Assembly (NCBI RefSeq): GCF_022747945.1
Contig: NZ_JALDST010000001.1
Span: forward strand, 4,774,001 to 4,838,000
Source: Micromonospora sp. R77
Lineage (GTDB): Bacteria; Actinomycetota; Actinomycetes; Mycobacteriales; Micromonosporaceae
Direction: 5' to 3'
Length of the DNA stretch: 64,000 bases
The position numbers and the translations under genes were made by a program. Of this stretch, positions 1 through 64,000 are shown piece by piece; position 1 is the stretch's first letter, and each line of letters begins with the position of its first letter. The notes beneath the pieces were generated by a model, which was not told where the DNA came from, did no database searches, and saw nothing but the letters and a program-made list of their open reading frames with translations.

Positions 1-1200
1 CCGTCCACGCAGTCCAGCGCGGCCAGCAGCCCGGCCCGGTCGCGCTCCGGGTTGACCGGGCGCTCCGGTCCCTTCAGCCCTCGGACGCTGCGGTCGGAGT
101 TGAGGCAGACCACCAGGCAGTCGCCGAGCCGGCGGGCCGCCTGGAGGGTGGCGACGTGCCCGGCGTGCAGGATGTCGAAGCAGCCGCCGGTGGCGACCAC
201 GGTGCCGCCGTCGGCGCGTACCCTCGCCACCAGTTCCTCGGTGGTGCGGGCCGCGGCCAGGACGGGCCGCTGCCCCTGCCCACGGTGCAGCCCGGCGGCC
301 CCGCCCGCCGCCACGTACGCGGACGCGGCGGCGACGGCCGCGCCGACCGCCTCGGCCACCGCGCCCCGTCACCGAGGGCCAGCGCGGCGGTGGCGGCGAA
401 CCGGTCGCCCGCCCCGCAGGTGTCCTCGACCCGGTCGGCGGCGGGCGGCGGGACGACCAACAGCGGTGCTGCCGGAGTGGCAGAGCACCGCGCCGTCCCC
501 GCCCATGGTTACCGCGACCGCGCCGACCCGCCAGCGTCGGCGCAGCGCGTGCCCGGCCCGGGTGGCGGTGGAGAGCGCGGAACGGCCCGGCGTCGCCGGT
601 GAGCTGCCGCAGCTCGGCGAGGTTGGGGGTGGTCAGCCGGGCGCCGGCCACGGCGACGGGACCGCGCGGGTGCGGGTCCCACACCACCGGGGCGGGTGGC
701 GGCCAGCGCCGCGCGCAACGTCGGCTGCCGGACCAGTCCGCGGCCGTAGTCGCTGACCAGCATGGCGGAGGCGTGGAGAGCAGCTCCAGCGTCGCGTCGG
801 ACGGCTCGGCCGGCGACTGCGGGTCGCCGCCCCGGTCGAGCCGCGCAGGGTCTGCCCGCCGGAGCGGAGCCGGATCTTCTCGGCGGTCGCGCCGGGCAGC
901 ATCGGGTACACCTCGACCCCGGCGTCGGCGAGATCTTCTCCAGCCGCGCGCCGCCGGCCGTCGGCGAGCGCGGTGACCAGGGCGACCTCGCCCGGGCCGC
1001 CGCGAGCAGGGCGGCCAGGCCGGGTGAGCAGGGCGGTCGGTCGCGGACCGTTCGTCCAGCCGGCGGGGGCGTCCGGCGACGCGGTCACCGCGCCGGCCAC
1101 GTCTCGAGCAGCGCGTCACCGACGGTCGGCGGCGAACACCGCGGCCGGTGCCGGGGCACCGCCGGGCGGACCGACCCGTTGCGGGTCTCGTCGAGCACCG
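1..1200 (-). pseudogene. hldE: HldE-type heptose 7-phosphate kinase / heptose 1-phosphate adenylyltransferase, frame-broken and cut by the left edge
   Basis: In Gram-negatives this bifunctional enzyme phosphorylates D-glycero-D-manno-heptose 7-phosphate at C1 and then adenylylates it to ADP-heptose. Both halves can be read here, but only by changing frame. A PfkB-type kinase start (VGDALLE) lies near 1110, a middle part (AEKIRLRSGGQTL, then VSDYGRGLV) lies at about 720-870, and the PfkB signature DTCGAGDRF lies at about 398-424. The nucleotidyltransferase motif [16 protein letters not shown] follows near 140-210, and that domain continues beyond base 1. At least five reading-frame changes are needed between 1 and 1200. 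This means either a decayed gene or sequencing errors in GC-rich runs. It is the last visible gene of the minus-strand heptose operon, directly downstream of the GmhA-like isomerase. The family call is firm; whether it is functional is unknown. Confidence 0.7.
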
Positions 1201-1279
1201 TCGGCCGGTGTCCGTCGAGCCGCCCAGCCCGTCGGCCCCCGGTGCGGGTCCGCCCCGACGCCCGGTCGTGCCGTGGCCG

Positions 1280-2017
1280 TCAGCCCGTGGCCGTTGGTGC
1301 CGTGGCCGTTGGGCCGAGCCCGTTCGTGCCGTGGCCGTTGAGGCCGTCGGGCAGGCCGACGCCGGCCAGGGACCGGGCCGGCGCTCCGCGCCGGTGTCGC
1401 CCCACGGCGCGAAGGCCGCCGACCGCGGACGTCGGGAGCTGCCGGACCAGCGGCAGGGCCTGGTCGACGTACTCGCAGAGCAGGTGGCTGGAGACCAGGT
1501 GCAGCTCCTGCACGACCTGGCTGTCCGGCGACGGCACGGCCAGCACCTCGTGGCACAGCTGGGCGAGGGGGTTGGGGCTGGGCCCGGTGAAGGCCCAGCA
1601 GCGGAGTCCGGTGTCGTGTCCGGCCTGGGCGGCGGTGAGGAGGTTGGTGCTGGTGCCGCTGGTGGACAGGAGCAGGAGGATGTCGTGGGGTCGGCCGTGG
1701 GCGCGGACCTGGCGGGCGAAGACCTCGTCGTAGCCGTAGTCGTTGCCGATGGCGGTCATGGCGCTGGTTTCGGCGTGCAGGGCGATGGCGGAGAGTGGTT
1801 CGCGGTCGTCGCGGAGTTTGCCGACGAGTTCGGCGGTGAGGTGTTGGGCCTCGGCGGCGCTGCCGCCGTTGCCGGCCACCAGCAGCCGGCCGCCCCGGGC
1901 CAGGGTCCAGGCCAGTTCGGTGCCCCAGTCGGCCAGCCGCTCGGCCTCCCGCCGGTACGGCAGCAGCGCCGCCGCCAGCCCGGACAGGTGCGCGTCGAGG
2001 GTGTCCAGATGGGTCAT
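1280..2017 (-). CDS. gmhA: SIS-domain phosphoheptose isomerase, GmhA-like
   Basis: GmhA converts sedoheptulose 7-phosphate to D-glycero-D-manno-heptose 7-phosphate, the first step toward ADP-heptose. The protein (about 245 residues if the stop at 1280 is real) has the SIS phosphosugar loop GNGGSAAEAQH at residues 49-59, LLLLSTSGTSTN in the second phosphate loop, and a C-terminal ELHLVSSHLLCEYVD helix that matches the GmhA active-site helix. The ATG overlaps the TGA of the upstream glycosyltransferase by one base (TGATG), so translation is coupled. GmhA proteins are usually about 190-200 residues. The last 45 residues here are low-complexity and rich in Asn-Gly-His-Gly, lie over short DNA repeats, and may be a frame-shift artefact. 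Neighbouring GmhB-, HldE- and GT9-like genes support the heptose assignment. Confidence 0.85.
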   Translation of the reverse strand: MTHLDTLDAHLSGLAAALLPYRREAERLADWGTELAWTLARGGRLLVAGNGGSAAEAQHLTAELVGKLRDDREPLSAIALHAETSAMTAIGNDYGYDEVFARQVRAHGRPHDILLLLSTSGTSTNLLTAAQAGHDTGLRCWAFTGPSPNPLAQLCHEVLAVPSPDSQVVQELHLVSSHLLCEYVDQALPLVRQLPTSAVGGLRAVGRHRRGAPARSLAGVGLPDGLNGHGTNGLGPTATAPTATG

Positions 2018-3234
2018 CAGGCCACCGCCGGGGCCGGTCGGGCGACGGTGCTCACCGAGGCGTAGACCGCGCTGAGCTGCTCGGCGCAGCGCTTCCACGA
2101 GTAGCGGCTGCGGATCCGGTCCAGCGCCGCCGTGGCGTACGCGAACCGGCGCACCTTGTCGGCGAGCAGCCGGCGGATCGCGGTGCCCAGTGCGCGGGGG
2201 TCGCGCGGCGGCACCAGGTCGCCGGTGAGCCCGTCGACCACGGTGTCGGCGATGCCACCGACGTTCGTGCCGATCACCGGCACGCCGCAGGCCATGCTCT
2301 CCAGCGGGGTGAGCCCGAACGGCTCGTACCAGGGGGCGGCGACCAGCACGTCGGCCGAGCGGTACCAGGCGGCCATCTCCTCGCGGGGCACCGCGCCGAC
2401 CAGCTTCACCCGGTCGGCGACGCCGCAGGACTCGGCGATGGCGCGCAGCCGGCGGGCGAACGAGTCGGCGGGGAGCAGCTCCGCCGGCGGGCCGCCGACC
2501 ACCACGCACTCGGCCTCGGGGACGGCCGGCAGCGCCCGGACGACCTCCAGGAAGCCCTTGCGTTCCACCATCCGGCCGACGGTGAGGATCCGCGGCCGGG
2601 CCGGGTCGCGCGGGGCGACCGGACCGTCGGGGCGGAACACCTCCTGGTTGACGCCGGAGGGGACCAGCGCCATCCGGGACCGGGGCACACCCAGCCGGAC
2701 CAGCTCACCCACCTCGTCCTCGCACTGCACGATGACCCGGTCGACGGCCCGGCCGAGCGCCCGCTCGTAGCCGACCCGTCCTGGTGGGCTGGTGTCCCGG
2801 GAGCCCTGGTGGCGGCGCTTCACCGCGCCCAGCGCGTGGTACGTCAGCACGGTCGGCACCCCGGCCCGCCGCCCGGCGTGCACGGTGGCCAGGCCGCTCA
2901 TCCAGAAGTGCGCGTGCGCCACGTCGGGGGTCCAGTCCCCGTGCCGCCACCGGTCGGCCAGCCAGCTGCCGAACTCGCCCATGTAGGGCAGCAGTTCGTC
3001 CTTGGGCACCCGCCGGGCGGGGCCGGCCGGCACGTGCCACACCTGGTAGCCGGCCGGCGTGGACACCGACTCGGCGAGCCCTGCCGCGTCGCGGCGGGTG
3101 TAGACGCGAACGTCGTGCCCCTCGCCGACCAGCGCGGAGGCGAGTTCCGCCACGTGGGTGTTCTGACCGCCGGCGTCCTCCTCGCCGAGGACGGCGAGCG
3201 GGCTGGCGTGCTCCGAAATCATCGCGATGCGCAT
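2017..3234 (-). CDS. Glycosyltransferase family 4 (GT-B fold)
   Basis: This is a complete 405-residue retaining glycosyltransferase. The N-terminal donor/acceptor half begins MRIAMISEHASPL and contains GGQNTHVAELASAL near residue 22. The C-terminal nucleotide-sugar half contains the E-x7-E type motif EPFGLTPLESMACGVPVIG at about residues 303-321. Both features are typical of GT4 enzymes such as MshA or sucrose-phosphate-synthase-like proteins. It overlaps the previous gene by 16 bases and the following gmhA by one, so it belongs to the heptose operon. It probably adds a sugar to the heptose-containing glycan; donor and acceptor cannot be read from the sequence. A mycothiol MshA role is unlikely because that gene normally lies elsewhere and is not co-transcribed with heptose genes. 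Confidence 0.85.
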   Translation of the reverse strand: MRIAMISEHASPLAVLGEEDAGGQNTHVAELASALVGEGHDVRVYTRRDAAGLAESVSTPAGYQVWHVPAGPARRVPKDELLPYMGEFGSWLADRWRHGDWTPDVAHAHFWMSGLATVHAGRRAGVPTVLTYHALGAVKRRHQGSRDTSPPGRVGYERALGRAVDRVIVQCEDEVGELVRLGVPRSRMALVPSGVNQEVFRPDGPVAPRDPARPRILTVGRMVERKGFLEVVRALPAVPEAECVVVGGPPAELLPADSFARRLRAIAESCGVADRVKLVGAVPREEMAAWYRSADVLVAAPWYEPFGLTPLESMACGVPVIGTNVGGIADTVVDGLTGDLVPPRDPRALGTAIRRLLADKVRRFAYATAALDRIRSRYSWKRCAEQLSAVYASVSTVARPAPAVA

Positions 3235-4205
3235 GTCTCCTCCTCCATGAGTCGGTCCCAGTCAGCGAGGAACCGGTCGAGCCCGAAACGTTCCTTGGTC
3301 ACCTCACGCGCCCGCGCCCCCAGCCGGTACGCCGCGTCGCGGTCCCCGGCGAGCCAGCGGGCCGCCTCCATCAGCGTGTCGACCCGGGTGGAGAGCACCC
3401 CCGCGTCGGGCGGTACGGCGTCCACCGCCTCGGTGGTGGCCAGCGCCACGACCGGCATCCCGATGGTCATCGCCTCGATCAGGCTCAGCCCGAGCGAGGT
3501 CCACCGGCACAGGTGCAGGTACGCCCGCCGCCGCGCCACCTCCGCGTGCATCCGGTCCTGCGGCAGGTCGTCGAAGCCGGTGACCGGGTGGGGGAGTGCC
3601 AGGCCGCGCGCGGTCAACGCGTCCGGCAGCCCGGCCACCCCCATGCCGAAGACGTCCAGCGGGGCGACGGCGGCGAACCGGGGCATCAGGTCGGTGCCGG
3701 TGACCCGCCAGCGGCGTACCGGCTCGTTGGTGACCACGGCGAGGTGGTCCACGTCGCCGGTCCACTCCACCCGGGGCGGGACGATGCCGTGCTCGACGAC
3801 GGCGGTGCGGGTGCCGCCGTTGTCCCAGAACAGCTCGTTGAAGTGCGTGACGTGGGTGAGCAGCAGGTCGTCCCGGTCGGCCATCGGGTGGCGGGTGTTG
3901 GGCACGTCGCCCTTGGGGGTGTTGTGCTCGACGTAGATCGCCGGGAGGTCACGGCCGGGCCGGCGACCCAGCCACTGCTGGGCCAGCTCCAGCTCCTCGG
4001 GGCGTTGCAGGATCACCACGTCCACCTCGGCCCGGCCGAGCTGCTCCGGCGTCACCTCGACGGCGCTGTCGGGCCACGGATAGGTCCGCGCCCGGCCGAG
4101 GCCGTACGGGCCCCGGTCCGGGGTGACCGGGACCAGGTAGCGGTGTCGCCCGTGCACGAAGGACGTGGTCCAGGAGCCGTGCACGTGCCAGAGCAGAACG
4201 TTCAT
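3219..4205 (-). CDS. Glycosyltransferase (GT4-like), heptose operon
   Basis: The 328-residue protein starts at ATG 4205 (MNVLLWHVHGSW). The open frame extends much further upstream, but only as noncoding read-through. Its C-terminal half has the arrangement seen in GT-B glycosyltransferases: LHLCRWTSLGLSLIEAMTIG near residue 235, followed by MPVVALATTEAVDAVP. The N-terminal half has VEHNTPKGDVP and an HVTHFNELFWDN segment, as in predicted polysaccharide glycosyltransferases. A 45-base gap separates it from the GT9 gene upstream, and its end overlaps the next GT4 start by 16 bases. Family membership is likely; the sugar is unknown. Confidence 0.75.
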   Translation of the reverse strand: MNVLLWHVHGSWTTSFVHGRHRYLVPVTPDRGPYGLGRARTYPWPDSAVEVTPEQLGRAEVDVVILQRPEELELAQQWLGRRPGRDLPAIYVEHNTPKGDVPNTRHPMADRDDLLLTHVTHFNELFWDNGGTRTAVVEHGIVPPRVEWTGDVDHLAVVTNEPVRRWRVTGTDLMPRFAAVAPLDVFGMGVAGLPDALTARGLALPHPVTGFDDLPQDRMHAEVARRRAYLHLCRWTSLGLSLIEAMTIGMPVVALATTEAVDAVPPDAGVLSTRVDTLMEAARWLAGDRDAAYRLGARAREVTKERFGLDRFLADWDRLMEEETCASR

Positions 4206-4249
4206 GCCTCTCCTCGCGACTGGGACGGGGTGGACAGGGTCGGGGGTGG

Positions 4250-5253
4250 TCAGGTGGGCGGGGGTGCGAGGAGTCGGACGGCGGCGACGACCTCGGCCGG
4301 GTCGATCCCGGTCAGGCAGGGGTGCCCGGTGACCGGGCAGATCGCCGCCCGGGTGTCCCGGCAGGCGGCGTCGGCGTCGCCGAGCCGGACGTTCGGCACC
4401 CGGTAGGGACCCCACTGTCCGTAGGGGACGGTCGGGGCGAAGAGGCTGACGACGGGCGTACCGACGGCGGCGGCGAGGTGCGCGGGGCCGGTGTTGCCGA
4501 CCACCAGCGCGCCGGCACCGGCGATCACCGGCGGCCAGCCAGCACCGAGCCCCGTGCGCCCGCCCAGGTCGGTGCCGCCGGCTGCGGCGACCCGGGCGGT
4601 GAGGTCCCGCTCGCCCGCGCCGCCGGTGACCAGCACCCGGTAGCCGGCGGCCACCAGCGCGCACGATCCGGGTGGCCAGTTCGGGGCGGGCAGGCCCGGG
4701 TCGGCACCGACGCGCCGGGATGCAGCACCACGTAGTCGCCCTCGACCGGGTCCGCCGGGTCGGTGAGGTCCGCGCGCAGTCGCAGGTCCGGTTCGTCGTG
4801 GTCCGGCAGGGCGAAGCCGGCGGCGGCGGCCAGGGACAGGGCCCGTTCGGGTTCGGGTACGCCGACCGGCACGCGGTGGCGGACGTCGAGCAGCGAGCCG
4901 GGGTAGTCGTCGCTGATGGCGCTGATCCTTGGCACGCCGGCCAGCCGAAGGAGCAGGGCCAGGGGCAGCGGGGACTGGTGGAAGCTGGTGAAGATGACGG
5001 CCTCGTCGGCGGCGATGTCGGTGAGCCGGTCGGTGAGCTGGCGGATGTCGTCGGGGTCGACGGATGCGGGGTCGCCGTCGATCCAGGGCAGCGGCCACTC
5101 GATGAGTTCGTCGACGCCGGGGAGGAGTTCGGCGGCGGCGCGACCGCGCGGGCCGCAGAGCAGCACGACCCGGTCGGCGCCGGCGGCGACCGCGCGGATG
5201 CCGGGGCCGGTGACCAGGACGTCCCCGGCGGAGTCGCTGCGGACCACCAGCAC
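4250..5253 (-). pseudogene. Glycosyltransferase family 9, ADP-heptosyltransferase-like, frame-broken
   Basis: GT9 enzymes (WaaC/WaaF type) transfer heptose from ADP-heptose. The N-terminal reading begins at GTG 5253 with VLVVRSDSAGDVLVTGPGIRA, the usual GT9 opening, and continues through ISDDYPGSLLDVRHRVPVG and VVLHPGASVPTRA. Near 4700-4650 the coding signal moves twice to other frames. It resumes as LVAAGYRVLVTGG and ends with the diagnostic GT9 segment VVGNTGPAHLAAAVGTPVV, then LFAPTVPYGQWGPY and a C-terminal CLTGI. Two single-base indels within about 50 bases explain the break. The enzyme fits the heptose operon exactly. It may also be naturally fused to the phosphatase upstream (see findings). 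Confidence 0.75.
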
Positions 5254-5855
5254 GGTGCCGCGCCCGTGCGGTACGGCGGACGACCGGCGACCAGCGCCAT
5301 CCGGTCGAGGATCTCGTCCGCCGCCGCCGGCAGGTCGGCCACCACCGGCGCGCGGCGGCCTCCTCGGCCGGACGGGTCGACCGGGGTCGGCACCATGACG
5401 GCGGCGGTCGCGCCGGCGGCCGCGACCATGTCCCGGCCGATGTCGCCGACCAGCACGCAGCGCCGGGGCGTGGTGCCGAGCGCGGTGGCGGCGGCGTGCA
5501 CCAGACCGGGCGCGGGCTTGCGGCAGGCGCAGCCGTCGGTGTCGTCGTGCGGGCAGACGTGCCAGCTGTCGAAGGGGCCGAGCAGTTCGGAGATCCGGTC
5601 GTGCACGGCCCGCATCTGTGCGGCGGTGAACAGGCCCCGGGCCAGCCCGGACTGGTTGGTCACCACGGCCAGCCGCAGCCCGGCCGCCCGCAGCCGGTCG
5701 AGGGCCTCCCGGACGCCGGGCAGCGGCCGGACCTTCTCCGGGTCGCCGTTGTAGGGCACGTCCTCGACCAGCGTGCCGTCCCGGTCGAGCAGCACCGCGT
5801 CGAAGAGCACCGGCCGCTCCCGGTCGGGCCGGTCGCCGTGGGCGGTGGACGTCAT
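5254..5855 (-). CDS. gmhB: HAD-IIIA phosphatase, GmhB-like (heptose 1,7-bisphosphate 7-phosphatase)
   Basis: GmhB removes the 7-phosphate from D-glycero-D-manno-heptose 1,7-bisphosphate between the two HldE steps. The protein starts at ATG 5855. It shows the HAD motif I as LLDRDGTLVED, motif II in VVTNQSGLARG, a zinc loop of the GmhB type (C-P-H then C-A-C within CPHDDTDGCACRKP), and motif IV as LVGDIGRDMVAA. Its ATG overlaps the TGA of the upstream GT2 gene (ATGA at 5855-5852). The frame contains no stop codon for more than 2 kb after the domain. So either the true gene ends near 5254 after a lost or gained base, or it is fused in frame to the GT9 enzyme. The downstream end given is therefore approximate. 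Confidence 0.8.
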
Positions 5856-6888
5856 CGTGCCGCCTCCGGGCCGAGCACGCCGGCGGGCACCGACCGGCTG
5901 CGCCACCAGCCGCGTACCCAGTGGGTGACGGCGAGCGGGGGGATGAGCGCGCTGGTCACCAGCATGGTGGCGACCTCGTCGGCGGTTCCCGGGCCGGGCG
6001 CGATCCGGGCCCGGCGAACTCGGCGGTGCCGGCCGCCCAGCCGAGCGCGGCGAGGCCGGCGGTGACACCGAGCACCGGGCGGGCGGGAGGCGGCGGGATG
6101 CCTGCCCACGCCACGGCGGCGGCCAGCGCCACCGCACCGGCGGCGGTGACCGCCACGTGCCGGGGTCGCCGACCCGGGGTGGTCGGCAGGTCGGCGCCAG
6201 GTCGGGCCGTACGTCGGCGCAGCAGTGCGTCGTCGGCGTTGCCGCGCTGGGTGCGCAGCCTGACCCAGCGGCTCTCGGGGCGTACCGGATGGGTGACCCG
6301 GCGCTCGCCGCGGACCAGCCGCCAGCCGGCGCGCCGCACCCGGTGCGCCAGTTCGGCGTCCTCCCGGTAGGCCCGGGGGAAGCGCTCGTCGAAGCCCCCG
6401 ACGGCGGCCAGCGCGGCCCGCCGGTAGGCCATGTCCGCGGTGATCCAGTTCCCGTCGGCGAGGCCGGCGGTGACCCGCTCCCAGTCGGTGGGGTGGCGGT
6501 CCGCCGGCAGCGGCACCTCGACCCAGCCCTGCACGCCGCCGACCGCGTCGGCCGCCGCGAGGTCGTCGCGCAGCCGCCGGCACCAGTCCGGCGCGGGCCG
6601 CACGTCGTCGTCCAGGAAGACCACCCACGACCCGCGGGCCGCCCGCCAGCCCAGGTTGCGGGCCGCCGCCGGGCCCGCGCCCCGCCCGGTCAGCACCTTC
6701 GTGTACGCCGCCAGTGCTCCCGGCACCGCCAGCTCGCCGGTGCCGTCGTGCCGGCCGTCGTTGTCGTCGCGGCGGTCGTCGACCAGCAGCAGCTCCACCT
6801 CGGGCAGCTCGTCGAGCTGGCCGGCGAGCACGTCGAGCAGTGCCGTCAGGCTCGGCCGGCCGAGCGTCGGCACCACCACGCTGATCAC
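5852..6888 (-). CDS. Glycosyltransferase family 2, one frame break near the C-terminus
   Basis: The N-terminal 230 residues form a GT-A domain: VVVPTLGRPSLTALLDVLAG at the start, the metal-binding FLDDDVRPAPDW, ARNLGWRAARG before it, and GGFDERFPRAYREDAELAHR as the acceptor/base region. The frame that starts at ATG 6888 stays open to 5956, but from about 6010 the sensible continuation is in another frame. That frame (TADEVATMLVTSALIPPLA, then VTHWVRGWWRSR) ends at a TGA overlapping the gmhB ATG as ATGA. The C-terminal part is hydrophobic and may be a membrane anchor. The start overlaps the carbamoyltransferase stop as ATGA. Second gene of the heptose operon; substrate unknown. Confidence 0.8.
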
Positions 6889-8537
6889 CGGTCACCGCCG
6901 AGCGTCCGACGGTGCACCGCGAACGGGCCGAGGGCGAGCAGGTCCACCGGGGCCGAGCCGAACAGCTCCATCGCCTCGCGCGGGGTGTCCACCATCGGCC
7001 GGCCGGCGGTGTTCAGCGAGGTGTTCACCACCACCGGCAGCCCGGTCAGCCGCTCGAACTCGGCCAGCAGCTCGGCCACCACCGGCTCGGTGTCGGCGTG
7101 CACGGTCTGCACCCGGGCGGTGCCGTCGACGTGGGTGACGGCCGGGATGCGGTCCCGCCACTCCGGCTTAACCCGGTGCACGAAGAGCATGTACGGGCTG
7201 GGGTAGACGCCGTCGAAGAGCTCCGCGAAGCGTTCCGCGCGGACCATCGGGGCGATCGGCCGGAACTGCTCCCGGCCCTTGACGTCGTTCATCCGGCGGG
7301 TGGTGTCCGGGTCGCCGGGGTGGGCGAGCAGCGACCGGTGGCCCAGCGCGCGGGGGCCGTACTCGCTGCGGCCCTGGTACCAGGCGACGATGCCGTTGTC
7401 GGCGAGCACCCGGGCCGCCTCGGCCGCGATCGACGCCGGCCGGGTGTACGTCAGCGCGGCCCGGCGCAGCTCCGCCTCCAGCTCCTCGTCGGACCAGCCG
7501 CGCCCCAGGTCGGCCCCGGCCATCGCGGTGGACCGGTCGCCGAGCGTGCCGGCCACGTGCAGGGCCGCGCCGAGCGCCGTCCCCGAGTCGCCCGCCGCCG
7601 GCTGCACCCACACGTCCCGGTACGGCCCCTCGGCGGCGAGGCGCGCGTTCGCCACGCAGTTCAGCGCCACCCCGCCGGCCATGGCCAGGGTGGACGCGCC
7701 GCCGGAGGCGTCGTACAGCCAGCGGGACAGGTCGAGGACGACCTCCTCCAGCCGGGCCTGCACGCTGGACGCCAGGTCGGCGTGCTCGGCGGTCAGCTCG
7801 CCACCGGCGGCGACCGCCTTGGCCATGCTGCCCCAGTCGATCCGGTCCACGTGGAAGCCACCCTCGGGCGTGACCCGGACCAGCTCGCGCAGCAGACCCA
7901 GGTGCTTCGGCTCGCCGTACGAGGCCAGCGCCATCACCTTGTACTCGTCGCTGGAGTGCAGGAAGCCCAGGTGCCGGGTCAGGTCCTCGTAGAGCAGGCC
8001 GAGCGAGTGCGGCAGCTCCTGCGAGTGGAGCGACGAGAGTTCCCCGCCCCGGTAGACGCCCGCGAGGTGGCTGGCCACCTCGCCGCGACCGTCCAGCACC
8101 AGCACCGCGGTGTCGTCGCCGGCCGGCGGGGCGGCCAGCCCGGCGGAGGCGGCGTGCGCCACGTGGTGCGGCACGAACCGCACCTTCTCCGGGTCGAGGC
8201 CGGGCAGCGCGGCGGCGAGGAACTGCGGGGCCCGGGTGGCGTAGTCGACGCGCAGCCAGTCCCACGGGTCGGCGAGGCCGAGGCTGCCGGCGTCCCGGCA
8301 GAGCCCGGGGTCGAACGAGTACGCGACCGCGTCGAGGCTGTCGACGTCGATCCCGGCGCTGGTCAGGCACCACGCGGCGGACAGCTCCGGCAGTTCCCAC
8401 GCGGAGAACGGCACGGGACGCTTGCCGTGCTTGCGGCGGCTGAACCGTTCCTCTTCGGCGGCGGCCACCACCGTGCCGTCGACCACCAGGGCAGCGGCGG
8501 GATCGTGGAAGACCGCGTTGATTCCAAGGACGCGCAT
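6885..8537 (-). CDS. O-carbamoyltransferase (NodU/CmcH/TobZ family)
   Basis: These enzymes transfer a carbamoyl group from carbamoyl phosphate, via carbamoyl-AMP, to a hydroxyl of a sugar or antibiotic. The start is taken at ATG 8537 (MRVLGINAVFHDPAAALV), the canonical opening of the family; upstream in-frame codons encode nothing similar. The 550-residue protein has the metal-site HHVAHAASA segment near residue 145, MAGGVALNCVANARL in the Kae1-like ATPase fold, SEYGPRALGHRSLLAHP, and PVVVNTSLNTAGRPMVDTP in the C-terminal carbamoyltransferase domain. It is the first gene of the heptose operon and its stop overlaps the GT2 start. It probably carbamoylates a sugar of the same glycan, perhaps a heptose. 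A secondary-metabolite target cannot be excluded. Confidence 0.85.
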   Translation of the reverse strand: MRVLGINAVFHDPAAALVVDGTVVAAAEEERFSRRKHGKRPVPFSAWELPELSAAWCLTSAGIDVDSLDAVAYSFDPGLCRDAGSLGLADPWDWLRVDYATRAPQFLAAALPGLDPEKVRFVPHHVAHAASAGLAAPPAGDDTAVLVLDGRGEVASHLAGVYRGGELSSLHSQELPHSLGLLYEDLTRHLGFLHSSDEYKVMALASYGEPKHLGLLRELVRVTPEGGFHVDRIDWGSMAKAVAAGGELTAEHADLASSVQARLEEVVLDLSRWLYDASGGASTLAMAGGVALNCVANARLAAEGPYRDVWVQPAAGDSGTALGAALHVAGTLGDRSTAMAGADLGRGWSDEELEAELRRAALTYTRPASIAAEAARVLADNGIVAWYQGRSEYGPRALGHRSLLAHPGDPDTTRRMNDVKGREQFRPIAPMVRAERFAELFDGVYPSPYMLFVHRVKPEWRDRIPAVTHVDGTARVQTVHADTEPVVAELLAEFERLTGLPVVVNTSLNTAGRPMVDTPREAMELFGSAPVDLLALGPFAVHRRTLGGDR

Positions 8538-8770
8538 GGGAGGTCCGTACCCTGGTGTCCGCTGCCTAACCTGTAGATCATCGACTTCTCCGGGCAGGTC
8601 GTCGGCCCGATGGGAGATCGTCACGGGCCGTGCCGTCCGGCGCTGTCCAGGGACCAGCGCCCCTGGTCGCCACCCGTTGCGGGGAGCAGGCTGAGCAAAG
8701 AGGTGACGGTGGCTCCCGTTTTGCGGCGGGCGGCCACCGGCATGACGAACGTGAACCCCGGGAGGTACCC

Positions 8771-9100
8771 GTGTCCCCGTCCTCGCTCTCCGAACTGATC
8801 GAGGAGCAACTCACCCTGGCCCACGCCACCGACAGCGGACGCAGTGCCCGTACGGTCTACGGTGGAGCCGGCCGCCCGCTGCGGCAGACCCTGCTCGTGC
8901 TGGTCGCGGGCCGTGCGCTCGAGGAGCACGCCAGCCCCGGCGCGGCGACCCTGCAGGTGCTGCGCGGCCGGGTCCGCCTGGTCGCCGACGACCGGTCCTG
9001 GACGGGGGTGACCGGCGACCTGCTGCCGATCCCGGACGCCCGGCACGCCCTGCACGCCGACGAGGACTCCGCGGTGCTGCTCACGGTCGCCCTCGGCTGA
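8771..9100 (+). CDS. Small cupin-domain protein
   Basis: A 109-residue protein starting at GTG 8771, chosen because GGAGG lies at 8761-8765. An upstream in-frame start lacks a ribosome site and would add unconserved-looking sequence. The body reads as a single cupin barrel: LVLVAGRALEEHASPGAATLQVLRGRVRL, then WTGVTGDLLPIPDARHALHADEDSAVLLTV. Related short cupins in actinobacteria are uncharacterised. It is transcribed away from the heptose operon and converges on hmp across a strong hairpin. No substrate can be assigned. Confidence 0.75.
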   Translation: MSPSSLSELIEEQLTLAHATDSGRSARTVYGGAGRPLRQTLLVLVAGRALEEHASPGAATLQVLRGRVRLVADDRSWTGVTGDLLPIPDARHALHADEDSAVLLTVALG

Positions 9101-9115
9101 CCTCGACCCGACAAG

Positions 9116-9153
9116 GGCCCCTGTCCCGGTGGGAACCCACCGGGACAGGGGCC
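9116..9153. terminator. Bidirectional hairpin terminator between the cupin gene and hmp
   Basis: A perfect 18-base-pair inverted repeat (arms 9116-9133 and 9136-9153) around two A residues lies 15 bases past the cupin stop and 16 bases before the hmp stop. GC-rich hairpins without a T run are the usual actinobacterial terminator form. Confidence 0.8.
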
Positions 9154-9168
9154 TCGCGCAGCTGTGGC

Positions 9169-10389
9169 TCAGACCCGCTGGTCGTGGAGCATGCCCGGCC
9201 CGAACACCTCGTACGCGATCCGCTCGCTCGGCACGCCGCGGCGCAGCAGGCCGCCCCGGACCGTGGTCATGAACGGCACCGGGCCGCAGAGGTGCACGTG
9301 TGCCTCCGGGGTGAGCGGGATGAGTTCCGGGTCGACCAGGCCGGCGGCGACCTCCGCCTTCAGGCCGCTGAGCTGGCCGTCGGTGACGTCCTCGTACCAG
9401 AGGCGCAGCTGCAGGTTGGGCAGCTGTTCCTGGAGCCGGGGCAGCTCGTTGCGCAGCGCGTGCGCGGTTCCCGCCCGGTCGGCGTGCACCAGCACCACCG
9501 GACGATCGGGTTCGGTGACCGCCAGGTGCTCCAGCGCCGCCATCGCCGGGGTGAGTCCGATGCCGGCGCTGACCAGCAGCAGCGGGCCCTCGCCGGCCAC
9601 CGCGCTGACCTCGCCGCAGGCCGGGCTGAGCCGCAGGACGTCACCGGCTGCGACCCGCTCGTGCAGGAAGGTGGAGACGACGCCGTCGGGTGCGCCGGCG
9701 ACGCCGCGTACCCGCTTCACGGTGATCCGCCAGTGGTCGGCGTCCGGGCAACCGGAGAGGCTGTACTGCCGGATCTGCTGGCCCCCGTCGCTGTCGAGGT
9801 CCACCGCGACGGAGACGTACTGCCCGGGGGTGAAGGTGGGCACCGGGCCGCCGTCGGCCGGGACCAGCGTGAACGAGACGACCTCCGGGGTCTCCTCGAC
9901 CCGGCTAGCGACCCGCCACTCCCGCCAGATCGACTGGCCCTCGGCGATGCCGGCCTCGGTGTAGAGGCGGGCCTCGCGGGCGATGAGCTCGCAGGCGAAC
10001 AGCCAGTAGACCTCGTCCCAGGCGGCGGCCACCTCGGGGGTGACGGCGTCCCCCAGCACCTCGCCGATCGCGGCCATCAGGTGCCGCCCGACGATCGTGT
10101 ACTGGGGAGCCCGGATGCCGAGCGAGACGTGCTTCTGGGCGATCCGTTCCAGGATCGGCGTCCAGGAGGCGTCGTTGCCGCCGAGGAGGTGCTCGGCGTA
10201 CGCCACCACGGAGGCGGCGAGCGCCGCCTTCTGCGCCCCGTTGGCCTGGTTGCCCCGGTTGAAGACGTTGAGCAGTTCGGGGTGCGCCGCGAACATGCGC
10301 GGGTAGAAGCAACCGGTGATCGCCTCTCCGTGGGCCTGCACGACGGGCAGGGTCGCCTTCACCACGGCTGCGGATGATTCAGAGAGCAC
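9169..10389 (-). CDS. hmp: Flavohemoprotein, nitric oxide dioxygenase
   Basis: Hmp oxidises nitric oxide to nitrate using O2 and NAD(P)H. The 406-residue protein has an N-terminal globin domain with Tyr29 (B10), Gln53 (E7) and proximal His87 in AQKHVSLGI. It then has an FAD domain with the RQYSLS flavin motif and an NAD-binding domain with SAGIGLTPAMAALEHL and LCGPVPFM, ending YEVFGPGM. The start is GTG 10389 with AAGGAG at 10400-10395. The gene diverges from an NsrR-like repressor, the standard arrangement for NO-inducible detoxification. All cofactor motifs are intact. Confidence 0.95.
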   Translation of the reverse strand: MLSESSAAVVKATLPVVQAHGEAITGCFYPRMFAAHPELLNVFNRGNQANGAQKAALAASVVAYAEHLLGGNDASWTPILERIAQKHVSLGIRAPQYTIVGRHLMAAIGEVLGDAVTPEVAAAWDEVYWLFACELIAREARLYTEAGIAEGQSIWREWRVASRVEETPEVVSFTLVPADGGPVPTFTPGQYVSVAVDLDSDGGQQIRQYSLSGCPDADHWRITVKRVRGVAGAPDGVVSTFLHERVAAGDVLRLSPACGEVSAVAGEGPLLLVSAGIGLTPAMAALEHLAVTEPDRPVVLVHADRAGTAHALRNELPRLQEQLPNLQLRLWYEDVTDGQLSGLKAEVAAGLVDPELIPLTPEAHVHLCGPVPFMTTVRGGLLRRGVPSERIAYEVFGPGMLHDQRV

Positions 10390-10400
10390 GACTACTCCTT

Positions 10401-10460
10401 GGGGTTCGGTGGGACGAACCCCACTTAACAGGAGTCTTAAAGTCCACTTCTAGGTCGAAG
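10401..10460. promoter_or_regulatory. hmp control region with candidate NsrR half-sites
   Basis: Between hmp and the NsrR-like gene lies an AT-richer island. It contains an inverted repeat GGGGTTCG (10401-10408) / CGAACCCC (10415-10422), the palindrome AAGTCCACTT, and on the minus strand two AAGTGG elements spaced about 20 bases apart around TTTAAGACTCCTGTTAAG. The hmp promoter must lie here. Binding by the neighbouring repressor is an inference from position and symmetry. Confidence 0.45.
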
Positions 10461-10549
10461 GTCCCGGGTCCGGGGGTCGTCCGGATCACACCGACCGTGG
10501 GCCTCCTGGCCGGTATCGCGGGGCGTTCGCGCTGGTTAGGGTCACTCTT

Positions 10550-10987
10550 GTGAAGCTCAACCGGTCCACCGACATGGCGTTGCGGATCGCCATGCTCACC
10601 GCCGCGTCCCCGGCGCGCACCACGGTGGATGAACTCGCCACGCGGCTCGCGCTGCCCCGCAGCCACGTGGCCAAGGTGGTCCAGCGGTTGCAGCATCTCG
10701 GCGTGCTGGTCACCATCCGGGGCCGCTCCGGCGGGGTGGCCTTCGCCGAGCACGCCGCCGAGCTGACCGTCGGGCAGGTCGTCCGGGCCTTCGAGGGGGA
10801 CGACGAGGTGGTCGCCTGCGAGCAGCCGGTCTGCCCGCTGATCGCCGGCTGCCGGCTGCGCGGCAGGCTGCGCCGGGCCCAGGCCGCCTTCCTGGCCGTC
10901 CTCGACGACACCCGCCTCGGCGACCTGGTGGACGACCCGACCGGCCCGCTCCTGCTCGGCCTGGGCGCCCCGGCCGCGCACGAGTGA
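10550..10987 (+). CDS. nsrR: Rrf2-family NO-sensing repressor, NsrR-like
   Basis: A 145-residue winged-helix regulator (MKLNRSTDMALRIAMLTAAS at the start, recognition region RSHVAKVVQRLQHLGVL, wing GRSGGVAFA). It has three cysteines, Cys90, Cys95 and Cys101, spaced C-x4-C-x5-C as in E. coli NsrR, where they hold an iron-sulphur cluster that reacts with NO. The GTG start sits about 7 bases after a TAGGGT -10-like element (10537-10542), so the transcript may be leaderless. Divergence from hmp strongly supports the role. IscR or RsrR-type functions are less likely given the cysteine spacing and partner. Confidence 0.9.
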   Translation: MKLNRSTDMALRIAMLTAASPARTTVDELATRLALPRSHVAKVVQRLQHLGVLVTIRGRSGGVAFAEHAAELTVGQVVRAFEGDDEVVACEQPVCPLIAGCRLRGRLRRAQAAFLAVLDDTRLGDLVDDPTGPLLLGLGAPAAHE

Positions 10988-10991
10988 GGCC

Positions 10992-11022
10992 GGTGGGGCG
11001 GTCCCGCCGGGACCGCCCCACC
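10992..11022. terminator. Hairpin terminator between nsrR and the SGNH hydrolase gene
   Basis: A 14-base-pair perfect stem (10992-11005 with 11009-11022) and a GCC loop begins 4 bases after the nsrR stop and precedes the convergent hydrolase stop at 11033. It could serve both strands. Confidence 0.75.
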
Positions 11023-11032
11023 GTGGCGAGGG

Positions 11033-12289
11033 TCAGCCGACGGTCACCGAGCCGTCGGGGGCCCGGACGCAGGAGACCGCCCGGGCGGCCGTCGCGGCGG
11101 CGCCGGCGAGGCAGCGGCCGAGCACCCGGTGGCCCGCCGCGCTCGGGTGCCAGGATTCCTGGCAGGTCTGGAAGTACGTCCCGCAGGCGTTCGCGATCCG
11201 CTGGATGTCGAGCTTGTCATAGCCGGAGAGGCTGGTCACGAAGACGCCGGTCGGACCGTCCTGGAGCCGGATCGGGGTGGCCAGCGCGTTGGCCGGGCTG
11301 CCCGCCGACTCGCAGAGCCGGGCCCCGTCGAAGGCCCGCTGCACGTTCAGATAGACCAGGTCGGCGCTCGGGAACTCGGCGGCGAGGTTGGCCCGGACCG
11401 AGCTGACCAGCGTGCCGAGGCCCTGCGAGAAGCGCTGGCCGGGGGCGAGGCTGGCCCGGTGGATCGGGCAGCCGGCCGCGTACCGCTCGGCGCCGAGGGC
11501 GCGGAACTTGTCCCGGGTGTCGTCCCGGCTGTCCTCGTCCCAGTAGACCGAGGCGAGCTCCGGCGGCAGCGGGTTGGTGTAGTCCTGGAACACGATCCGG
11601 TGCTGACCGTCGGCGTCGATCTGGTCCAGGGTGGTGAGGATCTGGCGTACGGCCGCCGTGGTCTCCGCGGTCGCGGCGCTGAACTGGGCGGACGTGGCCA
11701 GGTCGGCGTCCGTGCAGGGCTTCTGCTCCACCGGCCCGCCGAGGTACGCCCAGAACTCCCACCAACCGGTCCAGGCGTCGGCGATGAACCGGTTGGCGCA
11801 CTTCTCGGCCACGCTGCCGAAGGTGAACGAGCTGTTGTTCGAGCCGAGACCGATCAGCACCAGGTCGATGTCGTGCGACTGGCCGACCGCGCGGAGCTGG
11901 TCGAGCTGGGCGGCGACCTGCCGACCCTTGGCCCGGGTGGCGGAGGCGTTGGCGATGTCGTAGGGCTGCCCGCCGGAGCAGGCCAGGTTGAACCGGTCGG
12001 CGATGCCGGGCAGGTCCGCCTGGAACAGCGAGGCGTTCGGGGAGCGGTGGCAGAAGTAGGCGTTGCTGTTCGGCGCGGACCAGCCGGGGAAGCCCTGGGC
12101 CACCCCGCTGACGTCCACCACCGGGGCGTACGCGCCGGCGCCCTCGCCGCTGATGAAGCTGTCGCCCAGCGCGACGGCGGCGGTGGGCAGGGCGGCGGCG
12201 GCCGGCCCCGGCGGCGCGACGGCGGTCGACAGCGCGGCCGACGCGACGGCGAGCGCGGCGGCCAGGGCGGTACGACGGAGCACGGACAT
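11033..12289 (-). CDS. Secreted SGNH/GDSL-type hydrolase
   Basis: A 418-residue exported protein with a Sec signal (MSVLRRTALAAALAVASAAL, hydrophobic core, cleavage probably near Ala32). The mature enzyme opens with the GDSL-type nucleophile block ALGDSFISGEGAG, has an IGLGSNNSSF block for the oxyanion/Asn position, and closes with the catalytic Asp-x-x-His analogue SWHPSAAGHRVLGRC. Several cysteine pairs suggest disulphides outside the cell. Enzymes of this layout are extracellular lipases or esterases; the substrate is unknown. It is a single-gene unit between a terminator and a divergent kinase gene. Confidence 0.85.
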   Translation of the reverse strand: MSVLRRTALAAALAVASAALSTAVAPPGPAAAALPTAAVALGDSFISGEGAGAYAPVVDVSGVAQGFPGWSAPNSNAYFCHRSPNASLFQADLPGIADRFNLACSGGQPYDIANASATRAKGRQVAAQLDQLRAVGQSHDIDLVLIGLGSNNSSFTFGSVAEKCANRFIADAWTGWWEFWAYLGGPVEQKPCTDADLATSAQFSAATAETTAAVRQILTTLDQIDADGQHRIVFQDYTNPLPPELASVYWDEDSRDDTRDKFRALGAERYAAGCPIHRASLAPGQRFSQGLGTLVSSVRANLAAEFPSADLVYLNVQRAFDGARLCESAGSPANALATPIRLQDGPTGVFVTSLSGYDKLDIQRIANACGTYFQTCQESWHPSAAGHRVLGRCLAGAAATAARAVSCVRAPDGSVTVG

Positions 12290-12390
12290 ACGCGGCCTCC
12301 ATCCAGGAATGGAAATATGAAAGATCCTCTGGATGGCGATCAGATCACGGGGGTGTGACGCACGTCAACGCCCCGACATAGGGTCGGTCG

Positions 12391-13110
12391 ATGGAAGCCC
12401 CCGTGCACCGCTCGGTCTCCACCTGGCAGCAGCCCCTGCCGCCGGCCGGCTCCCCGGCCCGGCGGGCGCTGATCGACCTGCTCGCCGCCCGCGTCCTGGC
12501 GCTGAGCCCCGGGCGGCTGCGGGTGGGTATCGACGGGTTCGCCGCCGCCGGCAAGACCTCCCTCGGGCACGAACTCGCGGCCCGGATCGCCGCCGCCGGG
12601 CGCCCGGTCCTGCGGGCCAGCCTGGACGACTTCAAGCGCCCCTGGCGGGACCGCCATCTGTACGACCGGCTCTCCGGCCCCGGGTACTACCGCAACGCCG
12701 CCGACCTCCCGGCGATCCGCGACCTGCTGCTCGGCCCGGCCGGCCCCACCGGCAGCGGACGCTGCGTGCTGTGCCTGCGCGACCCGCTGACCCAGCGCGA
12801 GCACACCGACGTGGTCACGTCCGCCGCCCCGGACGCCGTACTGGTCGTCGACGGGGTCTTCGCGTTCCGTCCCGAGCTGGACGACCTCTGGGACCAGCGG
12901 ATCTGGCTCGAAGTGCCCGCCGAGCTGGCGGTCCGCCGAGGGGTGGACCGGGACGCCGACCGGGAGGGCGCCGAGGAGGCCGAGCGGCTGCACCGGGACC
13001 GCTACCTCGCCGCACAGCAGGTCTACCTGGCCGAGGCGGACCCGGTCGGCCGGGCCGACCTGGTCATCGACAACGCGGACTTCGCCCGACCCCGGCTGCT
13101 GCGCGGCTGA
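12391..13110 (+). CDS. Uridine kinase-like P-loop phosphotransferase
   Basis: A 239-residue nucleoside/phosphoribulokinase-type protein with Walker A GIDGFAAAGKTSL at residues 46-58, ASLDDFKRPWRDR carrying the catalytic Asp-Asp region, and VLVVDGVFAFRPEL as the Walker-B-like strand. The C-terminal VIDNADFARPRLL is the usual uridine-kinase-like ending. ATG 12391 is the first plausible start. The gene diverges from the SGNH hydrolase. Actinobacterial proteins of this group are often annotated uridine kinase without biochemical proof, so the true substrate is uncertain. Confidence 0.75.
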   Translation: MEAPVHRSVSTWQQPLPPAGSPARRALIDLLAARVLALSPGRLRVGIDGFAAAGKTSLGHELAARIAAAGRPVLRASLDDFKRPWRDRHLYDRLSGPGYYRNAADLPAIRDLLLGPAGPTGSGRCVLCLRDPLTQREHTDVVTSAAPDAVLVVDGVFAFRPELDDLWDQRIWLEVPAELAVRRGVDRDADREGAEEAERLHRDRYLAAQQVYLAEADPVGRADLVIDNADFARPRLLRG

Positions 13111-13306
13111 CCAACCCCCGGGACGCCCCTCCCGGCCGGGACGGGGAAGACGCCACCGGTGCGCGTCGTTGACGTGTCCGGGCCACCCGGAGCACGGTGG
13201 GGGAGAGCCCGGCGGAAAGGGCACGAAACGGCGTACCGCGCCGGGTGCCACGGCGTTGTCACAGCGCCCGGCTAGGCTTCGCTGCGGCGCGCCGCGCGTG
13301 GCGATC

Positions 13307-15424
13307 ATGTGGGTTGATCAAGACGGTGAGCGGCACCACACCGCCGAGACCTGGGAGTACGACCAGTTGACCGCACAGCCTGAGACCCTGTACGGGGCCG
13401 ACGACCTGACGCACCTGGAGGGCCTGGACGCCGTCCGGAAGCGCCCCGGCATGTACATCGGCTCGACCGACAGCCGTGGCGTGGGTCACCTCGTCAACGA
13501 GATCCTCGACAACTCCACCGACGAGGGCGTCGCCGGCCACGCGACGAAGGTCGAGGTGATCCTGCACGCCGACGGCTCGGTCCAGGTCGACGACGACGGC
13601 CGGGGCATCCCCACCGACGTGCACGCCAAGTCCGGCATCTCCGGGGTCGAGCTGGTGCTGACCCGGCTGCACGCGGGCGGCAAGTTCGGCGGCTCGGGCT
13701 ACAAGACCTCCGGCGGCCTGCACGGCGTGGGCGCCTCGGCGGTCAACGCGCTGTCCCGGCGGTTCGACGTCACCGTCCGGCGGGCCGGCAAGGTCCACAC
13801 GATGTCGTTCCGGCACGGCGTACCCGGGATCTTCGACGGGCCCGGCCCGGACGCGGCCTTCACGCCCGGTCCCGGCCTCCAGGTGGCCGGCGCGATGAAG
13901 CGCGGCCAGCGCACCGGCACCTCGATCCGGTGGTGGCACGACGCCCGTTACTTCGAGACCGGTGCCCGGCTGGACACCGAGGCGGTCCGGCTCAAGCTGC
14001 GCAACACCGCCTTCCTCGTCCCCGGCGTGGCCTACCGGCTGCGCGACGAGACGGGGGAGGAGGTCGTCGAGGAGTCCTTCCACTTCCCCAACGGCCTTAC
14101 CGACATGGTGGAGTTCCTCGCCCCGGCCGGCGACCGGCCGGTCTCCGGCATGCTGCTGGTCGACGGCGAGGGCACCTACCGGGAGAACGCCGCCGACGCC
14201 AACGGCGTGATGCAGTCCAACGTGCAGCGTCGGGCCGAGGTCGAGGTGGCCTTCCGCTGGGGCACCGGTTACGAACGCACCGTCGAGTGCTTCACCAACA
14301 CCATCCGCAACGCGCACGGCGGCACCCACCGCAAGGGCTTCGAGCGGGCCCTGGTCCGCACCCTCGCCGACGCGGCCCGCAACACCCGTGGCCTGCTCAA
14401 GCCCAAGGAGGACGCGCCCACCCTGGACGACGTCCTGGAGGGCATGACCGCCGTGGTGCACGTCCGCATCCCGGAGCCGCAGTTCACCTCGCAGACCAAG
14501 GACGAGCTCTCCACCGCCGGCATCACCAAGGTGATCCAGGGGCTGGTCGAGCAGCACCTGAAGACCTGGCTGGAGGACCGGCGCACCAAGGCCGAGGCGC
14601 GCACCGTGCTGCAGAAGATCGTCGACGCGGCCCGGGTCCGGCTCACCCAGAAGCAGCAGAAGGACGCCGCCCGGCGCAAGACCGCCCTGGAGGGCGCGTC
14701 GATGCCGGCCAAGCTGGTCGACTGCCGCGCCACCGGCATCGACCGCAGTGAGCTGTTCATCGTGGAGGGGGACAGCGCCCTCGGGACGGGGCGCCTCGCC
14801 CGCTCCTCGGAATACCAGGCGCTGCTGCCGATCCGCGGCAAGATCCTCAACGTGCAGAAGGCGAACCTCCAGCAGGTGCTGGACAACGCCGAGTGCGCCG
14901 CGATCGTACAGGTGCTCGGGGCGGGCTCGGGGCGCACCTTCGACCCCTCCGCCCTGCGTTACGGCCGGGTGCTCATCATGGCCGACGCGGACGTGGACGG
15001 CGCGCACATCCGGACCCTGCTGATCACGCTCTTCGCCCGCTACATGCGACCGCTGATCGAGGCCGGCCGGCTCTACGCCGCGATGCCGCCCCTGCACAAG
15101 ATCACCACCAAGGGGCGCAACCCGCAGACGATCTACACCTACACCCAGGCGGAGATGGAGGCGACGGTCCGCAAGCTGGAGAAGGCCGGCAAGCAGATCG
15201 TCACCCCGATCCCGCGGTTCAAGGGCCTCGGCGAGATGGACGCCGACGAGCTCTGGGAGACCACCATGAACCCGGCCACCCGGGCGGTCCGCCGGATCAC
15301 CCTCGACGACGTCGAGGCCGCCGAGCGGATCCTCGAACTGCTGATGGGGGAGAAGGTCGAACCCCGCCGCAACTGGCTGATCGACTCGGCCGACCGGGTC
15401 GACCGCGACGCCATCGACGCCTGA
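13307..15424 (+). CDS. parE: DNA topoisomerase IV subunit B (ParE type)
   Basis: ATPase subunit of a type IIA topoisomerase. The start at ATG 13307 gives 705 residues; GTG 13298 is a possible alternative. Features in order: the GHKL ATPase with RKRPGMYIGSTDSRG, EILDNSTDEG carrying the Mg-binding Asn, and DDDGRGIPTDVH, HAGGKFGGSGYKTSGGLHG as the ATP lid; the transducer domain; TOPRIM with FIVEGDSALGTGRLARS and MADADVDGAHIRTLL; and the C-terminal PRFKGLGEMDADELW. It precedes the A subunit by 31 bases. The KTSGGLHG variant and pairing with a second GyrA-like gene point to the topoisomerase IV pair rather than the oriC-linked gyrase. Confidence 0.9.
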   Translation: MWVDQDGERHHTAETWEYDQLTAQPETLYGADDLTHLEGLDAVRKRPGMYIGSTDSRGVGHLVNEILDNSTDEGVAGHATKVEVILHADGSVQVDDDGRGIPTDVHAKSGISGVELVLTRLHAGGKFGGSGYKTSGGLHGVGASAVNALSRRFDVTVRRAGKVHTMSFRHGVPGIFDGPGPDAAFTPGPGLQVAGAMKRGQRTGTSIRWWHDARYFETGARLDTEAVRLKLRNTAFLVPGVAYRLRDETGEEVVEESFHFPNGLTDMVEFLAPAGDRPVSGMLLVDGEGTYRENAADANGVMQSNVQRRAEVEVAFRWGTGYERTVECFTNTIRNAHGGTHRKGFERALVRTLADAARNTRGLLKPKEDAPTLDDVLEGMTAVVHVRIPEPQFTSQTKDELSTAGITKVIQGLVEQHLKTWLEDRRTKAEARTVLQKIVDAARVRLTQKQQKDAARRKTALEGASMPAKLVDCRATGIDRSELFIVEGDSALGTGRLARSSEYQALLPIRGKILNVQKANLQQVLDNAECAAIVQVLGAGSGRTFDPSALRYGRVLIMADADVDGAHIRTLLITLFARYMRPLIEAGRLYAAMPPLHKITTKGRNPQTIYTYTQAEMEATVRKLEKAGKQIVTPIPRFKGLGEMDADELWETTMNPATRAVRRITLDDVEAAERILELLMGEKVEPRRNWLIDSADRVDRDAIDA

Positions 15425-15455
15425 CCACCGGGTCCTTCGAAGGGAAAGCTGAACC

Positions 15456-17945
15456 ATGGCACGCCGCAAGGACGACCGCGCCAAGGCGGACCTCTCCGCC
15501 TTCGACCAGGCCGGCGCCCGGGTCTTCGACAACCCGCTGGTCACCGAGGTCTCCGACTCCTACCTGGAGTACGCGTTCTCGGTCATCCACTCCCGCGCCC
15601 TGCCCGACGCGCGGGACGGCCTCAAGCCGGTGCACCGGCGCATCCTCTGGTCCATGTACGAGTCGGGGCACCGCCCGGACCGGGCGCACGTCAAGTCGGC
15701 CCGGGTCGTCGGTGACGTGATGGGTCGCTACCACCCGCACGGCGACACGGCGATCTACGACGCGATGGTCCGGCTCGCCCAGGACTTCTCGCTCAACGCG
15801 CCACTCATCGACGGGCACGGAAACTTCGGTAGCCCGGACGATGGACCGGCAGCGGCGAGATACACCGAGGCCCGGATGTCCCGCGAGGCGATGCTGCTCG
15901 TCGGTGAGCTGGGCGAGGAGACGGTCGACGTCGAGCCCAACTACGACGGCTCGCTGACCCAACCCACCGTGCTGCCGGCCGCCTTCCCCAACCTGCTGGT
16001 CAACGGCGCGTCCGGGATCGCGGTCGGGATGGCGACCAACATGATCCCGCACAACCTCGGCGAGGTGGTCCAGGCCGCCCGCTGGCTGATCAACCACCCG
16101 GACGCCGACCTGGACAAGCTGATGGAGTTCGTCCCCGGCCCCGACCTGCCCACCGGTGGGCTGCTGCTCGGCCTGGACGAGGTGCGCCGGGCGTACGAGA
16201 CCGGGCGCGGGGTGGTCCGGATGCGCGGCCGGGTCGAGATCGGCCCGCTGGAGGGCAGCCGGGGCCGGCAGGCGATCACCGTCACCGAGCTGCCCTACGG
16301 GGTCGGCGCCGAGAAGGTCATCGCGGCGATCACCAACGAGGTCAACAAGACCAAGCGGCTGGTCGGCATCGCCGACGTCAAGGACCTCACCGACCGGGAG
16401 AACGGCACCCGGCTGGTCGTCGAGTGCAAGGTCGGGGTCAACCCGCAGGCGCTGCTGGCCGACCTCTACCGGCTGACCCCGCTGGAGCAGTCCTTCGGCG
16501 TCAACAACCTGGTCCTGGTCGACGGCCAGCCGCAGACCCTGGGGCTCAAGGCGCTGCTGGAGGTCTTTCTCGCCCACCGGTACGACGTGGTCACCCGGCG
16601 CACCTCCTACCGCCGTCGCAAGCGTCAGGAACGGCTGCACCTGGTCGACGGCCTGCTGATCGCGCTGCTCGACATCGACAAGGTGGTCCGGCTGATCCGG
16701 GCCAGCGAGGACGCGCAGGACGCCAAGGACGGCCTGATGCAGAAGTTCAAGCTCTCCGACATCCAGGCCACCTACATCCTGGACACCCCGCTGCGCCGGC
16801 TGACGAAGTACGACCGGATCGAGCTGGAGGCCGAGCAGGAGAAGCTGCGCGGCGAGATCGCCGAGCTCTCCACCATCCTCGACGACCCGAAGGTGCTGCG
16901 GAAGCTGGTCTCCGACGAGCTGGCCGCCGTGGTCAAGCAGTTCGCCGCCCCGCGCCGCACCACGCTGGTCGACGGCGACCTCAAGGAGGTGCTGGCCGCG
17001 TCCGTACCGGCCGGGCCGCTGGAGGTCGCCGACGACCCGTGCCAGGTGCTGCTGTCGGCGACCGGGCTGGTGGCCCGGACCGCGGCCGAGTCGGAGGAGG
17101 CCGCCGAGGGGCGGCGGCGCAGCGGCCGCGTCAAGCACGACGCGGTACGCGCGCTCGTCCACTCCACGGCCCGCGGCCGGGTGCTCCTGGTGACCAGCGC
17201 CGGCCGGGCGTTCAAGATCGACGTGCTGCCGCTGCCGGTGCTGCCCGAGCAGTCCGGCACGGTCTCGGTGCGCGGTGGCATGTCCGCCGCCGAGCTGGTG
17301 CCGCTGGAGCCGGGCGAGACGGTGGTCGGGCTCGCGCCGCTCGGGCCGTCCGCCGAGGGGTCGCCGGGCCTGGCGCTCGGCACCCGGCAGGGCGTGGTGA
17401 AGGTCTGCGCCCCGGACTGGCCGGTCCGCTCGGACGAGTTCGAGGTGATCTCCCTGCGGGAGGGGGACGAGGTGGTCGGGGCGACCTGGCTCACCGACGG
17501 TACGGAGACGCTCGCCTTCATCTCCTCGGAGGCGTCGCTGCTGCGCTTCGCCGCGTCCCTGGTCCGCCCGCAGGGGGCCAAGGGTGGCGGGATGGCCGGC
17601 ATCAACCTGACGGCCGGGGCCCGGGTGGTGTTCTTCGGCGCGATCCGCACCGACGATCCCGGGCACGGTGAGCCGATGGTGGTCACCTCGACCGGGGCGA
17701 CGGTGAAGGTGACGCCGTTCGGGTCGTACCCGGCGAAGGGGCGGGCGACCGGCGGGGTTCGCGCCCAGCGGTTCCTCAAGGGCGAGACGGACCTGGCGGT
17801 CGGCTGGATCGGTCCTCGCCCGGTGGGTGCCACGGCCACCGGCGACCCGGTGGAGCTGCCGCCGGCGGACCCGCGCCGCGACGGCTCCGGTTTCGCCGTC
17901 ATGCTCGGCCCCACCGTCGTCGGCCACCACATCCAACGCGACTGA
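15456..17945 (+). CDS. parC: DNA topoisomerase IV subunit A (ParC type)
   Basis: DNA breakage-reunion subunit, 829 residues. The winged-helix domain contains VVGDVMGRYHPHGDTAIYDA, the quinolone-resistance-determining region, with Thr98 at the position of E. coli GyrA Ser83 and Asp102 at Asp87. The catalytic tyrosine is Tyr136 in AAARYTEARMS. A tower/coiled-coil section follows, and the C-terminal beta-pinwheel reads GRVLLVTSAGRAFKIDVLPL and GTRQGVVKVCAPDWPVRS. No canonical gyrase GyrA-box was seen, which supports topoisomerase IV. Probably co-transcribed with parE; a 16-bp hairpin follows. Confidence 0.9.
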   Translation: MARRKDDRAKADLSAFDQAGARVFDNPLVTEVSDSYLEYAFSVIHSRALPDARDGLKPVHRRILWSMYESGHRPDRAHVKSARVVGDVMGRYHPHGDTAIYDAMVRLAQDFSLNAPLIDGHGNFGSPDDGPAAARYTEARMSREAMLLVGELGEETVDVEPNYDGSLTQPTVLPAAFPNLLVNGASGIAVGMATNMIPHNLGEVVQAARWLINHPDADLDKLMEFVPGPDLPTGGLLLGLDEVRRAYETGRGVVRMRGRVEIGPLEGSRGRQAITVTELPYGVGAEKVIAAITNEVNKTKRLVGIADVKDLTDRENGTRLVVECKVGVNPQALLADLYRLTPLEQSFGVNNLVLVDGQPQTLGLKALLEVFLAHRYDVVTRRTSYRRRKRQERLHLVDGLLIALLDIDKVVRLIRASEDAQDAKDGLMQKFKLSDIQATYILDTPLRRLTKYDRIELEAEQEKLRGEIAELSTILDDPKVLRKLVSDELAAVVKQFAAPRRTTLVDGDLKEVLAASVPAGPLEVADDPCQVLLSATGLVARTAAESEEAAEGRRRSGRVKHDAVRALVHSTARGRVLLVTSAGRAFKIDVLPLPVLPEQSGTVSVRGGMSAAELVPLEPGETVVGLAPLGPSAEGSPGLALGTRQGVVKVCAPDWPVRSDEFEVISLREGDEVVGATWLTDGTETLAFISSEASLLRFAASLVRPQGAKGGGMAGINLTAGARVVFFGAIRTDDPGHGEPMVVTSTGATVKVTPFGSYPAKGRATGGVRAQRFLKGETDLAVGWIGPRPVGATATGDPVELPPADPRRDGSGFAVMLGPTVVGHHIQRD

Positions 17946-17954
17946 CCACCCCGC

Positions 17955-17990
17955 CCGAAGGGCCGACGGCACCCGCCGTCGGCCCTTCGG
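17955..17990. terminator. Hairpin terminator after parC
   Basis: A perfect 16-base-pair stem (17955-17970 with 17975-17990) and an ACCC loop lie between the convergent parC and NCS2 permease stops, and may terminate both. Confidence 0.8.
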
Positions 17991-17994
17991 CCGG

Positions 17995-19341
17995 TCAGAG
18001 TTCGGGTTCCGGTCCCCGGCGGGTGTCGGGGGTGGTGCCGCGGAGGTGGGCCACCAGGCGCATGCCGTGGTGGATGACCAGGGCGGCGGCGGTGCCGAGG
18101 GCGATGCCGTTGAAGGAGAGGTCGCCGACGGTCAGGGTGTAGTTGGCCGCCCCGACGATCACCGCGACGGCGGCGGTCATCAGGTTGACCGGGTCGTGGA
18201 AGTCGACCCGGTTCTCGATCCAGATCCGCGCGCCGAGGACGGCGATCAGGCCGTACAGCGCGGTGGTCGCGCCGCCGAGCACCCCGGCCGGCACGGTGAG
18301 GATCAGCGCGCCGAACTTCGGGCTCAGCCCGAGCAGCACGGCCGCCACCCCGGCCACCCAGTACGCGGCCGTCGAATACACCCGGGTCGCCGCCATCACG
18401 CCGATGTTCTCCGCGTACGTGGTGGTGCCGGAGCCGCCGCCGGAGCCGGCGAGCACGGTGGCCAGGCCGTCGCCGAGGAACGCCCGGCCCAGCTGCCGGT
18501 CGAGGTTGCGGCCGGTCATCGCGGCCACCGCCTTGACGTGCCCGGCGTTCTCCGCGACCAGCACCAGGATCACCGGGATGACCAGCACCACCGCGCGGAG
18601 GCTGAAGCTGGGTGCGTGGAACTGGGGCAGCCCGACCCAGGCGGCCTCCTTCAGCCCGGTGACCGCCTTCGGGTCGAGGCCGCCGACGAGCGCGGCGAGC
18701 AGCCAGCCGACCACCACGCCGAGCAGGATGGAGAGCCGGGCCAGGAATCCCCGGAAGAAGACCGTGGCCAGCAGGATCGCCGCCAGGGTGGCCACCGCGA
18801 TCAGCGGCTGGGCCTTCACCCCGGTGCCGCTGCCGCCGCCGTCCCAGGCGACCGGGGCCAGGTTGAGCCCGATCAGGGCGACGATCGCGCCGGTCACCAC
18901 CGGCGGCATCAGCGCGTCGATCCACCGCGCCCCGGCGAGCTGCACGACCACGCCGACCAGGGCCAGCGCCGCGCCGGCCACCACGATGCCGCCGAGCGCC
19001 GGGCCGATGTCGCCGCCGGCCTTCGCGGCCAGCACCGGCGCGATGAAGGCGAACGACGAGCCGAGGTACGACGGCAGCCGGTTGCCGGTGATCAGCAGGA
19101 AGAGCAGGGTGCCCAGACCGGAGAAGAAGAGCGTGGTGGCCGGCGGGAAGCCGGTGATCAGCGGCACGGTGAAGGTGGCGCCGAACATCGCCACCACGTG
19201 CTGCACGCCGACGCCGACCGTACGCGGCCAGGAGAGGCGTTCGGCGGGGTGCACCACGTCGCCGGGCCGGATCGCCCGGCCGTCGCCGTGCACCGCCCAC
19301 GGCGACCAGCGGGAACGCGGCTCGGTGGGGGTCTGGGTCAT
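17995..19341 (-). CDS. Uracil/xanthine permease, NCS2 family
   Basis: A 448-residue multi-pass nucleobase:cation symporter. Family signatures are VQHVVAMFGATFTVPLITG in the first membrane span, the APVLAAKAGGDIGPALGGI region, the substrate-site LVAENAGHVKAVAAMTGRN helix, and GGSGTTTYAENIGVMAATRV, characteristic of UraA-type uracil permeases. About 12-14 membrane segments are visible. It is a single gene with a roughly 100-base leader. No PyrR-binding element was recognised, so control is unknown. Uracil is the more likely substrate because of the TTYAENIGV motif; xanthine cannot be ruled out. Confidence 0.85.
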   Translation of the reverse strand: MTQTPTEPRSRWSPWAVHGDGRAIRPGDVVHPAERLSWPRTVGVGVQHVVAMFGATFTVPLITGFPPATTLFFSGLGTLLFLLITGNRLPSYLGSSFAFIAPVLAAKAGGDIGPALGGIVVAGAALALVGVVVQLAGARWIDALMPPVVTGAIVALIGLNLAPVAWDGGGSGTGVKAQPLIAVATLAAILLATVFFRGFLARLSILLGVVVGWLLAALVGGLDPKAVTGLKEAAWVGLPQFHAPSFSLRAVVLVIPVILVLVAENAGHVKAVAAMTGRNLDRQLGRAFLGDGLATVLAGSGGGSGTTTYAENIGVMAATRVYSTAAYWVAGVAAVLLGLSPKFGALILTVPAGVLGGATTALYGLIAVLGARIWIENRVDFHDPVNLMTAAVAVIVGAANYTLTVGDLSFNGIALGTAAALVIHHGMRLVAHLRGTTPDTRRGPEPEL

Positions 19342-19445
19342 GGGGTGCCCTTCGCGTCGTCAGGTGACGGGGGCGTGGTCGACCCTGAGAGTTGTTTCTA
19401 GCACGCCGCCGGCTGTCTTCCCCGGTCGGCCGGCCGGCGGTGGGG

Positions 19446-20081
19446 TCAGGCGACGCCGGCGGGGCGGAACTGGACGCTGACCCGTGGGCCGACCGGGCGG
19501 GCGGTCTTGGGGATGGTGTGTTCCCAGGTGCGCTGGCAGGAGCCGCCCATCACCACCAGGTCACCGTGGCCGAGCGGGAACCGCAGGCTGGCCCCGCCGC
19601 CGCGCGGGCGCAGCAGCAACGGGCGCGGCGAACCGAACGAGACGATGGCGACCATGGTGTCGGTGTGCGCGGAGCGGCCCAGGGTGTCACCGTGCCAGGC
19701 GACGCTGTCCCGGCCGGTGCGGTAGAGGCACATCCCGGCGGTGACGAAGGGCTCACCGAGTTCCGGCGCGTAGTGCTCGGTCAGCGCCGCCCGGGCTTGG
19801 GTGAGCACCGGGTGGGGCAGGGGCCGGCCGGCGCCGTACCAGCAGAGCAGTCGGGGGACGTCGACCTCGGCGTCCCACATGGTGCGGCGTTCGGCCCGCC
19901 AGGGCACCTCGTGCAGCAGGGTGTCGAGCACCGCGTCGGAGCCGCGCACCCAGCCGGGCAGGTGGTCCACCCAGGCGCCCCGGCTCAGCTCGTACCGGCG
20001 CAACCGGCCGGCGAGCGGGCCCAGGGTCGGGCCCTGCTCGGTGAGGTCCAGCATCGAGGGCTGGTAGGCGACGTCGGACAC
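19446..20081 (-). CDS. AlkB-type 2-oxoglutarate/Fe(II) dioxygenase
   Basis: AlkB-like enzymes remove methyl groups from alkylated bases by oxidative demethylation. The start is set at GTG 20081 (VSDVAYQPSMLDLTEQGPTL), where actinobacterial AlkB-like sequence begins. The 211-residue protein has the iron-binding WHGDTLGRSAHTDTMVAIVS (His-x-Asp), the distal iron ligand and 2-oxoglutarate arginines in WEHTIPKTARPVGPRVSVQFR, and MCLYRTGRDSVA. It diverges from the acyltransferase gene. A TAGCAT element just upstream suggests a short leader or none. The substrate (DNA, RNA or other) is not determined. Confidence 0.85.
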   Translation of the reverse strand: MSDVAYQPSMLDLTEQGPTLGPLAGRLRRYELSRGAWVDHLPGWVRGSDAVLDTLLHEVPWRAERRTMWDAEVDVPRLLCWYGAGRPLPHPVLTQARAALTEHYAPELGEPFVTAGMCLYRTGRDSVAWHGDTLGRSAHTDTMVAIVSFGSPRPLLLRPRGGGASLRFPLGHGDLVVMGGSCQRTWEHTIPKTARPVGPRVSVQFRPAGVA

Positions 20082-20167
20082 GCGGCCGATGCTACCCGAT
20101 TCTTCGAACAGGCGTACGACAGCCTGTCCGGGCCGGGCGGTGCGGCCGGCGGGAGATACCTGCCGGT

Positions 20168-21427
20168 ATGGTGCCCGGCATGACCAGCGCCCCGACCACC
20201 GCTGCGGCCGTCGTGGCGCCGGCCGCCCCACCACCGGCCCGACTGCCCTCCCTGACCGGGCTGCGCTGGATCGCCGCGCTGCTGGTCTTCGGCTTCCATG
20301 CCGCCACCATGCGGATCATCGCGGAGCCCGACTACAAGGCGGTGGTGGACCGGGTGTTCGCCCTCGGCCTGTCCGGGGTCGAGTTCTTCTTCATCCTCAG
20401 TGGATTCGTGCTGGTCTGGTCGTTCCGCCCCGGCGAGCGGCGGCGCACCTTCCTGCGCCGGCGGCTGGCCAAGATCTATCCGAACCACCTGCTGATGTGG
20501 GCCGTGGTGCTGCTCGTCGGGCTCTGGTTCGCCGATCCGGTCAACCTCTGGGCGGCGGCCGGTAACCTGCTCCTGCTCCAGGCCTGGAACCCCACGCCCG
20601 GCTACTTCTACAGCGTCAACACGGTGAGCTGGTCGCTCTCCTGCGAGCTGTTCTTCTATCTCTGTCTGCCCTTCGCGCTGCCGGTGCTGCGCCGGCTGCG
20701 ACCCGCCGCGCTGTGGGCGGTGGTGGTGGCCGCGCCGCTGCTGATCGTGGCGCTCTGGCCCGGGCAGCGGCTGGTGCCGGAGGAGAGCCGCTGGTGGTTC
20801 ACCCAGGTCTTCCCGGTGGTGCGGTCGCTGGAGTTCTGGATGGGCGTGGCCGCCGCCGAGCTGATGCGGCGCGGCCGGTGGCGGGGACCGAACCTGACCC
20901 TGGCCAGCCTGATCTTCGTGACCACCTGGTTCGTGGCCGCCCAGTGGGTCCGCGCGGAGCTGTGGGCGGCGCTGCTGGCGGTGGCGTACCTCCTGGTCAT
21001 CACGGCCGCGGCCGACGCGGACGTGCGGGGCCGGCGCACGCCGTGGCGGTCCCGGCCGATGGTCTGGCTCGGCGAGGTCTCCTTCGCCTTCTATCTCGTG
21101 CACGTCTTCGTGATGATGACGGCGCTGCGACTGACCGGGCACTGGGGCACCGGCCTGCCCGGCTGGTGGGGGCCGCTGGCGGTGCTCGGCTTCCTGGTGG
21201 TGAACCTGCTGCTCGCCGGTGCCCTGCACCGCTGGGTCGAGACCCCGATGATGCGCCGGCTCGGCCCGTCCCGCCGGCCCCGGCCGTCAGTCCCGGTCCA
21301 GCGGGCGCCGTCCGGCCCGGCCGTCCGCGCCCACCCGGCAGATCGAGTACGCCGGCCGGCGCGACCCGGCCTGACCGGAGCGCCCGGCCCGGCCGCAGCC
21401 CTGCCCGGCGGGCTGCCGGACCTCTGA
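20168..21427 (+). CDS. Acyltransferase family 3 membrane protein
   Basis: A 419-residue integral membrane O-acyltransferase (OafA/NolL type) with about ten spans. The catalytic-region signature LTGLRWIAALLVFGFHA (His in the first helix) and GVEFFFILSGFVLVWSF match the family. It also has the SWSLSCELFFYLCLPF loop and FAFYLVHVFVM near the C-terminus. Such proteins acetylate or acylate sugars of envelope polysaccharides or antibiotics. The last 55 residues are Pro/Arg-rich and cytoplasmic. ATG 20180 is an alternative start. It is transcribed alone; the acceptor is unknown. Confidence 0.85.
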   Translation: MVPGMTSAPTTAAAVVAPAAPPPARLPSLTGLRWIAALLVFGFHAATMRIIAEPDYKAVVDRVFALGLSGVEFFFILSGFVLVWSFRPGERRRTFLRRRLAKIYPNHLLMWAVVLLVGLWFADPVNLWAAAGNLLLLQAWNPTPGYFYSVNTVSWSLSCELFFYLCLPFALPVLRRLRPAALWAVVVAAPLLIVALWPGQRLVPEESRWWFTQVFPVVRSLEFWMGVAAAELMRRGRWRGPNLTLASLIFVTTWFVAAQWVRAELWAALLAVAYLLVITAAADADVRGRRTPWRSRPMVWLGEVSFAFYLVHVFVMMTALRLTGHWGTGLPGWWGPLAVLGFLVVNLLLAGALHRWVETPMMRRLGPSRRPRPSVPVQRAPSGPAVRAHPADRVRRPARPGLTGAPGPAAALPGGLPDL

Positions 21428-21601
21428 TCGACGTCGGCTCGGCGTGCCGGCGGCGGCCGGCCGTGCGCCGGCCGTCCACTACGAACCTGATGACGAAGAT
21501 GAATCGGCGCGGACCGTCCACCCTGATCAGTGCCGCGATCGGGCCGGCGCGACACGCCCGGCGGCGGTGCGGGGCGGCGGCATCGGCGGTAGCGTGAAGG
21601 C

Positions 21602-22314
21602 GTGCTTCCGGTCGCGCTCACCTGTCCCGTGTGGTGGGTGGCGCGGTGGATCACCCGCATGCTCACCAGCCTGGCCGTGGCGGTCGCCTGCACCCTCGGC
21701 GCGACGGCGCTGCCCGCCCAGGCCGCGCCGCCCTGGACGGCCCCGGCCGGCGAGGCCGCCCTCGTCCGCCGCTGATGACTGGTCCGCCGCGGCACTACCG
21801 ACCCGCTGGCTGCGGCCCACGCCGACCACCGTCACCGGTCACGCCGCCACCCACCCTGCGGGCTCCGGTCACGGCATCTTCCACACCGCCGGCCGGGTCG
21901 CGCCGCCACCCGCGCCGCCGGTTCCGGTCACGCCGTCGCGGCCACGGCCGACGCCGGTCGGGCGGTCGATGCCAGGGGCGGCTCCGGACAGGTGGTCACC
22001 GCCCCGGCCCGCGTCGGCCACTCGGCCACCGGCACGGCCGACTCCCGCCCGCCGCCGTCGGCGACCTGCCGGCCCGGGTGGCGGCTCGCGGGGCGCGCGC
22101 GCACCGGCCGTACCGGGCACCCCGCAGCACCTCGCGGGCGGGTCGGCACCGTCGGCCCTCGGCTCCCGCGCCCCGCCGGCCCGCTGACGTCGTGCGGGCG
22201 GTCGCCCGCGAGCACGCACCACCCGACCTCACCCCCGTATGCACCCGGCGGCACCCGTACCGGTCGTGCCCGTCTCCGGGTCCTGCGGACCTCTTCACCA
22301 CATCCGCTCCGTGA
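21602..22314 (+). pseudogene. Ala/Gly/His-rich exported protein, frame-broken
   Basis: A GTG at 21602 starts a clear signal peptide (VLPVALTCPVWWVARWITRM, then LTSLAVAVACTLGATALPAQA) that hits TGA after 57 codons. GC3-rich coding-like sequence resumes in another frame (GHAATHPAGSGHGIFHTAGRV) and again in a third (GSGHAVAATADAGRAVDARGG). It may continue to a stop at 22312-22314 just before the next gene. I read this as one secreted low-complexity protein broken by about three indels. Alternatively, only the first 57 codons are real. No family was recognised. Confidence 0.4.
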
Positions 22315-22324
22315 GGTGCCGACC

Positions 22325-23102
22325 ATGCAGACCGTTCTGTACCAGTTCCTGATCGAGGTCCCGGAGGCCGCCGCCATCTGGTCGGCCCTGCTCCTGCTCG
22401 CCCTGCTCCTGCTCGCGGTGCTGGTCGCCCGCCCCGAGCGGGACACCCCGACCGACGACGAGCCGGCCGTCGACCCGGCGGTGGCACAGGCGGCCCAACT
22501 GGCCGACCTGCGCCGCTACTGCCGACGAGGTGGCCGTCGCCGCCGCCGGGGCGGCGGAGAACGCCCGCCGGCACCGCGAGCGCTGGCTGGTCGCCCAGGC
22601 GGAGGTGGACCGGGCCTGGCGGACGTACGACGAGGCGGAGGTGGCCGCCCGACGCTCGCCGGTGCCGTACTGCCCGCGCCGCGCACCGCGCACCCCGGCC
22701 GAGTACGCGTCCCGGGAGCGCTGGCTGCACCACGCCGCGATGACGGCGCACTGGCGGGGCGACCTGACCGCCCGGCAACTCGCCGACGTGCTCGCCCACC
22801 GCAACGGGTGGGACCCGCGCCGGCACCCCGCCGAGCAGGAGATCGTGCTGGCCCGGGCGGTACGCGACGGCCGGTCGGCCGGGTACCGGGCCGCCGCCGA
22901 GCGGGAGCAGCGGGCGTGGCGGGACGCCGAACTGGCCGCCGAGTCGGCCCGTGCCCTGGCTGTGGAGGCGTACGCGGCGGCGGAGCGGCTGCGCCCCGGC
23001 ATCGTCCCGGTACGCCGGTCCGAGGCGGTGACCCAGACCTTCGCCCCGGTCGGCGCGCCCGTCCCGCGGACCGCCCGGTGGCGGCCGGCGCGGGTTGGCT
23101 GA
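22325..23102 (+). CDS. Membrane-anchored coiled-coil-like protein of unknown function, one frame break
   Basis: The start ATG 22325 gives MQTVLYQFLIEVPEAAAIWS followed by one long Leu/Ala membrane helix (LLLLALLLLAVLVA), then acidic sequence. At 22520 an apparent extra T shifts the frame. Removing it joins to AVAAAGAAENARRHRERWLV and a 190-residue charged, Ala/Glu/Arg-rich cytoplasmic tail that looks helical (AGYRAAAEREQRAWRDAELA) and ends at 23102. The single-base correction gives a continuous protein of about 258 residues. I do not recognise the family. It follows the exported protein gene by 10 bases and is followed by a hairpin. Confidence 0.6.
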
Positions 23103-23130
23103 ATTGTGACGTGAAACTGCCGGACCGGAT

Positions 23131-23163
23131 CGCCCCGGAATCGAAAAACGGTCATCCGGGGCG
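23131..23163 (+). terminator. Hairpin terminator after the membrane-anchored protein gene
   Basis: A 9-base-pair stem (23131-23139 with 23155-23163) closes a 15-base loop containing GAAAAAC, 28 bases after the stop. The rest of the 665-base gap up to 23767 holds no gene; it contains the promoter, riboswitch and leader described next. Confidence 0.55.
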
Positions 23164-23324
23164 TGGCGGTCCATGCCGTCCCAGGTTGCCGGGTCACCCG
23201 CTCCCCGTATGTCCGGTAATCGACCGCCGTTCCTTTCTCGGCTGCTCGTCCCATTGAGTGACGTCAGTGACCTGTCTGTTCCGGTCGGATCCGCAATGTT
23301 CGACGTTTACGCAGGTGGGAGCGC

Positions 23325-23353
23325 TTGGCAGGGCGCGTACCCGCCGGTAGTGT
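23325..23353 (+). promoter_or_regulatory. Vegetative-sigma promoter of the riboswitch-peptidase transcript
   Basis: TTGGCA at 23325-23330, a 17-base spacer, and TAGTGT at 23348-23353 match the HrdB/sigma-70 consensus of actinobacteria. Transcription would begin near 23360, about 35 bases before the conserved riboswitch part. Confidence 0.75.
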
Positions 23354-23394
23354 CGGCGCGTCCGGTGCGGTTTCCGATCGCAAGAGGCGACGCC

Positions 23395-23540
23395 GCGCCG
23401 ACCCGCTCAATCGTGATCTTCTGCGAACCGGGGACCCATGCACATCCGGGGTGAATCCGCGGGCCACGGCCCGCGGTAGGGCGATCTTCCCGCCCGAATC
23501 CGTCAGCTAACCCGGTAGGCGGTGTCGGAAGGAGTTCCGT
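23395..23540 (+). promoter_or_regulatory. Cyclic di-AMP riboswitch (ydaO/yuaA class)
   Basis: The leader contains the conserved blocks of the ydaO aptamer in order: AACCGGGGACCC (23426-23437), GGGGTGAATCC (23449-23459), a short GC stem CGGGCCACGGCCCG, GTAGGGCGATCTTCCCGCCC, and the hallmark GAATCCGTCAGCTAACCCGG (from about 23496), then GTAGGCGG. In actinobacteria this class senses c-di-AMP and precedes genes for cell-wall hydrolases and resuscitation factors. The reading frame begins about 230 bases further on at 23768. A short 7-bp hairpin at 23640-23659 could be the expression platform, but that part is uncertain. Boundaries are approximate. Confidence 0.9.
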
Positions 23541-23767
23541 CTTCGTGCAGCACTCTGCCACCCCTCGACCACACCCCCTCCACGGCGCCGCGGTGCCGTC
23601 GCTCGCCCTGTCCGCGAGCTGATACCGGCATCCGCCCGCGCGCCCGACTGACCGGGCGCACCCCTTCCCCGCGGCCCACCCCGCCCACGGATCCGCTCCG
23701 TCGCGCGTGAGCATCTCCGCGCGCCGGGCCGGCGTGTGCCGCCCCCACCCCGTGGAGGAAGCCCCCT

Positions 23768-24622
23768 GTGAAGCACACCCTGAAGCGGCAGCTGCGGCGC
23801 CTCGCCACCGAACGTCGCTACCAGATCGTCGCCGGTTCGGCCGCCGCCCTGGTGCTGGCCTCCGGCACCGGCGCCCTGCTGGCGCACGGTGACGACGCCC
23901 CCGTCCGCCGGCAGAACACCGCCGCCGTGGCCGACCTGGCCCCGCAGCTCGGTGACGTCGCGGCCGGCACCCAGGCCCGGATCGCCGCCGTCCCGTCCGT
24001 CTCGCCCAGCGCTCCGGCGTCGCCCAGCGCCTCGCCCTCGGCGAAGCCGACCAGCGCCAGGCCGACCACGGCCAAGCCGGACCCGGACACCACCCGCAAG
24101 GCGGCACCGAAGCCGCCGTCGAAGAAGGTCCTCGACTACACCTACGAGGCACAGACCACGTACTACAACTGCGGCCCGGCTGCGGTGCGCAACGCGCTGA
24201 GCGCCGCCGGCATCGAGCGGACCCAGGACGAGCTGGCCGTCGCGCTGGGCACCACCGAGATGGGCACCAACTCGGCCGAGGACACCACCCGGGTGCTCAA
24301 CCAGCAGGTCAAGGGCAACCCGTACCGGACCCGGATGATCGAGGGCAGCCCGAGCGCGGCGCAGACCGACCGGCTGCGGGCCGACGTGGTCGCGGCGGTC
24401 AGCAAGGGCCGGGCCGTGGTGGCCAACGTCGCCGGCGACGCCACCGACACCGACGGCGGCTGGCACTCCTTCCCGGGCGGCCACTACATCGCCGTGGTGG
24501 GCTACTCCGACGACGGCCGGACCGTGCGGATCGCCGACTCGGCGGACCCGTCGCTGCCGGCGTACTGGATCAGCACCGTCGAGCTGGCCAACTGGATGGC
24601 CACCCGCGGCTACTCCGCCTGA
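23768..24622 (+). CDS. Exported C39-family peptidase-like protein under riboswitch control
   Basis: The start GTG 23768 is set by GGAGGAA at 23754-23760. The 284-residue protein has a basic N-terminus and a hydrophobic export/anchor segment (residues 18-40). A Ser/Pro/Lys-rich wall-spanning linker follows (about 75-120), then a papain-like C39 domain. Catalytic residues are Cys135 in YYNCGPAAVRNALSA, His239 in GGHYIAVVGY and Asp257 in RIADSAD. C39-like enzymes cleave peptides; extracellular members may trim peptidoglycan stems or secreted peptides. Control by a c-di-AMP riboswitch, usual for wall hydrolases, argues for a cell-wall role. A hairpin follows the gene. Confidence 0.85.
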   Translation: MKHTLKRQLRRLATERRYQIVAGSAAALVLASGTGALLAHGDDAPVRRQNTAAVADLAPQLGDVAAGTQARIAAVPSVSPSAPASPSASPSAKPTSARPTTAKPDPDTTRKAAPKPPSKKVLDYTYEAQTTYYNCGPAAVRNALSAAGIERTQDELAVALGTTEMGTNSAEDTTRVLNQQVKGNPYRTRMIEGSPSAAQTDRLRADVVAAVSKGRAVVANVAGDATDTDGGWHSFPGGHYIAVVGYSDDGRTVRIADSADPSLPAYWISTVELANWMATRGYSA

Positions 24623-24637
24623 TCAACCCCGTTCACC

Positions 24638-24672
24638 CGTCGGGCGTCGGCTCCTGGAGCCGGCGCCCGACG
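24638..24672 (+). terminator. Hairpin terminator after the C39 peptidase gene
   Basis: A 9-bp outer stem (24638-24646 with 24664-24672) and a nearly perfect inner stem starting 16 bases after the stop form one long GC-rich hairpin. Confidence 0.7.
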
Positions 24673-24756
24673 TCGTCGTCCCCCGGGCCCTCCCCTCGCC
24701 GGGTGTCGGATGTCCGCTCTCGCGCGTGGTGTCCGGCCGGTGGCACACTGCGGCGC

Positions 24757-25505
24757 ATGACCGACGACACGGGTGCCCGGCACCTGCTGCTGCTGCACGG
24801 GATGGGTGCCACCGGCGAGGTGTGGCTGCCCTGGGCCCCGCTGCTGGAACAGCGCTGGGCGGGCCGGTGGCTCGCCCCCGACCTGGCCGGCCACGGCTGG
24901 TCGCCGCCGCTGCCCGCGTACACCTTCGCCGGCCTGGCCGGCGGGTGGCGGCCGACCTGCGGCCGGTCGCCGAGCGGCTGGTCCCCGCGACCGGCTGGTG
25001 GTGCTCGGGCACTCGCTCGGCGGGGTGGTGGGGCGCGCTGGCCGCGCGGAGCGTCGGCCTGCCGGTCGACGCGGTCGTCGGGCTCGGCATCAAGACGGTC
25101 TGGTCGCCCGCCGAGCTGGCGAAGGCCGCGGAGCTGGCGGCGCGGCCGGTGACCTGGTTCGCCACCCGGGACGAGGCGGCCCGCCGTTACCTGCGGGTGG
25201 CCGGCCTGACCGGGCTCTTCGCGCCGGAACACCCGGCGGTCGACGCCGGGCTGCGGCGCGAGGACGGCCGGTGGCGGCTGGCGATGGACCCGGCGGTCTT
25301 CGCCGTCGGTGAGCCGCACCTGCCGGCGCTGCTCGCCGCGACCGACGCGCCGGTGCTGCTGGCCCGCGGCGAGCACGACCCGATGGTCACCGACGCCCAG
25401 CTCAAGGAGTACGGCGTACCGGTGGCCACCCTGCCCGGCCTCGGCCACAACGCCCACGTCGAGGACCCGGCGGCCGTCCTCGACCTGCTCGACGCCTACC
25501 GCTGA
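24757..25505 (+). pseudogene. Alpha/beta-hydrolase, frame-broken
   Basis: The gene begins at ATG 24757 with the hydrolase oxyanion segment LLLLHGMGATGEVW and LAPDLAGHGWSPPLP. Near 24945 it must change frame (VAADLRPVAERLVP). Near 25000 it changes again to give the nucleophile elbow LVVLGHSLGGVV, and near 25030 it returns to the second frame for ALAARSVGLPVDAVVGLG. The remainder, to the catalytic His segment LPGLGHNAHVEDP, is intact. Three clustered single-base shifts fit sequencing error better than decay, because every catalytic motif survives. Likely an esterase or lipase of about 249 residues; the substrate is unknown. Confidence 0.7.
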
Positions 25506-25508
25506 GGG

Positions 25509-27215
25509 TCAGGCGGTGGGGGAGAGGTCCCGCTCGGCGCTGCCCGGGGCGCGCGGGGTCGGCGGGTTCCACTCCGGTTCCAGCTCCCGCCGGGCGGCGT
25601 CGAGGAAACCGTCGGCGTACGCCTCGGCCGGGAAGTCGCCCAGGTAACGCCGACGGGTCTCCCACCGCGCCGACGCCAGCGGATCGGTGTCCAGCAGCCG
25701 GGTCAGCACGTCGTCGACGTTCGACATGTCCCGCCGCAGCACGTAGCCGGTGCCGGCGAGCGGGAACCGGGCCACGAAGTCGTCCCCGTCCACGCCGGTG
25801 TCGGTCACCGCGTACGGCTTGCCGGAGTAGAGGTAGTCGGAGATGACGCCCGACACGTCGGAGATCAGCGCGTCGGAGCGGTTCACGCAGTCGGTGAGGG
25901 ACAACTCCCGGGCCGCCGCCGCGCCCCACAGGTGCGCCCGGCCGGTCTTCGCCCGGTCCGCGGCGAGCAGCTCGGTGAGGCGGGCCAGCTGCCGCGCCGA
26001 CGCCGGGTTCTGCGAGGTGTACGGGTGGGCCCGCAGGATCACCGTGGCGCCGCGCGCCAGCAGCCGGCGGACCACCGTCTCGGCGACCGGCAGCGAGCAG
26101 TAGTTCGCGTCGGCGTTGTGCCCGGTCCAGGTGGGGGTGTAGAGCACGGTCGGGTGGGCGAGCCCGGGGGTGGGCTGCCGGCGTACCTCGATCGACTCCA
26201 CCTGGGGGCGGCCGACCACGACGAACTTCTCGGCGGGGATCTCCACGCCCGCGCGGGCGTACCGCTCGACGGCGGCCGGCCCGGCCACGAAGATCCGGTC
26301 GAAGATCGCCGAGACCGGGTTGGCGCTGGGCGCCTTGTCGCTGTCGCCGTGGTGCAGCTGCACGTGGGTGAGCTGGGAGAAGCGGATGCAGTGGCTGTTC
26401 TTCGCGCCGTGGTTGACGTAGAACGCCACCCGCAGGCTCGGCACCAGCGCCTCGTCGAGGGTCTTGATGGTGGGGCAGAAGAGCACCGGGGCGCGGGTGG
26501 CGGCGGCGACGGTCGGCAGGAACTCCGGCTCGCGCAGCACCACCAGGAACGGCCGGCCGAGCCGTTCCAGGTAGGGCAGCCACATGGTGACCTGGTATTC
26601 CGACCCGGGCGGGGCGGAGAAGTAGAGCACGAACTCGGGCTGGTGGCGGCGCAGCGCGCGACCCACCGGCCCGCCACCGGCCGGCGGCCGGAACCGCCGC
26701 CGGGCCAGGTCCAGGCCGACCGCCGCGCAGCCGGCCCCGACCAGCAGCGCGGCGACCAGCGCGACCCAGGCGGGCAGCACCAGGGCGGCGGCGACCGCGA
26801 CGAGACCGAGCAGCACCAGCAGCGCGTCGCCGAGCCGCTCGGCGACCAGCGGGGTCCAGGTGCGGACCGGCAGGTTGGCGGCCCGCAGCTCCAGCGCGCC
26901 CGCCTGGCGCAGCGGCCCGACCAGCAGCACCAGGCCGAGCAGGACCAGCGCGGTGGCGGCCAGCGCCGGGTCGAAGCCGTCGTCGAGCCGGCGGGCGTAG
27001 CCGACCAGGATGCCCGCCGCGACCAGGACCGACTCGGCCACGCCGTCGGCGCCCGGCCGGATCCGGCGTTCCACGGCGGCGGCGGCGAGGGCGGCCACCG
27101 CGATCGCCAGCCCCCACCCGGTCGCCCCGGTGAGGGCCAGCACGAGGAACGCCAGCACCGCCAGCCCGGTGGTCAGCACCCGGGCGAGCAGCTTCCGGAC
27201 CAGGTCACCACGCAT
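25509..27215 (-). CDS. TagF-like CDP-glycerol/CDP-ribitol glycerophosphotransferase with N-terminal membrane domain
   Basis: TagF-type enzymes polymerise or prime poly(polyol-phosphate) teichoic acids from CDP-glycerol or CDP-ribitol. The C-terminal 400 residues show the family pattern: the HGDSDKAPSANPVSAIFDRI region, VVVGRPQVESIE, VLYTPTWTGHNADANYCSLP, ILRAHPYTSQNPASAR and SDALISDVSGVISDYLYSGK. Unlike soluble TagF, the first 165 residues hold about five membrane segments. It ends the minus-strand operon begun by the CDP-ribitol synthase, 30 bases downstream of it. A paralog lies at 48193-49941. The polyol cannot be read from sequence; the upstream enzyme favours ribitol. Confidence 0.85.
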   Translation of the reverse strand: MRGDLVRKLLARVLTTGLAVLAFLVLALTGATGWGLAIAVAALAAAAVERRIRPGADGVAESVLVAAGILVGYARRLDDGFDPALAATALVLLGLVLLVGPLRQAGALELRAANLPVRTWTPLVAERLGDALLVLLGLVAVAAALVLPAWVALVAALLVGAGCAAVGLDLARRRFRPPAGGGPVGRALRRHQPEFVLYFSAPPGSEYQVTMWLPYLERLGRPFLVVLREPEFLPTVAAATRAPVLFCPTIKTLDEALVPSLRVAFYVNHGAKNSHCIRFSQLTHVQLHHGDSDKAPSANPVSAIFDRIFVAGPAAVERYARAGVEIPAEKFVVVGRPQVESIEVRRQPTPGLAHPTVLYTPTWTGHNADANYCSLPVAETVVRRLLARGATVILRAHPYTSQNPASARQLARLTELLAADRAKTGRAHLWGAAAARELSLTDCVNRSDALISDVSGVISDYLYSGKPYAVTDTGVDGDDFVARFPLAGTGYVLRRDMSNVDDVLTRLLDTDPLASARWETRRRYLGDFPAEAYADGFLDAARRELEPEWNPPTPRAPGSAERDLSPTA

Positions 27216-27245
27216 GTCGGTCGTCCGTTCCGGTGCTCGGGTGGG

Positions 27246-28778
27246 TCAGGCGTCCACGTCGGCGGGCAGCTCCGACGCGGGCGCGCCGGGCTGGGCCGGA
27301 ACCGCCGCGACCGGCGCGGCGGGCACCGCGGCGACCTGCTCACCGCCGGGGTCCCGGCGTACGTCGATGACCTGGCCGGTCAGGTCGGAGATGAGCACGT
27401 CCAGCGACGCCTGGGCGACCGCCTCGGAGGAGAGCAGCGTGCCCTCCGGCTCCTCGCCGAACGCCTTCGTCCGCATCGGGGTGGCGGTGCGCTCCGGGTT
27501 GACGCAGTTGACCCGTACGCCGAACTCCGCCCACTCGTCGGCGAGCGCCTGGGTCAGGTTGACCAGCGCGGCCTTGGTGGCGGAATAGAGCGCGTAGCGG
27601 GCCCGGCCCCGGGTGTAGGAGCTGGAGGTGTAGAGCAGCAGCTGCCCCTTGGTCTGCTGGAGGTAGGGCAGCGACTGCCGGGCGATCGTCACCGGGCCGA
27701 CGAAGTTGACGTGCAGGAGCCGGTCCATGGTCTCCTCGTCCATCTCCGCGAGGGCCCCCTTCTCCAGGATGCCGGCGGTGACCACGACATGGTCGATCCG
27801 GCCGGTGGCCTCGAAGGCGGTCTTCAGCGCGGCCGACACGTCCTCGGCCCGCTCGACGTGGGTGCCGGTGCTGGAGCGGCTGAACGGGAAGACCTGCGCG
27901 CCGTGCCGGCGGGCCAGTTCGGTGAGGTCGTGGCCGATGCCGTAGCTGCCGCCGAAGACCACGATGGTCCGGCCGGTGAGCTCCTCGGCGTAGCCGTGGT
28001 TGGTCAGCCGGGGGGCCTGCGCCGCGGCGAGCTGGAAGAGCTTGTCCGCCAGGTGCACGTCGACCGGGTGGGTGACCTTGATGTTCTCGTCGGAGCCGTC
28101 GATCACCTTGATCGGCGTGCCGGGCAGGTAGCGCAGCACCACGCCGCAGTCGTCGGTGGCGGCGAAGTCCGGGTCGCCCGCGGCCCGCCGGTACGCCTCC
28201 CGGATGGTGCCGGAGCGGAACGCCTGCGGGGTCTGGCCCCGGCGCAGCGTCGAGCGGACCGGGATGTCGGTGATGCACTCGTCGGCGTCGACCTGGATGA
28301 TCGTGTCGGCGGACGGGATCGCCACGTCGACCGCCGAGTAGGTCCAGAGCGCGTTCACGCACTCCCGGACGATCCGGGCGCTGACCAGGGGCCGGACCGC
28401 GTCGTGGAAGAGGATGTTGACGTCGCCCTCGCCGACCGCGTCCAGCGCGATCCGGGTGGTGGCGTTGCGGGTGTCCCCGCCCTCGATCACCCGGGTCACC
28501 TTGCGGAAGCCGGCGTTCGCCACGATCCGCTGCGCGTCGGCGACGTGCCCGGTGGCCATCAGCACGATGATCTCGTCGATCTCCGGCGCGGCCTCGAACA
28601 CGGCCAGGGTGTGCTCGATGATCGGCTTACCGGCGATCTTCAGCAGCTGCTTGGGGATGCCCAGCCCTAGCCGGGTCCCGGTGCCCCCCGCGAGGATCAC
28701 GGCCACCGTACGCGAGGGGCGCCAGGGTGCCGGGCTCGCCGGCGCGGCGTCCGGTGCGGTGGTGCGGTCCTGCGTCAT
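27246..28778 (-). CDS. Fused D-ribitol-5-phosphate cytidylyltransferase and ribulose-5-phosphate reductase (Bcs1/TarI-TarJ-like)
   Basis: The N-terminal domain (residues 20-250) is an IspD/TarI nucleotidyltransferase: VAVILAGGTGTRLGLGIPKQ, FHDAVRPLVSARIV and HPVDVHLADKLF. The C-terminal domain (about 265-480) is a short-chain dehydrogenase with VVFGGSYGIGHDLTELARRH, the Ser and Tyr-x3-Lys of YTSSSYTRGRARYALYSATK, and VNCVNPERTATPM. This order matches Haemophilus Bcs1, which makes CDP-ribitol from ribulose 5-phosphate in two steps. A plain IspD role in isoprenoid synthesis is unlikely because of the fused reductase and the TagF neighbour. The gene is preceded by a PhoP-type box. The last 40 residues are an Ala/Pro tail. 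Confidence 0.85.
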   Translation of the reverse strand: MTQDRTTAPDAAPASPAPWRPSRTVAVILAGGTGTRLGLGIPKQLLKIAGKPIIEHTLAVFEAAPEIDEIIVLMATGHVADAQRIVANAGFRKVTRVIEGGDTRNATTRIALDAVGEGDVNILFHDAVRPLVSARIVRECVNALWTYSAVDVAIPSADTIIQVDADECITDIPVRSTLRRGQTPQAFRSGTIREAYRRAAGDPDFAATDDCGVVLRYLPGTPIKVIDGSDENIKVTHPVDVHLADKLFQLAAAQAPRLTNHGYAEELTGRTIVVFGGSYGIGHDLTELARRHGAQVFPFSRSSTGTHVERAEDVSAALKTAFEATGRIDHVVVTAGILEKGALAEMDEETMDRLLHVNFVGPVTIARQSLPYLQQTKGQLLLYTSSSYTRGRARYALYSATKAALVNLTQALADEWAEFGVRVNCVNPERTATPMRTKAFGEEPEGTLLSSEAVAQASLDVLISDLTGQVIDVRRDPGGEQVAAVPAAPVAAVPAQPGAPASELPADVDA

Positions 28779-28806
28779 TGCCGTTCCTCACTTCTGCGGG
28801 GGGTGG

Positions 28807-28839
28807 TGGGGTTTACGCCTGGATGACCGGCTGGTGAAC
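28807..28839 (-). promoter_or_regulatory. Putative PhoP-binding PHO box
   Basis: On the minus strand, 29 bases before the CDP-ribitol synthase start, lie contiguous 11-base direct repeats: GTTCACCAGCC (28839-28829), GGTCATCCAGG (28828-28818) and a degenerate CGTAAACCCCA (28817-28807). The second unit fits the Streptomyces PhoP consensus G-G/T-TCA-YYY-R-G/C-G at every position and the first at all but one or two. The phase and tandem layout are those of an operator core. Confidence 0.7.
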
Positions 28840-28871
28840 TTTCGCCGGCAACCTGAAAACCTTAACGCGTA

Positions 28872-28916
28872 CGGCGGAGCGCACCGACCGGGCGACCCGG
28901 CCGGTGCGCTCCGCCG
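28872..28916 (-). terminator. Hairpin terminator after the exporter ATPase gene
   Basis: A 15-base-pair stem (28872-28886 with 28902-28916) begins two bases after the TAG of the ABC ATPase. It separates the exporter operon from the CDP-ribitol/TagF operon, implying that the latter has its own promoter beside the PHO box. Confidence 0.75.
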
Positions 28917-28918
28917 TG

Positions 28919-29719
28919 CTACTTCTGGTTCTCGTACGCGTCGCAGACCTCTTCGGTGGGGCCGTCCATCTTCAGCACGCCGCTCTCCAGCCAGATGGTG
29001 CGCTCGCAGGTGTCCCGGATCGAGCCGATCGAGTGGCTGACCAGGAAGACGGTGCCGGCGCTGTCGCGCAGCTCCCGGACCCGCTGCTCGCTGCGGACCC
29101 GGAACTTGCGGTCGCCGGTGGCGAGGGCCTCGTCGATCAGCAGGACGTCGTGCTTCTTCGCCGAGGAGATGGCGAAGCGCAGCCGGGCGCCCATGCCGGA
29201 GGAGTAGGTGCGCATCGGCAGCGAGGCGAAGTCGCCGCGCTCGTTGATCCCGGAGAACTCGATGATCTCCGGGGCGATCCGCTTGACCTCCTCGGGCGGC
29301 ATGCCCATGGCCAGGCAGCCGAGCACCACGTTACGCTCGCCGGAGAGGTCGTTGAGCAGGGCCGCGTTCACGCCGAGCAGCGACGGCTGGCCCATCGTGT
29401 AGACCGCGCCGCGGGCCGGGGGGAGCAGGCCGGCGATGGCCCGCAGCAGGGTCGACTTGCCGGAGCCGTTGCTGCCGATCAGCCCGATGGCCTCACCCTG
29501 GTACGCGGTGAAGCTCACGCCCTTGACCGCGTGCACCTCGCGGATGTTCGGCGCGCTGGTGCGGGAGACGATGCGCTTGAGGGCGGAGACCGGGGTCGTG
29601 CCGCCGGTGGCGCCCTTGTGGATCTTGTAGATCACGTGCACGTCGTCCACCACGACGGTGGGGATCCGGGCCTGGTCCGTCCCGACGGCGTCGCTCGTCA
29701 ACTGGGTCTGGTCAGCCAC
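28919..29719 (-). CDS. tagH: Teichoic-acid/polysaccharide ABC exporter ATPase (TagH/Wzt type)
   Basis: ATPase of the two-gene exporter that flips lipid-linked glycopolymer across the membrane. The start GTG 29719 follows AAGGAGTAC and overlaps the permease end by 8 bases; in-frame upstream codons are read-through. The protein has Walker A IGSNGSGKSTLLRA (residues 81-94), the signature RTYSSGMGARLRFAI, Walker B DVLLIDEALATGD and the switch LVSHSIGSI. The D-E-A-L-A-T-G-D form and the spacing after strand one are typical of the TagH/RfbB/Wzt subfamily. It lacks a long C-terminal carbohydrate-binding domain, as in the short actinobacterial members. Confidence 0.9.
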   Translation of the reverse strand: MADQTQLTSDAVGTDQARIPTVVVDDVHVIYKIHKGATGGTTPVSALKRIVSRTSAPNIREVHAVKGVSFTAYQGEAIGLIGSNGSGKSTLLRAIAGLLPPARGAVYTMGQPSLLGVNAALLNDLSGERNVVLGCLAMGMPPEEVKRIAPEIIEFSGINERGDFASLPMRTYSSGMGARLRFAISSAKKHDVLLIDEALATGDRKFRVRSEQRVRELRDSAGTVFLVSHSIGSIRDTCERTIWLESGVLKMDGPTEEVCDAYENQK

Positions 29720-30614
29720 GGCCGTACTCCTTCTCTCCGCGCCAGAAGTAGACGAAACCACCGACGCCCATCACCAGCGCCCAGGCCACCGCCATCACCC
29801 ACAACCGGGTCGGTGTCGAGACCAGATTGGTCTGGTTGGACTCCAGCAGCGCGTAGCGGGCCAGCTCGATGAAGATCAGCGGCGGGTTCGCCTCCAGCAG
29901 GGTGGCGGCCCAGTGCGGCAGGTGCTCCCGGAACAGCGCCACCGGGTAGAGCACGCCGGAGGCGTACAGCCAGGTCCGCATCACGAACGGCATGACCTGC
30001 TTGAGGTCGGTGATCTTGGAGCCGAGCCGGGCCATCACCATGGTCAACCCGATGTTGAAGATCGTCTGGAGCAGCAGCATGGGCGCGATCAACAGCCAGC
30101 GGAAGGTCAGCGGCTCGCCGGTCAGCAGCACGATGACCGCGAGCACCACCATCGACATGAGCAGCTGCTGGAGCTGCACCAGGGTGACGGTGATCGGCAG
30201 CGCCGCCCGGGGGAACTGGAGGGCCCGGATCAGGCCCAGGTTGCCGGTGATCGCGCTGGTGCCGTTCTGCACCGCGGTCTGGGTGAACATGAAGATGAAC
30301 ACACCGGTGCAGAGGTACGCGATGAAGTTCGACGTGTTGCGGTGGGACGAGACGATCACACCGAAGACCAGGTAGTAGACCGCCGCGTTGGTCAGCGGGG
30401 TCAGCACCTGCCAGAGCTGCCCGAGCTGTGTCTGGCTGAGCGACGAGGCGACCTTCGCCCGCGAGTACGCGGTCATGAAGTGTCGGTACGCCCACAGCTT
30501 GCGGGTGTATTCGGCCAGGGGTGGGCGTTCCCCGGCGACCCGCAGCCCGTACCGCTGCGCGAGCTGGGCCTGGGTCAGCCCGGAGTCGGGGTCGGCCACC
30601 GCGGTGTTGGCCAT
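29712..30614 (-). CDS. tagG: Teichoic-acid/polysaccharide ABC exporter permease (TagG/Wzm type)
   Basis: A 300-residue ABC-2 membrane subunit with six predicted spans. The start is set at ATG 30614 (MANTAVADPDSGLTQAQLAQ); the open frame runs further into the promoter, but that part crosses the -10 element. Family features are YSRAKVASSLSQTQLGQLWQ before the first span, NTSNFIAYLCTGVFIFMFTQ, and IRALQFPRAALPITVTLVQL. It is the first gene of the exporter operon, transcribed from a promoter overlapped by a palindrome and divergent from a TetR gene. Export of the locus product is the obvious role. Confidence 0.9.
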   Translation of the reverse strand: MANTAVADPDSGLTQAQLAQRYGLRVAGERPPLAEYTRKLWAYRHFMTAYSRAKVASSLSQTQLGQLWQVLTPLTNAAVYYLVFGVIVSSHRNTSNFIAYLCTGVFIFMFTQTAVQNGTSAITGNLGLIRALQFPRAALPITVTLVQLQQLLMSMVVLAVIVLLTGEPLTFRWLLIAPMLLLQTIFNIGLTMVMARLGSKITDLKQVMPFVMRTWLYASGVLYPVALFREHLPHWAATLLEANPPLIFIELARYALLESNQTNLVSTPTRLWVMAVAWALVMGVGGFVYFWRGEKEYGRG

Positions 30615-30722
30615 GGTCAGGTGCTCCGATCTTTCGTGCCGATGGGGAGCAGTGGAAGGAAGGGTGTCGCAGCGATGAAATCTAGCCTGCCGGGGTCCTG
30701 CCGCCGCCTCGCCGCTGCGTGG

Positions 30723-30751
30723 AAGGTAGTCCAAAACACGTCGGGACGCAA
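30723..30751 (-). promoter_or_regulatory. Promoter of the tagG-tagH exporter operon
   Basis: Minus-strand TTGCGT (30751-30746), a 17-base spacer and TACCTT (30728-30723) form a good vegetative promoter. The transcript would start near 30716 with about a 100-base leader before the tagG ATG. Confidence 0.65.
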
Positions 30752-30767
30752 CCGTACCGTCGTTGCG
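30747..30767. promoter_or_regulatory. Candidate TetR operator
   Basis: CGCAAC, nine bases, GTTGCG form a 21-base interrupted palindrome. It overlaps the -35 of the tagG promoter and abuts the TACATT -10 (30769-30774) of the divergent tetR gene, so one bound dimer could repress both. Confidence 0.6.
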
Positions 30768-30781
30768 CTACATTGTTCCAC

Positions 30782-31414
30782 GTGACGACCGAGAAGAGGC
30801 GTGCCCCGGCCGGTGCGGCGGTGCTGCGTGGTGAGATCACCACGGCCATCCGTACTGCCGTCATGCAGGAGTTGGCGGAGGTCGGCTACGGCCGGCTCTC
30901 GATCGAGGCGGTGGCCCGCCGGGCCGGGGTGAGCAAGACGGCGATCTATCGCCGCTGGCGTTCCAAGCTCGACCTGGTGCTGGACATGGTCTCCGCCGTG
31001 GCGGGCCGCAACCTGCCCCTGCTGGACACCGGCAGCCTCCTGGGCGACCTGGAGATCCTGCTGCACGTCATGTCCCGCGCGCTGCGCCACCGGCTGGCCT
31101 CGCAGATCATCCCGGACCTGCTGGCCGAGGCCGCCCGCAACCCGCAGATCGGCGAGAAGCTCCAGGCGGCGCTGAACGACTACCAGCAGGCGGTCGGCCG
31201 GATCCTGATCGGCCGGGCGGTCGAGCGCGGCGAACTCGCCCCGGACACCGACCCCCGGCTGGCGGTCGACCTGATCGTCGGCCCGATCTACTGGCGGCTG
31301 GCGATCGCCCGGGCGCCGATGAGCATGGACGAGGTGCCCCGGCTGGCCGCCGCGATCGTCGCGGGGCTCCGGGTAGCATGCTTGGGGCCCGTTCGCGACG
31401 AGGTGGAAGTCTGA
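30782..31414 (+). CDS. TetR/AcrR-family regulator
   Basis: A 210-residue repressor from GTG 30782; the longer in-frame opening upstream includes the promoter and is rejected. The N-terminal helix-turn-helix reads GRLSIEAVARRAGVSKTAIYRRW (about residues 39-61). The remaining helices form a ligand/dimer domain of the TetR_C type (LDMVSAVAGRNLPLLDTG, then LIVGPIYWRLAIARAPMS). A TACATT -10 lies 7 bases before the GTG, so the mRNA is probably leaderless. Divergence from tagG and the shared palindrome suggest that it controls the exporter and itself. The ligand is unknown. Confidence 0.85.
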   Translation: MTTEKRRAPAGAAVLRGEITTAIRTAVMQELAEVGYGRLSIEAVARRAGVSKTAIYRRWRSKLDLVLDMVSAVAGRNLPLLDTGSLLGDLEILLHVMSRALRHRLASQIIPDLLAEAARNPQIGEKLQAALNDYQQAVGRILIGRAVERGELAPDTDPRLAVDLIVGPIYWRLAIARAPMSMDEVPRLAAAIVAGLRVACLGPVRDEVEV

Positions 31415-31491
31415 CCCCCGGCGCCGCGTCCGTGACCAGCCGCACCGGAGGCGCGTTGACCCACTCGGCTGGCCGGTCGAACCACGCGATC

Positions 31492-31520
31492 ACTGACGAA
31501 TCAGCGAAGCCAGTTACCAT
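31492..31520 (+). promoter_or_regulatory. Promoter of the aminotransferase-dehydrogenase-glycosyltransferase operon
   Basis: ACTGAC (31492-31497), a 17-base spacer and TACCAT (31515-31520) precede a leader of about 50 bases with AGGAGGAA (31565-31572) before ATG 31578. Confidence 0.55.
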
Positions 31521-31577
31521 CCCCCCTCGGAAGCCGGAAACCCCCCAATGAGCACTTTGTCGACAGGAGGAAGCCCC

Positions 31578-32687
31578 ATGGCTGGGCCGCACTCAGAGTT
31601 CATCCCCCCAGCGCGACCGATCATCGGTGAGGCCGAGATCGAAGCGGCTGTCCGGGTGCTGCGGAGCGGCCGGGTCGTACAGGGCCCGGAGGTCGCGGCG
31701 TTCGAGGAGGAGTTCGGCGAGCTGGTCGACGGCCGGCACTGCGTCGCCGTCAACTCCGGCACCTCGGCCCTCCAGCTCACCCTGATGGCGCTCGGCCTCG
31801 GCCCGGGTGACGAGGTCATCGTGCCCTCGTTCTCCTTCGCCGCCAGCGGCAACGCCGTCCGGCTGGTCGGTGCCGAGCCGGTCTTCGTGGACATCGAGCC
31901 GGGCACCTTCTGCGTCGACCCGGAGGCGGTCGCCGCCGCGATCACGCCGAAGACCGCCGCCATCATGCCGGTGCACCTCTACGGCCACCCGGCCGCGATG
32001 GACCGGATCATGGCCATCGCGCAGCAGCACGGCCTGGCCGTCGTCGAGGACGCCGCGCAGGCGCACGGCGCCGCGCTGCACGGCACCCCGGTCGGCGCCT
32101 TCGGCACCGCCGGCTGCTTCAGCTTCTATCCGACGAAGAACATGCACTCCCTCGAGGGCGGCATGATCACCACCGGGGACGCCGGGCTCGCCCGCACCCT
32201 GCGGCTGCTGCGCAACCAGGGCATGGAGCAGCGGTACGCGAACGAGATCGTCGGCGCGAACATGCGGATGACCGACGTGGCCGCCGCCATCGGCCGGGTC
32301 CAGCTGCGCCAGCTCGGCGAGTGGACCGAGCAGCGCCGGGCCAACGCCAAGTTCCTCGACTCCGCCATCACCGGCATGGTCACCCCGCCGGTGGCCGACG
32401 GCGCCCGGCACGTCTACCACCAGTACACGGTGCGGGTGACGGCCGACCGCGATGCCGCCCAGGCCCGCCTCACCGAGCTGGGCATCGGCAACGCCGTCTA
32501 CTACCCGACCCCGATCCACCGGCTCAAGCCCTACCTGGACGCGAACGGCCAGCCCGGCCCCTGGCACCTGCCGGAGACCGAGAAGGCCGCCGCCGAGGTG
32601 GTCTCGCTGCCGGTGCACCCGTCGCTCAGCCAGTCCGACCTGGAGCGGATCGCCGACGGCGCCAACCTCGCGGGCGGTGCCCGATGA
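31578..32687 (+). CDS. wbpE: DegT/DnrJ/EryC1/StrS sugar aminotransferase, WbpE-like
   Basis: PLP-dependent enzyme that aminates a keto nucleotide-sugar. The start ATG 31578 is fixed by AGGAGG; an earlier ATG at 31548 lacks a site. The 369-residue protein has NSGTSALQLTLMALGLGPGD, Asp158 in VVEDAAQAHGA that pairs with the PLP nitrogen, and Lys187 in SFYPTKNMHSLEGGMI that forms the Schiff base. With the adjacent Gfo/Idh oxidoreductase it matches WbpE-WbpB, which together make the 3-amino derivative of UDP-GlcNAc-uronic acid. Pairing with WbpA-, WbpD- and WbpI-class genes elsewhere in the locus supports this over other deoxyamino-sugar routes. Confidence 0.85.
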   Translation: MAGPHSEFIPPARPIIGEAEIEAAVRVLRSGRVVQGPEVAAFEEEFGELVDGRHCVAVNSGTSALQLTLMALGLGPGDEVIVPSFSFAASGNAVRLVGAEPVFVDIEPGTFCVDPEAVAAAITPKTAAIMPVHLYGHPAAMDRIMAIAQQHGLAVVEDAAQAHGAALHGTPVGAFGTAGCFSFYPTKNMHSLEGGMITTGDAGLARTLRLLRNQGMEQRYANEIVGANMRMTDVAAAIGRVQLRQLGEWTEQRRANAKFLDSAITGMVTPPVADGARHVYHQYTVRVTADRDAAQARLTELGIGNAVYYPTPIHRLKPYLDANGQPGPWHLPETEKAAAEVVSLPVHPSLSQSDLERIADGANLAGGAR

Positions 32688-33709
32688 GCGGGGGACGCAA
32701 GCTGCGCGCCGGCCTGATCGGCCTCGGCGCGATGGGGCGCAACCACGCCCGGATCCTGTCCAACCTCGACGGCGTCGAGCTGGTCGGCATCGTCGACCCG
32801 GCCGGCGACACCACCGGCACCCTGCGCGCCCCGGTCGTGCCCGAACTGGGTGACCTGCTCGCCCTGGGCGTCGACTACGCGGTGGTCGCCTGCCCGACCG
32901 CGCTGCACGAGCAGATCGGCCTGGAGCTCGCCGCCAACGGGGTCAGCGCGCTGATCGAGAAGCCCCTCGCGCAGTCCGTCGAGGCGGCCACCCGGCTGGT
33001 CGACGCGTTCGAGGCCGCCGGCCTGGTCGCCGGCGTCGGCCACATCGAGCGCTACAACCCGGCGCTGCAGAGCCTGCGTACCCGGCTGGAGGCCGGCGAG
33101 CTGGGCGAGGTCTTCCAGGTCGTCACCCGCCGCCAGGGCCCGTTCCCGCACCGCATCGCCGACGTCGGCGTGGTGATGGACCTGGCCACCCACGACATCG
33201 ACCTGACCGCCTGGGTCACCGGCCAGGAATACACCTCGGTCTCCGCCCGGACGGTCTCCCGCTCCGGCCGGCTGCACGAGGACATGGTCGCCGTGGTCGG
33301 CCAGCTCGCCGACGGCACGATGGTCAACCACCTGGTCAACTGGCTGAGCCCGCTCAAGGAGCGGTCCACCGTGGTCACCGGCGACAAGGGCTGCTTCGTG
33401 GCCGACACCCTCACCGCCGACCTGACCTTCTATGCCAACGCCGCCATCGACACCGAGTGGGAGGCGCTGCGCGCGTTCCGCGGCGTCGCCGAGGGCGACA
33501 TGGTCCGCTTCGCGATCCCCAAGCGGGAGCCGCTGCTCGTCGAGCACGAGCGGTTCCGCGACGCGGTCGAGGGCAAGCAGAGCGACATCGTCACGCTGCG
33601 GCAGGGTCTGCGTACCGTGCAGGTGGCCGCCGGGCTGCTGGAGTCCGCCTCGGACGGCAAGGTCGTGGCGATCGCCTCCGGCAGTGACGTGGAGCCGGCA
33701 CTGCGATGA
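32684..33709 (+). CDS. wbpB: Gfo/Idh/MocA oxidoreductase, WbpB/WlbA-like nucleotide-sugar 3-dehydrogenase
   Basis: The ATG overlaps the aminotransferase TGA as ATGA. The 341-residue protein has an N-terminal Rossmann motif LRAGLIGLGAMGRNHARIL, the NAD-domain EKP motif in ALIEKPLAQSVEAA, and the catalytic-domain segment VGHIERYNPALQSLR. GVVMDLATHDIDLTAWVTG carries the conserved Asp and His pair. WbpB/WlbA oxidises C3 of UDP-GlcNAc-uronic acid to supply the WbpE aminotransferase, and the VGHIERYNPA phrase is typical of that branch. The substrate is inferred from family and context, not proved. Confidence 0.85.
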   Translation: MSGGRKLRAGLIGLGAMGRNHARILSNLDGVELVGIVDPAGDTTGTLRAPVVPELGDLLALGVDYAVVACPTALHEQIGLELAANGVSALIEKPLAQSVEAATRLVDAFEAAGLVAGVGHIERYNPALQSLRTRLEAGELGEVFQVVTRRQGPFPHRIADVGVVMDLATHDIDLTAWVTGQEYTSVSARTVSRSGRLHEDMVAVVGQLADGTMVNHLVNWLSPLKERSTVVTGDKGCFVADTLTADLTFYANAAIDTEWEALRAFRGVAEGDMVRFAIPKREPLLVEHERFRDAVEGKQSDIVTLRQGLRTVQVAAGLLESASDGKVVAIASGSDVEPALR

Positions 33710-35403
33710 GCCCGGCGCCGGTGCGGCGGACGGGGTCCGCGGTGGGACGGCGGCTCTCCCGGCGGCGGCGCCTCGCGCTCCGCCGGGGGGCCGCCGGCCG
33801 CGGCGGACCCTGGGCCGCCGCCTCGGTACGCGAGCGCTGCGCACTGCCCGCCACCACGCCGCTCCTGGTGCACGCGGCCGGCGTCGCCGACGACCGGGCG
33901 CTCGACGGGATCCTCCGCGCGCTGTCCCGGCTGCCCACCTTCCACCTGGCCCTGGTGCGGTCCGACGGGGAGCGGGTCGCGGCCGGTGAGCTGGTCCGCG
34001 CGGCCGGTACGGCCGCCGACCGGGTGCACGTGGTGCCGCGTCCCCGTCGGGTGACGCCCGCGTTCCTCGCCTCCGCCGACGTGGCCCTGCTCGGCGTCGT
34101 CGACGGCGGGGACGAGGGACCTCTGGTGCCCGCCGTCCTCGACACCTACCTGGCCGCCGGCCTGCCGGTGGTGGCGGGCGACACCCGGGCGGTGCGGGAA
34201 CAGCTCGCCGGGCCGGGCCCGGTGGAGCTCTTCGCCCCCGGCTCGCTGCCCTCGTTCGTCCACGCCGTGGAGCGGGTGTGGGACCTGACCCGTGAACCGG
34301 CCCCCGCCGATCCGGCGCCGGTCGCGCCCGTCGAGGCCGGCACCCCGGGGCGCTGGCGTCCGCTCGGTACGGGGCCGGTCCGGCTCGGCCTCGGCACCGC
34401 CAACTACGCCGGTCAACTCTCCGCGCTGGCCGCCGCGATCAGCGCGGCCCGCCCGGACGTCGGCATCGACCTGGTGGTCGCCAAGCCCCCGGCGGCGTAC
34501 CGGCACCCGGCGGACCGCTATCTCCACTTCCCGGCCGAGCACCGGCTCGACGTGCAGCTGGGCCAGGCCCGTCGGGTGCTCGGCGGCTACACCCACCTGA
34601 TCGTCGACGCCTTCCGGCCGGTGCTCGGCCGGCTCAACGGCGACGACATCTCGGCGGACCTGCCGGCCCTGCGCCGGGCCGGGATCACGGTCGCGCTGCT
34701 GGCCCACGGCAGCGAGATCCGGCACCCGGCGGCCCACCTGGACCGCCACCCCGAGTCCGCGTTCCGGGACGCCCCGCCGGAGCTGCGGGACCGGCTCACC
34801 GTGGTGGCCGAGCGGAACCGGCGCACCGCCGAGGAGAGCGGGCTGCCGCTCTTCGTGACCACCCCGGACCTGCTGGCCGACGTGCCCTTCGCCACCTGGG
34901 CCCCGCTGGTGATCGACGTCGACGCCTGGTCGTGCGACCGCCCGGTGTTCCAGCGGTCGCGGCCGGTGGTGCTGCACGCGCCGTCGAGCCGGTGGACCAA
35001 GGGCACCGACCGGCTCCTGCCCCGGTTGCAGGAGCTGCACGACCGGCGGATCGTGGAGCTGCGGCTGGTCGAGGGGCTGCCCTGGCACGAGATGCGCCAG
35101 CAGGTGCAGGACGCCGACATCGTCGTCGACCAGCTGGTGATGGGCAGCTACGGCACCTTCTCCTGCGAGGGCATGGCCGCCGGCAAGGTGGTGGTGGCCT
35201 ACCTCGACGAGAGCGCCCACCGGGCCGTCGACGTCCGGCCACCGATCGTGAACGCGACCCCGAGCACCCTGACCACGACCCTCGAGATGCTGCTCGACGA
35301 CCGTCCCGCGGCGGCCGCCCGCGCCGCCGAGGGGCCCCGCTACGTCCATGACCACCACGACGGCCGGCGTACCGCGTCGGTGTTCGACGCGTTCCTCCGG
35401 TGA
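33706..35403 (+). CDS. Glycosyltransferase-like protein with two GT-B halves
   Basis: A 565-residue protein whose ATG overlaps the preceding TGA (ATGA). After a basic N-terminus, residues 45-180 resemble the C-terminal half of a GT4 enzyme (PLLVHAAGVADDRALDGILR, FLASADVALLGVVDGGDEG). Residues 225-560 form a second glycosyltransferase-like part, with HAPSSRWTKGTDRLLPRLQE and VDQLVMGSYGTFSCEGMAAG as the nucleotide-sugar site. This tandem build suggests a partial domain plus a full GT-B enzyme. It is third in the operon with wbpE- and wbpB-like genes, so it may use or modify the diacetamido-uronic sugar. No exact family was recognised. Confidence 0.65.
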   Translation: MSPAPVRRTGSAVGRRLSRRRRLALRRGAAGRGGPWAAASVRERCALPATTPLLVHAAGVADDRALDGILRALSRLPTFHLALVRSDGERVAAGELVRAAGTAADRVHVVPRPRRVTPAFLASADVALLGVVDGGDEGPLVPAVLDTYLAAGLPVVAGDTRAVREQLAGPGPVELFAPGSLPSFVHAVERVWDLTREPAPADPAPVAPVEAGTPGRWRPLGTGPVRLGLGTANYAGQLSALAAAISAARPDVGIDLVVAKPPAAYRHPADRYLHFPAEHRLDVQLGQARRVLGGYTHLIVDAFRPVLGRLNGDDISADLPALRRAGITVALLAHGSEIRHPAAHLDRHPESAFRDAPPELRDRLTVVAERNRRTAEESGLPLFVTTPDLLADVPFATWAPLVIDVDAWSCDRPVFQRSRPVVLHAPSSRWTKGTDRLLPRLQELHDRRIVELRLVEGLPWHEMRQQVQDADIVVDQLVMGSYGTFSCEGMAAGKVVVAYLDESAHRAVDVRPPIVNATPSTLTTTLEMLLDDRPAAAARAAEGPRYVHDHHDGRRTASVFDAFLR

Positions 35404-35460
35404 CCGCGCCGGTGCTCCGGCCCACCCCTGCAACACCCGTCAACGAGGAGAAGGCACCAG

Positions 35461-37095
35461 ATGCAACCTGTCCCGCGTACCGACGCCCGACCGACCAGGG
35501 GGCGGGTGGTGATGCTGGTCGACAACGGGGTCCATGGTGACTCCCGCGTCCAGAAGGCTGCCCGGTCGGCCGCCGAGGCCGGGTGGGAGGTGATCCTCGT
35601 CGGCATCCTCAAGGGCCCCAACACCGAGGAGAGCTGGCGGATCGGCGACGCGGAGGTTCGCCTGATCAGGGTTCCCCGGCGGCTCCCGCACCCGGTCACC
35701 TACCGTCGCGCGCTGCTGCGCCGGCCGCTGGCGTACCGGCCGGGGCCCCAGGCGAAGCGGAAGCTGAACAAGCTCCGGGCCCGCCGGGACGACCTGAACT
35801 TCCGGCTGTCGGAGCTCAAGGTCGCCCGCGCCGAGGGTGGTCCGCGCTGGTCGGAGCTGGCCGGCAAGGCCTGGTTGGCCGCGCCCTACTTCGTCAACAA
35901 GGCGATGTTCCAGTGGGTCAAGTTCCGCGGCGCGGAGCTGAAGCGCCTCCAGGCGCACCAGCAGGACCCGAACTCCCGGCTCGACCGGGCGGCCCTGCGG
36001 TTCTGGCAGACCCTCAAGGGTGACCGGGCCTGGCGCCGCCTCGACCCGGAGCTGTGGAACTTCGAGCTGGCCTTCGCGCCGGTCGTGGACGAGCTGCAGC
36101 CGGACCTCATCCACGCGCACGACTTCCGGATGCTCGGCGTGGGCGCGCGGGCCGCACTGCGGGCGCGGGCCGGTGGGCGGTCCGTCAAGCTCGTCTGGGA
36201 CGCCCACGAGTTCGTGCCCGGCATCATCGGCCGGCCCACGGACCTGCGCTGGCTGCCCGCCCAGGTCGCGTACGTGCGGGAGCACGCCCCGTACGCCGAC
36301 GCCGTCATCACCGTCTCCGCCACCCTGGCCGACCTGCTCCGCGAGACGCACGACCTGCCCACGCAGCCGGCGGTGGTGCTGAACGCCCCGCCCGCGGCGC
36401 TCACCCCGGAACAGCGCGCCCTGCCGGTGCCGGACATCCGGGCGCTCTGCGGGATCGGCGCGGCCACCCCGCTGCTGGTCTACTGCGGCGGCATCAACCC
36501 GTCGCGCGGGGTGGACATCATGATCCGGGGCCTGACCGAGCTGCCCGACGCGCACGTCGCGCTGGTCTCGGTGCACCCCAACGGCAAGGTGCCCATCATG
36601 GAGGAGCTGGAGGAGCTCGCCGCCGAGCTGGGCGTGGCGGACCGGGTGCACCTGCTGCCGTACGTGCCGCACTGGCAGGTCTCCGCCTTCGTCGCCCCCG
36701 CCGACCTGGGTGTCATCCCGATCCACCACAAGCCCAACCACGAGCTGGCGCTGATCACCAAGTTCTTCGAGTACGCGCACGGCCGGCTGCCCATGGTGGT
36801 GAGCGACGTCCGGACCATGGCCGAGGCGACCCGGGCCACCGGCCAGGGTGAGGTGTTCCGGGCCGAGGACCTGGCCGACTACCTGCGGGCCGTCCGGGCG
36901 GTGCTGGCCGACCCGCAGCGCTACCGGGCGGCGTACGACCGGCCGGAGTTGCTGGACCGGTGGACCTGGGAGGCGCAGGCCCGGGTGATGGACGAGGTCT
37001 ACACCGACCTGCTGCCGGACCACCCGAAGGCGGTGCCGGCGCCGGCCGAACCCCCGGCCGTGCCGGTCCAGCGGGCGGCGGTGCCGGTGCGCTGA
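35461..37095 (+). CDS. Glycosyltransferase family 4, paralog A
   Basis: A 544-residue GT-B glycosyltransferase starting at ATG 35461 with a GAGGAGAAGG ribosome site. It has the opening GRVVMLVDNGVHGDSRVQKA and a long basic insert (residues 90-180) likely to contact membrane or lipid acceptor. It continues with PDLIHAHDFRMLGVGARAAL, LVWDAHEFVPGI, and the donor site GVIPIHHKPNHELALITKFF followed by EYAHGRLPMVVSD. It is closely similar along its whole length to 43549-45165, so the pair arose by duplication. Operon member after the preceding glycosyltransferase (57-base gap), ending at a strong hairpin. Sugar unknown. Confidence 0.85.
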   Translation: MQPVPRTDARPTRGRVVMLVDNGVHGDSRVQKAARSAAEAGWEVILVGILKGPNTEESWRIGDAEVRLIRVPRRLPHPVTYRRALLRRPLAYRPGPQAKRKLNKLRARRDDLNFRLSELKVARAEGGPRWSELAGKAWLAAPYFVNKAMFQWVKFRGAELKRLQAHQQDPNSRLDRAALRFWQTLKGDRAWRRLDPELWNFELAFAPVVDELQPDLIHAHDFRMLGVGARAALRARAGGRSVKLVWDAHEFVPGIIGRPTDLRWLPAQVAYVREHAPYADAVITVSATLADLLRETHDLPTQPAVVLNAPPAALTPEQRALPVPDIRALCGIGAATPLLVYCGGINPSRGVDIMIRGLTELPDAHVALVSVHPNGKVPIMEELEELAAELGVADRVHLLPYVPHWQVSAFVAPADLGVIPIHHKPNHELALITKFFEYAHGRLPMVVSDVRTMAEATRATGQGEVFRAEDLADYLRAVRAVLADPQRYRAAYDRPELLDRWTWEAQARVMDEVYTDLLPDHPKAVPAPAEPPAVPVQRAAVPVR

Positions 37096-37110
37096 CCGGC
37101 AGATCCGACG

Positions 37111-37145
37111 CGAAGGGGCCCGGCCGTGTCGGCCGGGCCCCTTCG
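37111..37145. terminator. Bidirectional hairpin between convergent glycosyltransferase operons
   Basis: A 15-base-pair stem (37111-37125 with 37131-37145) and a 5-base loop lie between the plus-strand stop at 37095 and the minus-strand stop at 37163. Confidence 0.75.
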
Positions 37146-37162
37146 TCGTGACCGGGGTCGGT

Positions 37163-39286
37163 TCAGTCGCCCAGCAGCAGCCGGTCGTAGTCGACCTGGC
37201 TGACACTCCAGTCCCAGGTCTTCAGCGTGTGCTCCGAGGCGGCCCGGCCGGTCTCCCGCCACTGCTCCTCGGTGGCCGTGGCGGCGAGGATCCGCTCCGC
37301 CGCCTCGTCCGGGGTGTCGACCACCCAGTCGGCCGGGAAGAGCGTCCGGGCGCCGTGCGGCTTGCCGGCGAAGAACGGCCAGTCCCGCACCACCGGCACC
37401 GCCCCGCTGGCGGCGCCCTCGACCAGGCCGCAGTGGAAGCTCTCCCGCACCGAGCTGCTCAGGATGACGCCGACCTCCTGGAGCGCGGCCGGGACGTCGT
37501 CGGTCTGTCCGTACCGCCGCACCGCGCCGAGCGGCTCCAACTCGGCCAGGTCCCGGCTGAACAGCTTGCCGTAGTCCTTGGCCGGCTTGCTGGTCCGGTT
37601 GTTGAAGTCGCTGCCGATCAGGGTGAGCCGGTAACGCTCGTCCCGCTCGCGCAGCTTGCGGAGCACCTCGACCGCCCAGCGCGGGTCCTTGGCCACCGAG
37701 CTGAACCCGACCAGGCCCAGGGTGAACCGGGCGTCCGCCGCCTTCACCCTCGGGTAACGCTGCAACTGCATCGCGTTGTCCACCACCCACAGGCGCGGAC
37801 CGTCGGTCCCGGTGAGCTGCGGCAGGACCGCGGTGGACAGGTCCCGCAGGTGCTCGGAGACGAAGACGACGTCGTCGACCCGGGAGAAGTCCACCAGGTG
37901 CGGCCAGAAGTTGAACGCCTCGAAGCTGTGCAGCCGGACGATGATCCGGGCGGTGCCGGGATCGTGCAGGGTGAACAGCGCCGCCGTGGCCTGGCACCAG
38001 TCGACGAAGACGGTGTCCGCCCAGTCCAGGTGGGGCCGCAGCCAATCCTCGATCTTCGCCCCGTACGACGACTCCCCGGCGAGCAGGTGCTCCATCACGG
38101 TGCTGCCGCTCAACGCCAGCGGCCGGGTCACCGGGTCCTCGTAGAGGTCCAGGAAGCGGACCTCCACGTTCGGCATCGCGCGGTAGCGCTCCAGGATCTC
38201 CTGCAGGAAGTTGTCGTTGATCAGCGTGGTGACCAGCAGCCGCAGCGGCCGGTCGGTCGGCGCGGGCGCGGCCGGGGCGAGGCGACCCCGCGCCCGGGAC
38301 AGCTTCCGCGCCGCCTCGCTGGCCCGGAACGGGGCCAGGAAGCCGCCCGGGTCCGCGCTCATCGGCGAGGAGAGCCGGTCGAAGTGCAGCACCCGGTTGG
38401 ACGCCAGGCTGAACGCCCGGGAGACCGCCGCGGCGGCCTTCTTGGTGTCCTTGGGCAGCAGGCCGTCGGCCACCGCGAGCTGCGCCTCGATCGCCTCGTG
38501 CAGGCCGGTCGGCACGTGCCCGAGGGCGAGTTCGGCCTGCGCCGCCTTGGTGAGCACGTCGGCCCGGGTCCCCGGGCTGCTGATCCGGTGCACGGCCGCG
38601 GACGCGGCACGGGCCCCGACGGCCGGTCGGCCGGCCCGGACCGCGCTGTCGTGCAGCCGGACGGCGAGCTTGCTGCGCAACCGGTCCGGGACGCGGGGCG
38701 CCGCCACGGCGCGGGTCCAGAACCAGGCCCCCGCCGGGTTGCTCATGATGGTCTGGCCGGTGGCCTTGCGCAGCGTGGTCCGGACGGTCTGCGTCGCCGC
38801 CCGGCGGGCCCCCCGGGAACCGATGCCGGCCGCGGCCACCACCTGCCGCTCCAGCCGCTTGCCGATGGACTCCGACCGGGCCGCGTCGAGGGCCCGCTGT
38901 GCCGGGACCAGTCCGTAGTGGGCGCCGGCCCGGGTGTTGCGCTGCGCCATCTCCCAGACGGTGTGCACGGCCCGGGCGTCGAGCGCGACCAGCAGGTCGG
39001 CCGAGCGGTACCGCTGCCGCAGCCAGGCGTTGCGCCGCGCGTGCAGCCAGATCTTCCGGTTGGCCGCCGCCCGGCCCAGGGCCTTGCGGAACCGGGCGTC
39101 GCGCTGCTCACCGGGTACGGCGAAGCTGCGCACCTCCGCCAGCGCCGGGTCGATCACCAGGTCGTCGCTGTTGAAGAAGCAGGCCACGGTGACGGTCGCG
39201 CCCCGGCTGCGGAAGCGCTCCAGCGCCTCGATCAGGACGGCCGGCTGCTTCGGCGCGGTGGCGGCCACGATGAGCACGGTGGTCAC
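37163..39286 (-). CDS. Large glycosyltransferase with extra N-terminal region
   Basis: A 707-residue protein from GTG 39286, which overlaps the upstream stop as GTGA. The first part is Rossmann-like (VTTVLIVAATAPKQPAVLIE). A roughly 270-residue, basic, mostly helical section (about 70-350) has no recognised domain. The C-terminal 350 residues form a GT-B glycosyltransferase: PLRLLVTTLINDNFLQEILE, VSEHLRDLSTAVLP, and LSSSVRESFHCGLVEGAASG as the donor loop with the conserved Glu. It is the last gene of the 2-epimerase operon and probably acts on the same polymer. Donor and acceptor are unknown. Confidence 0.75.
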   Translation of the reverse strand: MTTVLIVAATAPKQPAVLIEALERFRSRGATVTVACFFNSDDLVIDPALAEVRSFAVPGEQRDARFRKALGRAAANRKIWLHARRNAWLRQRYRSADLLVALDARAVHTVWEMAQRNTRAGAHYGLVPAQRALDAARSESIGKRLERQVVAAAGIGSRGARRAATQTVRTTLRKATGQTIMSNPAGAWFWTRAVAAPRVPDRLRSKLAVRLHDSAVRAGRPAVGARAASAAVHRISSPGTRADVLTKAAQAELALGHVPTGLHEAIEAQLAVADGLLPKDTKKAAAAVSRAFSLASNRVLHFDRLSSPMSADPGGFLAPFRASEAARKLSRARGRLAPAAPAPTDRPLRLLVTTLINDNFLQEILERYRAMPNVEVRFLDLYEDPVTRPLALSGSTVMEHLLAGESSYGAKIEDWLRPHLDWADTVFVDWCQATAALFTLHDPGTARIIVRLHSFEAFNFWPHLVDFSRVDDVVFVSEHLRDLSTAVLPQLTGTDGPRLWVVDNAMQLQRYPRVKAADARFTLGLVGFSSVAKDPRWAVEVLRKLRERDERYRLTLIGSDFNNRTSKPAKDYGKLFSRDLAELEPLGAVRRYGQTDDVPAALQEVGVILSSSVRESFHCGLVEGAASGAVPVVRDWPFFAGKPHGARTLFPADWVVDTPDEAAERILAATATEEQWRETGRAASEHTLKTWDWSVSQVDYDRLLLGD

Positions 39287-40695
39287 AGTTGGACATCTCC
39301 AGACGATGCGGTCGCGGCCGGGGCGGGAGTGCCGGCCGTGGTCGGCCGGACGAGCTCGGTGAGGTGTCGGACGGCGGGTTCGAGCACCGCCGGCCGGGCG
39401 AACCGGCGGGCCAGCTCGCGGGCGGCGGCCCGGTCCGCGTCGGTCGCCTTGCACGCCATCCGGGCCGCCTCCGAGAAGGAGTGGGCGAGCCGGTGCGGGT
39501 CCAGCCCGACCGCCCCGGTCCAGAGCGGGTGCCCGGCCAGCACGTTGGACGCGTCGTGGTCGACGTCGTGGGCGGAGAGCACCGGCAGCCCGGTGGCCAT
39601 GAACTCGTACACCTTGCCGGAGGTCACGAAGCGACCGCCGACCAGCATCAGCACCAGGGCGTCCCAGGAGCCGTAGGTCTCCGCCAGCGCGGCCTTCGGC
39701 ACCGGGCCGCCGAAGCTCACGCCGTCGACGGCGGCCTCCTTCAGCAGGTCCATGTGCCGGTTGGCCTCCCGGGCCGCACCGGCGCCGATGTGGCCGCGCA
39801 CCTCGAACCGGGAACGGGCCAGGACCGGGTCGTCCCGGCGGGCGATCCGCCACCCGTCGAGCACGGACTCCAGGAAGGCCGGGGTGAAGTTCACCGAGCC
39901 GAGGTAGCCGAAGGTCAGCCCGGCGGCCGGGTCCGGCGACCGGCCCGCGACGTCCGGCAGGCTGTCCTCGTCGTAGCCGTTGCGCACCACGTGCACCCGG
40001 TCCGCCAGCTGCGGATAGCGCTCCCGGTAGAAGCCGGCGATCGGGTCGTTCACGCACCAGACGGCGAGGGCGTTCTCGAGGACCTTGGACTCCCAGCGAC
40101 CGGAGACCGAGTCGCGGCTGAACGCCTCGCCGCCACCGATCACGTCCAGTGACCAGCCGTCCCGGAAGTCGACCGCGTAGGGGACCTTGTGCTCCTCCCA
40201 CAGCTTCCAGGTGGCCGCGATGTTCACGTACGGGGCGCAGGAGGCGAGCAGCAGGTCGGCGGGGTGCTCGCGGTGCACCCGCAGCACCGCCTGCTCCAGG
40301 TCGTACCGCCAACCGCCGAAGACCGGCTCGGGGAAGAGTTTCTGCTCGCGCTTGCGCAGCCGGGCGATCCAGCCGGCCGGGTCGAGCGAGCGCTCCTCCG
40401 AGAAGGCCCGGATGTCGGTCTCCAGGTCCTGCCGGATCAGCGGCAGTTCGACCACCTTCACCCGGGGGTCGACCTTCTCGGAGAGGGTGTGGTCCAGGCC
40501 GTACTCCCGCTCCCAGGCCTCCTGGCAGATGGTGATCACGGTGATGTCCCAGCCCAGGGCGACGAACTGGTTGGCCGTCTCGCGCAGCCGGTACGCGCTG
40601 CTCTTGGCGGCGGGCGGGAACCCGATCGCCAGGTAGATCACGTGCGGGCGGCGGCCGCCGCCGGAGCGGGGGAGGGGGACAACGGGAGAGTTCAT
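39283..40695 (-). CDS. Glycosyltransferase (GT4-like)
   Basis: A 470-residue protein from ATG 40695. The N-terminal half has HVIYLAIGFPPAAKSSAYRL, which reads like the start of WbuB-type GT4 enzymes, and PYAVDFRDGWSLDV. The C-terminal half has FGYLGSVNFTPAFLESVLDG and GGRFVTSGKVYEFMATGLPV, the nucleotide-sugar loop with conserved Lys and Glu, then LSAHDVDHDASNVL. It lies 34 bases after the UDP-GlcNAc 2-epimerase and overlaps the next gene as GTGA, so all three are co-transcribed. The link to the epimerase suggests that it may transfer a ManNAc-type or diacetamido-mannuronic sugar. Confidence 0.8.
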   Translation of the reverse strand: MNSPVVPLPRSGGGRRPHVIYLAIGFPPAAKSSAYRLRETANQFVALGWDITVITICQEAWEREYGLDHTLSEKVDPRVKVVELPLIRQDLETDIRAFSEERSLDPAGWIARLRKREQKLFPEPVFGGWRYDLEQAVLRVHREHPADLLLASCAPYVNIAATWKLWEEHKVPYAVDFRDGWSLDVIGGGEAFSRDSVSGRWESKVLENALAVWCVNDPIAGFYRERYPQLADRVHVVRNGYDEDSLPDVAGRSPDPAAGLTFGYLGSVNFTPAFLESVLDGWRIARRDDPVLARSRFEVRGHIGAGAAREANRHMDLLKEAAVDGVSFGGPVPKAALAETYGSWDALVLMLVGGRFVTSGKVYEFMATGLPVLSAHDVDHDASNVLAGHPLWTGAVGLDPHRLAHSFSEAARMACKATDADRAAARELARRFARPAVLEPAVRHLTELVRPTTAGTPAPAATASSGDVQL

Positions 40696-40729
40696 CGCGG
40701 GCAGCCGATCGTGAGGAGGGGGCGCGTCG

Positions 40730-41815
40730 TCATGCCAGGTGCCGTCGCAGGGTCTCGGCGACCCGGTGGGCCGCCCGACCGTCGCCGTACGGGGTGCCGC
40801 GGGAGGCCAGCGGGGCGGGCCGGGTGGCGGTCTCCACCCATCGCGCGCCGAGCTCGCGCGGGTCCGGCACCAGCACGTTCCAGCCGTCGGCGAGGGTCTC
40901 CACCCATTCGGTCTCGGTACGCAGCGTGGTGCACGGCCGGTCCAGCAGGTAGGCCTCCTTCTGCAGGCCGCCCGAGTCGGTCACCACCCCGACGGAGCCG
41001 AGCACCGCGGCCACCATGGCGGCGTACGGCAGCGGCCGGCCGGCGTGCAGGGCGCCCCGGGTCAGCTTGAGGCCGTGCTCCTCGGCCCGGGCCAGCAGCC
41101 GCGGGTGGGCCAGCAGTGCGACCGGCACCGGCAGGTCGGCGAGCGCGTCGAGCAGCGCCGCGAGCCGCTGCGGGTCGTCGGTGTTCTCGGCGCGGTGCAG
41201 GGTGGCCAGCAGGTACGGCGCGGTCGGGTCGATCCCGTCCGGCAGGGCCGGCCGGAGCAGCTCGCCCCGCGTCACGTCGTCGCGGACCCGCAGGCAGACG
41301 TCCACCATCACGTCGCCCACCAGCACCGACCGGTTCGCCAGGCCCTCCGCGGCGAGGTGCCGCATCGCCTCCTCGGTGGGGGCCAGCAGCAGGTCGGCGG
41401 CGTGGTCGGTGAGCACCCGGTTGTGCTCCTCGGGCATCCGCCGGTTGAACGAGCGCAGCCCGGCCTCCAGGTGGGCCACCGGCAGGTGCTGCTTCACCGC
41501 CGACAGGGTGCCGGCCAGGGTCGAGTTGGTGTCGCCGTAGACCAGCACCCAGTCGGGGCGTTCGGCGGCGAGCACCGGGTCCAGCGCGGCCAGCGTCCGG
41601 CCGGTCTGCTCGCCGTGGCTGCCGGAACCGATGCCGAGGTGGACGTTCGGGTCGGGAATGCCCAGACCGGAGAAGAAGACGTCGGAGAGGTCGGCGTTGT
41701 AGTGCTGCCCGGTGTGCACGATCACGTGCTCGCAACCGTCCTCGGCGAACGCGGCGGCGATGGGCGCCAGCTTCACCAACTGCGGTCGGGCGCCGACGAT
41801 GCTGACGACCTTCAC
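40730..41815 (-). CDS. wecB: UDP-GlcNAc 2-epimerase family (WecB/WbpI type)
   Basis: Non-hydrolysing 2-epimerase that converts UDP-GlcNAc to UDP-ManNAc, or in the WbpI branch the diacetamido-glucuronic to the mannuronic form. The 361-residue protein has the family signatures VSIVGARPQLVKLAPIAAAF, VHTGQHYNADLSDVFF, VYGDTNSTLAGTLSAVKQHL, AHLEAGLRSFNRRMPEEHNR and VVTDSGGLQKEAYLLDRPCT. It is the first gene of its operon, with a recognisable promoter 111-139 bases upstream. Sequence alone does not separate WecB from WbpI. WbpB-, WbpD- and WbpE-like genes in the same locus make the WbpI role attractive. Confidence 0.9.
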   Translation of the reverse strand: MKVVSIVGARPQLVKLAPIAAAFAEDGCEHVIVHTGQHYNADLSDVFFSGLGIPDPNVHLGIGSGSHGEQTGRTLAALDPVLAAERPDWVLVYGDTNSTLAGTLSAVKQHLPVAHLEAGLRSFNRRMPEEHNRVLTDHAADLLLAPTEEAMRHLAAEGLANRSVLVGDVMVDVCLRVRDDVTRGELLRPALPDGIDPTAPYLLATLHRAENTDDPQRLAALLDALADLPVPVALLAHPRLLARAEEHGLKLTRGALHAGRPLPYAAMVAAVLGSVGVVTDSGGLQKEAYLLDRPCTTLRTETEWVETLADGWNVLVPDPRELGARWVETATRPAPLASRGTPYGDGRAAHRVAETLRRHLA

Positions 41816-41925
41816 TACCTGGCTCCTCGGGATCTGCGACGGGGGACTGGGGACGGGCGGCCACGCCCGTCGACGCCGGGGGGGCGTCCTGACCGCGCGG
41901 ACCCTGAGGCCGGGCGACGGCCCTA

Positions 41926-41954
41926 CGAATAGTAGTGCCCCCGGCGGCGGGCAA
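41926..41954 (-). promoter_or_regulatory. Promoter of the 2-epimerase operon
   Basis: Minus-strand TTGCCC (41954-41949), a 17-base spacer and TATTCG (41931-41926) resemble a vegetative promoter. The remainder of the 305-base gap between 41816 and 42120 holds no gene, only GC-rich sequence with small inverted repeats near 41970. Confidence 0.5.
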
Positions 41955-42120
41955 GGACGGACGCGGCCCGGCCGCGCCCCGGCCGGCCCCGACGGTACCG
42001 GACACTTCCGGTCATCCGGCCCGGACCGTGACGGGGGACGTGGGACGGGACACAGCGCACCACCCTAACCGAACGTTGCCTGGTGGTACGGGCTCCCGCA
42101 CGGGTGTCGGGCCGCGTCGG

Positions 42121-43302
42121 TCAGGGGGAGGACTTCCAGAGCAGCAGCAGGTACCCGCCGAAGTAGGCCGAGAAGGCGGTCACCGTCACCAGCACGGTGA
42201 CCGCCCGGGACCAGCCGGCCCGGGCCAGGCCCACCGCCGCCGGGAGCAGCAGCGGGAACGCCGGCAGCAGGAAGCGCGCCTTGGAGTGGTAGTAACCGGC
42301 CGCGCCGAGGGTGGTGACCAGCAGCAGGCCGCTGTAGAGCAGCAGCTGCCAGGGCTGCCGGTCGAGCAGGCTCAGCACGAAGAACATGATCGCCAGCAGC
42401 GCCACCACGGTGACCACGATCATCGGTAGCGCGGACGCCTGCGACAGGACCTGCTGGCCCTTCCGTACCGTGTAGGCGCCGAAGTCGAAGGTGGTGCCCC
42501 AGCCGGCGGACTGGATGTGGAACCAGCCGTCCGGCCGCCCGGTCCGCACCCCCACCCAGGCCAGGTACGCGAGCCAACCGGCGGGGGCGAGCAGCAGGGC
42601 GGCCCACGGTCGCCAGCCGTCCCGGCGCCGGACGATCGCCAGCAGCGCGGCCAGCCCGACCACCGGGATCAGCGACGAGGCGGTCGGCCGGGTCAGTCCG
42701 GCGAACAGGCAGAGCACCCCGGCGGTGACCCAGTGGCGGCGCAGCAGCGCGTACAGCGTCCAGGCGGCCAGCGCGGTGAAGAGGGTCTCGCTGTAGCCCA
42801 TCGACTCCACGATGCCGTGCGGCACCGCGGCCCAGAGCGCGGCGAGCAGCACGCCGGTACGCCGGTCGTGCAGGTGCGCGCCGATCGCGAACAACCCCCA
42901 GGCGGCGGCCAGGGCAGCCAGCCACGCGACGAGCAGCGCCGCCTCGCGCGGACCGAGCGGGGAGAGCCGGTCCAAGCCCCCGGTGAGGCCGGGATAGAGC
43001 GGGAAGAACGCCATGTTGCTCTGCGTCTTCTCGTACCCGTCGTAGCCGTGCCGGGCGATCCCGAGGTACCAGTTGCCGTCGAACCGGGTCAGTTCCTTGC
43101 CGAGCGGGGCGCCCACGCTGCGGGCCCAGAGGGCGACGGTCAGCAGCACCACCAGGCGGATCACCAGGTAGGCGGCGAGCGCCGGCAGCGCGTACCGCGC
43201 GGCGTCCCGCAGCCGGCCGAGGGCGGGCCGGCCCGGGGCGGGGCCTGCGGGCCCCGCGGTCGCCGTGGCCGGGCTTGGTTCCTCGGTGGTCATCACGTCC
43301 AT
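42121..43302 (-). CDS. Integral-membrane glycosyltransferase, PIG-V/mannosyltransferase-like
   Basis: The start is placed at ATG 43302, with GGAAAG six bases upstream; ATG 43293 is an alternative. The long open frame further upstream is antisense shadow. The 393-residue protein has about ten membrane spans. After the first span comes LTRFDGNWYLGIARHGYDGY, a lumenal/extracellular Asp-containing loop typical of GT-C enzymes, then SNMAFFPLYPGLTGGLDRLS and VESMGYSETLFTALAAWTLY. These match the PIG-V-like family of polyprenyl-phosphate-sugar-dependent transferases. Such an enzyme would glycosylate the polymer or a protein outside the membrane. It is monocistronic and diverges from glycosyltransferase paralog B. 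Confidence 0.75.
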   Translation of the reverse strand: MDVMTTEEPSPATATAGPAGPAPGRPALGRLRDAARYALPALAAYLVIRLVVLLTVALWARSVGAPLGKELTRFDGNWYLGIARHGYDGYEKTQSNMAFFPLYPGLTGGLDRLSPLGPREAALLVAWLAALAAAWGLFAIGAHLHDRRTGVLLAALWAAVPHGIVESMGYSETLFTALAAWTLYALLRRHWVTAGVLCLFAGLTRPTASSLIPVVGLAALLAIVRRRDGWRPWAALLLAPAGWLAYLAWVGVRTGRPDGWFHIQSAGWGTTFDFGAYTVRKGQQVLSQASALPMIVVTVVALLAIMFFVLSLLDRQPWQLLLYSGLLLVTTLGAAGYYHSKARFLLPAFPLLLPAAVGLARAGWSRAVTVLVTVTAFSAYFGGYLLLLWKSSP

Positions 43303-43548
43303 GCTTTCCGATCTGGTCCACGCCGAGCTGAGGGTGATCCGCGAGGCACACCCGGGCCGCCGGGTGACCGGACGCCGGCGGGGTCCCGCGAACTCCTGGC
43401 GGCACCGGTCGCCGAACAGCATGGAGGGTAGCAATCCCGACTCCGGGGCGCGGAACACCGGCGGCGCTTGCCTTTTCGGCGCAGGGCGTTGTCGTAGACT
43501 CGCTCGGGTCCGCGGGCGCGGTGCTGGCTGAGACGGAGACGGGCAGGA

Positions 43549-45165
43549 ATGGGATCTGACGGCACGACCGCAACGGCGACCCGGGGACGGGTCGTCATGC
43601 TGGTGGACAACGGGGTCATCGGTGACTCCAGGGTGCAGAAGGCCGCCCGGTCCGCGGCCGAGGCCGGCTGGGACGTGGTCCTGCTCGGGCGGGCGCCGGT
43701 CGGGCAGCCGCAGAGCTGGCGGCTCGGTGCCGCCGAGGTCCGCCTGATCCCGATGGCCGAGCCGCTGGCGAAGCGCCGGCACGAGTTCCGGCGGGCCTGG
43801 CTGCGCCGACCGCTGGCCTACCCGCCCACCGGCATCGCGGCGCAGCGTACCCAGGCGGTGAAGGCGTGGCGGGCCGACCTGCGGGTCCGGCGGGACGCCC
43901 TGACCACGGCCGCCCGCGAGGCCGGCGCGGGCCGCCCGGGTGGCCTGCCCTGGGGTGCCCTGCGGGCCGAGGAGAAGCTGGCCGGCCTGACCCGCCGGTG
44001 GGTGGGCTTCCGCAACCGGCAGCTCACCGCCGCCCGGAAGGGCCGCAAGCTGGACGGCCCGTGGGACCGGGCGTACACGATGTTCTGGCAGAAGCTGCGG
44101 GGCGACGGCGCCTGGCGGCGGCTGGAGCCGGGACTCTGGGACTACGAGCTGGCCTACGGCCCGGTCGTCGACGAGTTGGCGCCGGACCTGATCCACGCCA
44201 ACGACTTCCGGATGATCGGGGTCGGCGCCCGCGCCAAGATCCGGGCCGCCGCGAAGGGCCGCCGGATCGCCCTGGTGTGGGACGCCCACGAATACCTGCC
44301 GGGCGTGCAGCCGTGGCGCGACAACGCCCGCTGGCTGCCCGGGAACGTGGCCCACGAGCGGGAGTACGTGCCCTACGCGGACGCCACCATGACCGTCTCG
44401 GGTGGGCTGGCCGACCTGCTCCAGCGCGAGCACCGGCTGGCGGAACGCCCCGCGGTGGTGCTCAACGCCCCCACGGTGGGTGAGCTGCCGGCCGACCCGG
44501 CGGAGCCGGTGCCGGACATCCGCGCGCTGTGCGGGCTGCGACCGGAGACCCCGCTGCTGGTCTACAGCGGGGTGGCCGCGGCCAAGCGGGGGCTCGGCGT
44601 GCTGGTCGAGGCGCTGCCCCGGCTGCCGGAGGCGCACGTCGCGCTGGTGGTCAACAAGCCCACCTCGGCGTACGTGAAGAGCCTGGTCGCCCGGGCCGGG
44701 GAGCTGGGCGTCGCGGAGCGGCTGCACCTGCTGCCGTACGTGCCGCACCACCAGGTGGTGCGGTTCCTCTCCGGCGCGCAGGTCGGCGTCATCCCGATCC
44801 AGCACTGGCCCAACCACGAGATCGCGCTGATCACCAAGTTCTTCGAGTATTCACACGCCCGCCTGCCGCTGGTCGTCTCCGACGTGCGGACGATGGCCGA
44901 CACTGTCCGGGAGACCGGGCAGGGCGAGGTGTTCACCGCCGAGGATGTGGCGGACTTCGTCCGGGCGGTCAGCGCGGTGCTCGCCGACCCGGCGCGCTAC
45001 CGCGCCGCGTACGACCGGCCGGGGCTGCTGGCCGGCTGGACCTGGGAGGCGCAGGCGCAGGTGCTGGACGAGGTCTACGCCCGGCTGCTGCCGGACGCCC
45101 CGCCCCGGCCCGCCGTCGAGCCCGCGCCCGGCGCCGCCCCGACCTCGGTGGCGGTGGGGGCGTGA
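43549..45165 (+). CDS. Glycosyltransferase family 4, paralog B
   Basis: A 538-residue GT-B enzyme homologous over its whole length to 35461-37095: opening GRVVMLVDNGVIGDSRVQKA, central PDLIHANDFRMIGVGARAKI and LVWDAHEYLPGVQ, donor loop GVIPIQHWPNHEIALITKFF and EYSHARLPLVVSDVRTMAD. The two differ most in the basic insert (residues 90-190), a likely acceptor-recognition region. The start is ATG 43549, preceded by GGCAGGA; a TAGACT -10-like element lies at 43495-43500. The end overlaps the GT2 start (GTGA), so both are co-translated. Substrate unknown. Confidence 0.85.
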   Translation: MGSDGTTATATRGRVVMLVDNGVIGDSRVQKAARSAAEAGWDVVLLGRAPVGQPQSWRLGAAEVRLIPMAEPLAKRRHEFRRAWLRRPLAYPPTGIAAQRTQAVKAWRADLRVRRDALTTAAREAGAGRPGGLPWGALRAEEKLAGLTRRWVGFRNRQLTAARKGRKLDGPWDRAYTMFWQKLRGDGAWRRLEPGLWDYELAYGPVVDELAPDLIHANDFRMIGVGARAKIRAAAKGRRIALVWDAHEYLPGVQPWRDNARWLPGNVAHEREYVPYADATMTVSGGLADLLQREHRLAERPAVVLNAPTVGELPADPAEPVPDIRALCGLRPETPLLVYSGVAAAKRGLGVLVEALPRLPEAHVALVVNKPTSAYVKSLVARAGELGVAERLHLLPYVPHHQVVRFLSGAQVGVIPIQHWPNHEIALITKFFEYSHARLPLVVSDVRTMADTVRETGQGEVFTAEDVADFVRAVSAVLADPARYRAAYDRPGLLAGWTWEAQAQVLDEVYARLLPDAPPRPAVEPAPGAAPTSVAVGA

Positions 45166-46727
45166 GCCAGCCGGACGTGACGGTGGTCGTCGCCGTCTAC
45201 AACACCATGCCCTACCTGACCCGGTGCCTGGACTCGCTGGTCGGGCAGACCATCGGCCGGGACCGGCTGGAGGTCGTCGCGGTCGACGACGGCTCCACCG
45301 ACGGCAGCGGCGCCGAGCTGGACCGGTACGCCGAGCGGTACCCGGAGACGGTCAGGGTGCTGCACCAGGCCAACTCGGGTGGGCCGGCCGCCCCCAGCAA
45401 CCTCGCCCTGGACCACGCCCGCGGCCGGTACGTCTTCTTCATCGGCTCCGACGACCACCTCGGCCCGGAGGCGCTGGAGCGCCTGGTGGACGCCGCCGAC
45501 CGGTGGGAGTCCGACGTGGTGCTGGGCCGGATGATCGGCACCAACAAGCGCTACGTGCACCAGGCCGTCTATGCCAGCACGTCTGAGCGGGTCGACCTGT
45601 TCGACAGCGACCTGCCCTGGTCGCTGTCGAACACCAAGCTGTTCCGCCGGGACCTGATCGAGCGGTACGGCCTGCGGTTCCGCACCGACATGGCGATGGG
45701 CAGCGACCAGCCGTTCACCCTGGAGGCCTGTTACCGGGCGCGGAAGGTCTCCGTCCTCGCCGACTACGAGTTCTACTACGCGGTCAAGCGGGACAACGCG
45801 CAGAACATCACCTACGCGAGCCGATTCGAGGAGCGGCTGCGCTGCGCGGAGGAGCTGGTCGGCTTCGTCGTCGGGCTGATCGAGCCGGGCCCGCGCCGGG
45901 ACGCGGTCCTGCTGCGCCACTTCAGCTGGGAGGTGGCGAAGCTCCTGCGGCCCGAGTTCCTCACCCTCGCCCCGGACGTCCAGCAGCACGTCCACGACCG
46001 GGTCCGCAAGCTGACCGAGGCGTACCTCACCGACGGCATCATCGCCCGGATGGCGGCCGACCTGCGGCTGCGGCTGGTCGTCGCCCGCGACGCGGACTTG
46101 GACCGGCTGCGTGAGCTGATCGCCCAGCAGGACGCGGCGCTGCCGGAGGTCACCGTCTCCGGTGACCGCTGGTACGCCCACTACGTCGGCTTCCGCGACC
46201 CCGCCCTGGGCTATCCGGACGAGTGGTACGACGTGACCGAGAAGGCCGCGAAGGTCCTGGTCAAGCTGACCGCGACGCGGCTGGGCTGGGGGCGGGACAG
46301 CACCGGCGCCCTTGCGCTGACGGTCACCGCGCAGAGCCCCCGGCCGGAGCTGGCCGAGCTGACCGCCGCGGCGGTCCGGGTCAGCGTCGGTGAGTTGACG
46401 GGTGTGACGTCGGTCGCGCCGGGCGGGCCCGGTACCGTCGTACGGACGGACTTCACGGTGGACCGGCTCCTCGCGGTCGTCGCGGCGAACGGGGAGCGTC
46501 GGGTGGTACGGGTCGAGGTGACCGCGCTGGGCGCGACCGCCTCGGCCCCGCTCCGCACGGGCCGCCGCGTCGCCGCACCGCGCCGGCTGGCCCGGCACGG
46601 TGTCCGGTTCCACCTCGTGACGCCCACGACCAACCACAAGGGCCAGGTGATCGTCGCGATCACGCCGGTGACCCCGCGTCGGCTCCTCGCCCGCCTGCGC
46701 CGAATCTGGCCCTCCGGAGGAAAGTAG
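45162..46727 (+). CDS. Glycosyltransferase family 2, TarS/TarP-like
   Basis: A 521-residue enzyme from GTG 45162. The GT-A domain reads VTVVVAVYNTMPYLTRCLDS, VVAVDDGSTDGSGAELDRYA, ANSGGPAAPSNLALDHARGR and FFIGSDDHLGPEALERLV. The SGGP-x3-SN phrase followed by Y-x-FF-x-G-D-D is what wall-teichoic-acid glycosyltransferases of the TarS/TarP kind show. Residues 340-520 form a beta-rich C-terminal part resembling the trimerisation or carbohydrate-binding regions of TarS, but this is weak. In a locus with CDP-ribitol and TagF-like genes, decoration of the polyol-phosphate chain is the most likely role. Confidence 0.8.
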   Translation: MSQPDVTVVVAVYNTMPYLTRCLDSLVGQTIGRDRLEVVAVDDGSTDGSGAELDRYAERYPETVRVLHQANSGGPAAPSNLALDHARGRYVFFIGSDDHLGPEALERLVDAADRWESDVVLGRMIGTNKRYVHQAVYASTSERVDLFDSDLPWSLSNTKLFRRDLIERYGLRFRTDMAMGSDQPFTLEACYRARKVSVLADYEFYYAVKRDNAQNITYASRFEERLRCAEELVGFVVGLIEPGPRRDAVLLRHFSWEVAKLLRPEFLTLAPDVQQHVHDRVRKLTEAYLTDGIIARMAADLRLRLVVARDADLDRLRELIAQQDAALPEVTVSGDRWYAHYVGFRDPALGYPDEWYDVTEKAAKVLVKLTATRLGWGRDSTGALALTVTAQSPRPELAELTAAAVRVSVGELTGVTSVAPGGPGTVVRTDFTVDRLLAVVAANGERRVVRVEVTALGATASAPLRTGRRVAAPRRLARHGVRFHLVTPTTNHKGQVIVAITPVTPRRLLARLRRIWPSGGK

Positions 46728-46731
46728 TTTC

Positions 46732-48015
46732 ATGAACATCTGCGTCGTCGCGCTCGGCAAGATCGGTCTCCCGCTCGCCGTGCAGTTCGCCTCGAAGGGG
46801 CACCGGGTGATCGGTGCCGACGTCTCCGAGCGGGTCGTCGAGCTGGTCAACGACGGTGCCGTCCCGTTCCCGGGCGAGGCCGACCTGGACGTCAAGCTGA
46901 AGGAGGCGGTGGCCGCCGGGCTGCTCTCGGCCACCACCGACACGGCGGCGGCGGTCGCCGAGTCCGAGGCCGTCGTCGTGGTCGTCCCGCTCTTTGTGGA
47001 CGCCGAGGGGGTGCCGGACTTCGGCTGGATGGACGACGCCACCCGGTCCATCGCCGCCGGCCTCAAGCCGGGCACCCTGGTCAGCTACGAGACCACCCTG
47101 CCGGTCGGCACCACCCGCAGCCGCTGGGCGCCGATGCTGGAGCAGGGCTCCGGCCTGGCCGCCGGTAAGGACTTCCACCTGGTCTTCAGCCCCGAGCGGG
47201 TGCTCACCGGCCGGGTCTTCGCCGACCTGCGCCGCTACCCGAAGCTGGTCGGCGGCATCGACGAGGCGTCGGCCGAGCACGGCGTGCGTTTCTACGAGGC
47301 GGTGCTGGACTTCGACGAGCGCCCCGACCTGAACCGCCCGAACGGGGTCTGGGACCTGGGTTCGGCCGAGGCGTCGGAGCTGGCGAAGCTCGCCGAGACC
47401 ACCTACCGGGACGTCAACATCGGGCTGGCGAACCAGTTCGCCCGGTTCGCCGACACCGTGGGCGTCGACGTCACCAAGGTGATCGAGGCGTGCAACACCC
47501 AGCCGTACAGCCACATCCACTCGCCGGGCATCGCGGTCGGCGGGCACTGCATCCCGATCTACCCGCGGATGTACCTGTGGAACGACCCGGCCGCCACGGT
47601 CGTCCGGTCGGCCCGCGAGGCCAACGCCGCCATGCCGGACTACGCCGTCGACCTGCTCGCCGCCGCGTACGGCGACCTGACCGACGTGGGCGTGCTGGTG
47701 CTCGGTGCCGCCTACCGGGGCGGGGTGAAGGAGACCGCCTTCTCGGGCGTCTTCCCGACCGTCGCGGCGCTGCGCGCCCGGGGCGCCAAGCCGTACGTCT
47801 CGGACCCGATGTACACCAACGAGGAGCTGGTCGCGCACGGCCTGCCCGGCTACGACGGCGAGCCGATCGGCGCCGCGGTGATCCAGGCCGACCACGCCGA
47901 GTACCGTACCCTCGCCCCGGCCGACCTGCCGGGCGTGACGGTGCTGGTCGACGGCCGCCGGGTCACCGACCCGGCCCGCTGGACCGGCGTCCGCCGGGTC
48001 GTCATCGGCGGCTGA
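46732..48015 (+). CDS. UDP-sugar 6-dehydrogenase, WbpA/WecC-like
   Basis: NAD-dependent four-electron oxidation of UDP-GlcNAc or UDP-ManNAc to the uronic acid. The 427-residue protein begins at ATG 46732 after GGAGGAAAG. It has VVALGKIGLPLAVQFASKGH, ETTLPVGTTRSRWAPMLEQ, the catalytic Cys273 in GIAVGGHCIPIYPRMY, the general acid/base Lys in SEASELAKLAETTYRDVNI, and GAAYRGGVKETAFSG in the C-terminal domain. The IPIYP ending of the active site marks the N-acetylhexosamine group (WecC/WbpA) rather than UDP-glucose dehydrogenase. It supplies the acidic sugar route whose later steps lie at 31.6-33.7, 40.7 and 50 kb. Third gene after the GT4/GT2 pair. Confidence 0.9.
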   Translation: MNICVVALGKIGLPLAVQFASKGHRVIGADVSERVVELVNDGAVPFPGEADLDVKLKEAVAAGLLSATTDTAAAVAESEAVVVVVPLFVDAEGVPDFGWMDDATRSIAAGLKPGTLVSYETTLPVGTTRSRWAPMLEQGSGLAAGKDFHLVFSPERVLTGRVFADLRRYPKLVGGIDEASAEHGVRFYEAVLDFDERPDLNRPNGVWDLGSAEASELAKLAETTYRDVNIGLANQFARFADTVGVDVTKVIEACNTQPYSHIHSPGIAVGGHCIPIYPRMYLWNDPAATVVRSAREANAAMPDYAVDLLAAAYGDLTDVGVLVLGAAYRGGVKETAFSGVFPTVAALRARGAKPYVSDPMYTNEELVAHGLPGYDGEPIGAAVIQADHAEYRTLAPADLPGVTVLVDGRRVTDPARWTGVRRVVIGG

Positions 48016-48027
48016 GCACCGCCCCGT

Positions 48028-48063
48028 CAGTGGGCCCCGACCGGTCACGGTCGGGGCCCACTG
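48028..48063 (+). terminator. Hairpin terminator after the UDP-sugar dehydrogenase gene
   Basis: A perfect 16-base-pair stem (48028-48043 with 48048-48063) and a GTCA loop begin 13 bases after the stop codon. Confidence 0.75.
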
Positions 48064-48192
48064 CCTGTGCCCTACCCCGGTGAGCAGCGTCGTTTCCCGG
48101 TCACCGGCCCGACGCGCCGGCAATACTCGGGTCAGGCGCCCCGTCCGGGGTCGCAGCTCGCCGGCGTGGTGGGCGGGACAGGGGGCGTTCCG

Positions 48193-49941
48193 GTGTTCGG
48201 CAGGGTCCGCAGCCGGCCGGGTGTCGCCACGGCCGGCGTGGTGCTGCTCGGCTACGGGCTCATGGTCCTGACCGGGGCCCTCGGTCGGGCGGTCCCGTTC
48301 GCGGTCGCCGCCGCCGTGGTCGTCGCCGGTGAGCTGGCGCTGGCCACCCGCTTCGCGGCCACCGGCACGTTGCTGCGCAAGGCCGGCCTCGGGCTGGTCT
48401 GGCGGCGGTCGGTCCGCGACCTCGCCGTCGTCCTGCTGGTCGTCAGCGCGGTCCGTCCCCCGGTGGCCGGGACCGTCGCGGTCCTGCTGCTGCCGGCCGC
48501 GTTGTGGGCCGTGGCGGTTGGCACCACCGCGCTGGGCCGGCTCACCGACCGGCGGGCCGCCACCCCGGCGTACACCCGCAACATCGACCTCGGCGCGCTG
48601 CGCCGGGTGCCCGCGCCGCCGGCCTGGGCCCGGCGTCTCGCCGGCCTGCGGCTGCCGCTGCTCAACGTGCTGCTGGTGCCGGCGGCGGTGCTGGCCGCGC
48701 TGGTCGACCGGGTCGCCCCGGTGGTGGTGACCGGGCTGGTCACGCTCGCCGCCGGGCTGGTCGTCGCGGCGGCGCTGGCGGTGGGCTGGTGGCGCGGGCG
48801 GGGCCGGAGCCCGGGCGTGCCGGCCGCCGTGCACGACTGGCTGGCCCGGGAGCGCCCCGAGGTGGCGCTCTACTTCGCCGGCCCGGCGAAGGACGTCTAC
48901 CAGGCCGACATGTGGCTCGGCCCGGTCGCGGCGGCCGGCCGCCGCGCGGTGGTGCTGCTCCGGGACGCCGACGCGTTCCGCGAGCTGGCCGAGACCCGGC
49001 TGCCGGTGATCTGCGTACCGGCCGGCGTCGACGTCATGAACCTCGACCTGAGCCGGCTGCGGGTGGCGCTCTACGTGGCGAACGTCGGCGCGAACATCCA
49101 CCTGCTGCGCCAGCCGGGCGTGCGGCACGTCTTCGTCGGGCACGGTGACAGCGACAAGCAGGCCAGCGTCAACCCCTACAGCAAGGTGTACGACGAGGTG
49201 TGGGTGGCCGGACCGGCCGGTCGGGAACGGTACGCCCGCGCTCGCGTGGGCGTCCTCGACCGGGACATCGTGGAGATCGGCCGGCCGCAGCTCGCCGGGG
49301 TGCACGCGTTCGGCGCGGAGCACGGCGCGCGCCCGTTCACCGTGCTCTACGCCCCCACCTGGGAGGGGTGGCTCGCCGACGACCCGTACCACACCTCGCT
49401 GGTGCTGATGGGGGAGCGGATCGTCGCCGGCCTGCTGGACGCCGGCGGGGTACGGGTGGTCTACAAGCCGCACCCGCTGACCGGCACCCGGTCGGGGCGG
49501 GCCCGCGCGGTGCACGAGCGGATCGTCGCCCGGCTCCGTGCCGCGGGCGGGGAGACCGACGCGCACGCGCTGGACGGCACCGCGCACCTGGTGGTGACCG
49601 GCCGTACGCCCGCCCTGTTCGACTGCTTCAACGTCACGGACCTGCTGGTCAGCGACGTGTCCAGCGTCGTGTCGGACTTCCTGCAGAGCCAACGCCCGTA
49701 CGTGGTGGCGAACCCGGCGGACCTGCCGGCGGACGAGTTCCGCCGACGGTTCCCGACCGCGCGGGCGGCGTACCTGCTCTCCGCCGACTGCGCGGAGCTG
49801 CCAAAGATCCTCACCGTCACCCGGGCCGGCGACGACCCGCTGACCGGGGCCCGGCGGGAGCTGCGGGAATACCTGCTCGGCCCGGCCGGGACGAACCCGA
49901 TGGACCGGTTCCGCGCCGAGCTCGACCGGCTCTGCCGCTGA
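48193..49941 (+). CDS. TagF-like polyol-phosphate polymerase with N-terminal membrane domain, paralog
   Basis: The start at GTG 48193 follows ACAGGGGG. The frame is open to 48067, but that segment overlies the terminator and lacks a site. The 582-residue protein has about six membrane segments in residues 1-195, then a CDP-glycerol/ribitol phosphotransferase domain: FVGHGDSDKQASVNPYSKVY, VAGPAGRERYARARV, VLYAPTWEGWLADDPYHTSL, YKPHPLTGTRSGRAR, and LLVSDVSSVVSDFLQSQRPY. It is homologous to 25509-27215 in both the membrane anchor and the catalytic part. One may be the primase and the other the polymerase; sequence does not say which. Confidence 0.85.
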   Translation: MFGRVRSRPGVATAGVVLLGYGLMVLTGALGRAVPFAVAAAVVVAGELALATRFAATGTLLRKAGLGLVWRRSVRDLAVVLLVVSAVRPPVAGTVAVLLLPAALWAVAVGTTALGRLTDRRAATPAYTRNIDLGALRRVPAPPAWARRLAGLRLPLLNVLLVPAAVLAALVDRVAPVVVTGLVTLAAGLVVAAALAVGWWRGRGRSPGVPAAVHDWLARERPEVALYFAGPAKDVYQADMWLGPVAAAGRRAVVLLRDADAFRELAETRLPVICVPAGVDVMNLDLSRLRVALYVANVGANIHLLRQPGVRHVFVGHGDSDKQASVNPYSKVYDEVWVAGPAGRERYARARVGVLDRDIVEIGRPQLAGVHAFGAEHGARPFTVLYAPTWEGWLADDPYHTSLVLMGERIVAGLLDAGGVRVVYKPHPLTGTRSGRARAVHERIVARLRAAGGETDAHALDGTAHLVVTGRTPALFDCFNVTDLLVSDVSSVVSDFLQSQRPYVVANPADLPADEFRRRFPTARAAYLLSADCAELPKILTVTRAGDDPLTGARRELREYLLGPAGTNPMDRFRAELDRLCR

Positions 49942-49955
49942 GCGGGGTACCTGCC

Positions 49956-49990
49956 GACGGGGGCGACGACCGCCGGCCGTCGCCCCCGTC
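49956..49990. terminator. Bidirectional hairpin between the TagF paralog and the N-acetyltransferase gene
   Basis: A perfect 13-base-pair stem (49956-49968 with 49978-49990) lies between convergent stops at 49941 and 49997. Confidence 0.7.
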
Positions 49991-49996
49991 GCCGGC

Positions 49997-50539
49997 TCAG
50001 CCCCGGTGCGGCGGGTTGTCGACGTCGCGGGAGACGACCTCGCCCTTCTCGTCGACCCAGCCCTTCGGCCGGGCCGGGTTCCCGGCCACCAGCTGGTACG
50101 GCTGCACGTCCTTCGTCACCACCGAACCGGCGGCGATCATCGCGTACTCGCCGACGGTGATGCCGCAGACCAGGGTGGCGTTCGCGCCGATCGAGGCGCC
50201 CCGGCGGACCAGGGTCGGGGTGATCGTCCAGTCCGGGTTCTGGGCGCGCGGACGGAAGTCGTTGGTGAAGACCGCGCAGGGACCGACGAAGACCTCGTCC
50301 TCGATGGTCACGCCCTGGTAGACGGAGACGTTGTTCTGGATCTTGACGAGGTCGCCGACGCTGACGCCCGCGTCGACGTACACGTTGCGCCCGATGACGC
50401 AGCCGGCGCCGATCCGGGCCGAGGACCGGACGTGGGCCAGGTGCCAGACCTTGGTGCCGTCGCCGACCTGGGCGCCGGACTCCACGTCGGCCGTCGGGTG
50501 CACGAAGACCGAGGGGGACCGGTCGTTGCTGTCAGTCAT
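49997..50539 (-). CDS. wbpD: Hexapeptide-repeat sugar N-acetyltransferase, WbpD/WlbB-like
   Basis: A 180-residue left-handed beta-helix acetyltransferase from ATG 50539. It shows VHPTADVESGAQVGDGTKVW, HLAHVRSSARIGAGCVIGRN, VKIQNNVSVYQGVTIEDEVF, GPCAVFTNDFRPRAQ, RRGASIGANATLVCGITVGE and GSVVTKDVQPYQLVAGNPAR. The phrases KIQNNVSVY, VFTND-x-RP and RRGASIGANATL are characteristic of WbpD/WlbB, which acetylates the 3-amino group of UDP-GlcNAc3N-uronic acid made by the WbpE-type enzyme. The catalytic residues cannot be named with certainty without an alignment. Monocistronic; completes the diacetamido-uronic acid set. Confidence 0.9.
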   Translation of the reverse strand: MTDSNDRSPSVFVHPTADVESGAQVGDGTKVWHLAHVRSSARIGAGCVIGRNVYVDAGVSVGDLVKIQNNVSVYQGVTIEDEVFVGPCAVFTNDFRPRAQNPDWTITPTLVRRGASIGANATLVCGITVGEYAMIAAGSVVTKDVQPYQLVAGNPARPKGWVDEKGEVVSRDVDNPPHRG

Positions 50540-50698
50540 CGTTCAACTCGCCTCGTCACGGGCGCGCCGTCGCGCCGTCGGTGCCGTGCGGCGGGCCGTG
50601 CCGGGTGCCGGCCGGCCCCCGCGGGCCTGGACCGCCCGCCGCCGGGCTCGGCCGGGCCGGGACCGTCGCGCGCGGGCTCGGCGTAGCATAGCGACCCC

Positions 50699-51037
50699 TC
50701 AGGCCAGCAGCGCCGCCACCGCGTCGGCGGCCGGGGTGTCCGCCGGCAGCGCCTCCGCCGCCACCACCGCGGCCACCGGCAGTACGCCGTACAGGTGCGG
50801 GAAGAGCGCGCCGTCCCGGGACGGCTCCCAGCGCAGCGCGTCGCCGAGCCGGTCCGGGTCGACGGTGAGCAGGGTCAGCCCGGTGACGCCGGCGAAGTGC
50901 CGGCGGGCCGTCTCGACCACCTGGTCGGCGCCGGAGAAATGCAGAAAGCCGTCCTGGCGGTCCAGCGCGGTGCCGGTGAACCCGCCGGCCGCCCGGGCCT
51001 GCTCCCACTCGCCGGTGGCGAGAATCTTGTAGATCAC
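50699..51037 (-). CDS. DUF952 family protein
   Basis: A 112-residue protein. The start GTG 51037 gives VIYKILATGEWEQARAAGGF, the usual beginning of DUF952 proteins. The rest contains DRQDGFLHFSGADQVVETAR and ALFPHLYGVLPVAAVV, both diagnostic of the family. Members resemble a small glutathione-S-transferase/ADP-ribosyltransferase-like fold, but their function is unknown. It is preceded by the 159-base gap after the N-acetyltransferase gene start and diverges from a small acidic gene. Confidence 0.8.
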   Translation of the reverse strand: MIYKILATGEWEQARAAGGFTGTALDRQDGFLHFSGADQVVETARRHFAGVTGLTLLTVDPDRLGDALRWEPSRDGALFPHLYGVLPVAAVVAAEALPADTPAADAVAALLA

Positions 51038-51117
51038 AGGCGCAGCGTAGGCGGAACCGGCCCCGTCCCGCTGCGGAGCCGGCATGCTCGGGTGGGAACC
51101 GCCGCGGAGGGGGAGCC

Positions 51118-51426
51118 ATGGACAGCAGCGACGACTGGACGGACGGCCAGCGGGCCGTCTACGACGAGTGCCACCGGGCCGGCAGCGAGTGGGCGGCCGA
51201 CCCGGACACCCCCACCGAGGACGTCCAGCACGTGATCAACCTCGGCCAGGCCGACGACGACACCCTCGGCGACGCGGAGACCGACTACCCGCCCCTGGTC
51301 GACGCCGTCGCCCAGGCCACCGGGGAGCCGGTGACCAGCGTGCCGGCCAGCCACGACGACCCCGGCTTCCGCGGTTTCGTGGACGGGGTACGGGACGCCA
51401 CCGCCGACGAGGTCTTCGGGCTCTGA
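51118..51426 (+). CDS. Small acidic protein of unknown function
   Basis: A 102-residue protein with a clear ribosome site (GGAGGGGGAG, 6-15 bases before ATG 51118). It is strongly acidic (many Asp and Glu) and contains VYDECHRAGSEWAADPDTPT, then DVQHVINLGQADDDTLGDAE. It shows no membrane segment, signal peptide or known motif. High third-position GC supports real coding. It lies between the divergent DUF952 gene and the response regulator. No function can be proposed. Confidence 0.65.
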   Translation: MDSSDDWTDGQRAVYDECHRAGSEWAADPDTPTEDVQHVINLGQADDDTLGDAETDYPPLVDAVAQATGEPVTSVPASHDDPGFRGFVDGVRDATADEVFGL

Positions 51427-51524
51427 CCGGCCGGCCGGGTCGCGGGCGTGGCCCGGCTCTCCCCTTCCGTCCCCGCTTCTGCCACCATTCGTGGGCAGCG
51501 TCGAGTGGGGAGAAGGGAGCGCGG

Positions 51525-52181
51525 GTGCGGATCCTCCTGGTCGAGGACGACCGTCGGGTGGCCGCCGCCCTGTCGTCCGCGCTGACCCGTCGCGGATACG
51601 AGGTGGAGCACGCCGCGACCGTCGCCGCCGCCCTGTCGGCCGCCCCCTGCGACCTGGTGCTGCTCGACCTGACCCTGCCCGACGGCGACGGCACGGACCT
51701 GTGCCGTGAGCTGCGCCGGCGCAGCAGCCAGCTGGGCATCATCGCGGTGACCGCCCGGGGCGAGGAACGCGACCGGGTGCTCGGCCTGCGGCTGGGCGCC
51801 GACGACTACGTGGTGAAGCCCTTCTCCATGGTGGAACTCCAGGCCCGGATCGAGGCGGTGCTGCGGCGGGCGTCGCACACCCTGCCGGAGCGGAACCTGA
51901 TCGAGGCGGGGGAGGTCCGGATCGACGTGGGGGGCCGCACGGTGAGCGTCTCCGGCCGGGCGGTCGCGCTGACCCGCAAGGAGTTCGACATCCTGGTGTC
52001 GCTGGCCCGGCAGCCCGGGGTGGCCGTGCCCCGCGACCGGATCCTGCTCGACGTCTGGGGCACCACCTGGGCGGACCGGCACACCGTCGAGGTGCACGTG
52101 GGTTCGCTGCGCGGCAAGCTCGGCGACGCCACCCTGGTGGAGACCGTCCGTGGCGTCGGGTACCGGCTCCGCGGCGAGTGA
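51525..52181 (+). CDS. OmpR-family response regulator
   Basis: A 218-residue two-component regulator from GTG 51525 (GGGAG upstream). The receiver has ILLVEDDRRVAAALSSAL with the acidic pair Asp8-Asp9, phospho-acceptor Asp48 in LVLLDLTLPDGDG, and the switch lysine in DDYVVKPFSMVELQAR. The C-terminal winged helix reads VALTRKEFDILVSLARQPG, DVWGTTWADRHTVEVHVGSL and LVETVRGVGYRLRGE. The sensor kinase follows 9 bases after the stop. The target genes are unknown; the convergent TAXI lipoprotein gene is the nearest candidate partner. Confidence 0.9.
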   Translation: MRILLVEDDRRVAAALSSALTRRGYEVEHAATVAAALSAAPCDLVLLDLTLPDGDGTDLCRELRRRSSQLGIIAVTARGEERDRVLGLRLGADDYVVKPFSMVELQARIEAVLRRASHTLPERNLIEAGEVRIDVGGRTVSVSGRAVALTRKEFDILVSLARQPGVAVPRDRILLDVWGTTWADRHTVEVHVGSLRGKLGDATLVETVRGVGYRLRGE

Positions 52182-52190
52182 GGAGACCGG

Positions 52191-53633
52191 GTGCGTCGTC
52201 GGCTGGTGATCAGCTATCTGCTGCTGATGGTGTTGGTGCTGCTGGCGTTGGAGACGCCGCTGGCCGCCACCCTGACCTCCCGGGAGACCGACCGGGTCCG
52301 CGCCGACCGGCTCGCCGACGCGACCCGTTTCGCGTCGCTCGCCGGTCCCGCGCTGCGCGGCGGGGTGCCCGGTCCGCTCGCCGGTGAGCTGGGCGCCTAC
52401 GACGACCTGTACGGCATCGGCGCCGCCGTGGTCGACCGGGACCGGCGTACCGTGGTCGCCTCCACCGGCTGGCGCCCCGGGCCGGGCACCGCGTCGGCGC
52501 TGGACATGGCCCTGGCCGGGCAGCAGTTCAGCCGGCCCGACTCGGTCTGGCCGTGGGTGGACGGCCCGCTCGTGGTGGCCGTGCCGATCAACGACGGTGG
52601 CGAGGTGCTCGGCGCCGTGGTCACCACCACCCCCGCCGACAAGGTCCGGCGTACCGTCACCGCCTGGTGGCTGCTGCTCGCCGTGATCGGACTGATCGCC
52701 GTGTCGGCCTGCCTCGCCACCGCGTTCGGCCTGGCCGGCTGGGTGCTGCGGCCGGTCACCGAGCTGGACGCGGTGACCCACGAGATCGCCGAGGGCGACC
52801 GGGGCGCCCGGGTACGACCCCGGCTGGGCCCGCCGGAACTTCGCCGGTTGGCCGCCAGCTTCAACAACATGGCCGACGTGGTCTCCGACGTGATGGACCG
52901 GCAACGCGCCTTCGTCGCGCACGCCAGTCACCAGCTGCGCAACCCGCTCACCGCGCTGCGGCTGCGGGTGGAGGAGCTGGGCCCCAGCCTCAGCGACGCG
53001 GACGGGCGGGCCGAGCACCAGTTGGCGCTGGAGGAGACCGACCGGCTGGCCAAGGTGCTCGACGCGCTGCTCACCCTGGCCCGGGCCGAACGGGAGGAGA
53101 ACCAGCGGGTCACCGTGGACGCGGTCGCGGTGGCCGCCTCCCGGGTGGCCGCCTGGGAACCGCTGGCCCGCCGCAGCTCGATCGCCCTGCGGTTGGTCGC
53201 CGACGACGCGCCCGCGTACGCCCGGACCGTACCCACCGCCATCGACCAGGCCCTCGACGCGCTGATCGACAACGCGGTGAAGTTCAGCGGGGACACCGGC
53301 GAGGTGACGGTGACCGTACGGCCCGCCGACGGGGGCATCGCCCTCGCGGTCCGGGACACCGGCCCGGGCATGACCGCCAGCCAGCTCGGCCAGGCCACCG
53401 AGCGGTTCTGGCGGGCGCCGGAGGTGCAGAACGTCGACGGTGCCGGACTCGGACTGACCATCGTCGCGGTGCTGGTGGACGCCTCGGACGGCCGGTTGAC
53501 CATGCGCGCGGGTGAGCCCTGCGGCCTGGTCGCCGAACTCTGGTTCCCCGCGCCCGACCCGGTCGACCCGTCGGACGACCCGGTGCTGCCCGGCCCGCGC
53601 CTGGCTGCCGACGCCCCGGCGTCCGTCGACTGA
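52191..53633 (+). CDS. Membrane sensor histidine kinase
   Basis: A 480-residue kinase from GTG 52191 with GAGGAGA upstream. The first span is residues 5-28, the extracellular sensor domain about 30-155, and the second span about 158-183. A HAMP domain (VLRPVTELDAVTHEIAEGDR) follows, then the dimerisation helix with phospho-acceptor His247 in FVAHASHQLRNPLTALRLRV. The ATPase has DNAVKFSGDTG (N box), DTGPGMTASQLG (G1) and GAGLGLTIVAVLV (G2). It forms an operon with the response regulator. The ligand is unknown. Sensors paired with TAXI/TctC-type binding proteins often read small carboxylates. Confidence 0.9.
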   Translation: MRRRLVISYLLLMVLVLLALETPLAATLTSRETDRVRADRLADATRFASLAGPALRGGVPGPLAGELGAYDDLYGIGAAVVDRDRRTVVASTGWRPGPGTASALDMALAGQQFSRPDSVWPWVDGPLVVAVPINDGGEVLGAVVTTTPADKVRRTVTAWWLLLAVIGLIAVSACLATAFGLAGWVLRPVTELDAVTHEIAEGDRGARVRPRLGPPELRRLAASFNNMADVVSDVMDRQRAFVAHASHQLRNPLTALRLRVEELGPSLSDADGRAEHQLALEETDRLAKVLDALLTLARAEREENQRVTVDAVAVAASRVAAWEPLARRSSIALRLVADDAPAYARTVPTAIDQALDALIDNAVKFSGDTGEVTVTVRPADGGIALAVRDTGPGMTASQLGQATERFWRAPEVQNVDGAGLGLTIVAVLVDASDGRLTMRAGEPCGLVAELWFPAPDPVDPSDDPVLPGPRLAADAPASVD

Positions 53634-53636
53634 CCG

Positions 53637-54599
53637 TCAGGGCTTCGTCGCGCGGTACCAGTCGGCCGCCCCCGGATGCAGCGGCAGCGGGGTGGTCACG
53701 ATCGCCGAGCGGGGGCTCATCCGCCCGGCCGCCGGATGCGCGGCGGCCAGTTCCGTCCGGCGGTCCATCAGCAGCCGGGTCACGTCGCGGACCAGCGACG
53801 CGGGCAGGTCGGCGCGGACGATCAGGTAGTTCGGGTTCGCCACGGTGCTCACCGGTTCCAGGCCGTACACCGACCGGGGCACGTCCCGGGTCACGTAGAC
53901 CTCGCCGTAGCGGCGGCGCAGCGGCTCGGTCCACTCGCCCAGGTCGACGATCCGGACGGGGGTGGCGGCCACCAACTGGTCGACGCCGCGCACCGGCAGT
54001 CCGCCGGAGAAGAAGAACGCGTCGATCCGGCCGGCGCGCAGCGCCGCCACCGAGTCGTCCAACCCGAGGTGTTCCTGGGCCACCTGGCCGTCCTCCAGCC
54101 GGGCCACGGTCAGCAGCCGGGTGGCGGTGACCTCGGTGCCCGAGCCGACGGCGCCCACCGAGACCCGCCGGCCGCGCAGGTCGGCCAGGGTGCGGATCGG
54201 CCCACCGCCGACGGTGACCAGGTGCAGCAGGTCGTCGTAGACCCGGGCCACGGCCAGCACGCTGGGGTGCTCGGGCGGCGTGGCCGGCAGCACGTCGGCC
54301 TGGGTGAACCCCAGCTCGGCCTGGCCGGAGCCGACCAGCCGGACGTTCTGCGCCGACGCGGCGGTGACCACCACGCTGGCCCGTACCCCGGGCAGTTCCC
54401 GGTTGAGGATCGCGGCCAGCGACTGGCCGAAGGCGTGGTAGACGGCGGTCGGGCTGCCGGTGGCGATCCGGATCTGCACCGGCGCGGCCCGCTCGTCCCG
54501 GCACCCGGCGAGCCCGGACAGGGCGGCCACCAGCACCAACAGCAGCGCCACTGGGCCGGCGGCCCGGCGCCGGCCGCGGGGAGACCAGCCACGACTCAC
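53637..54599 (-). CDS. TAXI-family solute-binding lipoprotein without adjacent permease
   Basis: A 320-residue lipoprotein. From GTG 54599 it has a basic N-terminus, a hydrophobic stretch and a lipobox ending at Cys33 (LSGLAGC). The mature part is a TRAP-transporter-associated extracytoplasmic protein of the TAXI type: QIRIATGSPTAVYHAFGQSL, VVTAASAQNVRLVGSGQAEL, LADLRGRRVSVGAVGSGTEV and GRIDAFFFSGGLPVRGV. TAXI proteins normally feed a fused TRAP permease, but none is in the window. It converges on the two-component genes with only 3 bases between stops, so it may work as a signal receptor for the kinase. Confidence 0.85.
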   Translation of the reverse strand: MSRGWSPRGRRRAAGPVALLLVLVAALSGLAGCRDERAAPVQIRIATGSPTAVYHAFGQSLAAILNRELPGVRASVVVTAASAQNVRLVGSGQAELGFTQADVLPATPPEHPSVLAVARVYDDLLHLVTVGGGPIRTLADLRGRRVSVGAVGSGTEVTATRLLTVARLEDGQVAQEHLGLDDSVAALRAGRIDAFFFSGGLPVRGVDQLVAATPVRIVDLGEWTEPLRRRYGEVYVTRDVPRSVYGLEPVSTVANPNYLIVRADLPASLVRDVTRLLMDRRTELAAAHPAAGRMSPRSAIVTTPLPLHPGAADWYRATKP

Positions 54600-55411
54600 G
54601 GGCTGCACTGTGCGCCGTGCGGGGCCGCGCGCAAGCCACCGGACGGCGGACCCGGACGCAGCCGGTCGGCCCCCGGTAGCGGTCGGTGACCGGCCGGTCC
54701 GCCGGCACAGGCGCGGCCCGGATCGCGGAAGAGAACCGCCGGCCGGCTCAGCAGGCCGGTGCGGGGGCGAGGCGGCGCTGTCCAGGATCCGGTCCCGGTG
54801 CGGGCCGTTCGCGACCCCACCACGCGCGGCCGGCGCGACCGCAGCACGGCGGGCACGTCGAGCAGCGCTGCGCTGCGGACCAGCACCGCGGCCAGCTCCC
54901 GGTCGGCGAGCCGGATGCCGAGGATGTGCCGGCGGACGTGCCGGCCGCCGGCCAGCAGCGCGGACCGCCAGGCTGCGGCGGCCAGTCGGGGACGCCATAC
55001 CCGACGGGCGGTGGACGCGCCGGCCACCGAACCGCTCAGCAGCTCGCGGCGGCCCTGCCGCCACCCCGTCTCCAGCAGGGTCGCGTACGTCGCCCGGTGC
55101 TCCCGGGGCACGTACAGCCGGTGCAGCTCGAAGCGGCGGCGCAGGCCGCCGGTGGTCGTCTCGTGCGTCACCGGCACGTCCAGCCGGTCGAGCAGCTGGC
55201 GCATCCGCTGCGCCGCGTCCTCCCGGTTGAACTCGGCGACGCCACCCCGGTAGGTGCCGCCGGCCGGCCAGCGGGGGTCGGTGGGCGGCGGCGGGGTGCA
55301 GCGCACCAGGCAGGCCACCTCGAACGCGTCGGCCAGGGTCAGCCAGTCCAGCGGGGGCGGGACGGACGACGGGCGGGGCCGGTCGAGCAGGGGGGTGGTG
55401 TCGAGGGCCAT
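54596..55411 (-). CDS. Hypothetical protein with faint WhiA/LAGLIDADG-like character
   Basis: ATG 55411 is preceded by GAGGAGGAG, a strong ribosome site. Residues 60-195 read as one compact, charged domain: MRQLLDRLDVPVTHETTTGG, then LRRRFELHRLYVPREH, and AAAWRSALLAGGRHVRRHIL followed by GIRLADRELAAVLVRSAALL. The AAWR-x-ALLAGG segment followed by a second helix with RSAALLDVPA resembles the repeat of WhiA-like LAGLIDADG proteins, but the match is weak and from memory. After about residue 200 the sequence becomes low-complexity, and the true C-terminus may lie in another frame. It overlaps the TAXI start by four bases. Function unassigned. Confidence 0.55.
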   Translation of the reverse strand: MALDTTPLLDRPRPSSVPPPLDWLTLADAFEVACLVRCTPPPPTDPRWPAGGTYRGGVAEFNREDAAQRMRQLLDRLDVPVTHETTTGGLRRRFELHRLYVPREHRATYATLLETGWRQGRRELLSGSVAGASTARRVWRPRLAAAAWRSALLAGGRHVRRHILGIRLADRELAAVLVRSAALLDVPAVLRSRRPRVVGSRTARTGTGSWTAPPRPRTGLLSRPAVLFRDPGRACAGGPAGHRPLPGADRLRPGPPSGGLRAAPHGAQCSP

Positions 55412-55506
55412 CGGACCGCTCCTCCTCGGCTACGGGGTACCCCTACCGTGGCCCGGACGCCGGTGCGAGGAAACGGCTGCGCACCAGCCTTGAGCAAAAT
55501 TTGCGC

Positions 55507-56306
55507 CTACAGCTCGGTCACCACGACGTCGAGCTGGCGGGGTCGACCGGCGGCCGTGGGCTGCTCCTGCACCGCGTACTTCAGCTCGCGCAGCGCACCG
55601 ACCAGCGCGTCCGCGCTGCGCGGCCGGACACCGGCGGTGAGCAGGTCGCGCACCAGCCGGCCCTTGGTCGCCTTGTTGAAGTGGCTGACCACCGACCGGG
55701 TGGGCACCCCGTCGACGTCCCGCTCGTGCAGCACCCGGACGGTCACCGTGCGGTCGGCCAGCTCCCCGCGCGGCGTCCACGTCGCCGCGTACGCGCCGGA
55801 GCGCAGGTCCAGCACCGGGCCGTTGCCGGCCGCCGCCACCAGCGCCGGGGCCAGCGCCCGCCGCCAGTACGCCGCCGACAGCGGCCCCACCCCGGGCAGC
55901 CGCGCCCCGATCGGGCAGCGGTAGGGCGGGATCCGGTCGGTGAGGCGTACCGCGCCCCAGAGACCGGAGGAGATCAGCACCGAGCGGCGGGCCAGCCGCT
56001 CCGCCGCGGGCGGCAGCGAGGCCAGGTCGAGCGCCTCGTAGAGCACCCCGGTGTAGATCCGCCCGGCCGGTGCGGTGGCCGCCTCCTCAGCCGCGCGTTG
56101 CGGCGCAGCTCGTCGCGCTGGCCCTCGCTCAACCCGAGCGCCGCCAGCGCGGCGGCGGGGTCCGGGCCGGCGCCGAGCGCCACCAGCGCGGTCAGCACCT
56201 CGTCCCGGGCCGGGTTCAGCTCCGGCAGGGACAGCCGGGACGCATCGAGGCGACGGCCGGTGCCGGCGTCGGCCTTCCCCTCGGAGGGCGGCAGCAGGAT
56301 GAGCAC
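55507..56306 (-). CDS. yaaA: YaaA/DUF328 peroxide-response protein, one frame break
   Basis: YaaA lowers free iron during peroxide stress in E. coli. The N-terminus at 56306 reads MLILLPPSEGKADAGTGRRL, the family hallmark. Near 56090 one base appears to be missing; the rest continues in another frame as MLYEALDLASLPPAAERLAR, SSGLWGAVRLTDRIPPYRCP and the conserved VSHFNKATKGRLVRDLLTAG. The corrected protein is about 266 residues, a normal YaaA length (about 250-260). Monocistronic, 22 bases downstream of the membrane-protein stop on the same strand. Confidence 0.8.
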
Positions 56307-56328
56307 CCGCAGAGCGTACGACCCGGGC

Positions 56329-57974
56329 TCAGCGCCACGGCCGCACGGCCGTCTCCGGGTGGTACACCCGATAGCCGGCGACCTCGGCCACCACGGCGGC
56401 GTCGGCCCGGTCGCCGAGCAGCCGGCGCAGCCCTCGCTCCGCCGACGAGCCGGCCGCCAGCACGTAACCCGGCCGCGGCGCCCGCGCCACCCGTCGCCAG
56501 TACGCCGGGTAGCGGTTCTGCCCCGGGAGCAGGTTGCCGTCGAGCACCCCGCAGACCACCGCCTCCCCGGTGTCGAAGACCAGCCGGTGACAGGTCCAGT
56601 AGTCGGTGTAGACCTCCCGCAGGCCGGCCCGGCGCACTGCGGCGGCCAACTCCCGGGCCCGGCCCTCCTCGGCGCGCAGCGACCCGACGGAGGCCACGAA
56701 GGCTCCGGTGGCGACCAGCGCGGTGGCGGTCAGCGCGGCCAGCACCGCCGCCGCCAGCACTCCGCCCAGCCGCCCCGCCCCGGAGACCGGCCCGCGCCCC
56801 GCCCGCGGGCCGGGTCCCGTCCCGCGCCGGGTCCGGCGCGGCGGGCCGCCGACCACAGCGGCCAGAGCACCGCCGGCAGGGAGATCTGCAGCACCGACAG
56901 GTAGCGGGCGTTGCCCAGCGGGTCGGTCGCGGCGAGCGGACTGCGGACGTACGCCAGCAGGGTCAGCCCGGCGCCGGCGACCAGCGCGAGCTGCGCGACG
57001 GCCCGGACCCGGCCGGCGCTGTCGGCGGCCCGCCGGTAGGCGAGCAGCCCGAGCCCGGCGGCCGCCGCCAGCAGCACCGGGTAGAGCAGCCCGAGCCACT
57101 CCTGCCACCGGGCGCAGCCGCCCATCGGGCAGAGACCGGTCGCCAGCGGCACCCCCTCCAGCAGCCCGCCGTGCAGCCGGTCCGACCAGGGGGGCGTCGC
57201 ACCCGCCCGGGTGCTGATCTCCCGGAACACCGACAGCGAGTCCTGCCCCGCCGGGGCCACCACGTTGTCCTTGATCATCGGGGCGACGCCGATCAGGAAC
57301 CCGGCCACCAGCAGCACCCCCGGCCAGCCCACCAACTCCCGGGGCGCCGCCCACACCAGCACCACCCCGGCCACCGCCAGATAGGGCACGATCAGCCAGT
57401 CCGACCAGAGCGCCACCCCGGCGAGCAGCCCGAACAGGCCGCTGGCCAACCAGCGGTGCCCGATCCGCCGCTCCGCCAGCCCGACCGCGATCAGCAGCAT
57501 CGCCACCACCGCCGGCTTCACCTCCGGCCGACCGCCCACCACGGTGAGCTGGTCCCGGACCACCCGCTCCGACCCCAGCGCCAGCAGCCCGACCACGAAG
57601 GCGGCGAACCAGGGGGAGAAGAGCCGGCGGGTCAGCCGGTAGGTCAACCAGACGAAGAGGGCGTACAGCGCCAGCAGCGGCAGCCGCAGCACCGGCCAGC
57701 TCGGCCCGGCCAACCCCACCAGCGGGGCCGCGAGATAGGACTCCAGCATGCCCATGTAGCGCTGGCCGTACAGGAAGACCGGCCGCTCCCCGTTCCCGGC
57801 GATGTGCAGCGCGGCCAGCCCGAAGGTCGCCTCGTCGCTGTTCGAGGTGGGCAGCGTGAACAGCGTCAGGACCAGCCGGTAACCCACCCCGGCGAAGCCG
57901 AGCAGCAGCGCCACCAGCGCCGGCCGGTCGAGCGTGGGCCGCCACCGCCCCGGTTGCCGCACTGGTGTCGACAC
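56329..57974 (-). CDS. Multi-pass membrane protein, GT-C/GT39-like, one frame break
   Basis: From GTG 57974 (VSTPVRQPGRWRPTLDRPAL) the protein has about ten membrane spans. The first loop, FTLPTSNSDEATFGLAALHI, carries an acidic pair as in GT-C (GT39/ArnT-like) glycosyltransferases. Other segments are YGQRYMGMLESYLAAPLVGL and SERVVRDQLTVVGGRPEVKP. Near 56810 the coding signal changes frame and continues as GVLAAAVLAALTATALVATG, with the soluble end YTDYWTCHRLVFDTGEAVVC. The corrected length is about 548 residues. Probably a polyprenyl-linked sugar transferase, but the family is only inferred from topology and the acidic loop. Confidence 0.65.
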
Positions 57975-58154
57975 GACCAACGCCCCCGTCGTCGCCTGCG
58001 ACCGCAGTTTTTCACGCCGCGTCCGGGCGCGATCAGCTTTTCGCCACGTGACCGGCGGGCGGTCGCGTCCGGCTCCTCCCGCGGCCGGCGGCGGCCCGGG
58101 TCGGCCCGGTCCACTCGCGTGGCCGGTGTCGGCCGCGTGTGGCAGGGTTGCAGC

Positions 58155-59195
58155 GTGCCACCCACACCCGCCGGAGAACTCGCCGTACCGCAGCTGCACC
58201 GGGCCGCGCGCATCGAGGACGCCGTCCACGCCCTGGTGGAGCGGCGGCTGCGGCGCACCGGCTGGCAACCCAACATCGTCGCGTACGCCGGCTACGGCGG
58301 CCCCGGCTGGGCGCGGGTGCTCTGCCGGGTGCTGCTGGGCCGCCCGGACACCCGACGCCAGGGCCGGCTGGACAAGGTGCGGGGCTGGCGCAGCTTCGCC
58401 ACCCTGCCCGCCAAGCACGTCACCGTCACCATCGAGGCCGGCGGGGTACGCCACGAGGCCACCGCCGACCGCAGCGGCTTCGTCGACGCCGTCATCGAGG
58501 CCGACTTCGCCCCCGGCTGGGGCTCCGTACGCCTCAGCGTCCCCGACGCCGAACCGGTCGAGGCCCTGGTCCGCATCCTCGACCCGAACGTCCGCTTCGG
58601 CATCCTCTCCGACATCGACGACACGGTCATGGTGACCGCGCTGCCCCGGCCGATGCTCGCCGCGTGGAACACCTTCGTCCTCGACGAGCACGCCCGCAAC
58701 GCCGTCCCCGGCATGGCCGTGCTCTACGAGCGCCTGGTCACCGCGCACCCCGGCGCGCCCGTCTTCTACCTCTCCACCGGGGCGTGGAACGTCGCCCCGA
58801 CGCTGACCCGCTTCCTGTCCCGGCACCTCTACCCGGCCGGGCCGCTGCTGCTCACCGACTGGGGGCCGACGGCCGACCGCTGGTTCCGCAGCGGCCGGGA
58901 GCACAAGCGGGCCACCCTGGCCCGGCTGGCCCGCGAGTTCCCCGACGTACGCTGGCTGCTGATCGGCGACGACGGGCAGCACGACCCGGAGATCTACCGC
59001 GAGTTCACCGCCGCCCACCCGGACAACGTGGCCGGCGTGGCGATCCGCCGGCTCTCCCCGACCCAGTCGGTGCTCGCCGGTAGCCTCCCCGCCCCCGCCG
59101 AGCGCCCCTCCTCCGGCCCGGTCGGCCAGAAGTGGCTCTCCGCCCCCGACGGTGCCGGCCTGTGGAAACTCATGCGCGACGCCGGCCTCGTCTGA
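58155..59195 (+). CDS. App1-type phosphatase domain protein (DUF2183)
   Basis: A 346-residue protein from GTG 58155 (VPPTPAGELAVPQLHRAARI). The HAD-like phosphatase motif FGILSDIDDTVMVTALPR (DxDDT) and YLSTGAWNVAPTLTRFLSRH, LLTDWGPTADRWFRSGREHK, and LIGDDGQHDPEIYREF match the App1/DUF2183 family, whose yeast member dephosphorylates phosphatidic acid. The N-terminal 150 residues contain the family phrase NIVAYAGYGGPGWARVLCRV and a beta domain. There is no signal peptide, so it is probably cytoplasmic. Monocistronic and divergent from the membrane protein gene. Confidence 0.85.
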   Translation: MPPTPAGELAVPQLHRAARIEDAVHALVERRLRRTGWQPNIVAYAGYGGPGWARVLCRVLLGRPDTRRQGRLDKVRGWRSFATLPAKHVTVTIEAGGVRHEATADRSGFVDAVIEADFAPGWGSVRLSVPDAEPVEALVRILDPNVRFGILSDIDDTVMVTALPRPMLAAWNTFVLDEHARNAVPGMAVLYERLVTAHPGAPVFYLSTGAWNVAPTLTRFLSRHLYPAGPLLLTDWGPTADRWFRSGREHKRATLARLAREFPDVRWLLIGDDGQHDPEIYREFTAAHPDNVAGVAIRRLSPTQSVLAGSLPAPAERPSSGPVGQKWLSAPDGAGLWKLMRDAGLV

Positions 59196-59264
59196 CCCAC
59201 CCCGCGCACCCCTGCCCACGCCCGTGCGCCCGGCGCCCTTGCCTATCCGGGTGCGTCCCGCCCC

Positions 59265-59342
59265 AAGATCCGCACACTTTCCGGGAAATAGTCCCCTCCG
59301 GGCGATCGGAAGCCACTCTTTCCCGGAAAGTGTGCGGATCTT
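59265..59342. repeat. Long perfect inverted repeat between convergent genes
   Basis: Two 24-base arms (59265-59288 and 59319-59342), perfectly complementary, flank a 30-base centre. Each arm carries AAGATCCGCACACTTTCC. It lies between the App1 stop (59195) and the glgB stop (59376), so it can act as a bidirectional terminator. The arms are longer and less GC-rich than the other terminators here, and the spacer is large, suggesting a repeated element or protein-binding site. Confidence 0.8.
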
Positions 59343-59375
59343 CGACGCGGCGGGGCGGGGAGGGGAGGGGAGGGG

Positions 59376-61478
59376 TCAGGCGGGGCGGAGCCAGAGGACG
59401 CCGAGGGGTGGGACCCGCAGCGACGCCGACGCGACCATGCCGTGCCACGGGATGTCCTGGGCGTGCACCGCACCCAGGTTGCCCACCCCGGAGCCGCCGT
59501 AGTGCTGCGCGTCGGTGTTGATCACCTCGGTCCAGGTGCCGCCGGCCGGCAGGCCCACCCGGTAGTCCGCCAGCGGCTGGGCGGAGAAGTTCGCCACGCA
59601 GACCAGCGTCGCGCCGTCCGGGGCGATCCGGACGAACGACACCGCGTTGTTGGCGACGTCGTCCCCGGCGATCCAGCGGAACCCGGCCGGCTCGGTGTCC
59701 TGCGCCCAGAGCGCGGGGGTGTCCCGGTAGACGGCGTTCAGGTCACCGACGAGGCGCTGCACGCCGGCCCGCGCCGGATCGTGGGTCAGGTACCAGTCGA
59801 GGCCGCGCTCCTCGCTCCACTCCCGGTCGTCGGCCAGCTCGCAGCCCATGAAGAGCAGCTGCTTGCCCGGGTGCGCCCACATGTACGCCAGCAGTGCCCG
59901 GACGTTGGCCAGCCGCTGCCAGGTGTCGCCGGGCATCTTCCCGACCAGGGACCCCTTGCCGTGCACCACCTCGTCGTGGCTGATCGGCAGCACGTAGTTC
60001 TCGCTCCAGGCGTACGCCAGGGAGAAGGTGAGCTGATGGTGGTGGTGCTGCCGGTAGATCGGGTCCTTCGAGGTGTAGAGCAGGGTGTCGTGCATCCAGC
60101 CCATGTTCCACTTGAACCCGAAGCCCAGCCCGCCGTCGGCGGTGGGACGGGTGACGCCGGGCCAGGCGGTGGACTCCTCGGCGATCATCACCACCCCGGC
60201 GTGGTGCTTGTAGACGGTGGCGTTGACCTCCTGGAGGAACGCGATCGCCTCCAGGTTCTCCCGGCCGCCGTGCACGTTCGGCACCCACTGCCCCTCCTGG
60301 CGGGAATAGTCCAGGTAGAGCATCGAGGCGACCGCGTCGACCCGCAGCCCGTCGACGTGGAACTCGTCCAGCCAGTAGAGGGCGTTGGCGACCAGGAAGT
60401 TGCGCACCTCGTGCCGGCCGAAGTCGAAGACGTACGTGCCCCAGTCGGGGTGCTCGCCGCGGCGCGGGTCGGGGTGCTCGTAGAGCGGGGTGCCGTCGAA
60501 GCGGGCCAGGGCCCACTCGTCCTTGGGGAAGTGCGCGGGCACCCAGTCGAGGATGACGCCAATCCCGGCCCGGTGCAGGGTGTCCACCAGGTGCCGGAAC
60601 TCGTCCGGGTCGCCGAACCGGGACGTGGGGGAGTAGTAGCCGGTGACCTGGTAGCCCCAGGAACCGCCGAACGGGTGCTCCATCACCGGCAGGAACTCCA
60701 CGTGCGTGAAGCCCAGCTCGGTCACGTATGCGGTGAGCTGCTCGGCCAGCTCCCGGTAGCTCAGGCCGGGCCGCCACGAGCCGAGGTGCACCTCGTACAC
60801 GCTCATCGGCTCCTGGTGCGGCTGCCGTCGGGCCCGCCGCTCCAGCCAGGCTGCGTCCTGCCACTCGTACGTCGAGTGGTGCACCACCGACGCGGTGGCC
60901 GGCGGCACCTCCGCGTACGCCGCCATGGGGTCGGCCTTGTCCCGCCACCGCCCGTCGGCGCCGAGGATGCGGTACTTGTAGCGGGCCCCGGCGTGCGCGT
61001 CCGGGACGAAGAGCTCCCACACGCCGCTGGAGCCGAGGCAGCGCATCGGCCAGCCGTCGTCCGGGCCCCAGCCGGTGAAGTCGCCGACCACCCGCACGCC
61101 GCGCGCGTTGGGCGCCCAGACGGTGAACGCGACGCCCTCGTCGAAGACCCGCGCGCCGAGCGCCTCCCAGAGCCGCTCGTGCCGCCCCTCGCCGATCAGG
61201 TGCAGGTCCAGGTCGCCGAGGGTGGGCGGATAGCGGTACGGCTCGTCGCGCGTGGTCCCGTCCACCTCGACCCGGTAGTCGAGCACCTCGCCCGGCACGG
61301 TCGCCTCGAAGACGCCCACGTCGTGCACCCGCTTCATCGGGTGCCGCTCGCCGTCGACCACGACGGCCACGTCACCGGCGCCCCGGCGCATCGTGCGGAT
61401 GGTGGTGCGCCCGTCGGCCGGGTGCGCGCCGAGCACGGCGTGCGGGTCGTGCGTCTCGCCGGCGATCAGCTGGTCCAT
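59376..61478 (-). CDS. glgB: 1,4-alpha-glucan branching enzyme
   Basis: A 700-residue GH13 enzyme that forms alpha-1,6 branches. ATG 61478 lies 13 bases inside the end of glgE. Domain order: an N-terminal CBM48-like module ([20 protein letters not shown] and [20 protein letters not shown]), a (beta/alpha)8 barrel with nucleophile Asp381 in [16 protein letters not shown], acid/base Glu434 in [12 protein letters not shown] and Asp502 in [13 protein letters not shown], then an all-beta C-terminal domain. With GlgE it builds branched alpha-glucan from maltose 1-phosphate. Confidence 0.95.
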
Positions 61479-63556
61479 CGTGCGTCGTCCTTCGCGGCCG
61501 GTGCGGTCGGGGCGGTGCCGCCGGAGAGGTCGGCGGGTACGTCTGCGACGGTCAGGTCGGGCGCCGCCGCCGGCTGCGGCGCGGGCGGGGTGCCCGGCCG
61601 CCGCACGGTGAACACGTGCGCGGGCTGCAGATAGGGGTCGAGCCGGACCGCGTTGCGCTGGCCCCAGTCGTAACTGGTGCCGGTCAACTCGTCGTGCACG
61701 GTGAAGCGGTCGTGCCAGTCGAGGCCGAGCGCCGGCATGTCCAGGGTGGTGTTGCCCCACTGGACGGTCTGCGGGTCGAAGGAGCAGATCACCAGGACCG
61801 TGTTGCCGGTCTCCGGGTCGTGCTTGGACCAGCAGAGCAGCGCCGGGTTGTCGATGTCGTGGAAGACCAGGTTGCGCAGCCGGTGCAGGGCCGGGTTGTC
61901 CCGCCGGACCCGATTCAGGGTGGCGATGAACGGGGCCAGGGAGCGGCCGTGGGCCTGCGCGCCGGTCCAGTCCCGGGGGCGCAGCTCGTACTTCTCGTTG
62001 TCGAGGTATTCCTCCGCGCCGGGGCGGGCCACGTGCTCGAAGAGCTCGTAGCCGGCGTACATGCCCCAGGAGGGGGAGAGCAGCGCGGCCAGCACCGCCC
62101 GGATCTTGAACATCGGCGGCCCGCCGTGCTGCAACGAAGAGTGCAGGATGTCCGGCGTGTTGGGCCAGAAGTTGGGCCGCATCCAGTCGACCGAGGCGAC
62201 CAGTTCCTCGCAGTACTCCCGCATCTCGGCCGCCGTCGTGCGCCAGGTGAAATAGGTGTACGACTGAGTGAAGCCGATCTTGCCCAGCCCGTGCATGATC
62301 GCCGGCCGGGTGAACGCCTCGGCGAGGAAGAGCACGTCCGGGTCGACCTTCTTCACCTCGGCGATCAGCCAGTGCCAGAAGTCGAAGGGCTTGGTGTGCG
62401 GGTTGTCCACCCGGAAGATCCGGATGCCCTCGCCGACCCAGTGCAGCACCACCCGCAGCACCTCGGCCCGGATGCCCTCCGGGTCGTTGTCGAAGTTCAG
62501 CGGATAGATGTCCTGGTATTTCTTCGGCGGGTTCTCCGCGTACGCGATGCTGCCGTCGGCCCGGGTGGTGAACCACTCCGGGTGCGCGGTGACCCACGGG
62601 TGGTCCGGCGCGCACTGCAACGCCAGGTCCAGCGCCACCTCCAGGCCCTGCGCCTCGGCGGCGGCGACGAAGGCCCGGAAGTCCTCCGGCGTACCCAGGT
62701 CGGGGTGGATGGTGTCGTGGCCGCCCTCGGCGGCGCCGATCGCCCACGGCGAGCCCACGTCGTCGGGCCCGGCGGTGAGCGAGTTGTTGCGGCCCTTGCG
62801 GTTGACCCGGCCGATCGGGTGGATCGGCGGCAGGTAGAGCACGTCGAAGCCCATCGCCGCGACGCCCGGGAGGCGGTCGACCGCGGTGCGGAAGGTGCCG
62901 GAGCGGGCGGGGGCGTCGGCGGTGGCCGGCACCGCGCCCTCGGAGCGGGGGAAGAACTCGTACCAGGCGGAGAAGAGCGCCCGGGGCCGGTCCACCCAGA
63001 GCCGGTGCTCGTCGCCGGTGGTGACCAGCTCGCGCACCGGGTGGTCCCAGAGCAGCGTGGCCAGGTCCAGGGCCGGGGCGACCCGGCGCGGCAGCGGCAG
63101 CTCGGTGTTGCGCAGCGCCTTCGCCGCCGCCCGCACCCGGATCCGGTCGTCGGCCGGGACCAGGTCGAGCGCCGCGTCCAGCACCCGGGCGCCCTCGGCC
63201 AGGTCGTTGGCCAGATCGGCCGGGCCCTGACCGGCGGCGATCTTCTTGGTCACCGCGTTCTGCCAGGTCAGGTACGGGTCCTGGAACGCCTCGACGGTGA
63301 ACACCCAGTCGCCGACGGCGTCCGGCGTGACGGTGGCGTGCCAGCGGTCCTGGCCGGGCTCGCCGGGGCGCATCCGGGTGAACGGGCGGGCCGCGCCGTC
63401 GGGGCCGAGCCAGACCACGTTGCAGCCGAGCGCGTCGTGCCCCTCCCGGTAGGCCCGCGCCGACACCGGCACGACCTCCCCGACCACCGCCTTGGCGGGG
63501 TAGCGACCGCAGGCGACCACGGGGGAGACGTCTTCGATCGGGAACCGTCCAGTCAC
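61466..63556 (-). CDS. glgE: Alpha-1,4-glucan:maltose-1-phosphate maltosyltransferase
   Basis: A 696-residue GH13_3 enzyme that adds maltose units from maltose 1-phosphate to glucan. The start is GTG 63556 ([20 protein letters not shown]), a typical actinobacterial GlgE opening. Signature segments are [40 protein letters not shown], nucleophile Asp384 in [18 protein letters not shown], acid/base Glu413 in [14 protein letters not shown], and [20 protein letters not shown]. An Ala/Pro tail of about 45 residues follows the last strand. It is the first gene of the glgE-glgB operon; the maltose-1-phosphate-forming genes (treS, pep2) are not in this window. Confidence 0.95.
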
Positions 63557-63675
63557 CCGCTCAACCTACTGCGCGAGATCCCCTCGCGCTCGGCCGAGTC
63601 GCCGACGAACACCCGCGCAAGCAGCGGGTGACCAAAGATCGCACCCGGCACCCCGCCCACCCCGCCCCTGCTCAG

Positions 63676-63727
63676 GAGATCTTGGAAGATCCGGGCCCGC
63701 CGAGGGGCCCTCCGCTGCCAAGATCTC
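63676..63727. repeat. Nested inverted repeat upstream of glgE
   Basis: GAGATCTTGG (63676-63685) pairs with CCAAGATCTC (63718-63727). Inside lies a second palindrome, GGGCCC (63693-63698) with GGGCCC (63705-63710). It sits in the 219-base gap between the LuxR stop and the glgE start, both on the minus strand, so it is either the LuxR-gene terminator or a glgE control element. Confidence 0.6.
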
Positions 63728-63775
63728 TCCAACGGCCGTTCCCGGTCAGCCTCGGTCGTGCTCCTCCCCGCGCAC

Positions 63776-64000
63776 TCACACCCACCCCTGGCGGCTCGCC
63801 TGCACCCCCGCCTGAAACCGGCTCGCCGCGTTCAACCGCTCGGTCAGCGAGGTCATCATCCGCTGGACGCTGCGCAGCGAGACCGCCAGTTTGCGCGCCG
63901 CCGACTCGTCGGTGTGACCCTCGGCGAGCAGTCGGATCAGGGCCCTTTCCTGCGAGGAGAGACCGTACTCGTCGGGCGCGCCCTTCTCGCCGAAGGGCGT
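63776..64000 (-). CDS. LuxR-type helix-turn-helix regulator, C-terminal part
   Basis: The frame enters from the right edge and stops with TGA at 63778-63776, giving the last 74 residues. They read LSSQERALIRLLAEGHTDES, then AARKLAVSLRSVQRMMTSLT and ERLNAASRFQAGVQAS, a typical GerE/LuxR DNA-binding domain with Arg-rich recognition helix. The N-terminal sensing domain lies outside the window, so the stimulus is unknown. It is upstream of glgE on the same strand, separated by a nested inverted repeat. Confidence 0.85.
   Translation of the reverse strand, partial: TPFGEKGAPDEYGLSSQERALIRLLAEGHTDESAARKLAVSLRSVQRMMTSLTERLNAASRFQAGVQASRQGWV

What the first reader, a model, noticed from the sequence alone, without database searches (positions are those of the whole stretch)
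25509..50539. A 25-kb actinobacterial cell-wall glycopolymer locus combining CDP-ribitol/TagF machinery with a diacetamido-uronic acid route
Within one contiguous block are a fused CDP-ribitol synthase, two membrane-anchored TagF-like polymerases, a TagGH exporter, a TarS-like GT2, five or more other glycosyltransferases, a PIG-V-like GT-C enzyme, and a full set of enzyme classes for an acidic diacetamido nucleotide sugar. The combination predicts a polymer that is part teichoic acid and part teichuronic-like. I do not know of a described polymer that joins these two routes in this lineage, so the product structure is the open question.
Basis: partly seen in the sequence, partly recalled or inferred. 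Interest (0 to 1): 0.8.

Follow-up and report, generated by a model that had tools for sequence, protein, structure and literature searches.

The report
Micromonospora hybrid wall-polymer gene cassette
This stretch of a Micromonospora genome most likely builds a hybrid cell-wall polymer, a ribitol-phosphate chain carrying a side chain rich in an unusual acidic sugar, of a kind reported in 2025 in Streptomyces, and in Micromonospora it sits in a slot where species carry different sugar-making modules.

Summary
Window 25509-50539 carries a fused CDP-ribitol synthase (TarIJ), two membrane-anchored TagF-like enzymes, TagGH, a TarS-like GT2, five GT4 enzymes, a hydrophobic protein (PIG-V label unconfirmed) and all five enzyme classes for UDP-ManNAc3NAcA. 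The genome is Micromonospora. The predicted hybrid now has a precedent: PMC13274773 (Cell, December 2025) reports that Streptomyces griseus and S. antibioticus carry a ManNAc3NAcA/GlcNAc3NAcA teichuronic-like polymer on ribitol-phosphate wall teichoic acid, made by utr genes near TagF-TarIJ. Streptomyces-like loci fetched here hold relatives of the window's TarIJ, UtrA, B, C, D, J (46-86% identity) and, in one, the 2-epimerase. Best reading: the Micromonospora counterpart. Added here: the utr-like module is one of three alternatives beside the same TagF1-TarIJ-TagGH-TetR flank (80 loci: 32 with UtrA-UtrB; 32 without, 31 of these with a DUF6077-type membrane protein; 12 with a third sugar module; 4 undetermined); the 2-epimerase is optional (28 of 44 genomes with UtrC near TarIJ), predicting manno and gluco variants; and a PF00953 search found only what looks like MraY, no TagO. 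Chemistry is untested. Verdict: new variant of a known kind.

The parts
25509..27215 (-). TagF1: membrane-anchored TagF/TarL-like polyol-phosphate transferase, probable poly(ribitol-phosphate) polymerase or primer enzyme
   Evidence: PF04464 33.8 bits; H289-G-x-S-D-K, H397-P, S452-D-x-S invariant in 27 aligned sequences; AF2 model pLDDT 86.3 with N-terminal helices; first Foldseek match TagF 3l7m, E 8.9e-8, TM 0.40/0.52; TarL with CDP-ribitol at rank 18
27246..28778 (-). TarIJ: fused ribitol-5-phosphate cytidylyltransferase and short-chain reductase, CDP-ribitol synthase
   Evidence: Of the 25 NCBIfam models shown it passes only the D-ribitol-5-phosphate cytidylyltransferase one (168.6 vs 166 bits) and narrowly misses ispD (178.9 vs 181.3); best PDB match ribitol-5-phosphate cytidylyltransferase 4jis; a stronger PF01128 (IspD) match lies elsewhere at G000:C1:2388242; 63-66% to Streptomyces-like TarIJ
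28919..29761 (-). TagH-like ABC exporter ATPase (start uncertain)
   Evidence: Best NCBIfam match TagH 174.7 bits, below its cut-off of 320; Walker A present
29712..30614 (-). TagG-like ABC exporter permease
   Evidence: PF01061 45.9 bits
30863..31414 (+). TetR-type regulator at the border between the teichoic flank and the variable slot (start uncertain)
   Evidence: PF16859 98.1 bits; at this border in 20 of 21 full loci
31548..32687 (+). UtrA/WbpE-like sugar 3-aminotransferase
   Evidence: PF01041 402.8 bits; best PDB match is a scyllo-inositol transaminase (3.4e-91), WbpE follows at 1.3e-71; 77-78% to Streptomyces-like copies; lysine in FYPTK
32684..33709 (+). UtrB/WbpB-like 3-dehydrogenase
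   Evidence: PF01408 69.2 bits; best NCBIfam match UDP-GlcNAc 3-dehydrogenase, 206 of 450 bits needed; 73-75% to Streptomyces-like copies; WbpB in PDB only at 1.6e-5, other oxidoreductases rank higher
33706..35403 (+). GT4-29, variable glycosyltransferase
   Evidence: PF13692 34.1 bits; in 11 of 21 full loci
35461..37095 (+). GT4-30, paralogue of GT4-35, variable
   Evidence: PF13439/PF13692 over cut-off; in 10 of 21 full loci
37163..39286 (-). GT4-31, candidate chain-extending glycosyltransferase (UtrF/UtrG role inferred from position)
   Evidence: PF13692 28.8 bits; 51-56% to Streptomyces-like copies; in 16 of 21 loci
39283..40641 (-). GT4-32, candidate chain-extending glycosyltransferase (UtrF/UtrG role inferred from position)
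   Evidence: Below Pfam cut-offs (PF13439 27.4 of 28.5); 64-73% to Streptomyces-like copies; in 17 of 21 loci
40730..41815 (-). UtrH/WbpI: UDP-GlcNAc3NAcA 2-epimerase
   Evidence: Best PDB match UDP-diNAcGlcA 2-epimerase 8sxv 7e-103 against 8.7e-73 for the best UDP-GlcNAc 2-epimerase; it also passes the general wecB cut-off; W304 and Y93 match two of three specificity residues, L16 does not
42121..43302 (-). Hydrophobic protein, possibly a GT-C transferase (by eye); PIG-V label not confirmed
   Evidence: No Pfam match at 0.001, Alg9-type E 0.88; in 13 of 21 loci
43549..45165 (+). GT4-35, glycosyltransferase next to UtrC
   Evidence: PF00534 49.6 bits; 59-62% to the gene beside UtrC, or beside UtrD and UtrC, in three Streptomyces-like loci
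45162..46727 (+). UtrC: TarS-like GT2, predicted to attach the first acidic sugar to ribitol phosphate
   Evidence: TarS_linker PF22181 47.5 bits; profile best PDB match TarS 3.4e-54; first 46 Foldseek rows are TarS, RmlT and TarP; D182 invariant in 15
46732..48015 (+). UtrD/WbpA-like UDP-sugar 6-dehydrogenase
   Evidence: TIGR03026 276 bits, over cut-off; Cys in GGHC; best PDB match an annotated UDP-ManNAcA dehydrogenase 4r16; 83-86% in three Streptomyces-like loci, 76% in a fourth
48067..49941 (+). TagF2: second membrane-anchored TagF-like enzyme, usual far border of the slot (start uncertain)
   Evidence: PF04464 30.8 bits; 48-49% to the Streptomyces-like TagF beside TarIJ; same motifs; found in 16 of 21 full loci
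49997..50539 (-). UtrJ/WbpD-like 3-N-acetyltransferase
   Evidence: Best PDB match 3mqg, named lipopolysaccharide biosynthesis acetyltransferase, 3.6e-49; 21 of 21 full loci; 46-48% to Streptomyces-like copies

Best explanation
The region is a Micromonospora wall-teichoic-acid locus with a utr-like teichuronic module between its TetR and TagF2 flanks. Inferred steps: (1) TarIJ makes CDP-ribitol and TagF1/TagF2 polymerise ribitol phosphate on a lipid-linked primer. (2) UDP-GlcNAc is converted by UtrD, UtrB, UtrA and UtrJ to UDP-GlcNAc3NAcA, and by the 2-epimerase to UDP-ManNAc3NAcA. (3) The TarS-like UtrC places the first GlcNAc3NAcA on a ribitol phosphate, and the GT4 enzymes extend a side chain holding ManNAc3NAcA and another sugar; the window has no cassette-borne 4-epimerase, so the second sugar need not be the GalNAc of S. 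griseus. (4) TagGH exports the hybrid and an LCP-family protein attaches it to peptidoglycan. Shown here: gene content, homology to Streptomyces-like loci, fold matches, co-location and its variation. Reported by others in Streptomyces: the hybrid itself and the need for utrC.
For: Relatives of TarIJ, UtrA, B, C, D, J, GT4 enzymes and, in one genome, the 2-epimerase lie together in three Streptomyces-like genomes; Obg, L27 and RNase E were confirmed beside them in one and L21 in another, matching the L21/L27 anchors given for S. griseus. The first 46 structural matches of the UtrC model are TarS, RmlT and TarP. TarIJ passes the ribitol-5-phosphate cytidylyltransferase cut-off and the genome has another, stronger IspD match. 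The 2-epimerase is closest to the characterised UDP-GlcNAc3NAcA enzyme. UtrA, B, C, D and J are in 21 of 21 full loci, which were chosen for UtrC or for UtrA-UtrB. 44 of 49 genomes with UtrC have it within 25 kb of TarIJ. A TagA-family gene and six LCP-family matches lie elsewhere in the genome.
Against: No chemistry. A PF00953 search found only what looks like MraY, so how the lipid primer starts is open; three PF02397 transferases are candidates. One of three specificity residues of the 2-epimerase is of the UDP-GlcNAc type. PF04464 matches only part of the TagF proteins, and the fold match is shared with other GT-B enzymes at equal Z. Of the five UtrC models one has pLDDT 83.9 and four 66.6-69.0. 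No L21/L27 was recognised beside the window's locus in the Pfam scans. The paper says the complexity of the spectra prevented showing the direct TUA-WTA link by NMR in S. griseus, so even there it rests on co-behaviour and dephosphorylation. The second TagGH/TagF-fusion locus at C1:3.29 Mb could serve part of the wall polymer.
Confidence: 0.75

Rival explanations
1. The two gene sets make two separate polymers: a ribitol teichoic acid and an independent teichuronic acid or capsule anchored on its own, neighbours only because both are surface loci.
For: In M. deserti (L034) utr-like sugar genes lie on the other side of TagF1, and 32 of 80 loci keep the teichoic flank without UtrA-UtrB. [quoted passage not shown]
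Against: The TarS/RmlT/TarP-like UtrC points to ribitol phosphate as acceptor; no gene of the cassette was recognised as a flippase or Wzy-type polymerase in the Pfam scans; in Streptomyces joint behaviour in size exclusion and DOSY, and size loss on dephosphorylation, were reported.
Confidence: 0.15
2. The TagF/TarIJ part makes a polyol-phosphate other than ribitol (glycerol or another alditol), decorated by the acidic sugar.
For: TagF1/TagF2 are only partial PF04464 matches; the IspD half nearly reaches the ispD cut-off (178.9 of 181.3 bits). The S. griseus polymer also held a terminal glycerol phosphate.
Against: Of the models shown only the ribitol-5-phosphate cytidylyltransferase cut-off is passed; the SDR fusion fits reduction of ribulose phosphate (general knowledge); the fold neighbours of UtrC include complexes with ribitol phosphate.
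Confidence: 0.07
3. The acidic sugar serves an exopolysaccharide or glycoprotein and not the wall.
For: ManNAc3NAcA is also found in O-antigens of Gram-negative bacteria (abstract of PMC10622841).
Against: Close neighbourhood of UtrC with TarIJ in 44 of 49 genomes and the Streptomyces precedent.
Confidence: 0.03

Closest known systems
Streptomyces griseus / S. antibioticus utr locus and TUA-WTA hybrid polymer (PMC13274773)
   Same: UtrA, UtrB, UtrC, UtrD, UtrJ, TarIJ and TagF classes, 46-86% identical in fetched Streptomyces-like loci; 2-epimerase present in some and absent in others; variable glycosyltransferases
   Different: Different genus and gene order; flanked by TagF1-TarIJ-TagGH-TetR and TagF2, not by L21/L27 and RNase E; TagGH beside TarIJ (no TagG/TagH match in the three fetched Streptomyces-like 40-kb stretches); two TagF-like proteins; no 4-epimerase and no acyltransferase between the flanks in the window; the same slot holds other modules in other species. 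The S. griseus sequences themselves were not compared.
Pseudomonas aeruginosa Wbp pathway for UDP-ManNAc3NAcA
   Same: All five enzyme classes (dehydrogenase, oxidoreductase, aminotransferase, N-acetyltransferase, 2-epimerase)
   Different: Product goes to lipopolysaccharide there, predicted wall polymer here
Staphylococcus aureus TarS / Listeria RmlT
   Same: GT2 domain and further C-terminal parts; best structural matches
   Different: From general knowledge those add GlcNAc or rhamnose as single residues; UtrC is predicted to start a polymer with GlcNAc3NAcA
Bacillus subtilis tua teichuronic acid operon
   Same: Acidic wall polysaccharide with a UDP-sugar dehydrogenase
   Different: TuaD and TuaG models score far below cut-off (74.5 of 700 and 58.4 of 400 bits); UDP-glucuronate route there (general knowledge)

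Membership tests
utr TUA-WTA hybrid locus (Streptomyces) | TarS-like UtrC homologue | tested here: met
   46-56% to Streptomyces-like copies, TarS_linker, invariant D182
utr TUA-WTA hybrid locus (Streptomyces) | Enzymes UtrA, UtrB, UtrD, UtrJ for UDP-GlcNAc3NAcA | tested here: met
   Relatives at 73-86% (A, B, D) and 46-48% (J) in three Streptomyces-like loci
utr TUA-WTA hybrid locus (Streptomyces) | Neighbouring TarIJ and TagF of wall teichoic acid synthesis | tested here: met
utr TUA-WTA hybrid locus (Streptomyces) | Acidic glycan joined to ribitol-phosphate WTA, lost on utrC deletion | not testable with these tools
   Needs wall chemistry and a mutant
CDP-ribitol synthase (TarI+TarJ activity) | Ribitol-5-phosphate cytidylyltransferase domain | tested here: met
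   NF001183 168.6 bits over 166; best PDB match 4jis
CDP-ribitol synthase (TarI+TarJ activity) | Reductase producing ribitol 5-phosphate | tested here: inconclusive
   SDR domain with YxxxK; substrate not testable
UDP-GlcNAc3NAcA 2-epimerase (WbpI type) | Closer to the characterised enzyme than to UDP-GlcNAc 2-epimerases | tested here: met
   7e-103 vs 8.7e-73
UDP-GlcNAc3NAcA 2-epimerase (WbpI type) | Trp307, Tyr96, Ala18 of the Thermus enzyme | tested here: inconclusive
   Trp and Tyr present, Leu in place of Ala, in all 11 sequences aligned
TagF/TarL polyol-phosphate polymerase | GT-B fold and conserved motif residues | tested here: met
   Model and Foldseek; motifs invariant in 27 sequences (that these are the TagF motifs is recalled); fold shared with other GT-B enzymes
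TagF/TarL polyol-phosphate polymerase | Full-length PF04464 domain | tested here: inconclusive
   Over cut-off but only profile positions about 191-293 match
PIG-V (GT-C) family, for 42121-43302 | Pfam PIG-V match | tested here: inconclusive
   No PIG-V match listed up to E 5; HMMER filters drop weak matches

The most novel reading that the evidence does not exclude
In Micromonospora the ribitol wall-teichoic-acid locus is a serotype-like exchange slot: beside a nearly constant TagF1-TarIJ-TagGH-TetR flank, and usually before TagF2, species carry either a utr-like acidic-sugar module, a single DUF6077-type membrane protein, or a third aminosugar module, and within the first kind gain or loss of the 2-epimerase switches the polymer between manno and gluco diacetamido-uronic acid. 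The surface polymer would then be a swappable identity tag, plausibly selected by lectin-guided toxins or phages, built on a teichoic chain started without TagO.
Probability: 0.45. Interest if true: 0.65.

Novelty: new variant of a known kind. Interest (0 to 1): 0.5.

Why it matters
Hybrid teichuronic-teichoic polymers were reported in Streptomyces as receptors for antibacterial umbrella toxins. Finding the related module in Micromonospora and Salinispora (and at least its UtrA-UtrB part in Plantactinospora), in a slot that other modules also occupy, extends that surface chemistry to another family of antibiotic producers and gives direct genetic predictions: which species make manno or gluco forms, and which make none. 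It also raises a testable gap, since the genome search found no TagO-family starter enzyme besides the presumed MraY.

Tried and rejected
PIG-V label for 42121-43302: no support. Housekeeping IspD in place of TarI: disfavoured because the genome has a stronger IspD match elsewhere and the ispD cut-offs are missed, one of them narrowly. Umbrella-toxin ALF repeats in the same genome: no match, but the control rang nowhere, so absence is not shown. TagO: one PF00953 match only, and it is MraY by its neighbours (FtsW-like and MurF-like frames, my reading of the sequences). Plasmid search for UtrC: 8 of 72,556 records, 36-41% identical over 56-69% of the query, so no close plasmid copy. In the VIA-align list other GT-B enzymes tie with TagF, so the fold alone does not prove TagF function. 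That the GT4-31/GT4-32 sequence types track the 2-epimerase is only loosely supported: all five loci with GT4-31 at 82% or more have the epimerase, but low-identity types occur with it (four loci) and without it (seven). Paper searches. One search listed one unrelated paper; one search matched 235 papers and listed 20, among which PMC6113628 names Micromonosporaceae and teichoic acid and was not read. Only PMC13274773 (sections 8, 9, 10, 45 and passages) and PMC10622841 (abstract start and passages) were read. I therefore do not claim that nothing is in print on Micromonospora wall polymers.

Selection to keep in mind: the 80 loci are the best 80 of 139 confirmed places, so near relatives dominate. 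In the tree (short search, SH-aLRT only) 68 of 80 loci were used; two without a TarIJ gene call (L011, L062) and ten labelled undetermined were left out, seven of which one search shows to carry the third module. The 21 full loci were chosen for UtrC or for UtrA-UtrB; G390 was fetched but not used because its contig length equals that of G418 (M. fulviviridis). The genome searches scored a capped number of candidates per genome. Gene calls are from a home-made codon model, so some starts are uncertain, and several 'absent' TagF1 entries are cut by the end of the fetched stretch.
Full report
What is there. The window lies at G000:C1:4774001-4838000 of a 7.14 Mb genome. The fused IspD-SDR protein is 81-95% identical in the Micromonospora records listed, so this is taken to be Micromonospora. 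Several frames overlap by four bases (UtrA-UtrB, UtrB-GT4-29, GT4-32/GT4-31, GT4-35/UtrC), which fits co-translated operons.

Teichoic side. Of the 25 NCBIfam models shown, TarIJ passes only the ribitol-5-phosphate cytidylyltransferase one and narrowly misses ispD; its best PDB match is a ribitol-5-phosphate cytidylyltransferase, and a stronger IspD match lies elsewhere in the genome. TagF1 and TagF2 match PF04464 over cut-off but only in part. In 27 aligned sequences, including both, the H-G-x-S-D-K, H-P and S-D-x-S residues are invariant. The TagF1 model (pLDDT 86.3) has N-terminal helices followed by a GT-B fold whose first Foldseek match is TagF (E 8.9e-8, TM 0.40/0.52), though other GT-B enzymes tie on Z. 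TagG and TagH look like ABC exporter parts; the TagH model is the best NCBIfam match but below cut-off.

Acidic-sugar side. All five Wbp classes are present. The 2-epimerase matches the characterised UDP-GlcNAc3NAcA enzyme at 7e-103 against 8.7e-73 for the best UDP-GlcNAc enzyme. Of three residues that PMC10622841 (passages read) names as adapting the enzyme to the bulkier substrate, Trp307 and Tyr96 are kept (W304, Y93) and Ala18 is Leu16, in all 11 sequences aligned. The hexapeptide protein's best PDB match is 3mqg, named lipopolysaccharide biosynthesis acetyltransferase; that this is a WbpD-type enzyme is recalled. The aminotransferase is closer to a scyllo-inositol transaminase than to WbpE in the PDB, and the oxidoreductase matches WbpB only weakly, so these two rest on class, company and the Streptomyces-like relatives.

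The joining enzyme. The GT2 at 45162-46727 has a TarS linker domain; its family profile finds TarS first (3.4e-54). The best of five models (pLDDT 83.9; the other four 66.6-69.0) has TarS, RmlT and TarP in the first 46 Foldseek rows, enzymes that decorate poly(ribitol phosphate). D182 is invariant in 15 sequences and probably corresponds to the UtrC D181 whose change to Asn abolished toxin sensitivity in S. griseus; the S. griseus sequence itself was not aligned.

Known precedent. PMC13274773 (sections 8, 9, 10 and 45 read) reports in S. griseus a GalNAc-ManNAc3NAcA polymer and in S. antibioticus a GlcNAc3NAcA polymer on ribitol-phosphate WTA, requiring utrC, with genes near TagF (SGR_4957), TarIJ (SGR_4956) and L21/L27; it also says that the direct TUA-WTA link could not be shown by NMR in S. 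griseus. S. antibioticus lacks utrE, utrF and utrH. Their proteins are 63-66% (TarIJ), 77-78% (UtrA), 73-75% (UtrB), 83-86% (UtrD), 46-56% (UtrC) and 46-48% (UtrJ) identical to the window's; the 2-epimerase is 76% in G182. That these are Streptomyces is inferred from this arrangement. In 296 genomes drawn across the phylum, the window's genome and seven of eleven of that one genus reached E 1e-80 for UtrC; in three of the seven (G123, G172, G275) the match is 42-44% over about 360-385 residues, probably a second TarS-like enzyme, and the one other Micromonospora in the sample (G192) reached only 3.3e-45.

Distribution in the genus. In 121 Micromonospora genomes TarIJ is found in 113 at 1e-100, the UtrC-like GT2 at 1e-80 in 49 and the 2-epimerase in 33. 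44 of 49 UtrC and 32 of 33 epimerase hits lie within 25 kb of TarIJ; the UtrC exceptions are G317 and G363 (other contigs), G393 (72 kb), and G307 and G321, which have only a diverged copy; the epimerase exception is G307. Of the 44, 28 have the epimerase and 16 do not.

The slot. In 80 named loci: 32 carry UtrA and UtrB relatives above 80%; 32 do not, of which 31 have a protein 42-100% identical to the M. lupini protein that Pfam calls DUF6077, beside TetR or next to it but for a WbpD-like gene; 12 carry a third module beside TetR that begins with a 391-398-residue protein, an aminotransferase 34-36% identical to UtrA and a 310- or 311-residue protein, which by eye look like an oxidoreductase and an NAD-epimerase; 4 are undetermined. 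WbpD-like genes stand without UtrA-UtrB in L043 and L061, as if left over. In M. deserti (L034, counted among the 32) utr-like genes lie beyond TagF1 while the slot holds the DUF6077-type gene. On a TarIJ tree of 68 loci the utr label needs 7 changes (3 forced by starred branches) against 22.9 in shuffles: mostly inherited, with repeated loss or exchange. The three Plantactinospora loci carry UtrA-UtrB too.

Inside the module. In 21 full loci UtrA, B, C, D, J are in 21 of 21, while GT4-29 is in 11, GT4-30 in 10, GT4-31 in 16, GT4-32 in 17, the 2-epimerase in 11, the hydrophobic protein in 13, GT4-35 in 14 and TagF2 in 16. Two Salinispora, M. endolithica and G330 share an epimerase-family gene beside UtrB, a possible UtrE (Pfam run on the S. 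cortesiana one); G346, C31 and G404 share an acyltransferase, a possible UtrI (Pfam run on that of G346). The window has neither between its flanks.

Gaps. A TagA-family gene and six LCP-family matches exist, but the only PF00953 match is MraY by its neighbours; three PF02397 transferases are possible starters. The genome also has a second TagGH-like pair with a CDP-alcohol transferase and a GT2-TagF fusion (L128). The product structure in Micromonospora is therefore predicted, not shown.

Noticed in passing
window 3-8486: Cytidylyltransferase-like gene cut by the window start, SIS-domain protein, two GT4, a GT2 and a carbamoyltransferase: looks like another glycan cluster, possibly with heptose (a guess).
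   Followed up: no
L126:8233-11437 (G000:C1 near 70-73 kb): Second copy of the GT4-35 + UtrC pair away from the main locus (UtrC 52-53% identical; the GT4-35-like gene came out as two calls); similar second copies in many relatives.
   Followed up: partly
L128:5882-11576 (G000:C1 near 3.29 Mb): Second TagG/TagH-like pair with a CDP-alcohol transferase/DUF5941 protein and a GT2-TagF fusion with full-length PF04464.
   Followed up: partly
G000 whole genome: PF00953 search finds one match, apparently MraY, so no TagO/WecA-type starter was found although TagA and LCP families are present.
   Followed up: partly
L034, beyond TagF1 (11541-13265); epimerase at 15693-16781: M. deserti has UtrJ-, UtrD-, epimerase-, UtrB- and UtrA-like genes on the far side of TagF1 with a DUF6077-type gene in the usual slot.
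   Followed up: no
L056:3385-7259: Third module in 12 of 80 loci: oxidoreductase-like, aminotransferase, epimerase-like and GT4-like genes; product unknown.
   Followed up: partly
window 54715-54807: A tRNA-Ala (agc) call overlaps a low-scoring gene call and is doubtful.
   Followed up: no
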